Assembly (NCBI GenBank): GCA_026387795.1
Contig: JAPLLA010000032.1
Span: 1-35,507 of the forward strand
Direction: 5' to 3'
Source: Candidatus Saganbacteria bacterium
Lineage (GTDB): Bacteria; Margulisbacteria; WOR-1; JAPLLA01
Length of the DNA: 35,507 nt
This document shows positions 1 to 35,507 of the stretch, in pieces. Within the stretch, counting starts at the first letter, position 1. Every line of letters begins with the position of its first letter. The position numbers were made by a program, and so were the translations under genes. The notes beneath the pieces were generated by a model. That model did not search any database. It was not told the origin of the DNA and saw only the letters and a list, made by a program, of their open reading frames with translations.

Positions 1-1
1 T

Positions 2-2488
2 TTCGAAGTGCGCGGGCATATCACTGCGATCGTAGGGCCCAACGGCTGCGGCAAAAGCAATATTTTAGACGCTGTACGCTGGGTACTGGGTGAGCAGAGT
101 AGTAAAAGTGTCCGTGCTACACTCCAGGAAGAAGTAATCTTTGCAGGAACCCAGCTCAAAAGCCCTCTTTCCATGGCAGAAGTGACCCTCCTTTTTGACA
201 ACGAAGACAAACATCTTCCGGTAGATTTTTCCGAAGTAGCAATCAAGCGCCGCGTTTTTAGAGAAGGGGAGAGCGAATTTTCTATAAATAAATCAGCGTG
301 CCGATTAAAAGACATCAAAGATCTTTTAATGGACACGGGTCTTGGATCAGGTTCCTACTCAATCATTAATCAAGGACAAGTAGATGCCATGCTTCTCTCC
401 AGCCCGGAAGAAAGACGGCACATTTTTGAAGAGGTAGCAGGGATCAACCGCTACCGGATCCGCAAAGAAGCCGCAGAAAAAAAACTAATTGCCGTTGAAC
501 AGCATTTGCTCCGCTTAAACGACCTCAAAGTGGAAATCGGAGAACAGCTTTTTCATCTAGAAGAACAAGCCAAAAAAGCCAAAGAGTATCGGGAGATCAA
601 AGGAAAACTCAAAGAGCTCGAAATTGGTCTTTGCAAAAAACAATTACAGAGCTTTACGGAAAGATTGGAAGAATGGCAGCAAAAAATCCAGTCCAGTAAA
701 GAAGAAATAGAAAGAACAGCCAAAGAAAAAGAAGGATTCAGCCAAAAAAGGCACGAACTCAGAGAACAGATCAGAGGCTTAGAAGAAGAAGAACGCAGAG
801 TTCGGGAAGAGCTAACCCGCGGCGCAAACCGCGAAGAGATTCGCAATCAGGTTTTTGCCAAAGAAGGGGAACTGGCAGAAAAACGGAACCATTTAAGGGA
901 TTTACAGGAAAAAGATCGGCACGCTTCTTATGAGGTGGAAAGGTCCAAACAACTTTTAGACAAACTTCAGTTCAGGCTACAGGAGATCCTTCCTCAAAAA
1001 GGAGAAATAGAAGGCCAGCTCTCTAATCTAAGAAGAGAATTGGAAGAGACTCAGGCAATCCTCAAAACCAAAACCGAAGAACCCTCTTTTGGCGGGTCAG
1101 AAGGATACCTGTTGGAACAGCTCCATGGCCAGTTGGAGGATTTGCGTGTAAAAGTAGACGATTTAATGGAAAAGATTTCTTTTCAAGTGCGTGCAAATAC
1201 CATTGAAGAGTTTATGGCAGGCAAAGAACAATTGGCGCACTCGCTTTCCAAAGTAGGAGAAGTGAGCCAAACCCTGCGTGAAATTTCTGGCCGGGTTAAA
1301 GAAGTAAATATTGCCAAAAGCTCTTCCAGTGAAGAAATTGCAAGCCTTCATAAAAAAGAAAAAGAATTTAGCCACCAGGTCATGTCAAACGAGCTGCGCT
1401 TGGGAGCGATTATTAAGGAAATAGAAGAATCCGGAGCACAAACAGATCTTTATCAGAAAACCATTGAAATCCGCGGTGGAGAGCTGGAAGGTTACAGGGG
1501 AGAAAAAACCGGCGTAGAAGAAGGCTTGAGAATAGGGGAAGAAGAGAAAAGGGTTTTGGAACAGAACCTTTCCACCGAAGTTTTTGACCTTACCCAAAAA
1601 CTGGAAGGACTGAGCAAGCAAAGAGAAGAACTGGAAGCGCAAAGAGAACAAACGGAAAACACCATCAGTGAACTGGAAATTAAAGAGATGGAAGCGCGTG
1701 ATTCTTTAGGCCGTGCAGAGATCCAAATTGCCAAGCTGGAAGGTGAAGCACAAAGCATTGGCGGCCGCATTTTTGATGAATACAATATTTCCTTGGGAGA
1801 AGTGATCAATTCTTCCTACGATGTAGGACCCATGTCCAAAGCGCGGGAAGAAATTGGCGGTTTTAGACAAAGGATGCAAGAACTGGAGCCTGTAAACCTT
1901 TTGGCGATTGAAGAGTTTGATCGTACCAAGGAGCGTTTGGGGATTATAGACAAAGGATATTTAGACCTGGTCTCTTCCAGGGAAAACTTAAAGACCTTAA
2001 TTGTTGAACTGGATAAAAAGGCCCGAGATGGATTTGTTAAGGCAGTAGAAGAAGTGGGGAAGAATTTTTCCGAGATTTTTGCCGGTTTATTTAGCGGTGG
2101 AGAAGCCCAAATCCGCATGACCGGAGAAGAAGACGTACTGCAAAACGGCATCGAAATTTATGCGCGTCCCAGCGGCAGAAAACTGCTTCCTCTCTCTGCA
2201 CTTTCCGGAGGAGAAAAAGCGCTCACAGCCATTTCTCTGCTTTTTGCGCTCCTAAAAACCCATCCTACCCCATTTTGTTTCTTGGACGAAGTAGACGCTC
2301 CTTTGGACGATGCAAACATCCATCGCTTTACTAAGCTTTTAAAAGACTTTTCCGATCACATGCAGATCGTGGTTATTACGCACAATAAAAACACTATGGC
2401 TGCTGCGGATACTATTTATGGTATCACCATGGAAGAGCCCGGAGTTTCAAAAATAATCTCCATGAAGCTCGCTAATATAAAAGCATGA
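2..2488 (+). CDS. smc: Chromosome segregation protein SMC, 5'-truncated, unusually short
   Basis: SMC proteins are ABC-type ATPases that load on DNA as coiled-coil dimers and organise the chromosome. The reading frame is open to the window edge, and the residues before the first possible GTG (position 8) continue the family pattern, so about 20-25 N-terminal residues are missing. Walker A (GPNGCGKSN) is at the very start, with the family-typical VLGEQS just after it. The C-terminal head has the signature LSALSGGEKALTA and Walker B FLDEVDAPLDDAN. Between the heads there is only charged coiled-coil sequence (roughly residues 165-355 and 365-600), split by a short GGSEGYLL stretch. I find no hinge domain. 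Total length is about 850 residues, against about 1,150-1,200 for usual bacterial SMC. The stop overlaps the next gene's start in ATGA, suggesting coupling. Identity is certain; the missing hinge rests on reading by eye. Confidence 0.95.
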   Translation, partial: FEVRGHITAIVGPNGCGKSNILDAVRWVLGEQSSKSVRATLQEEVIFAGTQLKSPLSMAEVTLLFDNEDKHLPVDFSEVAIKRRVFREGESEFSINKSACRLKDIKDLLMDTGLGSGSYSIINQGQVDAMLLSSPEERRHIFEEVAGINRYRIRKEAAEKKLIAVEQHLLRLNDLKVEIGEQLFHLEEQAKKAKEYREIKGKLKELEIGLCKKQLQSFTERLEEWQQKIQSSKEEIERTAKEKEGFSQKRHELREQIRGLEEEERRVREELTRGANREEIRNQVFAKEGELAEKRNHLRDLQEKDRHASYEVERSKQLLDKLQFRLQEILPQKGEIEGQLSNLRRELEETQAILKTKTEEPSFGGSEGYLLEQLHGQLEDLRVKVDDLMEKISFQVRANTIEEFMAGKEQLAHSLSKVGEVSQTLREISGRVKEVNIAKSSSSEEIASLHKKEKEFSHQVMSNELRLGAIIKEIEESGAQTDLYQKTIEIRGGELEGYRGEKTGVEEGLRIGEEEKRVLEQNLSTEVFDLTQKLEGLSKQREELEAQREQTENTISELEIKEMEARDSLGRAEIQIAKLEGEAQSIGGRIFDEYNISLGEVINSSYDVGPMSKAREEIGGFRQRMQELEPVNLLAIEEFDRTKERLGIIDKGYLDLVSSRENLKTLIVELDKKARDGFVKAVEEVGKNFSEIFAGLFSGGEAQIRMTGEEDVLQNGIEIYARPSGRKLLPLSALSGGEKALTAISLLFALLKTHPTPFCFLDEVDAPLDDANIHRFTKLLKDFSDHMQIVVITHNKNTMAAADTIYGITMEEPGVSKIISMKLANIKA

Positions 2489-5247
2489 AAATAAACAAAG
2501 CAATTTTTGGCTTTTTAGTCTTCTTTTTACTTCTCCCTTCTTTTGCCGTGGCTATTCCGGAACAAGTCTTGGAACAAGGATCCAAAGTTGGCAGGCCTTG
2601 GTCTTTTGAAGGGATAGTAGTCAACGATGCAAAAGGAAACAGCTTACAGCGAAACCCCAAGACTATTTCCGATGGTGAAGGAGGGTACTTGGTGGTTTGG
2701 GAAGATGCCAGGTCCGGTTATTTTGATATTTATATCCAAAAGATAGACAAAGAAGGTAACCTCCGTTTTGGCAAAGACGGGATTGCGGTTTGCGCTGCTC
2801 CCAAAAACCAGCTTTATCCAAATGTGATAAGTGATGGTCAGGGAGGGGCAATTGTAACTTGGCAGGATTACCGTGAAGGAGTTTTTGATATTTATGTGCA
2901 GAAGATAGACGGTAATGGGGAGGCAAGGTGGGGACGTGGCGGTATTCCTATTTGCCTGGCAAGCGGTAACCAGTTTGCACCTGAAATTATTGCAGATGGG
3001 GTTGGGGGTGCAATTATTGGTTGGTACGATTATCGCAGCAGCAGGGACGAAGATATTTATGTCCAGAGGATTAATGGCGAAGGGAAAACCCTTTGGGTCA
3101 AAGATGGGGTGGAGATTGTAGCAGAAGCAGGAACACAGTGGTACCCCAAACTGGTTAGTGACGGCAAAGAAGGTGCTTTTATTACTTGGGCAGATAGTCG
3201 TAAAGGCGAATACGACATTTATGCCCAGCATTTAAACGGTAAAGGGGAGGGAATGTGGAACAAGGGAGGAATTGTGGTTTGTAATGCTTGGGGAAACCAG
3301 CTCCAGCCTGTGATTGATGCTTATGGAGACTTAGGAGTAGTCATTGCATGGGAAGATCTGCGGACCAGCATCCCTCAAGTTTATACGCAATTTATTGATT
3401 TTAGTGGGGGAATTTTTTGGCACAAAGACGCTGTACCTGCTTCCCTAAGTAATTTTCCTCAAAAAAACCCGTGTATTTCTGTTTCAAACGGTCAAGTGGT
3501 AGTGGCTTGGGAAGATTATCGGCAAGGGATTTCTAAAATTAATTTCCAGGGATTTGATGAAAAGGGGCAGCTTTTGTGGGGAGCGGGAAGCAATTCGGTT
3601 TTTGATAATGCCGCGACCCAGATCAGCCCGGCAGTAGCGCATTTGGCAAACGGGGAATTTATTTTGGCTTGGCAAAACAAGGCCGCACCTGACGGCAAGC
3701 AGGGGAAAAACAACTGGCAACTTTGTGTGGACTGGTTTACCAAAGAGGGGAAAAGGGTTTGGGAAAAAAGCAAAGCAGTAGCATTGGCGGAAGAAGACCA
3801 GGAAACTTTTTCTGTGGCAGTGGGAGAAGATAAAGAACGCTTTCTGGTTGCTTGGCAAGGGAAGAAAGGGAAAAGCTACGATATTTACGGCCAGGAAATA
3901 GGAAGACAAGGCATTTCCGCATGGGACAAAGAAGGGCTTTTGGTAAATGCTTCGGAGGGGAATGTGGCCCAGCAAAATGCGCGTATCATAAATGACGGTT
4001 TTGATAATTATATTATTTGCTGGGAAGATGCGCGTTCCGGGTATTACGATATTTATGTGCAAAAACTTTCCAGCGATGGCCAAGTCTTGTGGGGCAAAGA
4101 AGGGATCCCTTTAACCAGCTTGCCTTGCTCTTCACATAATCCCAAGATTGTAGCAGATGAGAGCGGGGGAGGCTATGTAGCTTGGGAAGACTTCCGCTGT
4201 GAATTGCCCAATATTTATGCGCAGCATATTAATGCGAGCGGCGAAGCTTTGTGGGAAGAAAATGGGTTGCGGTTGTCCTGCGTAGATTCACAACAACAAA
4301 ATATTGATATCGCTCTTTCAAGTGATAAAGAGTTAATTGTAACGTGGGTAGAGACCAATGCTAAAAATGGGGTTACGGATATTATGCTTCAAAAAGTTGG
4401 GAGTGATGCAAAACTTAAGTGGGGGCTTGAAGGTGTAGTGGTAACCGCAGCAGGCGGAGACCAGGACACTCCCAAGTTAGCCAGTGACGATAGTGGTGGA
4501 GCAATATTAGCCTGGGTTGATTATAGGAACGGAAGGCGCAATCCGGATATTTTTGCACAGCGTATAGGGGAAAAAGGGAATACGCTCTGGTCTAGGGATG
4601 GGGTTTCCGTTTGCAGGGCGCCGGGTGCACAAATAGACCCGGTGGTTGTTTCTGACGGAAAAGGAGGTGTAGTGGTTGCCTGGTCCGATGCAGGAGAAGG
4701 AAACTATGATATTTACGCACAGCGGCTAGACGGTTGGGGAAAATCTTTGTGGGAAGTAGACGGGATCTCTTTGGTTGGAGCTCCGGGAACGCAAAGAGAA
4801 CCGCGTTTAACAAGAAGTAGTGATAATAATTTTATTTTGGTGTGGGAAGACTACCGCTTTGATAATTGGGATATTTTTGCGCAAAAATTAGATGAATTTG
4901 GAACTTCATTGTGGGGTAAAGACGGCAAGCCTATTTGCCAGTGGATTGATACACAATATGCGCCTAACTTGGTTTCCGATGGAAGCGGAGGCATCATTGT
5001 TACCTGGGAAGATTATCGTAACGGCAGGAACTATACTATTTACTCACAAAGAGTGGGCAGCAGCGGCTTGGCAAAATGGGAAGAAGGCGGGGTCCTGGTT
5101 TCAAAAACTCCCAACGGAGAACGCAATCCTCAAATTGCTGGCGACAAAGAAGGCAATGCCGTCATTATTACCTGGGACGACTTCCGTTATGGGGGAAGAG
5201 GGATCTACGCGCAGAAGATAGTTACTCTACAGAATGAAGTTAATTGA
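2485..5247 (+). CDS. Secreted protein of 16 propeller-like repeats
   Basis: A 920-residue protein with a clear N-terminal signal peptide (basic MKINK, then a hydrophobic stretch ending near SFAVA, about residue 23). The rest is about 16 repeats of some 50-60 residues with the core pattern (V/I)xWxDxRxGxxDIYxQ, then GxxxWxxxGxxV and QxxPxIxxDGxGG. The repeated W-D-R and DIYxQ strands and regular spacing suggest one or two beta-propellers. No catalytic motif, membrane anchor or sorting domain is visible, so a binding or envelope-structural role is only inference. It overlaps smc by 4 nt (ATGA), an odd operon partner for a chromosome protein. Repeat 7 is the most degenerate. Function unknown. 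Confidence 0.85.
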   Translation: MKINKAIFGFLVFFLLLPSFAVAIPEQVLEQGSKVGRPWSFEGIVVNDAKGNSLQRNPKTISDGEGGYLVVWEDARSGYFDIYIQKIDKEGNLRFGKDGIAVCAAPKNQLYPNVISDGQGGAIVTWQDYREGVFDIYVQKIDGNGEARWGRGGIPICLASGNQFAPEIIADGVGGAIIGWYDYRSSRDEDIYVQRINGEGKTLWVKDGVEIVAEAGTQWYPKLVSDGKEGAFITWADSRKGEYDIYAQHLNGKGEGMWNKGGIVVCNAWGNQLQPVIDAYGDLGVVIAWEDLRTSIPQVYTQFIDFSGGIFWHKDAVPASLSNFPQKNPCISVSNGQVVVAWEDYRQGISKINFQGFDEKGQLLWGAGSNSVFDNAATQISPAVAHLANGEFILAWQNKAAPDGKQGKNNWQLCVDWFTKEGKRVWEKSKAVALAEEDQETFSVAVGEDKERFLVAWQGKKGKSYDIYGQEIGRQGISAWDKEGLLVNASEGNVAQQNARIINDGFDNYIICWEDARSGYYDIYVQKLSSDGQVLWGKEGIPLTSLPCSSHNPKIVADESGGGYVAWEDFRCELPNIYAQHINASGEALWEENGLRLSCVDSQQQNIDIALSSDKELIVTWVETNAKNGVTDIMLQKVGSDAKLKWGLEGVVVTAAGGDQDTPKLASDDSGGAILAWVDYRNGRRNPDIFAQRIGEKGNTLWSRDGVSVCRAPGAQIDPVVVSDGKGGVVVAWSDAGEGNYDIYAQRLDGWGKSLWEVDGISLVGAPGTQREPRLTRSSDNNFILVWEDYRFDNWDIFAQKLDEFGTSLWGKDGKPICQWIDTQYAPNLVSDGSGGIIVTWEDYRNGRNYTIYSQRVGSSGLAKWEEGGVLVSKTPNGERNPQIAGDKEGNAVIITWDDFRYGGRGIYAQKIVTLQNEVN

Positions 5248-5255
5248 TATTTGTA

Positions 5256-5387
5256 AAATCCTAAATTCTAAACCCTAAATCCTAAATAAATTCTAATATT
5301 TAAACTCAAAACCTCCAAACATTTTTAAAATTTAACAAATTCGGATTTTGAATTTGTTTAGGATTTCGAAATTCGGATTTAGGATTT
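5256..5387. repeat. Inverted pair of heptamer arrays, AAATCCT type (locus A)
   Basis: This fills the gap between the propeller-like gene and the metK stop codon. The left arm is four 7-mers in strict phase at 5256-5283: AAATCCT, AAATTCT, AAACCCT, AAATCCT. The right arm at 5360-5387 is the inverted equivalent: AGGATTT, CGAAATT, CGGATTT, AGGATTT. The AT-rich core between them includes GAATTTGTTT. The arms could pair as a long hairpin between two convergent genes, so it might also act as a bidirectional terminator. The same element type is at 15753-15860. Confidence 0.85.
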
Positions 5388-5394
5388 TCTTCTT

Positions 5395-6594
5395 TTAAGC
5401 AGCCTTCTTTAATTCGGATGCCTTGTCTGTGTATTCCCACGGCAAATCCAGCTCCGGCCTGCCAAAATGTCCATAAGAAGCAACTTGCCTATAAAGCGGC
5501 CGCCTCAAGTTTAAGTGTTTTATGATCATACCAGGCCTTAAGTCAAAGTTTTCACGGATCAGTTTTTCAATTTTCTCTTCTGCAATCTTGTTGGTGCCAA
5601 AAGTATCAACTCTTACAGAAAGCGGTTGTGCAACACCAATCGCATATGCCAGCTGTACTTCGCACCGGTCTGCAAGGCCGGCTGCAACAATGTTTTTTGC
5701 TACATATCTTGCGGCATAGCTGCCGGAACGGTCTACTTTGGTCGGGTCTTTTCCGGAAAAACATCCCCCGCCGTGTCTTCCCATGCCGCCATAAGTATCC
5801 ATAATGATTTTTCTGCCGGTAAGCCCGGTGTCTCCTTGAGGTCCCCCTACTACAAAACGTCCGGTGGTGTTAATATAAAACTTGGTTTTTTTATCAATAA
5901 GCTTTTTAGGTACAATTTTATTAATGACTTCTTTTATAATGGCGTCACGCAGGTCTTTGTTGTTGGCGTCTGGTTTATGCTGGGCAGCAATAACTATGCT
6001 GTCAACTCTGAGGATCTTGCTTCCTTCGTACTCTACGGTTACTTGGGATTTTCCGTCCGGACGGAGAAATGGAAGGGTCTTGTTTTTTCTTACTTCTGCC
6101 AATCTTTTTACCAGATTGTGTGCCAGGGTAATCGGGAGAGGCATTAATTCTTCTGTTTCTGTACAGGCGTAACCAAACATTAACCCTTGGTCCCCTGCTC
6201 CCAAGCCTTCTAAATCTTCTTTAATAACTTCTCCGCCCCGTACTTCCAAAGCAGTGTCTACTCCCCTGGCAATATCTTTTGATTGTTCTTGGATGGAAAC
6301 CATGACCCCGCAAGTTTCGTAGTCAAAACCCATTTTTGCATCGTTGTATCCAATGTCTTTTATCACTTCTCTTACAATCTTTGGGATTTCTACATAGCAA
6401 CCAGTGGTGATTTCCCCGCCAATTACTGCCAAGCCGGTAGTAACAAATGCTTCTACTGCTACCCTGCCTGGAGGGTCTTTACGAAGAATATCATCAAGTA
6501 TGGCATCCGAAATCTGATCACAAACTTTATCCGGATGCCCTTCTGTTACTGATTCCGAAGTAAAATAATGCCTTTGATTTGCTTTCTTTTTCAT
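5395..6594 (-). CDS. metK: S-adenosylmethionine synthetase
   Basis: MetK makes S-adenosylmethionine from methionine and ATP in the cytoplasm. The 399-residue length is normal. The N-terminal signature [16 protein letters not shown] and the phosphate-binding loop [16 protein letters not shown] are present. The latter has Cys where most homologues have Ala, a mild variation. The ATG at 6594 follows an AAGGAAGG-like ribosome site. Its promoter (TTGCGA-N17-TATAAT on this strand) gives a leader of only about 33 nt, so there is no room for a SAM riboswitch. It is a single-gene unit, divergent from the peptidase gene and convergent with the propeller-like gene. Confidence 0.97.
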
Positions 6595-6634
6595 ATATAA
6601 GGACCTTCCTTTTTAAGAAATTAAAAACTTGCGG

Positions 6635-6663
6635 ATTATAACACGGTTTGATAATAGTCGCAA
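6635..6663 (-). promoter_or_regulatory. metK promoter
   Basis: Read on the minus strand: -35 TTGCGA (6663-6658), a 17-nt spacer, -10 TATAAT (6640-6635) preceded by TG in the extended -10 position. Transcription should start near 6628. The site overlaps the divergent promoter at 6648-6676. Confidence 0.7.
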
Positions 6664-6676
6664 GGAATGTTAAAAT
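6648..6676 (+). promoter_or_regulatory. Promoter of the M15-type peptidase gene, near-leaderless
   Basis: TTGATA (6648-6653), 17-nt spacer, TAAAAT (6671-6676). The ATG at 6686 is only 9 nt beyond the -10 box, so the transcript would have almost no leader, which fits the absence of a ribosome site. Confidence 0.6.
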
Positions 6677-6685
6677 ACTCTCTCC

Positions 6686-7111
6686 ATGGGAAACTTAAGT
6701 GAACATTTTGGCGATAATAACTTTTTCTGCCGCTGCAAGGCATGCGGTAGTAGGGACTATCGCATCCACTTGGGACTGGTTGGCGCGCTTGAGGCAATAA
6801 TGGAACATTTTGGCAAGCCGTTGGAAGTGGTTTCCGGATATTGGTGTGATGATTTTTCGGAAAAGCAGACCGGGGGCAGAAAAACCGCACACAACAAAGG
6901 AAAAGCCGCTCACATCAAGATAAAAGATGTGCCGCTTACGGAACTCTTTAAGTTTGCGGAAACAATTCCCGAGCTTAATGGTGTTGGTTATTATCCTGCC
7001 GAAGGATTCATCCATGTGGATACGCGCAAAGAAGAAAAGAGCCTTTGGGCAAAAGAAGGGGACAAATATATCCCTTTGACCCCTGAAAAACGTACCCGCT
7101 ACGGTTTATGA
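6686..7111 (+). CDS. Peptidase M15A-like (D-Ala-D-Ala carboxypeptidase-type) protein
   Basis: A 141-residue protein resembling the Peptidase_M15_3/YcbK-like group, zinc enzymes acting on peptidoglycan peptides. It has the family N-terminal feature LSEHF followed by FFCRCKACG, then VVSGYW, TAHNKGKAAH (H69, H76) and GFIHVDTR (H110, D112). In the family the zinc is held by His and Asp of an HxxGxAxD motif plus the late His. Here the Asp position is His76, so the site would be three histidines or inactive. No signal peptide is visible, which is odd for a wall enzyme. The start is chosen because the ATG sits just behind a good promoter. It overlaps xerD by 4 nt. Family likely, activity uncertain. 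Confidence 0.75.
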   Translation: MGNLSEHFGDNNFFCRCKACGSRDYRIHLGLVGALEAIMEHFGKPLEVVSGYWCDDFSEKQTGGRKTAHNKGKAAHIKIKDVPLTELFKFAETIPELNGVGYYPAEGFIHVDTRKEEKSLWAKEGDKYIPLTPEKRTRYGL

Positions 7112-7986
7112 AGAAGCTCATACGCCAATTCCTTGCTAACCTGAAAACCGAACGCAATTTTTCCAAACATACCATTTCCAATTACGGCCGTGACCTGGCA
7201 CAGCTGGCAAAAATTGCTCCAGAGGACCCTTCTGAGTTCAACCTCTCCTTTGCTAGGCAGTTTTTGATTAAAATGGAAAAAGATGGATACGCTAAACGGT
7301 CAATTGCCAGGAAGATTTCTACTTTCCGTTCTTTTTTTAAATATTTGATTAACCAGGGGTTGGTAACCAAAAACTGGTGGGGTATTATTTCTCTTCCCAA
7401 GCTAGCCAGCAGGCTGCCAAATTTTCTATATTTGGAAGAGATGACTAAAATGTTAATGGCTCCAGATCTAAATACCCCTTTAGGACTGCGTGACCGTGCA
7501 ATTTTAGAGATCTTATATGCCAGCGGGATCCGGGTTTCTGAACTGGTGAGCCTGAAAAAAGGAGAAATAGATGAAGGGTCAGGGGAAATCAGGGTTTTTG
7601 GTAAAGGATCCAAGGAGCGGATTGTGTTAATCGGCAGCCATGCTAAACACGCATTACGTGAGTATTTGGGAAAAGGCAGACCCCAAATTTTAGGAAAAAC
7701 CAAGACCGATGCTTTATTTGTGGGATACAGGGGAACCCCACTTACAACACGTTCAGTAGAAAGATTATTGCAAAAATATGCCAAACAAGCAGGGATTAAC
7801 AAAAAAGTAACTCCACATACGTTGCGCCATACCTTTGCTACTCACATGTTAGACGGCGGAGCAGACCTTAGGGTAGTGCAAGAGCTCTTGGGCCACGCCT
7901 CCCTATCTACTACACAGGTTTATACGCATGTTACCCCCCAGCACCTTAAGAAAATCTATAAAGAATCTCACCCAAGGTCTGGTTGA
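7108..7986 (+). CDS. xerD: Tyrosine recombinase XerC/XerD
   Basis: Xer recombinases resolve chromosome dimers at dif during division. The 292-residue size and two-domain layout fit: an N-terminal SAM-like core-binding domain (about residues 1-90) and a catalytic domain with R142 (SGIRVSEL), H237 and R240 (HTLRH), H263 (LLGHAS) and the nucleophile Y272 (VYTHV). It starts in an ATGA overlap with the peptidase gene, so translation is probably coupled. It is a housekeeping-type recombinase, distinct from the integrase at 29203-30375. XerC and XerD cannot be told apart here; the symbol is a best guess. Confidence 0.88.
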   Translation: MKKLIRQFLANLKTERNFSKHTISNYGRDLAQLAKIAPEDPSEFNLSFARQFLIKMEKDGYAKRSIARKISTFRSFFKYLINQGLVTKNWWGIISLPKLASRLPNFLYLEEMTKMLMAPDLNTPLGLRDRAILEILYASGIRVSELVSLKKGEIDEGSGEIRVFGKGSKERIVLIGSHAKHALREYLGKGRPQILGKTKTDALFVGYRGTPLTTRSVERLLQKYAKQAGINKKVTPHTLRHTFATHMLDGGADLRVVQELLGHASLSTTQVYTHVTPQHLKKIYKESHPRSG

Positions 7987-8012
7987 CAACCTTTTAGTCA
8001 GGACGGTATAAT
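7983..8012 (+). promoter_or_regulatory. Strong promoter of the rpmF-plsX-fab operon
   Basis: A consensus -35 TTGACA (7983-7988), 18-nt spacer and consensus -10 TATAAT (8007-8012), beginning at the xerD stop codon. Transcription would start near 8019, giving a leader of about 35 nt to the ATG at 8054. It is the only perfect sigma-70 pair seen in this window and probably drives ribosomal protein and lipid synthesis genes together. Confidence 0.85.
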
Positions 8013-8053
8013 AGCGCGTTTGTTTCTTGTTGTGGGGAGGGGGAAGTTTGCCA

Positions 8054-8572
8054 ATGAGAATCGATGTTGCCGAGCTTTTAAAGGAAATAGGCAGGACCTC
8101 TTCTTTAAAAGAGGAGATTAATCCTTCCTATAAAGAAGAAGGATTAAATTTACAAGAACCGGTAAAAATTAAAATACGCCTTTTAAACACAGGTTCAGGC
8201 ATACTTTTAACCGGGACTTTGGATACAAAAATAGCAACAGAGTGCGTAAGGTGCTTGAAAAAATTCACCATACCATTGCATGTTGAGCTGGATGAAGAAT
8301 TCATGCGCAAAAATAAAGGGATCAGGCCCCACGGAGGAGAGATCCAGCTTACGGAAAAAGACTTTGTTTTTGCTTTAGAAGACGAGCATATTTTGGATCT
8401 GGAAGAAGTGATCAGGGAAAACCTGGTTATGGCTCTTCCTCTAAAGCCGGTATGCAGCAAGGCCTGCCCGCCCGTCTTGGCGGGTCCGCCTGCAGGTAAG
8501 GCTTGCAAAGGGGTCAAGGGTGATCCTAGGTGGCAGAAGCTTAAAGGAATAGTAAAAAAGAAAGGGGAATAA
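8054..8572 (+). CDS. DUF177 (YceD) family protein
   Basis: DUF177 proteins are encoded next to rpmF in most bacteria and are thought to act in 23S rRNA accumulation or ribosome assembly. This one has the family CVRCLKKF cysteine pair, the acidic DEEF segment, and C-terminal cysteines ending in GDPRWQKLKGI. I chose the ATG at 8054, behind GGGGAGGGGG, over an in-frame TTG at 8027. The C-terminal cysteine region carries about 13 extra residues (PPVLAGPPAGKAC) coming from an inserted GC-rich palindrome, listed separately. It is the first gene of the lipid operon and lies 2 nt before rpmF. Confidence 0.85.
   Translation: MRIDVAELLKEIGRTSSLKEEINPSYKEEGLNLQEPVKIKIRLLNTGSGILLTGTLDTKIATECVRCLKKFTIPLHVELDEEFMRKNKGIRPHGGEIQLTEKDFVFALEDEHILDLEEVIRENLVMALPLKPVCSKACPPVLAGPPAGKACKGVKGDPRWQKLKGIVKKKGE
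8459..8506. repeat. In-frame GC-rich palindromic insertion in the DUF177 gene
   Basis: A 30-nt GC-rich block (8468-8497) is flanked by a near-perfect 9-bp direct repeat, AAGGCCTGC (8459-8467) and AAGGCTTGC (8498-8506). It contains CCCGCC (8467-8472) and GGCGGG (8479-8484), able to form a 6-bp hairpin with a 6-nt loop. The net gain is 39 nt, or 13 codons, keeping the frame. The flanking repeat looks like a target duplication of a small REP/MITE-like element, but could also be a replication-slippage product. Confidence 0.6.
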
Positions 8573-8574
8573 TT

Positions 8575-8793
8575 ATGCCAGTACCAAAGAAAAGACATTC
8601 GCGTTCCAGACAGGGAAAAAGGAGAAACGCAAATTGGAAGTTGGAATTGCCAACGCTTGTTAAATGTGTCAATTGCGGAGCACCGGTCCCGCCTCACCAC
8701 GCATGTACAGAGTGTGGCTTTTACCGCGGCCGCGCAGTAATCGCAATCAAAAAAGACAAAAAAGAGAGCAAAGCCCAAAAGGAGAAGAAGTAG
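8575..8793 (+). CDS. rpmF: 50S ribosomal protein L32
   Basis: L32 is a small zinc-ribbon protein of the large ribosomal subunit. The N-terminus MPVPKKRHSRSRQGKRR is diagnostic, and the four zinc cysteines C31, C34, C44 and C47 are all present. The lysine-rich tail makes it 72 residues, slightly longer than the usual 55-60. It sits between the DUF177 gene and plsX, the classical order linking ribosome and phospholipid synthesis. A GGGGAATAATT stretch 5' of the ATG supplies the ribosome site. Confidence 0.97.
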   Translation: MPVPKKRHSRSRQGKRRNANWKLELPTLVKCVNCGAPVPPHHACTECGFYRGRAVIAIKKDKKESKAQKEKK

Positions 8794-8795
8794 TT

Positions 8796-9782
8796 TTGAT
8801 TCGCATTGCTGTTGATGCTATGGGGGGAGACCATTCCCCTGCAGAGACTGTAAAAGGTGCAGTAGCAGCTGCTAAAGAATTTTCTTTTCAAATAATTTTG
8901 GTGGGACAAGAAGCGGTTATTAAAAAAGAGCTCTCTAAATACCCCGCATTTTCCAACATCTCAATTAAAAATGCTTCTGAAACCATTGGAATGGACGAAG
9001 CCCCTGCTTCCGCAGTAAAACAAAAAAAAGATTCCTCTTTAAACGTTGGCATCGCACTGGTTAAAAACAAAGAAGCAGACGGTTTTGTTTCTGCCGGCAA
9101 CACCGGAGCACTCATGGCAGCGGCTTTATTCGGCTTAGGCCGGATCAAAGGGATAGAACGTCCAGCTATTGCCACGGTTTTCCCAATTGCAGACGGCAGG
9201 ATTTTGCTTTTGGATATGGGGGCAAATGTAGACTGCAAGCCGCAACACTTGCAGCAGTTTGGCAGAATGGGCAGTCTATATGCTGAAAAAGTATTGCATA
9301 TTAAGAACCCCAGAGTTGGGCTTTTAAATATTGGAGAAGAAAAAGAAAAGGGGAACGAACTAACTCAAGCAGCCTGGCCTTTGCTTAAAGGTTCCCCGAT
9401 CAACTTTATTGGCAATGTTGAAAGCAAGGAAATTTTGTCCGGTACGGTAGATGTAGTGGTTTGTGATGGCTTTGTTGGCAACCTAATCTTAAAGTTTAGT
9501 GAATCTTTAGCAAAACATATTATTAATATGCTTAAAAAAGAAGTAAAAAAGAATCTCATTGCACAATTAGGAGCGCTCATGCTATTGCCATCGCTGCGTA
9601 ATCTTAGAAAAATGGTGGATTACGATGAGCAGGGGGGGGCGCCATTTTTGGGTGTGAACGGAGTTTGCATTAAAGCCCACGGCAGGTCCAAAGCTAAAGC
9701 GATTAAAAATGCAATCCGGGTAACCGGAGAAGCAATTTCCGAAAACATGATCACCTGTCTTTCGGCATCGGAGAATAAATAA
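8796..9782 (+). CDS. plsX: Phosphate acyltransferase PlsX
   Basis: PlsX makes acyl-phosphate from acyl-ACP, the first step feeding phosphatidic acid synthesis. The N-terminus IRIAVDAMGGDHSP is diagnostic, as are SAGNTGALMAAA and VVCDGFVGNLILK. The reading frame stays open far into rpmF, but the family starts at this motif, so I place the start at TTG 8796, two nt after the rpmF stop and behind AAGGAGAAG. That gives 328 residues, the normal length. The stop shares one base with the fabH start. A peripheral membrane location is expected from the family. Confidence 0.95.
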   Translation: MIRIAVDAMGGDHSPAETVKGAVAAAKEFSFQIILVGQEAVIKKELSKYPAFSNISIKNASETIGMDEAPASAVKQKKDSSLNVGIALVKNKEADGFVSAGNTGALMAAALFGLGRIKGIERPAIATVFPIADGRILLLDMGANVDCKPQHLQQFGRMGSLYAEKVLHIKNPRVGLLNIGEEKEKGNELTQAAWPLLKGSPINFIGNVESKEILSGTVDVVVCDGFVGNLILKFSESLAKHIINMLKKEVKKNLIAQLGALMLLPSLRNLRKMVDYDEQGGAPFLGVNGVCIKAHGRSKAKAIKNAIRVTGEAISENMITCLSASENK

Positions 9783-10750
9783 TGGCTAGAAGAGCAGCAA
9801 TTATCGGAACAGGTTCTTTTTTCCCTCCAAAGGTTGTTACAAATAACGATTTAACTAAAGTGGTAGAGACTTCCGATGAGTGGATCCGTAGCCGTTCCGG
9901 GATTGAAGAAAGGCATGTTACAGATTACGCAACCGCAACTTCTGATCTGGCAACCGAAGCAGGCAAGAAAGCGCTTGCAGCATCTGGGGTTGATCCTCTT
10001 TCCGTAGAATTAATTGTGGTGGGGACCACTTCTCCGGATACGCTTTTTCCTTCGGTAGGAGCAATCCTGCAGGATCGCTTGGGCTTAAAAAAAGCGGTAG
10101 CTTTTGATGTTTCCGCAGCTTGTTCCGGCTTTAATTATGCCTTGACCATTGCTTCGGCTTTTATAGAAAACGGTACCTATAATAATGTATTAGTGGTTGG
10201 AGCAGATACGCTTACCAAATATGTGGATTGGACAGACCGTAGCACTTGTGTGCTTTTTGGGGATGCAGCTGGAGCAGTAGTTTTGACCGCAAAAGAAGAT
10301 GGTTCCGGGGTCTTATCTAACTATCTGTATACAGATGGGGCAGGTGGAAAAGACCTGGTAATGCCTGGCGGGGGTTCGCGCGATCCAGAGATGAGGAATG
10401 GACGTTTTATAAAAATGAACGGGAAAGAAGTGTTTAAGTTCGCAGTGCGTGCTTTGGAAGCTTCTGTGGTTGAAGTTGTTAAAAAAGCAGGCTTGGAGCT
10501 TTCTCAAATTTCCTGCTTGATTCCGCACCAGGCAAATATTAGAATAATTGACCATGTAATCAAAAAGCTTGGTTTCCCGGCAGAAAAAGTGTTTGTTAAC
10601 TTGCAAAAATACGGTAACACTTCCGCTGCTTCTATTCCGCTAGCGCTGGATGAAGCAGTAAAAGCAGGGAAGATCAAAAAGGGAGACATAGTGGTTCTCG
10701 CTGGATTCGGAGCAGGATTGACGGCAGGAGCTAATGTGATCAAGTGGTGA
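9782..10750 (+). CDS. fabH: 3-oxoacyl-ACP synthase III (FabH)
   Basis: FabH starts type II fatty acid synthesis by condensing a short acyl-CoA with malonyl-ACP. The thiolase-fold catalytic triad is complete: C114 in AACSGF, H249 in PHQANIR and N279 in YGNTSAAS. The 322-residue length is standard. It overlaps plsX by 1 nt. Directly downstream lie a heptamer array and the acyl-CoA dehydrogenase/ETF genes, which could plausibly provide a saturated short acyl-CoA primer; that link is inference from position only. Confidence 0.97.
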   Translation: MARRAAIIGTGSFFPPKVVTNNDLTKVVETSDEWIRSRSGIEERHVTDYATATSDLATEAGKKALAASGVDPLSVELIVVGTTSPDTLFPSVGAILQDRLGLKKAVAFDVSAACSGFNYALTIASAFIENGTYNNVLVVGADTLTKYVDWTDRSTCVLFGDAAGAVVLTAKEDGSGVLSNYLYTDGAGGKDLVMPGGGSRDPEMRNGRFIKMNGKEVFKFAVRALEASVVEVVKKAGLELSQISCLIPHQANIRIIDHVIKKLGFPAEKVFVNLQKYGNTSAASIPLALDEAVKAGKIKKGDIVVLAGFGAGLTAGANVIKW

Positions 10751-10758
10751 GATTCAGG

Positions 10759-10874
10759 GTGAGTTGTGAGCAGTGTGTTGTGAGGCGAGTTGTGGGTTGT
10801 GAGTGTGGGATATAATAAGCCCACAACCCATTCCCATTACCCACCCCACAACTCATAACACATAACTCACAACA
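10759..10874. repeat. Inverted pair of heptamer arrays, GTGAGTT type, with internal TATAAT (locus D)
   Basis: Left arm: GTGAGTT, GTGAGCA, GTGTGTT, GTGAGGC at 10759-10786, a 5-nt phase break, then GTGGGTT and GTGAGTG (10792-10805). Right arm: CACAACT, CATAACA, CATAACT, CACAACA at 10847-10874, the inverse of the left. Between them lies TATAAT at 10811-10816, with only weak -35 candidates inside the left arm. The element separates fabH from the acyl-CoA dehydrogenase gene, where it could hold an internal promoter or a hairpin. Same architecture as locus A but a different 7-mer. Confidence 0.85.
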
Positions 10875-10896
10875 TTTTTAAAAAGGGAGGAAAACG

Positions 10897-12057
10897 ATGC
10901 TTGATTATCTATTGACTGAGGAACAGATTATGGTGAGGGATTTGGCAAGAAAAGTGGCGCGGGAAAAAGCGTTACCCAAAAGGGCGGAATGGGACGAAAC
11001 AGGGGAGTTCCCATGGGAGGCGTTAAAAGCTTTTTCCGACGCAGACCTTTGCGGGCTATACATTCCGGAAGAGTTAGGGGGCTTTGGACAAAGCGTATTT
11101 AACTTTTGCTTGGCAACAGAAGAAATCAGCCGCGTTTGCGGAGGAGTGGGAGTTACCTTTGCTGCATCCGCGCTTGGCTCTACTCCGATCCTTCTTTTTG
11201 GAACAGACGAACAAAAGAAAAAATATATGCCTCCCATTGCCAAAGGGACCAAACTTGCAGCTTTTGGCTTAACAGAAGCAAACGCAGGTTCCGATGCCGC
11301 AGGGATTGAAACGGTAGCAAAAAAAGACGGAGACTATTTTATTATTAATGGGACCAAACAGTGGATTACAAACGGAGGAGAAGCGGAAACCTATACCGTT
11401 ATCGCCATGACAGACAAAAGCAAAGGACCAAGAGGAGCTACTGCTTTTATAGTTGAAAAAGGTACCCCGGGTTTTACTTTTGGTAAAAAAGAAAACAAAA
11501 TGGGAATCCGCTGCAGCGCAACCCGCGAATTGGTTTTCCAGGATTGCAAAGTCCACAAGAGCCAAGTTTTGGGAAGAGAAGGAATGGGTTTTATTGTTGC
11601 AATGAAGACCTTGGACCTTACCCGTCCCGGGATTGGCGCTCAAGCAGTAGGGATTGCACAAGGTGCACTTGACGAAGCGATAAAATATGCCAGGGAAAGG
11701 GTGCAGTTTGGCAAACCGATCTCTTCTTTGCAAGCCATACAACACATGTTGGCAGACATGGCGACCTCGGTAGAAGCTGCCAGGGCATTGGTTTATGCCA
11801 CTGCCAGAATGATTGATGCAGGGCATAAAGACTATACCCTTCCTGCTTCAGAAGCCAAACTTTTTGCTTCTGACACAGCTATGAAGGTAACAATCGATGC
11901 CATCCAAGTATTGGGTGGATACGGCTACATGAAAGAATATCCGGTTGAGAAAATGGCAAGGGATGCTAAAATAACCCAAATTTACGAAGGGACCAACCAG
12001 ATCCAGCGTAATCAGATCGGGCTAGCCTTGATCAAAGAAAGTGCACAAAAAAAATAG
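10897..12057 (+). CDS. Acyl-CoA dehydrogenase, short-chain/butyryl-CoA type
   Basis: An FAD enzyme that interconverts acyl-CoA and 2-enoyl-CoA. The 386 residues cover the usual alpha, beta and C-terminal alpha domains. Visible motifs are LTEANAGSDAAG and QWITNGGEA around the FAD and substrate, and IYEGTNQIQR with the catalytic base E364 in the position used by short-chain and butyryl-CoA enzymes. It starts behind a strong AAGGGAGG site and is followed after 2 nt by etfB and etfA. With a ferredoxin-containing ETF it may work in the reducing direction (crotonyl-CoA to butyryl-CoA). Chain length is not provable from sequence alone. Confidence 0.93.
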   Translation: MLDYLLTEEQIMVRDLARKVAREKALPKRAEWDETGEFPWEALKAFSDADLCGLYIPEELGGFGQSVFNFCLATEEISRVCGGVGVTFAASALGSTPILLFGTDEQKKKYMPPIAKGTKLAAFGLTEANAGSDAAGIETVAKKDGDYFIINGTKQWITNGGEAETYTVIAMTDKSKGPRGATAFIVEKGTPGFTFGKKENKMGIRCSATRELVFQDCKVHKSQVLGREGMGFIVAMKTLDLTRPGIGAQAVGIAQGALDEAIKYARERVQFGKPISSLQAIQHMLADMATSVEAARALVYATARMIDAGHKDYTLPASEAKLFASDTAMKVTIDAIQVLGGYGYMKEYPVEKMARDAKITQIYEGTNQIQRNQIGLALIKESAQKK

Positions 12058-12059
12058 CC

Positions 12060-12848
12060 ATGGATATCATTGTTTGTATAAAACAAGTTCCGGATACTAC
12101 GGAAGTTAAGATCAATCCGGAAACCAATACTTTGATCCGCGAAGGGGTCCCTTCCATTATTAACCCTTTTGATGAAAACGCAGTAGAAGCTGCGCTAGTA
12201 CTCAAAGAAAAGCATGGCGGCAAAGTTACGGTTATTACCATGGGCCCGCCGCAAGCAGCAGAAGCACTCAAAGCTACCATTGCCATGGGGGCAGATGAAA
12301 TGGTTTTGGTTTCTGACCGCGCTTTTGCAGGATCAGATACTTGGGCTACTTCTTATACATTATCTCAAGCGATCAAAAAGCTGGGAAACTTTGATCTCAT
12401 TCTCTGCGGCAAGCAAGCTATTGACGGGGATACAGCACAAGTAGGGCCTGGGATTGCAGAATGGCTGGGGATTCCCCAAGTTACTTTTGCAGTTAAGCTT
12501 GAAGCAGACCCTGCAAATAAAAAGGTAAAAGTGGAAAGAATGTTGGAAGAAATAAACGAAATAGTAGAAGCTCCTTTCCCATGTGTGGTTACTGCTGTAA
12601 AACAGATGAATATTCCTCGTTTGCCGTCGCTTAAAGGGATGATGAGAGCAAAGAAAGCAGAAGTGAAAATTTTATCAGCCCAAGATATTGAGGCTGATCC
12701 TAAAAACCTAGGGCTCAATGGTTCTCCTACCAGCGTGGTAAGGATCTTTACTCCCCCGCCCAGAGGCGGCGGTGAAGTGTTGACTGGAGAAGCCGGTGAA
12801 ATTGTTGGCAAGCTTATTGGAAAAATTAAAGATAGGAAGATTATCTAG
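12060..12848 (+). CDS. etfB: Electron transfer flavoprotein beta subunit, bifurcating-type
   Basis: EtfB pairs with EtfA to pass electrons to or from acyl-CoA dehydrogenase. The 262-residue sequence opens with IVCIKQVPDTTEVKINPET and has VTVITMGPPQA, SDRAFAGSDTWAT and CGKQAIDGDTAQVGP, which recall the clostridial and Acidaminococcus bifurcating ETF group rather than respiratory ETF (from memory of those sequences). There is no clear ribosome site in the 2-nt gap, so coupling to the dehydrogenase is likely. The etfA ATG directly abuts its stop codon. Confidence 0.93.
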   Translation: MDIIVCIKQVPDTTEVKINPETNTLIREGVPSIINPFDENAVEAALVLKEKHGGKVTVITMGPPQAAEALKATIAMGADEMVLVSDRAFAGSDTWATSYTLSQAIKKLGNFDLILCGKQAIDGDTAQVGPGIAEWLGIPQVTFAVKLEADPANKKVKVERMLEEINEIVEAPFPCVVTAVKQMNIPRLPSLKGMMRAKKAEVKILSAQDIEADPKNLGLNGSPTSVVRIFTPPPRGGGEVLTGEAGEIVGKLIGKIKDRKII

Positions 12849-14084
12849 ATGAGCATCAAAATTCTATTAGATAAATGCACGGGTTGTTCTCTTTGTGTCA
12901 AAGCTTGCCCCTTTGCTGCAATCACTATGATCGATCGGCCGGCAGACGCGCCGGGAAAAGGTAAAAAAATCGCGCAGATCGATTTGGATGTTTGCACCCT
13001 CTGCGGTGCTTGCGTTCCGTCTTGTAAATTCAATGCCATTGACTTGAAAAAAGACCTGGGTGGCGGTGACATTGACCTTTCACACTATAAAGACGTTTGG
13101 GTTTTTGCCGAACAGCGCGAAGGCAAAGTCCAGTCAGTTGCTTACGAGCTGTTGTCCGAAGGCAGGCAATTGGCAGCTGATTGCGGGAGCTTGCTTTGCG
13201 CGGTGTTATTGGGCGATGCGAGCATTGAAGAAGAAGTTGACCAGCTTTTTAAATATGGTGCGCAAAAAGTTTATCTGGTTACGCATCCGGAATTAAAAGA
13301 TTATCGTACTGCGCCTTACACCAGAGCATTGGCTGAGGTGGTTACTAAACATAAACCAGAGATCATTTTGTTGGGTGCAACCACTCTGGGACGTGACCTG
13401 GCAGCGCGCCTTGCGATCCGGGTTGGTGCAGGGCTCACTGCTGATTGTACGGGCCTGGCCATAGACCCGGTCAAAAAACATCTTTTACAAACCCGCCCTG
13501 CTTTTGGCGGCAATATCATGGCAACTATTCAGACTATCCGCCATCGGCCGCAGATGGCAACTGTAAGAACAAAGGTCTTCAAAAAATCCCAAATCCAAAA
13601 TCCAAAATCCCAAGAAGGGAATGTGATCAGATTTACGCCGGTGATCGACCAAAACGATTTGGTGGTTAAGTTGTTGGATATAATCAAGGATGAGAGCGTA
13701 AAAGTTAATTTACAGGACGCGGAAATTATTGTTTCGGGTGGCCGTGGACTAGGAGAAGCCAAGAATTTTAAATTAATTGAAGAATTGGCAGCAGTATTAG
13801 GCGGAGCAGTAGGCGCATCCCGTGCAACAGTGGATGCGGGATGGATTTCTGCTCACCATCAAGTAGGCCAGACTGGGAAAACAGTTTGTCCCAAACTCTA
13901 CATTGCCTGCGGGATTGCAGGGAAAATCCAACACTTAGCTGGCATGCAGTCTTCGGATACTATTGTTGCTATTAACAAAGATCCGGACGCTCCAATATTT
14001 AAGGTTGCTCACTATGGCATTGTCGGCGACCTGTTTGAATATGTTCCGTTATTGACGAAAAAAATAAAGGAACTAAGGGGCTAA
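12849..14084 (+). CDS. etfA: Electron transfer flavoprotein alpha subunit with N-terminal 2[4Fe-4S] ferredoxin domain
   Basis: Residues 1-65 are a ferredoxin domain with eight cysteines in two CxxCxxCxxxC groups (C10/13/16/20 and C49/52/55/59). The ETF alpha N-domain follows (VWVFAEQ, LLGATTLGRDLAARLA), then the FAD domain (GGRGLGEAKNF, SRATVDAGW, QVGQTGKTV, YIACGIAGKIQH, INKDPDAPIF). At 411 residues the extra length over ordinary EtfA comes from the ferredoxin. The caffeyl-CoA reductase CarE subunit is a known example of this fusion. The linker before the FAD domain contains residues encoded by a heptamer array (13584-13611). It probably exchanges electrons with ferredoxin. The stop overlaps the fabD start by 1 nt. 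Confidence 0.95.
   Translation: MSIKILLDKCTGCSLCVKACPFAAITMIDRPADAPGKGKKIAQIDLDVCTLCGACVPSCKFNAIDLKKDLGGGDIDLSHYKDVWVFAEQREGKVQSVAYELLSEGRQLAADCGSLLCAVLLGDASIEEEVDQLFKYGAQKVYLVTHPELKDYRTAPYTRALAEVVTKHKPEIILLGATTLGRDLAARLAIRVGAGLTADCTGLAIDPVKKHLLQTRPAFGGNIMATIQTIRHRPQMATVRTKVFKKSQIQNPKSQEGNVIRFTPVIDQNDLVVKLLDIIKDESVKVNLQDAEIIVSGGRGLGEAKNFKLIEELAAVLGGAVGASRATVDAGWISAHHQVGQTGKTVCPKLYIACGIAGKIQHLAGMQSSDTIVAINKDPDAPIFKVAHYGIVGDLFEYVPLLTKKIKELRG
13584..13611. repeat. Four-unit heptamer array inside the etfA coding sequence (locus C)
   Basis: AAATCCC, AAATCCA, AAATCCA, AAATCCC in perfect 7-nt phase. Translated in frame it gives about KSQIQNPKSQ, an atypical hydrophilic linker between the ETF alpha N-domain and the FAD domain. 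It belongs to the same sequence class as loci A and B but has no inverted partner nearby. 28 nt is not a multiple of three, so flanking bases must compensate to keep the frame. Confidence 0.8.
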
Positions 14085-15010
14085 TGAGTATCGCGTTTGT
14101 GTTCCCAGGACAAGGTTCTCAAGTGGTGGGGATGGGGAAGGATTTGTTTGAAAATATTCCGTTGGCGAAAGAGCTCTTTGAAAAAGCAGATGCGGCATTA
14201 GGTTTTCCACTCTCAAAACTTTGTTTTGAAGGTCCGGAAGAAGAACTAAAAAAGACCGCGATTACCCAGCCCGCAATTTTGGCGGTGAGCACCATACTTG
14301 GCAAGCTCTTGCTAAATGCAGGTAAAAAACCGGAAATTGTAGCTGGACACAGCTTGGGAGAATATTCTGCACTGGTCATTGCAGGCGCCATTGATTTTGA
14401 AGATGCCATTAAGGTTGTACACTTAAGAGGTAAATTTATGCAGGATGCAGTTCCTCTTGGTAAAGGGGCGATGTCAGCAGTTTTAGGTGCAGACAGGGAA
14501 AAGCTGGTAGCAATTTGCAGGGAAGTCAGTGCTTCATCAGGTTTTGTACAAGCGGCAAATTTTAATTCCCCGGACCAAATTGTTATTTCCGGAGAAAAAG
14601 GTGCAGTAGAACTGGCAGGGGTAAAGCTTAAAGAAGCAGGAGCAAAAAAAATCATTCCTTTGGCGGTAAGCGCGCCTTTTCATTCTGCTTTAATGCAGCC
14701 TGCGCAGGAAAAACTGGCAGAAGAATTAAATAAAATTAATATTAAAGATGCCGGGATACCCGTTATCTCTAATGTTACGGCAAAGCCAATACAAAATGCG
14801 GCAGAAATTAAAAAACTATTAATAGAGCAGGTAACGCATTCGGTTTTATGGGTTGATTCTGTACAGGAAATGGTAAAATTAGGGGTGAGTGAGATTGTGG
14901 AGGTTGGGTCGGGGAAAGTTTTGGCGGGGCTGATCAAGAAAATCAGCAGCGGTATTGCTATTTATAATGTATCTGATGCAAATAGTTTAAAAGAGAGGTT
15001 AGAATCATGA
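14084..15010 (+). CDS. fabD: Malonyl-CoA:ACP transacylase
   Basis: FabD loads malonyl groups onto acyl carrier protein. The 308-residue protein has the oxyanion-hole motif FPGQGSQVVGMG at the N-terminus, the nucleophile S90 in GHSLGEYSALV, and the late histidine in SAPFHSALM. It starts at an ATG sharing one base with the etfA stop, and ends in a 4-nt ATGA overlap with fabG, so the ETF and FASII genes are tightly packed in one transcript. Confidence 0.97.
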   Translation: MSIAFVFPGQGSQVVGMGKDLFENIPLAKELFEKADAALGFPLSKLCFEGPEEELKKTAITQPAILAVSTILGKLLLNAGKKPEIVAGHSLGEYSALVIAGAIDFEDAIKVVHLRGKFMQDAVPLGKGAMSAVLGADREKLVAICREVSASSGFVQAANFNSPDQIVISGEKGAVELAGVKLKEAGAKKIIPLAVSAPFHSALMQPAQEKLAEELNKINIKDAGIPVISNVTAKPIQNAAEIKKLLIEQVTHSVLWVDSVQEMVKLGVSEIVEVGSGKVLAGLIKKISSGIAIYNVSDANSLKERLES

Positions 15011-15747
15011 AATTAAAAGATAAAGTTGCGCTTGTTACTGGTTCTGCCCAAGGGATAGGGCGTGCAGTAGCGGCTGCGCTAGCCCAAGAAGGAGCCAATG
15101 TTATTATTTCCGATGTGAACCTGGATTTGGCAACACAGACCGCACAAGAAATCACATCTTTGGGAGTTAAATCGCAGGCATATAAACTGAATGTCACCGA
15201 CCTGGCAGAAGTTGAAGCAACAGTTGCCCAGATGATCAAAGATTTTGGCAAGATCGATATTCTGGTTAATAATGCCGGGATAACCAAAGACAATCTCTTA
15301 ATGCGAATGAAGAAAGAAGAATGGGATGCAGTCATTGGCGTTAATCTTACCGGAGTTTTTAATTGTACAAAAGTGGTTGGTACCTTGATGATGAAAGCCC
15401 GCTACGGTAAAATAGTAAATATTGCCAGCATCGTTGGCCAGATGGGTAATTTTGGCCAGGCGAATTATGCGGCTAGCAAGGGAGGGGTCATTGCTTTTAC
15501 CAAGACCGTGGCCAAGGAGCTGGCCTCGCGCAATGTGACTGCCAATGCCATTGCTCCGGGCTTTATCCAGACAGCAATGACAGACAAGCTTTCTGACGAA
15601 GTGAAACAAAAAATGATGACCCAGATCCCGCTGGGAAAACTCGGATTGCCGGAAGATATTGCAAAAGCAGTGGTTTTTTTGGCGAGCGCGGACGCAGACT
15701 ACATTACCGGACAAGTTTTAGCCGTTAATGGCGGAATGTACATGTAA
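15007..15747 (+). CDS. fabG: 3-oxoacyl-ACP reductase
   Basis: FabG reduces 3-ketoacyl-ACP with NADPH. This 246-residue short-chain dehydrogenase has the cofactor loop TGSAQGIG, the NNAG motif, the active-site pair Y154 and K158 (YAASK), and the standard C-terminal ITGQVLAVNGGMYM. Start codon within the ATGA overlap with fabD. A heptamer element begins 5 nt after its stop and separates it from acpP. Confidence 0.97.
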   Translation: MKLKDKVALVTGSAQGIGRAVAAALAQEGANVIISDVNLDLATQTAQEITSLGVKSQAYKLNVTDLAEVEATVAQMIKDFGKIDILVNNAGITKDNLLMRMKKEEWDAVIGVNLTGVFNCTKVVGTLMMKARYGKIVNIASIVGQMGNFGQANYAASKGGVIAFTKTVAKELASRNVTANAIAPGFIQTAMTDKLSDEVKQKMMTQIPLGKLGLPEDIAKAVVFLASADADYITGQVLAVNGGMYM

Positions 15748-15752
15748 GGAGG

Positions 15753-15860
15753 AAATCCTAAATCCGAAATCCTAAATACTAAACAAATTCTAAATTCAAA
15801 AGTTTTTAAAATTTGAATTTAAAAGTTTTGAAATTGTTTAGGATTTAGATATTAGGATTT
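15753..15860. repeat. Inverted pair of heptamer arrays, AAATCCT type (locus B)
   Basis: Left arm: AAATCCT, AAATCCG, AAATCCT, AAATACT (15753-15780), then AAACAAATTC. Right arm: AATTGTTT, then AGGATTT, AGATATT, AGGATTT (15840-15860). The core is itself AT-rich and palindromic. It shares sequence and build with locus A more than 10 kb away. It lies in the gap between fabG and acpP, so it could form a hairpin in the operon mRNA just before the acpP ribosome site. Confidence 0.85.
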
Positions 15861-15887
15861 AGAGTTTTTTAAAAAGGGGGTGAGAGA

Positions 15888-16081
15888 ATGGACGAACAGA
15901 AAGCTTTTGAAGAGGTGAAAAAAGTAGTCGTGGAACAATTGGGCGTGGCAGAAGCAGAAGTAACGAAAGAAGCTTCTTTTGTAGATGACCTGTTAGCATT
16001 GAAATCCCGGACGAAGAAGCAGAAAAGATCAAGACCGTAGGAGATACAGTTACCTACATTATGGCGCATGGTAAGAAGTAG
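15888..16081 (+). pseudogene. acpP: Acyl carrier protein gene with internal deletion and frameshift
   Basis: A GGGGGTGAG ribosome site precedes an ATG whose product begins like an ACP ([20 protein letters not shown] ... EASFVDDL). After VDDL, near 15990-15997, the sequence jumps to the ACP C-terminal part in another frame ([20 protein letters not shown], ending at 16081). The original frame stops at 16040 after 50 residues. What is missing is about 19 residues, including the DSL motif whose serine carries phosphopantetheine. As written it cannot make a working ACP. Either the gene is broken and another ACP exists elsewhere, or the assembly lost bases here. The perfect preservation of the remaining codons favours a recent event or an assembly error. 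Confidence 0.85.
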
Positions 16082-16097
16082 TTTGTTTTGATTGCTG

Positions 16098-16147
16098 TGT
16101 AGCCAAGTAGCTACGGGGGATAGGTTCTTCTAAGATACTTGGCTACA
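16098..16147. repeat. Perfect 12-bp inverted repeat between acpP and fabK
   Basis: TGTAGCCAAGTA (16098-16109) and TACTTGGCTACA (16136-16147) are exact inverse complements with a 26-nt loop. There is no T tract, so it is not an ordinary terminator. It may be an mRNA hairpin or part of a dispersed repeat. Confidence 0.6.
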
Positions 16148-16151
16148 GGCA

Positions 16152-16190
16152 CCCTCCTTCGCTCCTCGACAAGCTCGGAGCTACGGAGGG
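16152..16190. repeat. GC-rich imperfect palindrome before fabK
   Basis: CCCTCC (16152-16157) pairs with GGAGGG (16185-16190), and the inner parts CGCTCC and GGAGCTAC continue the helix, giving about 12 of 14 pairs. It follows directly on the 12-bp inverted repeat. Together they fill the gap between acpP and fabK and lie just upstream of the fabK AAGGAG ribosome site (about 16202). Confidence 0.5.
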
Positions 16191-16214
16191 CGAGTCCTAT
16201 AAAGGAGCATAGAA

Positions 16215-17171
16215 ATGAAATTAAAACCCTTAAAAATAGGAAAATTTACCGCGAAACTCCCGATTATCCAAGGAGGAATGGCGATCCGTATTTCTACCGG
16301 AAGGTTGGCAGGGGCAGTGGCTGCCATGGGTGGGATTGGAGTGATTGGTGCTTCAGGTATGGATTTTGACGAATTAAGAGAAGAAATTCGCATAGCCAGG
16401 GAACTGGCAAAAGGCGGAATTGTGGGCATTAATATTATGTTTGCTGCCCGCGAGTTTTTAGGAATTGTAAAAACAGCAATCCAAGAAAAAATAGACATTA
16501 TTTTTACTGGTGCGGGTTTTTCCAGGGATATTTTTAAGCTTGGGTTAGACTCGAATACGATTATTGTCCCAATCGTTTCTTCCGCAAGGCTGGCACAGAC
16601 CGCAGAAAGATTGGGGGCCAGTGCGGTGGTGGTGGAAGGGAAAGAAGCAGGCGGGCATTTGGGGACAGACCGTTCGGTAAAAATAATTGTCCCGGAAGTA
16701 AAGGCGGCAGTAAAAATACCGGTGATTGGAGCGGGTGGGATGATGAGCGGCCAAGATATAGTGGACATGTTAAAACTTGGGGCAGACGGGGTACAGCTTG
16801 CTACACGTTTTGTGTTATCAGAAGAATGCAATGCTGCCAAGTCATACAAAGAGGTTTACCAGAGAGCAAAACAGGGAGATGTGTCAATCATTCAATCTCC
16901 GGTTGGCATGCCGGGCAGTGCGCTTAAAACTGCTTTTGTGGAAAAAATACTGAAAGGCGAAGCGCCTAAACCGATTGGTTGCGACTTTTGCCTGAAACAT
17001 TGCTCGTTGTTATATTGTATTATCCAAGCGCTTCTCAATGCACAACAAGGGGATGTGGAACATGGGATTGTCTTTTCCGGAGAAAATGTCTGGAAAATTA
17101 AAGACCGCACAATAAAACCTGCCAAAGAAATTATTGAAGAACTGCTTTCCGAAGTGGAGGCCATAGAGTGA
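16215..17171 (+). CDS. fabK: Enoyl-ACP reductase II (FabK)-like flavoprotein
   Basis: A 318-residue TIM-barrel FMN protein of the FabK/nitronate monooxygenase family. Motifs in order: [48 protein letters not shown] and [13 protein letters not shown] with DGVQLATRF. The C-terminal part has a CDFCLKHC cysteine cluster, not part of the classical FabK core. Its place directly before fabF in a complete FASII operon, with no fabI or fabL in this window, supports the enoyl-ACP reductase role over nitronate oxidation. Clear AAGGAG ribosome site. The stop overlaps the fabF GTG start. Confidence 0.8.
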
Positions 17172-18418
17172 GCCATCAGCAGAACAGAAGAGTAGTTATT
17201 ACGGGAATGGGAGTAATTGCCCCCAACGGCTTAAATAAAGAAGAATTTTGGGCAGGGCTTAAGAGCGGCAAGAGCGCAATTGAAAGAATTACGCTTTTTG
17301 ATCCTACTGGTTTTGATTGCCAAATTGCCGGAGAAGTAAAGAACTTCGACCCCACAGTCTATGTAGAAAAAAAAGAAGCACGGCGTTTGGCGCGTTTTCT
17401 TGTATTTGCTATTGCTGCTTCCCAAATGGCAGTAGATGATGCAAAAATTAACATTGCTGGAATTGCAGACCGTACAGGAGTCTTAGTTGGTTCGGGTATC
17501 GGAGGGATTGGGTTTTTGGAAGAACAAGCCAGGATCCTCGTTTCCAAAGGTCCTTCAAAACTTAGCCCATTTACAGTTCCTTACATGATTTGCGATATGG
17601 CATCAGGGATGGTCTCGATCCGTTTCGGTGCCAAGGGGCCAAACAGCTGTACAGTTACTGCTTGTGCTACAGGAACGCATTCTATAGGAGATGCCTATAA
17701 GATCATCCAGCGTGGGGATGCAGATGTCATGATTGCCGGAGGGACCGAGGGGGCAATTTGTCCGCTTGGAATTGCCAGTTTTGCAGCAGCCAAGGCACTT
17801 TCTACGCGGAACTCTGAACCTCACCGTGCTTCACGACCATTTGAAAAAAATCGGGATGGGTTTGTAATGGGGGAAGGGGCTGGGGTTGTAATTTTGGAAT
17901 CTTTAGAACATGCCAAAGCACGCGGTGCGCATATTTATGCAGAGTTAGTGGGCTATGGGATGAGCGGGGATGCAAATCATATAACTGCTCCTGCTCCAGA
18001 GGGAGAAGGAGCGCAAAGAGCAATCAGAATGGCATTGGCAGATGCAGAGATTACTCCGGATAAGATTGATTACATTAATGCACACGGTACTTCGACTGTG
18101 CTCAACGATAAATATGAAACCATAGCCATCAAAGCAGTATTTGGGGAACATGCAAAGAAAGTCAGCATTAGTTCCACCAAATCCATGCTCGGTCATCTAT
18201 TGGGCGCTACGGGTGCTGTAGAATTGATTGTTTCTGTTATGAGTATAAACGAAGGGATCGTGCATCCTACTATCAACTACGATGAACCGGACCCTGAATT
18301 GGACTTGGACTATACACCCAATGTTGCAAGAAAAAGAGAGATCAACTACGCCATGTCCAACTCCTTTGGTTTTGGCGGGCACAATGCCATTTTGATTGTG
18401 AAGAAATTTCAGGGATAA
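17168..18418 (+). CDS. fabF: 3-oxoacyl-ACP synthase II
   Basis: FabF elongates acyl-ACP with malonyl-ACP. The Cys-His-His triad is visible: C166 in TACATGTHS, His in [11 protein letters not shown] and His in [13 protein letters not shown]. At 416 residues it has the standard length. It starts with GTG in a GTGA overlap with fabK, with the first residues [14 protein letters not shown] matching the family N-terminus. It is the last gene of the operon; no clear hairpin-plus-T terminator follows. Confidence 0.97.
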
Positions 18419-18460
18419 CGATTTTTTCTCCCCTTCATTTTAAAGGCCACAGGGCTGTGT

Positions 18461-18466
18461 TATAAT
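18461..18466 (+). promoter_or_regulatory. Likely -10 box upstream of the large envelope protein gene
   Basis: TATAAT preceded by TG in the extended -10 position (TGTTATAAT). No good -35 is present at the usual spacing. It lies about 58 nt upstream of the ATG at 18524, in the 105-nt gap after fabF. Confidence 0.5.
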
Positions 18467-18523
18467 TTCCCCTAAGGACGCATTTTTTGGGTTTGTTGGA
18501 ACGATTTATATCTATGGGGTAGA

Positions 18524-21500
18524 ATGAAGAGCTTTTTTTTAAAAATATGCTCCTTTTTTATAGTGTTTCTTTTAGGGATGGCAGTGGTTGCCTTTGCCGA
18601 AGACGCTTATCCGCGCATAACTTTTGACGGGTATAAAAAATACGAATACAAGAATGTCAATGTCACCCCTTACAGCAACTATTTTTTGGGTCTTTCCCAT
18701 TTAGGGGGGTTTGTTCCCAATTATACAGGAGGGCCTTGGCAGGAGAGGTTGCTGCTTAAAATAGAAGGCCAGCTTAATAAACAGCTCAAGGTAACTTACG
18801 ATTTGGAAGACCAGCCGGAAACCCCTTCCCGTTACGATGTTAAGGTTCAGTATGACAACCATGAAATTATTTTTGGGGATGTTAATATCGATATTACCGG
18901 GAATGAATTTGCCTCTGTCAGTAAATTCTTAAATGGAGTGATTTATCGCACTAAAGGGGGAAATTATGATTTTATTTTGGTTCCTTCTGCAAAGTCCAAA
19001 AGCCAAAACCAAAAAATAACCTCTTTTTACGGTACAGGGATCCGCGGCCCCTATAGCCTAGGGCATACCAATATTATAGACGGGTCAGAACAAATCTACT
19101 TGAATGGTATTTTGTTGGCCCGTAAAAAAGATTATGACATAGACTATTTCGAGGGGAGGATCACCTTAAAGGAGATCATTAACAGCGGGGATGAAGTTAA
19201 ATATACCTATGAATATACTACTATTATCGATTTATTCTTTCCGACTTTATCCAAAAGGGACTTTTTTGCAATGCAGGGCCGTACTACTTTTGACCCTTCC
19301 CAATTTGGCTATGTAGAACCACAGCCAGTACCGGTTGTCATATCTGCCCAAGATTTGTTTCCCTCAAACATGCCGGACCGAGCTACTTTTGAATCTCAAA
19401 CCGGGACTACCGCAGAAACAGTAGCCTATTATAAAGAACAAGAGAAAAAAAAGAGCATTGTAGAGCAGGAATCTACAGGGAAATACCAATTAATGCATAC
19501 GCCGATAGTTCCTTTTAGCGAAAAAGTAGTACTCTGGGGACAGGTTTTAAAACTGGAACAGGATTACCGTGTTAATTACGATACCGGGGTTTTGACTCTT
19601 TTGACTTCTGATCTGCCCCAGGATAGTTCGGAGCTGAAAATAGAATATCAATATAAACAAACCACGTTGGAAGTAGAGCAATTTCAGGGAGTTGTAGCAG
19701 GTAAAGGGCCCTATGTTTTAAGCTATAACCCGGTGGTACTTGGATCGGATAAAATAAAAGTTAATGACGCTTTAATGAAAAGAGACCTGGATTACACTAT
19801 TGATTATGGACAAGGGAGAATATTGTTTAATGTGGATATTGGTTCTGCTACAGATATTAAGGTGTTATATGCGCACGCAGTTAAACAAAAACCCCTTTCT
19901 ACAAAACCGGCAGCTGCTCCCACCCCTTTAACAGTAGGAGGTACTTACTTAAAAGAATCCGGTAAAAGAGGAGGAGGAGCCGCAACTGCTACTGGATATG
20001 ATACTTTTAAGGGAAGCGACATAATAGGCAATAGTTCCTCAATATTTTTGAGCAACTTTCCTATTACCAGTAGCACAGAGGGGACTTTGATCGTTAAGAA
20101 AAACGGTGTGGCTTTAACCTGGGGAGTAGATTATGTAGTTCCAACTACAGAAGTTGATCCTGCTACCGGATATTCCAGGACCATACCGACTACCAAGCTG
20201 CCTAGTTTTATAAATGTCAGAGAAGATCTTTCCAATGGTTATGATACCGGTGCGATCAAGTATTTGGATACAACCCTGCAAGCTACAGACGAAATTATAG
20301 TCGCTTATACGTATAAAAAACCGATTGTAGGCAGGTATTCCGGAAAAGGTAACGGAAGCCGTGGCCCTTATTACATCAGCAAGAATTTTAGGAACATTGT
20401 GGGAAAAACAGAAACGATCCAGGTGTGGACTACCGGAAGCTCTAATATTACTATTTATACCCGCAACGGGAGCATTGAGCCGGACATGGGAGCCACTGGA
20501 TATTCTTTCTATTATTATCAGGACAATCCATACATCATGTTCAACAGCGAATTAGATTCCAATAAAAGTTTTTCCACAATTTTCCAATATGTTCCTGCAG
20601 CTGCTTCTACGGGCTCTGATATTGCCCAAGAAGTAATCGGGTTTGATGTAAAATATTCAAACCAGGATCTAAAATTTTCCGGTGTCATGGCTTCCAGTAA
20701 CGCAGACCAGGTTATTATTTCTACTGCTACAGAAGAAGATTTTGCCGGAAACGGCAACCGCACTTATACCCTGCATTCTTCATCTCTCTTAATAGAAAAC
20801 ACCGAACAGGTTTATGTGAACAATAACTTGTTGAATAAAGATTACGACTATTACATTAACTATTCTACCCCGGGACAATTGGTATTCTTTTATATTACCC
20901 CCTCTACCCAAGACGTAATTTCAGTTTTTTATGAATACCAAAACAGCAGCGGAGGAGGAGGCGGAACCAGGTCTCAGCGCGGCAATGCTTACAAGTTCGA
21001 GGTTTCGGACCGTTTTTTTAACAGTGTAGATGCAGGGATGAGCTATAAAAAGCTTGAACCGGATTTTAGGCCAATTGGGAGCACTCCCCTTGGTTCAGGC
21101 AGTGAATATAGAAACTATAAACTTGCTTACAACCCGCAAACAAATTTTTCTTTTGGCTATGACCTTTTGCAGACCGATGATCAGATCGGGACCTATTTAG
21201 ATAAATTCTTGCATCGCTGGGACCATCGGCTTTCTGTCGGTTTTGTCCCTTACAATTTAGTAAAAATAGGATTAACCTACCGCACTTTTACTTCGAAAGA
21301 CGACTTACTGCCCGGGGCAGTGCTCCATACCAGCGATTCGGTTCAGGAAGAATGGAACGGCAGCATTGTTCCCCCCACCTACCAAAACGGGGAAGTTGTC
21401 TTGGTAAACAAAAACGATTTTAAAACTTTTTACGTCAAGTCCGATGCCATAGATTTGGTTGATCCCCGTACGGACCGTACCGACTTTTTCCATACCAACA

Positions 21501-22642
21501 ATACTTTTGCTTTTACCAAGCGGTTTAGCGGTGACCTTGATTACCAGATTAATGAACCCAAGACCATCACTTTGACACAAGAAGGAGGAGCAACTGTAGA
21601 ATCTGTAACTGGGCATACCCGTTCCCAGGATTTGGGTTACGGATTAAATTTAGACCTTACGGTAGACCCATTGGAAAAACTGGCTTTAAGGGCCAAGTTT
21701 ATTAATCATAGAGCAGACGACTTAAAAAATGCGATTTTAAGCAACATTACTCGTAATGAGAGCTATCACTTGGATTTTGTGCCAATTAAACCGCTGGTTT
21801 CTTCTTTGGACCACAATAGGATTGAAGATTTGGCTGTGATTGTTGGAGGAAGAAATCCAAGAACAGACCGTACCAGTGCAAATGTAACCTACGTCCCTTT
21901 TTCTTTTACTCGTTTGACTTGGAATCTCGCTCAAGACGGGGCAATACTTGCCAATGGAAACGTGAGTGGAGCAAATTCCAATACCTATACTTGCGATATT
22001 AGTCCTTACACCAGCCCTCTTTGGAGAATAGATGCCAATTTTAAGTTATTTAGTAAATATGCTTTTGCTCCGCAGAGTACTGGGGAGGTTTTGACCAATA
22101 CCGATTCTTTTTCACAGCAGTATCATTTGGTTTTTACCCCATTTACATTTTTGACACTGGTGCCGGGGCTTTCTCAAGAAGATTATTTTAACCATGATAA
22201 CGCAGTGATAAACCAGGTTTACACAAAAACCCAAAACCAGACTGCAACCTGCAAATTAACCTTGCTTCCCATGCCATCTCTTACCTTAACTTCGGATTAT
22301 TTATTACTCATTACCAAGGATTTTGTGGGAGGATCGAATAAAAATAAGAATGTACTTGCCAATCGTTTGGATTACAAATTTATGGGGTGGGGAACTCTTG
22401 CCTATGATTGGATCTATGAAAATAACGGAGGGGAAGTGCAAGGTGGGATCCTTACGGATTTAAATTTTACCAAAAACACCCATGGTTTAACCGTTAAAAT
22501 TAATCTGCCGGTCGATAATCCGGTTTTTGCTGGATTTGTGGTAGATCTTGGTTATAAACTGGTTGATTATGTGGACCACAAAACCAGTGCCAACAATTTC
22601 CAGGCAAGCTTGCTTTCTTTTGAAGGAGCAATCAACTTTTAG
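18524..22642 (+). CDS. Large outer-membrane beta-barrel protein with repeated beta modules
   Basis: 1372 residues with a signal peptide (MKSFFLKICSFFIVFLLG ... AFA, about residue 25). From about residue 150 to 800 there are five or six related beta-rich modules with the pattern GPYxL, GSExVxVNGxxLxxxxDYxIDYxxGxIxF, then IxVxYEY. A GGGGG linker near residue 810 leads into about 550 residues of alternating aromatic/polar strands ending in AINF, typical of a barrel with a C-terminal phenylalanine. Residues about 490-692 are closely matched by the lipoprotein at 26969-27670. The DY-IDY modules recall those of large secretion-linked barrels such as SprA, but I see no firm homology. Function unknown; surface assembly or transport is a guess. 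Its stop codon overlaps the stop of the convergent protease gene. Confidence 0.8.
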   Translation: MKSFFLKICSFFIVFLLGMAVVAFAEDAYPRITFDGYKKYEYKNVNVTPYSNYFLGLSHLGGFVPNYTGGPWQERLLLKIEGQLNKQLKVTYDLEDQPETPSRYDVKVQYDNHEIIFGDVNIDITGNEFASVSKFLNGVIYRTKGGNYDFILVPSAKSKSQNQKITSFYGTGIRGPYSLGHTNIIDGSEQIYLNGILLARKKDYDIDYFEGRITLKEIINSGDEVKYTYEYTTIIDLFFPTLSKRDFFAMQGRTTFDPSQFGYVEPQPVPVVISAQDLFPSNMPDRATFESQTGTTAETVAYYKEQEKKKSIVEQESTGKYQLMHTPIVPFSEKVVLWGQVLKLEQDYRVNYDTGVLTLLTSDLPQDSSELKIEYQYKQTTLEVEQFQGVVAGKGPYVLSYNPVVLGSDKIKVNDALMKRDLDYTIDYGQGRILFNVDIGSATDIKVLYAHAVKQKPLSTKPAAAPTPLTVGGTYLKESGKRGGGAATATGYDTFKGSDIIGNSSSIFLSNFPITSSTEGTLIVKKNGVALTWGVDYVVPTTEVDPATGYSRTIPTTKLPSFINVREDLSNGYDTGAIKYLDTTLQATDEIIVAYTYKKPIVGRYSGKGNGSRGPYYISKNFRNIVGKTETIQVWTTGSSNITIYTRNGSIEPDMGATGYSFYYYQDNPYIMFNSELDSNKSFSTIFQYVPAAASTGSDIAQEVIGFDVKYSNQDLKFSGVMASSNADQVIISTATEEDFAGNGNRTYTLHSSSLLIENTEQVYVNNNLLNKDYDYYINYSTPGQLVFFYITPSTQDVISVFYEYQNSSGGGGGTRSQRGNAYKFEVSDRFFNSVDAGMSYKKLEPDFRPIGSTPLGSGSEYRNYKLAYNPQTNFSFGYDLLQTDDQIGTYLDKFLHRWDHRLSVGFVPYNLVKIGLTYRTFTSKDDLLPGAVLHTSDSVQEEWNGSIVPPTYQNGEVVLVNKNDFKTFYVKSDAIDLVDPRTDRTDFFHTNNTFAFTKRFSGDLDYQINEPKTITLTQEGGATVESVTGHTRSQDLGYGLNLDLTVDPLEKLALRAKFINHRADDLKNAILSNITRNESYHLDFVPIKPLVSSLDHNRIEDLAVIVGGRNPRTDRTSANVTYVPFSFTRLTWNLAQDGAILANGNVSGANSNTYTCDISPYTSPLWRIDANFKLFSKYAFAPQSTGEVLTNTDSFSQQYHLVFTPFTFLTLVPGLSQEDYFNHDNAVINQVYTKTQNQTATCKLTLLPMPSLTLTSDYLLLITKDFVGGSNKNKNVLANRLDYKFMGWGTLAYDWIYENNGGEVQGGILTDLNFTKNTHGLTVKINLPVDNPVFAGFVVDLGYKLVDYVDHKTSANNFQASLLSFEGAINF

Positions 22643-24486
22643 TTAAGGATGAGGACCTTGCCTTTGCCAAGCAGTGTCTGTGTGCCGCCGGATTCATAGA
22701 CTATCCGATATAGGTAAGCGCCGTTCTGGAAATATTCTCCTGCAGCATTTTTACCGTCCCACAGCACATAGTTTGGACCAGAGCTTTGGCTTTCGGTCCT
22801 TTTCCAGAGCAGGTTTCCTGTGATGTCAAAGATATAGATTGAAACCGTGGCATCTGTGGCTAATTGGTAATAAATAGTATAGTTGCCGCCGCTCTTGGGA
22901 CTAAAAGGGTTTGGCCCGCCAAGGCTTTCCCCTACAATTGCCGCAGAATTATTTAGGGTTACATTGATAGTATGGGTTAATTCTATACTCGCACTTACTG
23001 TTAATTTTAAAGTGTAGATCCCGTTTTTGTTTGGTATGGTACTCCAGGTTTCAAGTAAACCGTTGCCAACTGGAGACGTGTGTGTGGTCCCAATTTGTAT
23101 CCAGCTCCCTTCGGTTGTAGCCCCATATAGATATTCCACTTTATAGCTGGTAAAACCTTCCCCAGTGGCATAGCCTCTGATCGGTACTGTACCGTTGATA
23201 GCGCTGTTTCTGGATGGGGTTGCAATGTAAGCAAGGAATCCACCCAATGCATTCCCAACATTAATGCGCCCGCTGCCTAATTTACCTTCATAGCCTGGAT
23301 TTAAGGAATCAATGTTATCTGCAGTGGTTTGTATTTTTGCGGTTATCTCAGCTTGTCCCCAAGTAGGGTGCTGCCCTTTGATTAAAGCTGCTAACCCCGA
23401 GACAAAAGGCGCAGCCATAGAAGTACCGCTTTTTAATCCGTAGGAAGTAGGGCTGTTATAAGTGGTACTGTAAATATCTGTTCCCGGAGCTGAGATATCT
23501 ACCCAAGTGCCATAGTTAGAAGATTCGCCTCCCCATACTGCTCTTTTATCGCTTTGGTCGGTGGCAGCAACCGCGATCACGTTAGTATAGGCTGCAGGAT
23601 AGAAAGGAGAAGATGATCCGGAGTTGCCTGCAGCAGCAACAATAACACACCCTTTGTTATAAGCATAAGTGCACGCATCTTCTAATACAGAAGAAGCCGT
23701 AGTTTCCCCTAAGCTTAAATTAATAATCCCTGCGGGCCGGTCCGCAGCTTCTCTAACCCCCAAAGCAACATTTACCGTTGAACCATGGCCAGTAGAATCT
23801 AAAACTTTAATTGCCAATATTTTTGCAAGCCAATTTATACCTGCGATCCCTTTGTTGTTATCTGTAATAGCTCCGGCAATTCCGGATATATGGGTTCCGT
23901 GACCGTTATCGTCTGTAGGATCATCGTCGCCATTTACGTAGTCATGGCCAAGCAGAACTTTGCCGCCGGTTAAGTCTTCGTGAATATAGCTTACTCCCGT
24001 ATCAACTACAGCAATAATTTCCGTGGAGCTTCCGGAATATATCCCCCAGCCGTTTTCAGCCGCAATTTTTGTGATTCCCCATTGCTGTGAAAGGTAAGGA
24101 TCGTTGGGAGTTAGACATGAGTGTACTAAATAATTTGGTTCCGCATAAAGGACATTTGGGTCTCTTTGCAGTTTTTCAATAACAGGCAGAATATCCTGTT
24201 CTTTTGGAATGGAGACCTTGTAAATGTCTTGCAAGGTGTTTTGGGAACCGGAAACCATGGATTGCATAGCAGTTTCCGGAAAAAGCTTTTCTACTTTTAA
24301 ATCTGGGGCATGGCCAATGGACTTTATTTCGCCCTGCAAATAGTTTGGCGGAGTAGACCCTTTGAAAAGAGTAGAGGGCTTAAGTTTTACTACGATCTCG
24401 CCTGGGACATATTCTGAGGCAAAAGAGGGGAGGAAGGTCCCAAGGAACATGATTAGAGTAAATAGCAGGAGAAAATAGCGCTTCAT
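22639..24486 (-). CDS. Secreted subtilisin-like serine protease (S8) with C-terminal FlgD-like Ig domain
   Basis: 615 residues from the ATG at 24486; the frame is open further upstream, but only this ATG gives a signal peptide (MKRYFLLLFTLIMFLGTFL) and follows a promoter. A propeptide with VPGEIVVKLK is followed by the S8 domain with D162 (AVVDTGV), H196 (NGHGTHISG), oxyanion N288 (AAAGNSG) and S356 (SGTSMAAP). After that come a beta-sandwich region and a C-terminal segment (GPNPFSPKSGG, VSIYIFDITGN, LLWKRT, FQNGAYLYRIV) typical of the FlgD-like or sorting-type tail on exported proteins of diderm candidate phyla. Probably an extracellular or cell-surface protease. Tail-to-tail with the large barrel gene, sharing TTAG. 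Confidence 0.93.
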   Translation of the reverse strand: MKRYFLLLFTLIMFLGTFLPSFASEYVPGEIVVKLKPSTLFKGSTPPNYLQGEIKSIGHAPDLKVEKLFPETAMQSMVSGSQNTLQDIYKVSIPKEQDILPVIEKLQRDPNVLYAEPNYLVHSCLTPNDPYLSQQWGITKIAAENGWGIYSGSSTEIIAVVDTGVSYIHEDLTGGKVLLGHDYVNGDDDPTDDNGHGTHISGIAGAITDNNKGIAGINWLAKILAIKVLDSTGHGSTVNVALGVREAADRPAGIINLSLGETTASSVLEDACTYAYNKGCVIVAAAGNSGSSSPFYPAAYTNVIAVAATDQSDKRAVWGGESSNYGTWVDISAPGTDIYSTTYNSPTSYGLKSGTSMAAPFVSGLAALIKGQHPTWGQAEITAKIQTTADNIDSLNPGYEGKLGSGRINVGNALGGFLAYIATPSRNSAINGTVPIRGYATGEGFTSYKVEYLYGATTEGSWIQIGTTHTSPVGNGLLETWSTIPNKNGIYTLKLTVSASIELTHTINVTLNNSAAIVGESLGGPNPFSPKSGGNYTIYYQLATDATVSIYIFDITGNLLWKRTESQSSGPNYVLWDGKNAAGEYFQNGAYLYRIVYESGGTQTLLGKGKVLILN

Positions 24487-24495
24487 TTGGGGTTT

Positions 24496-24524
24496 AGTAT
24501 AACATAATCTAGAGTTGGACTGAA
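24496..24524 (-). promoter_or_regulatory. Promoter of the S8 protease gene, near-leaderless
   Basis: On the minus strand: TTCAGT (24524-24519, weak), 17-nt spacer, TATACT (24501-24496). The ATG lies 9 nt beyond the -10 and no ribosome site fits between, so a nearly leaderless mRNA is expected. Confidence 0.5.
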
Positions 24525-24544
24525 AGTTTGGGAAAGGGTATAAT
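24515..24544 (+). promoter_or_regulatory. Promoter of ridA, near-leaderless
   Basis: TTGGAC (24515-24520), 18-nt spacer, TATAAT (24539-24544). The ATG at 24553 is 8 nt downstream with no ribosome site. The -35 region overlaps that of the divergent protease promoter. Confidence 0.6.
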
Positions 24545-24552
24545 TCCCATCG

Positions 24553-25017
24553 ATGCCGATAGAAAACAAAATAAAAGAATTGGGATTTGAACTTCCAGCT
24601 GTAACTCTGCCGGTAGCAGCGTATGTGCCGGTAGTAAAAACAGGGAATCTTTTGTTTTGTTCCGGCCAGCTTCCCATGCGTGACGGCAAAGTGGCTTTTA
24701 TGGGAAAAGTGGGGAAGGATTTGAGCAAAGAAGAGGCACAAAAAGCAGCTCAGCTTTGTTTGCTGAATGGCTTGGCTGTAATCAAAAAAGAGACTGGGGA
24801 ACTGGACAGAATTAAGAGGGTTGTGAGGTTAACTGGATACGTTAACTCTGCTCCTGGGTTTATAGAACAGCATATAGTAATGAATGGTGCATCCGAATTG
24901 GCAGTGGCCATCTTTAGTGACAAAGGGAAGCATACCCGCGTAGCAGTGGGGGTTGCTGAACTGCCGCTTGATGTGGCAGTGGAAGTGGATCTTATTGTTG
25001 AGATTGCGGAGGGATAA
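24553..25017 (+). CDS. ridA: RidA family reactive imine/enamine deaminase
   Basis: RidA (YjgF/YER057c/UK114) proteins hydrolyse reactive 2-aminoacrylate and related imines that damage PLP enzymes. This 154-residue protein has R129 in HTRVAVGVAELP, the conserved substrate-carboxylate arginine, with the acidic partner E136. It is longer than the ~128-residue archetype and resembles the larger RidA subfamily with an N-terminal extension (NKIKELGFELP). It is followed after 3 nt by a PLP aminotransferase, a sensible partner for imine clearance. Confidence 0.9.
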   Translation: MPIENKIKELGFELPAVTLPVAAYVPVVKTGNLLFCSGQLPMRDGKVAFMGKVGKDLSKEEAQKAAQLCLLNGLAVIKKETGELDRIKRVVRLTGYVNSAPGFIEQHIVMNGASELAVAIFSDKGKHTRVAVGVAELPLDVAVEVDLIVEIAEG

Positions 25018-25020
25018 GAG

Positions 25021-26226
25021 ATGAAAAAAGGGAAATTAATAGAACGAACCAAAAAAGTGCTTTCTCCTGTACTTGCCCGTTACTTTGAATTGGAAGTAAA
25101 AGGGGGCCGCGGAGCATTTTTAACCGGGTTGGATGGACGCAAGTATCTGGATTTTTCTACCGGGATTGCAGTCAACAGTCTGGGGCACTGCCATCCAAAC
25201 ATTGTGGAGGCAATTGAAAAGCAAACGCGGCATTTGATCCATGTTTGCGCAGGGATTGCTTACTACGAAGCAAATGTAGCTTTAGCGGAAAAGCTAAAAG
25301 AGATACTGCCGGCTCCTCTGGAGAGCGTTTTCTTTTGCCAGAGCGGAACAGAAGCAGTAGAGGGGGCAATGAAACTTGCCAAATATGTTACCAAGAAACC
25401 GGGGATTATTACTTTTAAAGGGGCATTTCATGGCCGGACACTGGGTGCGCTTTCTGTAACTACTTCAAAAGCAAAATATCAAGAAGGGTATAAGCCCTTG
25501 CTGCCCAATGTTTATGTGGCGAGCAAGGACATCGATTCTTTTAAGAAGGTTGTTGCTAAAGTGGGGAAAGGTAAGATTGCGGCAGCAATTATTGAGTTAG
25601 TCCAGGGAGAAGGGGGATATATTATTCAGGATCCTTTCTTTGTTAAAGAATTAGTGGTGTTTTGCAAATCACAGGGGATACTTTTGATCTTAGATGAAAT
25701 CCAGTCCGGACTGGGGCGTACGGGAAAATGGTTTGCTTGCCAACATTTTGGGATTGTTCCGGATATTATGTGCATTGCCAAGTCTTTGGGAGGGGGGTTG
25801 CCGCTTGGGGCAGTGGTCTCTTCCAAGAAAATTATGGAACAATGGTCTCCTGGTGCACACGGCGGGACCATGGGAGGCAATCCCGTAGCTTGTGCGGCAG
25901 GACTTGCTATGTTGGAAGTGATCCAAAAACAGAAAATTTTGGATAACGTACAGAGCATGGGAGGATACCTGAAACAAAAGCTTTTGGCTTTGCAAGCACA
26001 GTATCCAAAAATCAAAGAAGTCAGGGGCCTAGGTCTTATGTTGGGGGTAGATTTTAAAGATTCCGCTTACGCCAAGCATATAATCAATACTTGTTTATCG
26101 CGGGGACTGGTTTTGATCAGTACAGGAGCAGACGGACAAGTAGTACGTTTTATTCCTCCGCTTAATGTAGCCAAAGCGCAAGTCGACAACGCCTTGCAAA
26201 TTTTTGAGCGTGTTTTAAAAGGATAA
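25021..26226 (+). CDS. Class III PLP aminotransferase (acetylornithine/4-aminobutyrate type)
   Basis: A 401-residue fold-type I aminotransferase. Visible are FSTGIAVNSLGHCHP, the phosphate-binding QSGTEAVEGAMKLAK, FKGAFHGRTLGALS, LILDEIQSGLGRTGKW with the PLP-ring aspartate, and IAKSLGGG with the Schiff-base lysine K254. The late GGTMGGNPVACAA is typical of the ornithine and GABA branches. These motifs cannot separate ArgD-like from GabT-like activity, and no arginine or GABA pathway gene is nearby, so no symbol is given. It follows ridA by 3 nt and precedes rlmB by 3 nt. Confidence 0.9.
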   Translation: MKKGKLIERTKKVLSPVLARYFELEVKGGRGAFLTGLDGRKYLDFSTGIAVNSLGHCHPNIVEAIEKQTRHLIHVCAGIAYYEANVALAEKLKEILPAPLESVFFCQSGTEAVEGAMKLAKYVTKKPGIITFKGAFHGRTLGALSVTTSKAKYQEGYKPLLPNVYVASKDIDSFKKVVAKVGKGKIAAAIIELVQGEGGYIIQDPFFVKELVVFCKSQGILLILDEIQSGLGRTGKWFACQHFGIVPDIMCIAKSLGGGLPLGAVVSSKKIMEQWSPGAHGGTMGGNPVACAAGLAMLEVIQKQKILDNVQSMGGYLKQKLLALQAQYPKIKEVRGLGLMLGVDFKDSAYAKHIINTCLSRGLVLISTGADGQVVRFIPPLNVAKAQVDNALQIFERVLKG

Positions 26227-26229
26227 TAT

Positions 26230-26964
26230 ATGGAAATACTCCAAGGTAAAAACGTAGTTTTAGAAGCATTGCGCGCAGGCCAGCCTTTGCGCGAGGTTCT
26301 TTTGGACAGAACGCTCCGCCGCGATCAGGTAATTACGGAAATTTTTACCCTGGCCAAAAGCAGCGGGATCCAGGTTTATTGGTCTGACAAAAAGAACCTC
26401 AACTGCCTATCAAAAGGAGAGCGGCACCAAGGTGCAGTAGCGCAGCTTGCCGGTAGGCAATATTTGGCGCTTGAAGATATTTTGGAAGTAGCAGAGAAAA
26501 AAGGGGAGCAGCCATTTCTTCTTTTACTGGACGGGATCGAAGATCCTCATAATTTAGGGGCGATCATCCGCACTGCGGATTGCAGCGGTGTACACGGGGC
26601 AGTAATCCCAAAACGCAGGGCAGTGGGGCTTACTCCTACGGTTTCTAGAACTTCAGCAGGTGCTACCGCATACTTGCCTGTAGCCAGGGAAGCAAATATC
26701 AACAATGTTATCCGTAGTTTAAAAGAAAAAAATGTTTGGGTGGTGGGTGTGGAAGCCAGCGCAAAAAAAGCGTACACAGAAGCGGATTTTACCATGCCTG
26801 TGGCTTTGGTGATTGGGAGTGAAGGGGAGGGGCTGGCTGAACAAGTAAAAAAGAACTGCGACTTTTTGATTTCCATACCAATGTACGGCCATGTGAATTC
26901 TCTAAACGCTTCGGTTGCAGCTGCGATTGTGATGTATGAGGTAGTGAGGCAGAGAAAAGGATAG
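26230..26964 (+). CDS. rlmB: 23S rRNA (guanosine-2'-O-)-methyltransferase RlmB (TrmH/SpoU family)
   Basis: SpoU methyltransferases transfer a methyl from SAM to a ribose 2'-OH. The 244 residues comprise an N-terminal substrate-binding domain (GKNVVLEALRAGQP, then CLSKGERHQGAVA) and the knotted SPOUT domain with motif 1 LDGIEDPHNLGAIIRTAD, motif 2 VALVIGSEGEGL and motif 3 IPMYGHVNSLNASVAAAI. G2251 of 23S rRNA is the usual target. The last 16 codons recur in a second, degenerate copy at 27674-27725, beyond the lipoprotein gene. Confidence 0.93.
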   Translation: MEILQGKNVVLEALRAGQPLREVLLDRTLRRDQVITEIFTLAKSSGIQVYWSDKKNLNCLSKGERHQGAVAQLAGRQYLALEDILEVAEKKGEQPFLLLLDGIEDPHNLGAIIRTADCSGVHGAVIPKRRAVGLTPTVSRTSAGATAYLPVAREANINNVIRSLKEKNVWVVGVEASAKKAYTEADFTMPVALVIGSEGEGLAEQVKKNCDFLISIPMYGHVNSLNASVAAAIVMYEVVRQRKG

Positions 26965-26968
26965 AAGC

Positions 26969-27670
26969 GTGATAGGTTTTTCTAAAAACTTATTAGCATT
27001 AATGTTGCTGCTGGCCACTTTTTTGTTTGTTGGTTGCACGACTGTCCCGCCAGAAAGTACCACAATTTTGGGGCTGGATACTTTTACTGGAATGGAAATT
27101 ATAAATAACAGTTTTGTGATTTATCTTGACTATTTCCCACTTGCTACTATAGAGGGGCGTCTTATAGTAAGAAAAAATAATGTTGTTCTGGTAAGTGGGG
27201 TAGATTATGTTGTCCCTACTACAGAAGTGGATCCTATTACAGGATATGCTCGCGTTATACCTGAGACCAGGCTCCCATTTTTTATTAATACACGAGAAGA
27301 TTTGTCAGATGGATATTATACAGGCACGATCAAATTTTTAGATAACACCTTGTTTCCGACAGATGAAGTAACGGTGACTTATAACTACATGAAACCAACG
27401 GTTTGCACTTATTCCATCAGTGGGACAGGAAGTCGGGGACCGTACTATATTGCGAATCATCCTAAAATTGTTCCCGGGGAACAGGTGGTGACAGTGTGGA
27501 ATACTGGAAGTTCCAATGAAACGATCTATACTGGGAATACCAGTTTTGAGCCTGATATGGGGGCAACTGGATATTCTTTTGGTTATTATCAGCCCAATCC
27601 CTATATTATGTTTAATACTGCCCTAGATACTAATAAGCGTTTTAGCATTTCCTATCGGAGCGTGAATTAG
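26969..27670 (+). CDS. Lipoprotein: stand-alone copy of a module of the 1372-residue envelope protein
   Basis: 233 residues starting at GTG 26969 behind AAAAGGA. It has a short lipoprotein signal ending LATFLFVGC, with C23 as the likely lipidated cysteine. Residues about 33-232 match residues 490-692 of the large barrel protein (18524-22642) nearly end to end. Shared blocks include GVDYVVPTTEVDP, REDLS(N/D)GY, GSRGPYYI and EPDMGATGYSF. The overall match is more than half identical by eye, with no large gaps. It was probably made by duplication and given its own lipid anchor, so it may be a periplasmic partner or competitor of that protein. The gene lies between two copies of the rlmB 3' end. 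Confidence 0.85.
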   Translation: MIGFSKNLLALMLLLATFLFVGCTTVPPESTTILGLDTFTGMEIINNSFVIYLDYFPLATIEGRLIVRKNNVVLVSGVDYVVPTTEVDPITGYARVIPETRLPFFINTREDLSDGYYTGTIKFLDNTLFPTDEVTVTYNYMKPTVCTYSISGTGSRGPYYIANHPKIVPGEQVVTVWNTGSSNETIYTGNTSFEPDMGATGYSFGYYQPNPYIMFNTALDTNKRFSISYRSVN

Positions 27671-27673
27671 TTT

Positions 27674-27725
27674 TTCGGTTTTGCAGCTGCGATTGTGATG
27701 TATGAGGTTGTCCGCCAGAGAAAAG
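27674..27725 (+). pseudogene. Second copy of the rlmB 3' end
   Basis: This stretch repeats rlmB 26910-26959, differing by a 2-nt insertion near its start and a few substitutions. The last codons still read VMYEVVRQRK in both copies. The differences there (gtagtgagg versus gttgtccgc) are all synonymous, so the second copy diverged while still coding. It has no start and cannot be expressed alone. The two copies bracket the lipoprotein gene like the ends of an inserted cassette. Confidence 0.8.
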
Positions 27726-27816
27726 TTTTAATTTTATTTTAGTCTCCTAAAAATCCTAGAAAACCTGAAATTTTTAATACATTAAGCAGATAAGATAGTA
27801 ATAGCAGGAGGACTTT

Positions 27817-28803
27817 ATGCCTAGTTTAATGGCTTTGGCTGGACGCGGAATAGTGGCAGCAAAATTTAGGATCGCATTCCCATTTCTAACATCCAAACAA
27901 GTAAGAATATTAACTCGCAGGGCTTCTTTAGACGAGGGGATGGGAGAAGTAACGGTTTTAAATACTCCCAGGTTACGGGCATTGTTTGACGATCAGCTAA
28001 TGGGTTCTATTGCCGATCTTTCTGGACCATCTCATATCAGGCTTATCAAAGTTGAAAAAGGATTTATTGAAAGGCAAAGAGTAGTCCAGTTTGTCCTTGC
28101 CAATAAAGCTTTGGTTGGCGGACACCTTGGATTTTTAGTGGCACTGGGACTGGCAGCTCTAGCTTTTCCAGGAGAAGCAGGGGAAGTAGTTGATCGTTTT
28201 AAAGAGTGGACCACAGCCAATCCGTGGTCTTCTTCCGCCATTAAATTTGCTTTGCTGGGGACATATGGGGACATGTTGGGGGGCAGGGTGGCAACCGGAA
28301 AATGGAACTTTTCTTTAAGGGACAATCTTTCCAAGCTCCTTTATTGGGCAGGTGCTGGAGTTGCGATCAAAGGGGCTTTTAAAATTTATTTTGGCGGGAT
28401 GGATGTTTTGGCTGAGGAGCTCCCATTTTTAAAGACCCAGATATTCGGCTTATCCATATTTAAAGCATTTTTAACTTCGGCAGTTCTAAACTCAACTTTT
28501 TATCCTTTACTGGTAAAAGCGCATGCCAGCTACGACCAGCATGCAGAGGCTTTGAAACAAAATTTTAGCGTGGGAAGATTATTGACAGAGCCGCTCCGCT
28601 TTGCCAAAGATTTGGCAACCTGTAAATTCCTGAAAATTAAAAGGGACTGGATACCTCTGGCCAAAAGGTTCTGGCTGCCTGCGCACACCATTACTCCGCT
28701 TTTGCCGCCGGTGTGGCAGATCCTATATGCAGCGCTGCTTTGTCCGGTTTTGGGGGTGGATGTGGGGGTACGGGCTGCAGAGGCAAAGAAACAGAAAGCT
28801 TAA
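27817..28803 (+). CDS. Membrane protein, possibly Mpv17/PMP22-like
   Basis: A 328-residue protein with an AGGAGG ribosome site 9 nt before the ATG. The first 100 residues are soluble-looking with many basic residues. Hydrophobic segments follow at about residues 108-128 (GGHLGFLVALGLAALAF), 180-200, 220-240 and near the C-terminus (PPVWQILYAALLCPVLGV). NPWSSSAIKFALLGTYGDML and FWLPAHTITPLLPP resemble a conserved uncharacterised group that looks distantly like Mpv17/PMP22 proteins. That assignment is a weak impression. It appears to be a single-gene unit. A perfect 7-bp palindrome (GCTTAAG, A, CTTAAGC, 28798-28812) covers its stop codon. Confidence 0.7.
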   Translation: MPSLMALAGRGIVAAKFRIAFPFLTSKQVRILTRRASLDEGMGEVTVLNTPRLRALFDDQLMGSIADLSGPSHIRLIKVEKGFIERQRVVQFVLANKALVGGHLGFLVALGLAALAFPGEAGEVVDRFKEWTTANPWSSSAIKFALLGTYGDMLGGRVATGKWNFSLRDNLSKLLYWAGAGVAIKGAFKIYFGGMDVLAEELPFLKTQIFGLSIFKAFLTSAVLNSTFYPLLVKAHASYDQHAEALKQNFSVGRLLTEPLRFAKDLATCKFLKIKRDWIPLAKRFWLPAHTITPLLPPVWQILYAALLCPVLGVDVGVRAAEAKKQKA

Positions 28804-28824
28804 GACTTAAGCAAAACAGTTACA

Positions 28825-28853
28825 TTGCCATTCCCCACCCAAATTGATATAAT
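28825..28853 (+). promoter_or_regulatory. Promoter upstream of heptamer locus E and tRNA-Tyr
   Basis: TTGCCA (28825-28830), 17-nt spacer, TATAAT (28848-28853). Transcription would start at about 28860 and run directly into the heptamer array, two hairpins and, 230 nt on, tRNA-Tyr. It is the only good promoter seen before the tRNA. Confidence 0.65.
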
Positions 28854-28861
28854 TTCCAAAT

Positions 28862-28943
28862 TAACTAACAACTAACGACTGACAACTAACAACCGAAGGA
28901 AGTATTATTTAATAATTAGTTGTAAGTTGTAAGTAGTTAGTTG
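28862..28943. repeat. Inverted pair of heptamer arrays, CAACTAA type (locus E)
   Basis: Left arm: TAACTAA, CAACTAA, CGACTGA, CAACTAA, CAACCGA (28862-28896). Right arm: TTAGTTG, TAAGTTG, TAAGTAG, TTAGTTG (28916-28943), the inverse. The core is about 20 nt and AT-rich. The array starts at the expected transcription start of the promoter at 28825-28853, so the RNA would begin with a long hairpin. Confidence 0.85.
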
Positions 28944-28949
28944 TAGCGA

Positions 28950-29022
28950 CCCCGGCTTGCCGGGGGAGCGTGTTGTTCTTGGAGAGGTAGTCCCGCCTAC
29001 GCTAAAGCTTCGACGGGACTAC
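28950..29022. repeat. Two GC-rich hairpins between locus E and tRNA-Tyr
   Basis: First hairpin: CCCCGG (28950-28955), loop CTTG, CCGGGG (28960-28965). Second: GTAGTCCCG (28987-28995) and CGGGACTAC (29014-29022), a perfect 9-bp inverted repeat with an 18-nt loop. No T tract follows, so these look like repetitive extragenic palindromes rather than terminators. The rest of the 283-nt gap between the membrane protein and the tRNA is the promoter and locus E. Confidence 0.55.
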
Positions 29023-29086
29023 GAGTTTCTTGATAAATTAGGATTTTTAGTCGAGCTTGTTTGTATTGTAAAGTTTGTGTTTTTAT

Positions 29087-29169
29087 GGAGAGGTAGCGAA
29101 GTGGCCAAACGCACCTGACTGTAAATCAGGCGGCTTATGCCTTCGAAGGTTCAAATCCTTCCCTCTCCA
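29087..29169 (+). tRNA. tRNA-Tyr (anticodon GTA)
   Basis: The acceptor stem GGAGAGG (29087-29093) pairs with CCTCTCC (29162-29168), discriminator A at 29169. The anticodon loop CTGTAAA between CCTGA and TCAGG puts GTA at 29121-29123 with T at 33. The T-arm GAAGG/TTCAAAT/CCTTC is standard, and the long variable arm fits a class II tRNA such as Tyr. CCA is not encoded. The gene is next to an integrase gene and serves as the likely attachment site of the element that follows. Confidence 0.95.
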
Positions 29170-29181
29170 TTTCTGATTTTT

Positions 29182-29222
29182 AAGGGTGTTAACAGCTAAA
29201 AGTTAATGCCCTTTTTCTTTTT
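29182..29222 (+). terminator. Rho-independent terminator for tRNA-Tyr overlapping the integrase 3' end
   Basis: A 12-bp stem (AAGGGTGTTAAC at 29182-29193 with GTTAATGCCCTT at 29202-29213, two wobbles), an 8-nt loop, then a TTTCTTTTTC tract. On the other strand the 3' arm and T tract are the integrase C-terminal codons (EKEKGH and stop). Confidence 0.8.
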
Positions 29223-30375
29223 CTAAAAGATGCAGTAGATCTCCAGAATCCTCTTGGCTAATATTTTGGCTAATACTTGAAACTGCAAGTAAGCTTTTAA
29301 TGTCGATACTGTAGTCAAGCTGATTGGTCGCTTCACGCTTGTTTTGTTCATCTAGGTGGGCATATGTCATTGTGGTCTTAATGTCTGTGTGCCCCAGTAA
29401 TGCTTGCAGGGTAGTAGCAGGGATTCCTTTATTAAGCAGCTGCGAGGCAAATGTATGCCGCGTTAAATGTGGCGTTAAATGTTTAAGCCCTGCCCGTACC
29501 CGAGCCTTATTAAAAGCAAATCGGTAGTTTTTTATGGGAGAACCATCTCTATGACAAAACACATGGCCTCTTTGTTGTTTAGTCCTGAGAGTTATTGCCA
29601 TACTTCGAAAATCTATAAAGTGGTCTCTAAGCCACAACAATAACACCTTCAGAGGCCTATTGATCGGGACCTGATTTTCACGGTAAGTTTTTGTCATTTG
29701 GTTTACAATTACCTCTCTGTCCCAGTCAATATCGGCCCACCTAAGGCCACATACCTCTCCCGGTCTCATTCCACTATATATTGCAAAGAATAAGATAACC
29801 CTTAACCACGGGGTCGCACATTCCCATAGCTTTTTCATTTCTTCTGGCTTAATAGCTTGTTTGCTCGATTTTTGCACCTTGGCTTGTTCAATCTTTTTGA
29901 TAGGATTTTCTTTAAAATAGCATCTCTCTTCAATGGCTCTTCTAAATACACTGGAGAGAAAGGCGCGTTCAATGTTCGTAGATCTGGCACACAGCTTCTT
30001 TTTTCTTTCCCTCAAATAATCCTCTAAGGCCTTAACGTCTATTTTTGAAATCGGGGTTTCCTTAAAATATTTAATTACATTGTTAGCTGAATTTCTATGT
30101 GATCGATATGTTTTATCGGCTCGACAATCCCTACTCCAAGGGAGGTATCTTTCTTCAATATATTGGGAAATTTGCATTGATTTTCCTTCCGTCAATATAT
30201 TTTCGGCCTCACCGGCTTCGAGTTTATACTCAAGCTCCGCAAACCTACGTTTTGCTAATTCATAATGCCGGCCTAGGCTTTTCCACCTCTGTTTGCCGTT
30301 ATAAACGTAAACAGCGTAATATCTTGGCGGTTTATTGTTCTTGCCTTTTCTAGATCGTTTTATAAAACATGCCAT
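29203..30375 (-). CDS. Phage-type tyrosine recombinase (integrase)
   Basis: Catalyses site-specific integration and excision. At 390 residues it has three parts: an N-terminal AP2/arm-binding-like region (about 1-55, basic, YYAVYVYNGKQRWKSLG), a SAM-like core-binding domain (about 65-165), and the catalytic domain with R204 (SGMRPGEV), H303 and R306 (HLTRH), H329 (LLGHTDIKTT) and Y338. It is longer than, and different from, the xerD-like gene at 7108-7986. It ends 33 nt from tRNA-Tyr and its last codons form part of the tRNA terminator. ATG at 30375; 56 nt separate it from the upstream HTH gene. Confidence 0.95.
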   Translation of the reverse strand: MACFIKRSRKGKNNKPPRYYAVYVYNGKQRWKSLGRHYELAKRRFAELEYKLEAGEAENILTEGKSMQISQYIEERYLPWSRDCRADKTYRSHRNSANNVIKYFKETPISKIDVKALEDYLRERKKKLCARSTNIERAFLSSVFRRAIEERCYFKENPIKKIEQAKVQKSSKQAIKPEEMKKLWECATPWLRVILFFAIYSGMRPGEVCGLRWADIDWDREVIVNQMTKTYRENQVPINRPLKVLLLWLRDHFIDFRSMAITLRTKQQRGHVFCHRDGSPIKNYRFAFNKARVRAGLKHLTPHLTRHTFASQLLNKGIPATTLQALLGHTDIKTTMTYAHLDEQNKREATNQLDYSIDIKSLLAVSSISQNISQEDSGDLLHLLEKEKGH

Positions 30376-30431
30376 TATTTAATCCATTATTTTGCGTATT
30401 ATAAAGGCCTTTTCCTTAATCTCCACTCAAC

Positions 30432-30635
30432 CTAGGGCTCAATATATTTATTTGCTACCTTGTTTTCCAATTTTTTTAGGTCTTCTAATAGAGAGCTCTT
30501 CAGGAATTTGTACCCTTTACCAAGCCCCGATATTGCAGATAGCTTACCTAGCTGCACATAGCGGGTTACGGCTCGAGGTTGTATATTTAATAACCTTGCG
30601 ACTTGTTTTGACGTTAAGACTTCTTCATTATTCAT
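30432..30635 (-). CDS. Small helix-turn-helix protein, probable excisionase
   Basis: 67 residues with a MerR/excisionase-type HTH: LTSKQVARLLNIQPRAVTRY, then VQLGKLSAISGLGKGYKF, the turn and wing pattern of DNA-binding proteins in the HTH_17 group. Such proteins bend DNA next to attachment sites to direct excision, or act as regulators. It lies directly upstream of the integrase on the same strand, the usual xis-int order. Only a weak ribosome site (TTGGGAT) precedes the ATG. Confidence 0.75.
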   Translation of the reverse strand: MNNEEVLTSKQVARLLNIQPRAVTRYVQLGKLSAISGLGKGYKFLKSSLLEDLKKLENKVANKYIEP

Positions 30636-30663
30636 TGTTTATCCCAAGAGCACTAAAAACAAA

Positions 30664-30695
30664 AATGCTAGCTGTAAGCAATTACAACTAGCATT
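30664..30695 (-). terminator. Probable terminator of the 288-residue protein gene
   Basis: AATGCTAGCTGTAA (30664-30677) and TTACAACTAGCATT (30682-30695) form a 14-position stem with one mismatch and a 4-nt loop. On the minus strand the hairpin is followed by TTTTTGTTTTT. It lies between the novel gene and the downstream HTH gene. Confidence 0.65.
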
Positions 30696-30721
30696 ATTTT
30701 AATCATACCTCGCCCGTTAGA

Positions 30722-31728
30722 CACGGACATTAAAACATCAGTTTATGTGTCAGACAATACTATAATTTATATTTATACCTTTCTCTTCTTTTTACTAGCG
30801 CGTCAAGCGTTAGATCTGGATATTCTTCTTCAAGCGCGTCTAATATCTTTGGATTGGAATAGCCGTTCTTTGATAAATACGATATTTTCTCGTTTAGCCC
30901 TGGATTTTTAGGGGGTCTTAGGCTCGTACGTTCTTTGCCGTAAAGTTGTTTTTTGCAGAATTGAATTGCATCTTCCCAATAATAGCGAATGTCATCAAGT
31001 GAGGTGCTTAGGCCAATTTCAATAATAATTTTGCCTTCACTTTGATCTGGAATCATTTTTGCTCGCCATAATGGAGCATTTAACACGCCATAAAATATAT
31101 AAAATCGTATGGGGTCGTCCCATTCTGGGCCCAGCTTAAATTCCATACGAATGCTGCCTAGGTCGTTTTTGAAAGATCTCATGGTCATATAAGCAGCTCT
31201 ACCCTCTATTTTCCCAAGGCGGTAACATTGTAAACATAGACTATGTTGATCATTGATGTTTCTAGTTTTATGGTTGGTTTTAGATATATTTTTAATGTCT
31301 TTTTGAGTTTTTTCAACTATTCTATTAGCGCTATCCCGCCAGTCACTTGACCTCCATTTATTTCTAAATTCTTTGCATCGTTGGTTGAATGACTTGTTCT
31401 TTAAAAGTCCCTTTGCGATTTCCCTGAGTTTGTTTCTTGTTCTTCGTTTATATTCTTTTATTTTATACGGCTTTCCTTTAGGAGCCTCGTCAAGTTTTTT
31501 GAGTTTTTCCCAAATAGGTGCTAAGGGCTTTTCTTTTGCAAGTCTTTTTACATTTTTTAGGCCCTTTTTAAGTTGGGCAATTACATTCTTGCTTTTATTC
31601 ACGACGGTTTGAAAAGTATAGCACATAAATTCTATTGTTTTTTCGAGGCCATTCTAAAATTAATGGCTTATGCATTTAAATGACATACATAAGCAATGGA
31701 CATTAAATATGTTGATTTGATGTCCGTG
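30722..31728. repeat. Imperfect 19-bp inverted repeats flanking the 288-residue protein gene
   Basis: CACGGACATTAAAACATCA (30722-30740), and on the opposite strand CACGGACATCAAATCAACA (31728-31710), about 14 of 19 identical with the first nine exact. They bracket the gene at 30760-31626. No target duplication is visible. They may be ends of a small mobile cassette or, more simply, repressor operators, because GGACAT also occurs in a dyad in the divergent promoter region. Confidence 0.45.
30760..31626 (-). CDS. Uncharacterised basic protein of the integrative element
   Basis: 288 residues not resembling any family I recognise. Residues 10-135 are strongly basic and probably helical (KNVIAQLKKGLKNVKRLAKE, YKRRTRNKLREIAKGLLKNK). 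A CLQCYRLG pair of cysteines follows near 153, then a mixed alpha/beta part (MRSFKNDLGSIRMEF, IIIEIGLSTSLDDIRYYW). The C-terminal 45 residues (NEKISYLSKNGYSNPKILDA) look like a small helical DNA-binding unit. The ATG at 31626 has no obvious ribosome site, so a later start cannot be excluded. It is divergent from the 57-residue gene, with GGACAT operator-like sites between. A DNA- or RNA-binding role is inferred from charge only. Confidence 0.6.
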   Translation of the reverse strand: MCYTFQTVVNKSKNVIAQLKKGLKNVKRLAKEKPLAPIWEKLKKLDEAPKGKPYKIKEYKRRTRNKLREIAKGLLKNKSFNQRCKEFRNKWRSSDWRDSANRIVEKTQKDIKNISKTNHKTRNINDQHSLCLQCYRLGKIEGRAAYMTMRSFKNDLGSIRMEFKLGPEWDDPIRFYIFYGVLNAPLWRAKMIPDQSEGKIIIEIGLSTSLDDIRYYWEDAIQFCKKQLYGKERTSLRPPKNPGLNEKISYLSKNGYSNPKILDALEEEYPDLTLDALVKRRERYKYKL

Positions 31729-31754
31729 GCAAGCACAGAAGGCCAATCTAAAAT
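31698..31754 (+). promoter_or_regulatory. Operator-like dyad and promoter in the divergent region of the element
   Basis: GGACAT (31698-31703) and ATGTCC (31720-31725) form a dyad 16 nt apart. Immediately downstream is a possible promoter: GTGGCA (31726-31731), 17-nt spacer, TAAAAT (31749-31754), pointing to the gene at 31796. A protein bound at the dyad would contact the -35 box. The rest of this 169-nt gap is AT-rich without clear features. Confidence 0.45.
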
Positions 31755-31795
31755 GATACCTAATGGTTGTGGCAACAATAAAGGAGGTGAAATAT

Positions 31796-31969
31796 ATGGC
31801 CAATAAATTAAGGAACATTTCTGATGAGGCAGTAATAGAGAGATTTAACATACAGTTTAGCAAGGTGCCTCTCGGACTGGCAAAGAAGATTGTTGACAAA
31901 TGCGGTCAGAGAATAATTAAAGTTAAGGATGGGTACTCAGTTGTTCCAAAGACCAAGGTGAGAAGGTAG
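31796..31969 (+). CDS. Small basic protein, 57 residues, unknown
   Basis: The start is the ATG at 31796, 7 nt after a near-perfect AAGGAGGTGA ribosome site; an upstream in-frame ATG at 31763 lacks one. The sequence (MANKLRNISDEAVIERFNIQ, then KVPLGLAKKIVDKC, ending TKVRR) is basic at its end and probably helical. It is the first gene of the rightward unit, before the primase-helicase. Its size and position suit a small regulator or replication accessory protein, but there is no recognisable domain. Confidence 0.65.
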   Translation: MANKLRNISDEAVIERFNIQFSKVPLGLAKKIVDKCGQRIIKVKDGYSVVPKTKVRR

Positions 31970-31979
31970 AAAATGAAGG

Positions 31980-32046
31980 GCATGAGCGCTTGCAAGCATC
32001 AGTCAAGCCGCTAAAGCGCCAATAATGATCTTTATTGGGCTCATGC
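31980..32046 (+). ncRNA. Candidate structured leader of the primase gene (three-way junction)
   Basis: An outer stem GCATGAGC (31980-31987) with GCTCATGC (32039-32046), perfect over 8 bp, encloses an inner CGCTT/AAGCG pairing and a hairpin CCAATAA (32019-32025), loop TGATCT, TTATTGG (32032-32038). The three helices can stack as a three-way junction. There is no T tract, so it is not a terminator. It sits in the 148-nt gap before the primase start at 32118. Confidence 0.45.
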
Positions 32047-32117
32047 TACCGCATTAATATTTGAAGTTGATGCTGGATTAAGCGAGAGAAGCCACTATTA
32101 TTTAGGAGGAGAAAAAC

Positions 32118-34688
32118 ATGGATACAGTGCCGCAACAGATCATTGAAAAGATTAACGGACTCAAGGTCATCGAGGATTATGGGGTCAAATTAAAAATATC
32201 AGGGAAGCAATATTCTGGCCTCTGCCCTTTCCACAACGACCAGAGACCAAGCTTTAGCTACAACGACAAAGATAAGCTGTTTTATTGTCATAGTTGTCGC
32301 TCTGGGGGAAACATCATTCAATTTGTCGCAAAGAAGGAAGGGATAACATATAGAGAAGCTCAAAACAGATTAGCTTTGAAGTATGGGGTTAAAACCAAAG
32401 AGCTTAGCCAGAAGGAAATTGAAGAATATGATCGCAGACAACGAGTTCTCGAGGTTAAAACCGCGGCAGCATATTATTATCACAACCTGTTAATGTATGA
32501 TCCTGCAGGGGAAAAGTATAAAAAGCACCTAAATAATCATTATGGCTTGACAGACGATACTCTTAAAACCTTTTTGGTTGGTGTTGCCTTGCAAGGGAAT
32601 TTATTATTTAAGCATTTGCTTGGTAACGGATATGAAGAAGAACTGATTGTTGAGAGCGCAGTTGTTAAAAGAATGGCGGACGCAAGCCTGAAAGACTATT
32701 TTGCTTTTCGCATTATATTTCCTTTCGTTCAAGCTGACGGGTTAGTTGAGAGTTTTACTGGCCGAGCAACAGAAGAAACACCGCGGTATGAGCGCGATGA
32801 CAAATATAGACAACTGCCAGGGCAAAAGCCACTTTATAATGTAAAAGCGATAAAAGAGACGAGAGTCGTTATTGTTGAAGGCCCAACCGACTGTTTGGCG
32901 TTTTATCAAAACGGCTATCACGCAACGGCATTGGTTGGAGTAAGCTTGCCGGAAAAGATGGAAAAGAAGATAAATAGTGCGGAAGTAATTATTTGTTTAG
33001 ATGGTGACAAAGCAGGCAGAGATGCCGCCTTAAATATCGCAGAAAGACTTATGGAAAAGGCAGCAATTATTCAGCTACCTGACGACATTGATCCTAATGA
33101 ATACCTTAAAACCCACGGAAAGAGTGACTTTGATGTTTTATTGGGTTCTGCCAAAGACTATATTTCGACCGTCCTAGATTCGATTCCAGCTAATGCAAAC
33201 AAAAAGCAATTGAATCAGGCTTTAAAAGCCACAGTACTAAAGATGGCTAAGCTGAACAATGTGGATGTGGAATTGTTTCTAAAAAAGATGAAAGAACAAT
33301 TCGAGCTGACAAGCCATGAGGTAGAGGCCTATAGGAAGATGGTTAAGCACGCAAAAAAGGAGGCCATTAATGAAGGTAAAGAGTCAGCGAACGGCCAAAT
33401 AACTAAAGAGTACAGTGCGGCTTTTGAAGGGTTAGTCGACATTGTGTCTGATGGTGGAGCTACGGCGTTTTTGATCAAAGAAGAGGAGGAGTTATCTATA
33501 GTTAAAGAGATAGAAAAAGATGGCAAGCTCTTGATCCCCCCATCAAAAGAACAGCTCCCTTGGCTGCTTCCAAGAGGCAAAGCTGTAATGCACATATATG
33601 AGCATCTGAGACAGATGAATGAAGAAGATCGGAAGAGTGCGATATATGAAGAATTATTAGCTTATCATAAAAATATTTCCGAATTGCCTGATGAGGGATA
33701 TTATGATCTTTTAGCTGCTTGGGTGTTGCATACGTATTTTATGGAATCGTTTCAATACTCCCCGATAATCTGTTTATACGCTGTCCCGGAAAGGGGCAAA
33801 ACAAGAACGGCAAAAGGACTTGTTAATATTGCATATCGAGGAGTAACACTTGTAACATTGGGCGAAGCAAATATATTTCGACTAGCTCAAAACTGCAATG
33901 CATCACTGTTTTTTGATGTAATGGATATCTGGAAAAAAGCCGAACGTGCAGGGGCTGAGGACGTTCTGTTAGGTCGTTATGAACGAGGGCAAATTGTTTC
34001 AAGGGTCATCTATCCAGAAAAAGGGAAATTTGAGGACACAAAACATTTCTGTGTCTTTGGCCCAACGTTAATTGCCACAAACATTGAGCCCCATAAGATT
34101 TTAGGCACAAGAGCAATAACAATAACTATGCCCGAAAGCAAGCGTCAATTTGAAAACGAGGTTATCCCCGAACTATCTCTGCCTTTGAAGGAAAAGCTGG
34201 TTGCCTGTCGTGCATTATATTTAAATTGTGTCCTCGATCCGATTGAAAAAGCTGCTAATGGCCGACTAGGCGACATATTAAAGCCGCTGCATCAAATTGT
34301 CCGTTATTTTAGCCCTAAAAATGAAGAAATGTTTTTAATGCTTGTCGAGAAGCTTACGGAAAAGAAATTACTTGCTAAAGCAGAAAGCATCGAGGCTGAA
34401 ATTCTGTGTGCGATCAGAGATTTGGAGCCTTTTGTTAAAAACACAAAGGTAAGTGTGATTGAAATCACCGATCGGGTTAACTTGCATAGAGATGACAGGT
34501 CAAAACTCAATCCAAAAACGGTAGGAAGACGGTTAAATTCATTAGGTTTTGACAAAGGAAGAACTGGCAACGGATCATCTGCCATTATTTGGGATACGGT
34601 TAAACTGGAAGGGATGCTTACCTCTTATGGGTTAGATATAACACCAGAAACGTCAGAAACATCAGAAACATCTGGAGAAGCATTTTAA
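32118..34688 (+). CDS. DnaG-type primase fused to a P-loop ATPase/helicase-like domain
   Basis: 856 residues in an order typical of element replication proteins. Residues 30-75 form a CHC2 zinc ribbon (C36, H39, C57, C60). The primase core follows, with a Toprim domain having E254 (VIVEGPTD) and D295/D297 (LDGDKAGRD). The C-terminal half has an ATPase-like segment with A-V-P-E-R-G-K-T (K561), a Walker A in which the first glycine is replaced, and FFDVMD (D600) as Walker B. The last residues (TPETSETSETSGEAF) are encoded by 9-bp repeats. It starts behind TTAGGAGGAG. It probably primes and unwinds DNA for autonomous replication of the element; helicase activity is inferred. Confidence 0.88.
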   Translation: MDTVPQQIIEKINGLKVIEDYGVKLKISGKQYSGLCPFHNDQRPSFSYNDKDKLFYCHSCRSGGNIIQFVAKKEGITYREAQNRLALKYGVKTKELSQKEIEEYDRRQRVLEVKTAAAYYYHNLLMYDPAGEKYKKHLNNHYGLTDDTLKTFLVGVALQGNLLFKHLLGNGYEEELIVESAVVKRMADASLKDYFAFRIIFPFVQADGLVESFTGRATEETPRYERDDKYRQLPGQKPLYNVKAIKETRVVIVEGPTDCLAFYQNGYHATALVGVSLPEKMEKKINSAEVIICLDGDKAGRDAALNIAERLMEKAAIIQLPDDIDPNEYLKTHGKSDFDVLLGSAKDYISTVLDSIPANANKKQLNQALKATVLKMAKLNNVDVELFLKKMKEQFELTSHEVEAYRKMVKHAKKEAINEGKESANGQITKEYSAAFEGLVDIVSDGGATAFLIKEEEELSIVKEIEKDGKLLIPPSKEQLPWLLPRGKAVMHIYEHLRQMNEEDRKSAIYEELLAYHKNISELPDEGYYDLLAAWVLHTYFMESFQYSPIICLYAVPERGKTRTAKGLVNIAYRGVTLVTLGEANIFRLAQNCNASLFFDVMDIWKKAERAGAEDVLLGRYERGQIVSRVIYPEKGKFEDTKHFCVFGPTLIATNIEPHKILGTRAITITMPESKRQFENEVIPELSLPLKEKLVACRALYLNCVLDPIEKAANGRLGDILKPLHQIVRYFSPKNEEMFLMLVEKLTEKKLLAKAESIEAEILCAIRDLEPFVKNTKVSVIEITDRVNLHRDDRSKLNPKTVGRRLNSLGFDKGRTGNGSSAIIWDTVKLEGMLTSYGLDITPETSETSETSGEAF

Positions 34689-34740
34689 TTTATTAACGTG
34701 ATCGGTTACTGATGTAACTGACGTTACTGATGTTAGTAAG
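34641..34740. repeat. Two inverted clusters of 9-bp repeats, possible replication iterons
   Basis: Cluster 1, inside the primase 3' end: ACACCAGAA, ACGTCAGAA, ACATCAGAA, ACATCTGGA (34641-34676). Cluster 2, after the stop: GTTACTGAT, GTAACTGAC, GTTACTGAT, GTTAGTAAG (34705-34740). The second is close to the inverse complement of the first (ATCAGTAAC versus ATCAGAAAC). An AT-rich stretch lies between them. Repeats next to an element's own replication gene suggest an origin; they might also fold as an attenuating hairpin. Confidence 0.55.
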
Positions 34741-34816
34741 AGAAAATAGTACATTGGCAAAAATGATTAAAACAAATAGTTTCTCATGTTTGACAATAAA
34801 TCGCGATATTAAGCGT

Positions 34817-35061
34817 ATTAGCCTGAGGGATTCAAGCGAGATGCGGTGTTCTAGGGCAGATCAATAGGAGTCATTGTAAATCCCCTAAAAGCGGGGAAAC
34901 ATGGAAATCCTCTGGCTAATAGGGTTTGAGTCCTGGTTGTGCGGAAACGCTATTGCGGACCGTGTGTTTTTATTGGGAGCTCAAGGAAAAGGCGTTGAAA
35001 TTATAGATAACTTGGCAAGTGCTCGAGGGTAAGGTCAAAGATATTATAATTGTTTTCCTTG
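34817..35061 (+). ncRNA. Candidate structured non-coding RNA in the integrative element
   Basis: No convincing gene lies in this stretch, but several long-range pairings follow one another. P1: ATTAGCCTGAGG (34817-34828) with CCTCTGGCTAAT (34909-34920), 11 of 12 pairs, enclosing a hairpin TCCCC/GGGGA (34881-34885, 34893-34897). P2: TTGAGTCC (34926-34933) with GGAGCTCAA (34976-34984), one bulge, enclosing GCG-GAAA-CGC with a GNRA loop. P3: AAGGAAAA (34983-34990) with TTTTCCTT (35053-35060), continued by AATTATA (34999-35005) with TATAATT (35045-35051). A TTGACA lies at 34790-34795 but has no good -10. The remaining bases up to the gene at 35143 show nothing else. I cannot match it to a named RNA class. 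Confidence 0.5.
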
Positions 35062-35142
35062 TGCTTATGTGGAAAATCTGGGGGCATTTAGAATTTTTTG
35101 AAATAAAATGACATCAATTTTAACAAAGGAGTAGCAATCAAA

Positions 35143-35412
35143 ATGAATGTTATGACCGTAGGCTTTAGGGGAGTAATCAATAGTGAAAGCATGATGAGAT
35201 TTGTTTTGATCGTTAGCGGATACTTCGAGTCAGAGACAACGGAATCAAATACCAAAGCTGATATGTTTGTCGGGAAGCCCGGAACTAAAAAGCCATATTT
35301 GGAAGATTCTGGTAGGACAATGATATTACCGGTGGATGTAGGTTTGCCGAAAGTTTATGCCTGTAGAAATGAAACAGGCGGACTAACTTTTATGTTAGCG
35401 GAAGAATATTGA
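35143..35412 (+). CDS. Hypothetical protein, 89 residues
   Basis: The ATG follows an AAAGGAG ribosome site by 9 nt. The sequence looks like a small all-beta soluble protein (VMTVGFRGVI, MRFVLIVSGYFES, TMILPVDVGLPKVYACR) with no signal peptide, membrane segment or known motif. It is preceded by the structured intergenic stretch and followed after 42 nt by another gene on the same strand, so it is probably part of an element operon. Function unknown. Confidence 0.65.
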   Translation: MNVMTVGFRGVINSESMMRFVLIVSGYFESETTESNTKADMFVGKPGTKKPYLEDSGRTMILPVDVGLPKVYACRNETGGLTFMLAEEY

Positions 35413-35454
35413 TTAAAGAGCAAAACCTATTAAAAACAAGAGGAGGTGATAAAG

Positions 35455-35507
35455 ATGAAAAAAGAAGGAATTGTTAAACCTCGAGATCCTATGCTGCCTT
35501 CTGGAAA
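35455..35507 (+). CDS. Start of a gene cut by the window end
   Basis: An excellent GAGGAGGTGAT ribosome site (about 35440-35450) is followed by ATG at 35455 and an open frame (MKKEGIVKPRDPMLPSG) to the last base. Too short to identify. It lies on the same strand as the 89-residue gene and probably in the same unit. Confidence 0.6.
   Translation, partial: MKKEGIVKPRDPMLPSG

Follow-up and report, generated by a model that had tools for sequence, protein, structure and literature searches.

Four intergenic loci in a contig of Candidatus Saganbacteria (JAPLLA010000032.1; the window is the whole stretch of 35,507 nucleotides that was analysed) carry arms of degenerate 7-nt units facing each other across a core. 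The question they raise is whether some process makes such arrays afresh at each locus, as a preliminary description proposed, or whether the arrays are copies of dispersed elements. All four inverted loci, and a single-arm array inside etfA, were recovered where that description had placed them. Five lag-7 segments in the window exceed the threshold, against a mean of 0.03 and a maximum of 1 in 150 order-3 Markov simulations. Across 405 kb of the same genome, 20 segments were found at lag 7 and 15 at its harmonic, lag 14, while other lags gave 0-3; a single simulated genome gave none at lag 7, and the expectation that the arrays are genome-wide and exceed chance is thereby borne out. The pattern AAATCCNAAATCCNAAA occurs 53 times in the genome, compared with 6 occurrences of the reversed pattern.

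The locus at 5256-5387 (forward strand) is a full palindrome of 132 bp, assigned to what we call family A, which fills the gap between two convergent genes, a forward-strand gene ending at 5247 and metK, and stands 8 and 7 nt from their respective stop codons. Its left arm reads AAATCCT AAATTCT AAACCCT AAATCCT followed by an AAAT joint, and its right arm, read on the reverse strand, AAATCCT AAATCCG AATTTCG AAATCCT followed by an AAAC joint. A second full family A palindrome, of 115 bp and with a short core (15753-15867, forward strand), lies between a fabG-like gene ending at 15747 and the next ORF. The palindrome at 10759-10874 (family B', AGTTGTG words, no strand assigned) separates a 3-oxoacyl-ACP synthase III-like gene ending at 10750 from an acyl-CoA dehydrogenase gene starting at 10897, and resembles L130:17650-17771 in both layout and sequence. 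The fourth, at 28862-28943 (family B, AACTAAC/AGTTGTA words, likewise unstranded), has the core CCGAAGGAAGTATTATTTAATAATTAG, similar to those at L120:14008-14103 and L142:~820-898. Inside the etfA ORF (12849-14084), the single-arm array of family A type at 13584-13610 (forward strand) reads in frame as KSQIQNPKS, and the loop is at most about 2 residues longer than that of the solved CarE EtfA homologue.

The four loci fall into three dispersed repeat families, which agrees with the earlier view that they are not copies of one transposon. Of the three different 7-mers claimed for them only two word classes remain, since GTGAGTT and CAACTAA are both forms of a single word, AGTTGT-N; it is the cores that distinguish three families. 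Each word class is tied to its own dispersed family, and words do change against a constant unit length and layout, in this genome as well as from one genome of the class to another. The core described as AT-rich is, in family A, itself partly heptameric, with the AAAC joint followed by AA-NNN-C-A words. The description also pointed to promoter-like signals, and both are present: TATAAT occurs in the core at 10759-10874, and a sigma-70-like match, TTGCCA-17-TATAAT (28825-28853, forward strand; 11/12 to consensus, TG before the -10), lies just upstream of the 28862 array, whose edge coincides with the expected start, and upstream of a tRNA at 29087-29169. The latter is a consensus match only, and neither signal tells of function.

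Family A can be aligned end to end over 12 loci as an element of 132, 122 or 115 bp. Flanks of the copies are unrelated, and the stem does not continue beyond the ends. Four words per arm, exact ends, the AAAC joint and an alignable core recur at 12 of 12 loci, a uniformity that speaks against an array-making process acting anew at each site. The family A word is AA-NNN-C-(T/G): in this genome positions 1, 2 and 6 are invariant in all 152 words, and the remaining positions vary by 13-53%. In other genomes AANNNC is kept in 295 of 320 words while dialects switch (for example to AACTTCA, AACATCA or AAGATCA), a conformity overstated by the search model and the register fit, each of which favours AANNNC.

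Local replication slippage with a 7-nt step, of the STRR/LSSR type, is a rival explanation in which such arrays arise locally, with inverted pairs arising as two arrays or by template switching. In its favour, lag 7 is preferred in the class and also in certain genomes unrelated to it (rumen Clostridia loci L087 and L091), and heptanucleotides were the commonest long simple repeats in most genomes surveyed by Mrazek (2007), who proposed slippage, as summarised in PMC4679880. Identical neighbouring words are also as frequent as expected in coding single arms. In full palindromes, however, to which both this result and the fixed number of four words apply, adjacent words are seldom identical, the opposite of what slippage produces: 5 of 114 neighbours against 14.5 expected in this genome (p<=1e-4), and 18 of 240 against 27.5 in others (p=0.0015). 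The likeness of opposite arms falls short of that predicted from word order (0.731 versus 0.765, p=0.0005), marginally so in other genomes (p=0.07), which indicates that they are not fold-back copies of each other. This test used oriented elements, because mixed orientation could fake the result, and within-arm order shuffles. Because genomes differ in word dialect, column shuffles across them were dropped as a null. We therefore consider slippage an unlikely origin.

We favour instead the view that the arrays are copies of several small, non-autonomous palindromic repeat families with heptamer-built arms, tolerated in gaps between genes and in protein loops, and we give this reading a probability of about 0.58. 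Searched with a sequence model, 26 of the 31 class genomes contain family A; the 80 strand-wise matches in the present genome are equivalent to about half as many places. Comparison of orthologous regions, which the preliminary description had called for, revealed presence differing between congeneric species: a pyrC-like/lipoprotein gap that holds a palindrome of 128 bp in G028 has 53 bp of different sequence in G022, and an array in an lpd loop of G007 is absent from G002. The G028 palindrome lies between genes, and its right arm contributes to a signal peptide. Empty alleles are not clean: they hold a different short stretch, AT-rich or palindromic, which makes replacement possible. In two congeners a coding family B array agrees in both position and length, so some copies are old and static. 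Copies have diverged, and no master copy was seen. No target-site duplication was seen in 16 elements without edge slack, and with slack the count fell below the shuffled mean. Among Y1 transposases, the only kind looked for, no autonomous partner was seen.

Under this reading, copies would spread through a putative trans-acting enzyme and persist where harm is least. Full palindromes occupy short intergenic gaps, often flush with stop codons, and also occur between co-directional genes. Coding copies are single arms rather than whole palindromes, found in frame in EtfA, MurF, HemW, HisRS, LeuRS, ProRS, IleRS, ValRS, CysRS, MnmA and BioA; three loops of LeuRS, compared in 28 genomes, hold differing repeat families or a short native loop. 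Full palindromes would carry stops if read through, so genes may retain mainly half-elements rich in stop-free words, presumably oriented so that a hydrophilic loop is encoded.

Some of this placement could reflect use by the host, with the elements serving as terminator or mRNA-stabilising hairpins or as paired binding sites for a global regulator, the last being a proposal made for similar Geobacter repeats. Among 20 elements examined, a stop codon is no more than about 10 nt away from most stop-side edges; palindromes fill their gaps, T runs follow some copies, and the AA...C frame is invariant. In the alignment of 12 copies, the arms at the two ends, 28-38 columns long, form terminal inverted repeats with 81% of cells paired; this pairing (81.4%) is below all 500 shuffles (83.9%), and double changes are fewer than expected, so that nothing points to selection for the stem, and the result is the opposite of maintenance by compensatory change. 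A terminator scan found no terminator-like site at the 5256, 10759 or 15753 arrays, and at 28862-28943 the sole match is short and lies, tail included, inside the left arm. The arrays show no general terminator signature: instead of a short G+C-rich stem with a T run, their stems are long and AT-rich, and T runs accompany only some copies. Given also the copies between co-directional genes, the single arms in proteins and the variable presence between congeners, a host function seems to us somewhat less probable even than slippage. Movement as REP/REPIN-type elements by a RAYT (Y1) transposase is very improbable and was rejected, for although the genome holds four Y1_Tnp matches, the inspected Y1 genes are flanked by their own unrelated short hairpins (e.g., TGGAAACCGGAGGCTGAATGCCTCGGTTTCCA) and not by heptamer arrays, a distance of 1.1 kb separates them from the nearest family A copy, and the arms are AT-rich and far longer than REPs.

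If the arrays are indeed dispersed palindromic families, their 7-nt frame is probably read by a putative protein. AA...C every 7 nt might mark the contacts made by a DNA- or RNA-binding protein (a transposase or chromosome protein), which would explain why the four other letters can switch while the frame stays; unlike neighbouring words might in turn shield the element from loss by slippage or recombination. More speculatively, the AA...C steps may be the footprint of a protein that forms a filament along DNA or RNA, each heptamer bound by a single subunit, and that mobilises or organises the elements in different phyla and in phages while words between contacts drift and neighbours differ; we offer this as a tentative proposal. 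Judged from named genomes, cross-phylum occurrence is weakly supported, because the match in Rokubacteria GWC2_70_16, in a locus of 49.5% GC, could be a binning error. Viral contigs of 54-65% GC that also carry arrays, some within long ORFs, are better support. STRR heptamers are known in RNase P RNA; in the part of the alignment examined, rnpB of class members has no heptamer array and carries other palindromic inserts. If our reading is right, uncultured bacteria harbour a large set of repeats, hardly described so far, that enters the genes of housekeeping enzymes and becomes part of what they encode. Repeat words would then spell out loops of EtfA, MurF, HemW and the aminoacyl-tRNA synthetases, and what passes for variation in protein sequence would be turnover of repeats. 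With its freely switched letters and its unlike neighbours, the fixed AA...C frame also opens to testing the old question of why heptamer repeats in bacteria have units of 7 nt.

Several known systems share parts of this architecture. Like bacterial MITEs, the elements are short, AT-rich, non-autonomous and dispersed, with terminal inverted repeats; unlike MITEs, they lack target-site duplications (in the 16 elements above). Among Y1 transposases, no related transposon ends were seen. Y1 genes flanked by the repeat, typical of REP/RAYT systems, were not seen among those inspected. The account in PMC4679880 describes STRR, long simple heptanucleotide repeats and the TAACTGA repeats of Beggiatoaceae as tandem, often degenerate and mostly intergenic, with several words per genome in some hosts (e.g., Microcystis), and as direct arrays of variable length, with one inverted case in 170 sets. 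Our arrays share the tandem 7-nt units, but form inverted pairs with a fixed four words and a conserved core, and full palindromes lack the variable copy number and near-identical neighbours of STRR. Rickettsia palindromic elements, 100-150 bp palindromes of several families (PMC2229807, PMC10969869), resemble our elements in lying in frame within conserved protein genes as well as between genes, although here intragenic copies are single arms and arms are arrays of 7-nt words. Also close are the sites of Geobacter metallireducens. According to the main text of Aklujkar et al. 2009 (PMC2700814), each has three to five 7- or 8-mers in tandem, sites on opposite strands form pairs, a single genome contains several unit sequences, and a four-heptamer family is found between genes as well as within them; the inverted form, earlier thought undescribed, is thus already known. 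For G. bemidjiensis, passages in PMC2996986 describe a multicopy family inserted into genes without frameshift. Tandem heptamers paired on opposite strands and several unit sequences per genome are common to both systems, whereas the Geobacter words are different, and that main-text description reports neither a fixed core or exact element ends nor an invariant frame or word-order rule. The repeats described here are a more elaborate form of those already noted in Geobacter, cyanobacteria and Rickettsia.

The four inverted heptamer loci of the preliminary description, and its single-arm array in EtfA, are present in the window where it placed them, and such arrays exceed chance expectation. 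The window holds five lag-7 segments, where 150 simulations from an order-3 Markov model average 0.03, and among lags 4-15 in 405 kb of its own genome, lag 7 gives 20 segments (0 in one simulated genome), its harmonic at lag 14 gives 15, and the others 0-3. Across all 2.04 Mb of that genome, AAATCCNAAATCCNAAA matches 53 times versus six for the reversed control; the pattern is also present in other members of the class and has no match in 26 genomes from the phylum's other classes. Of 31 class genomes, 21 contain AGTTGTNAGTTGTNAGT, and the control gives no match.

An array survey of 696 kb, a sample that includes regions picked because they contained matches, together with a half-element profile search, defines a dispersed repeat, family A, whose oriented copies align end to end at lengths of 132, 122 or 115 bp. 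Its architecture is fixed: each arm carries four AA-NNN-C-(T/G) words in strict register, a joint AAAC, and more words AA-NNN-C-A before a short core. Because the two arms are distinguishable (typically ...AAACAAATTC versus ...AAACAATATC), the element is directional. A sequence model detects family A in 26 of the 31 class genomes, with 80 strand-wise matches in the own genome and 79, 52 and 45 in G005, G009 and G015, counts that are about twice the number of places since most places match both strands. In the window, 5256-5387 and 15753-15867 belong to family A, 10759-10874 to family B' (resembling L130:17650-17771, in another compared locus), and 28862-28943 to family B, with a core common to copies in loci L120 and L142. 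Two word classes and three families thus account for all four loci. Elsewhere (L142:6845-7030, L120:14008-14103 and L129:16150-16300), small palindromes of other families (CCCGCTCC...GGTGCGGGA; GGTCCGACAAACGTCGGACC) interrupt or adjoin family A or B palindromes, arrangements that we read as nested insertion of different repeat families. Two arrays at 34640-34735 in the window (AACATCAGA; GTTACTGAT), close to the end of the ORF at 32118-34688, look like an inverted pair laid out as the heptamer palindromes are, with a 9-nt unit.

The best reading is that the arrays belong to several families of non-autonomous palindromic repeats, whose copies are tolerated in intergenic gaps and protein loops. 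Among the 152 words of 19 full own-genome family A copies (38 arms), the frame is invariant, with no change at word positions 1, 2 and 6 and departures from the commonest base of 13%, 34%, 53% and 20% at positions 3, 4, 5 and 7. The profile search cannot alone account for the lack of any change at these 456 sites, since a 130-bp element with one or two changes would still be detected. Forty copies from other genomes retain AANNNC, which the register fit favors, in 295 of their 320 words, and the remaining letters are swapped wholesale (for example, AACTTCA, AACATCA, AAGATCA and AAAATCT).

An origin by slippage is disfavored for full palindromes, which hold a constant word number and unlike neighbors: identical adjacent words number 5 of 114 versus 14.5 expected in own copies (p<=1e-4) and 18 of 240 versus 27.5 in other genomes (p=0.0015), and when six own copies that were not in the discovery set are analyzed by themselves, the rule is not significant (4 of 36 versus 5.0). 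Slippage may apply to single arms, which have no such deficit and include, for example, four AAATCCA in a row. Opposite arms are also less alike than word order predicts (own copies, p=0.0005; marginal in other genomes, p=0.07). Pairing in the alignment is 81.4% versus 83.9% when shuffled, lower than in all 500 shuffles, and double changes in the family A stem are fewer than expected; thus, the stem is without visible selection for pairing.

Full copies occupy the gap between adjacent ORFs, most stop-side edges lying no more than about 10 nt from the stop codon, which can be explained as neutral insertion into very short gaps. Our scans, and the occurrence of copies between co-directional genes, argue against a role as terminators. 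Single arms reside in frame within MurF, HemW (two), HisRS, ProRS, IleRS, BioA, ValRS, MnmA, CysRS and EtfA; the LeuRS gene carries three in-frame arrays, one from another word class, and UvrA an array of a different word. Names other than EtfA were assigned by reading protein sequences, and matches to solved structures confirmed CysRS. Among 16 family A-type coding arrays, 15 carry AAATCC in the sense orientation and encode hydrophilic, KSEIRNPKSE-like peptides; the single antisense case encodes FGFVSGFEFRISD, adjoining a membrane segment, and in G028 an antisense right arm contributes hydrophobic residues to a signal peptide. The repeat makes a CysRS loop about 15 residues longer than in a solved structure and adds at most two residues to EtfA. 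When LeuRS is compared across 28 genomes, three of its loops contain family A peptides, those of other repeat families (such as LTPCPSPTGRGG and ICHLSFVICHL) or a short plain loop.

Other repeat families lie in frame in loops of conserved enzymes at L126 (LeuRS), L122 (HemW), L151 (CysRS), L197, L201 and L213, giving peptides such as LTPCPSPTGRGG, SPSPLIRGKGDGG and LSPSLIKRGG-like ones encoded by G+C-rich palindromes. Aminoacyl-tRNA synthetases (Leu, Pro, Ile, Val, Cys, His) are strikingly frequent among own-genome coding arrays, a post hoc observation in a biased sample; possibly, long-lived genes gather more insertions. The rnpB genes of class members (L230-L248) carry short G+C-rich palindromic inserts, differing by genome, apparently at helix tips. 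In the window, a tRNA gene (29087-29169), separated from the family B palindrome by 144 nt, adjoins a minus-strand tyrosine recombinase/phage integrase gene (29203-30375), a possible border of an integrated element.

Presence and absence differ between congeners in the two pairs compared. A dihydroorotase-like gene and a lipoprotein gene are separated in G028 by a family A copy of 128 bp, and the equivalent gap in G022, between genes 74-80% identical, is 53 bp of different sequence. At lpd, G007 has a family B array and G002 a different short palindrome; one intragenic family B array has equal place and length in both congeners, with three base differences. Elements are therefore gained and lost within genera; some copies stay in place, and sites without an element are not clean.

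The proposed families of non-autonomous repeats would spread by transposition through a trans-acting enzyme, with a protein recognizing the 7-nt frame. Word mixing would protect them: near-identical direct or inverted repeats would be lost via slippage, recombination or hairpin cleavage, and mixed words would survive. Target-site duplications, as in classical MITEs, were not found in the elements examined. RAYT-driven movement is disfavored by the flanks of the Y1 genes inspected. Y1 (RAYT-like) transposase genes at L137:4685-5026 and L154:5144-5488 are flanked by their own TGGAAACC(G)GAGGCTGAATGCCTCGGTTTCCA hairpins, with a tandem run of three upstream of the C63 copy.

Viral contigs with 54-65% GC also contain arrays of own-genome words, some within long ORFs; AGTTGTN arrays are found at 46 distinct places in viral contigs (median GC 0.59), four of them with an inverted partner. 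In IMG/VR contigs L388, L389 and L391 (59-65% GC), AAATCCG arrays lie within long ORFs, encoding peptides such as EKIRNPKSEIRNGED, and thus phage or provirus genes carry arrays too. Rumen Clostridia contigs (L087, L091) have dense heptamer arrays of other words (AATTATG, AATAATT, AAAAATG), about five per 11-13 kb, some in hairpins. Together with the viral contigs, they extend the phenomenon past this class.

Heptamer simple repeats are widespread, with a slippage origin proposed, according to the summary in PMC4679880; TAACTGA arrays are direct, and inverted in one among 170 sets (PMC4679880). RPEs are palindromes in frame within conserved rickettsial genes (PMC2229807, PMC10969869), and Geobacter bemidjiensis has a multicopy family in genes without frameshift (PMC2996986). 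In the open-licence papers searched, where absence is weak evidence, we found no description of copies that have fixed ends, an invariant AA...C frame, switched words and neighbors that differ. The nearest precedent is G. metallireducens, for which PMC2700814 reports opposite-strand pairs of sites with four octamers, three repeats or five heptamers, as well as a four-heptamer family found both inside and between genes, read as global regulator sites.
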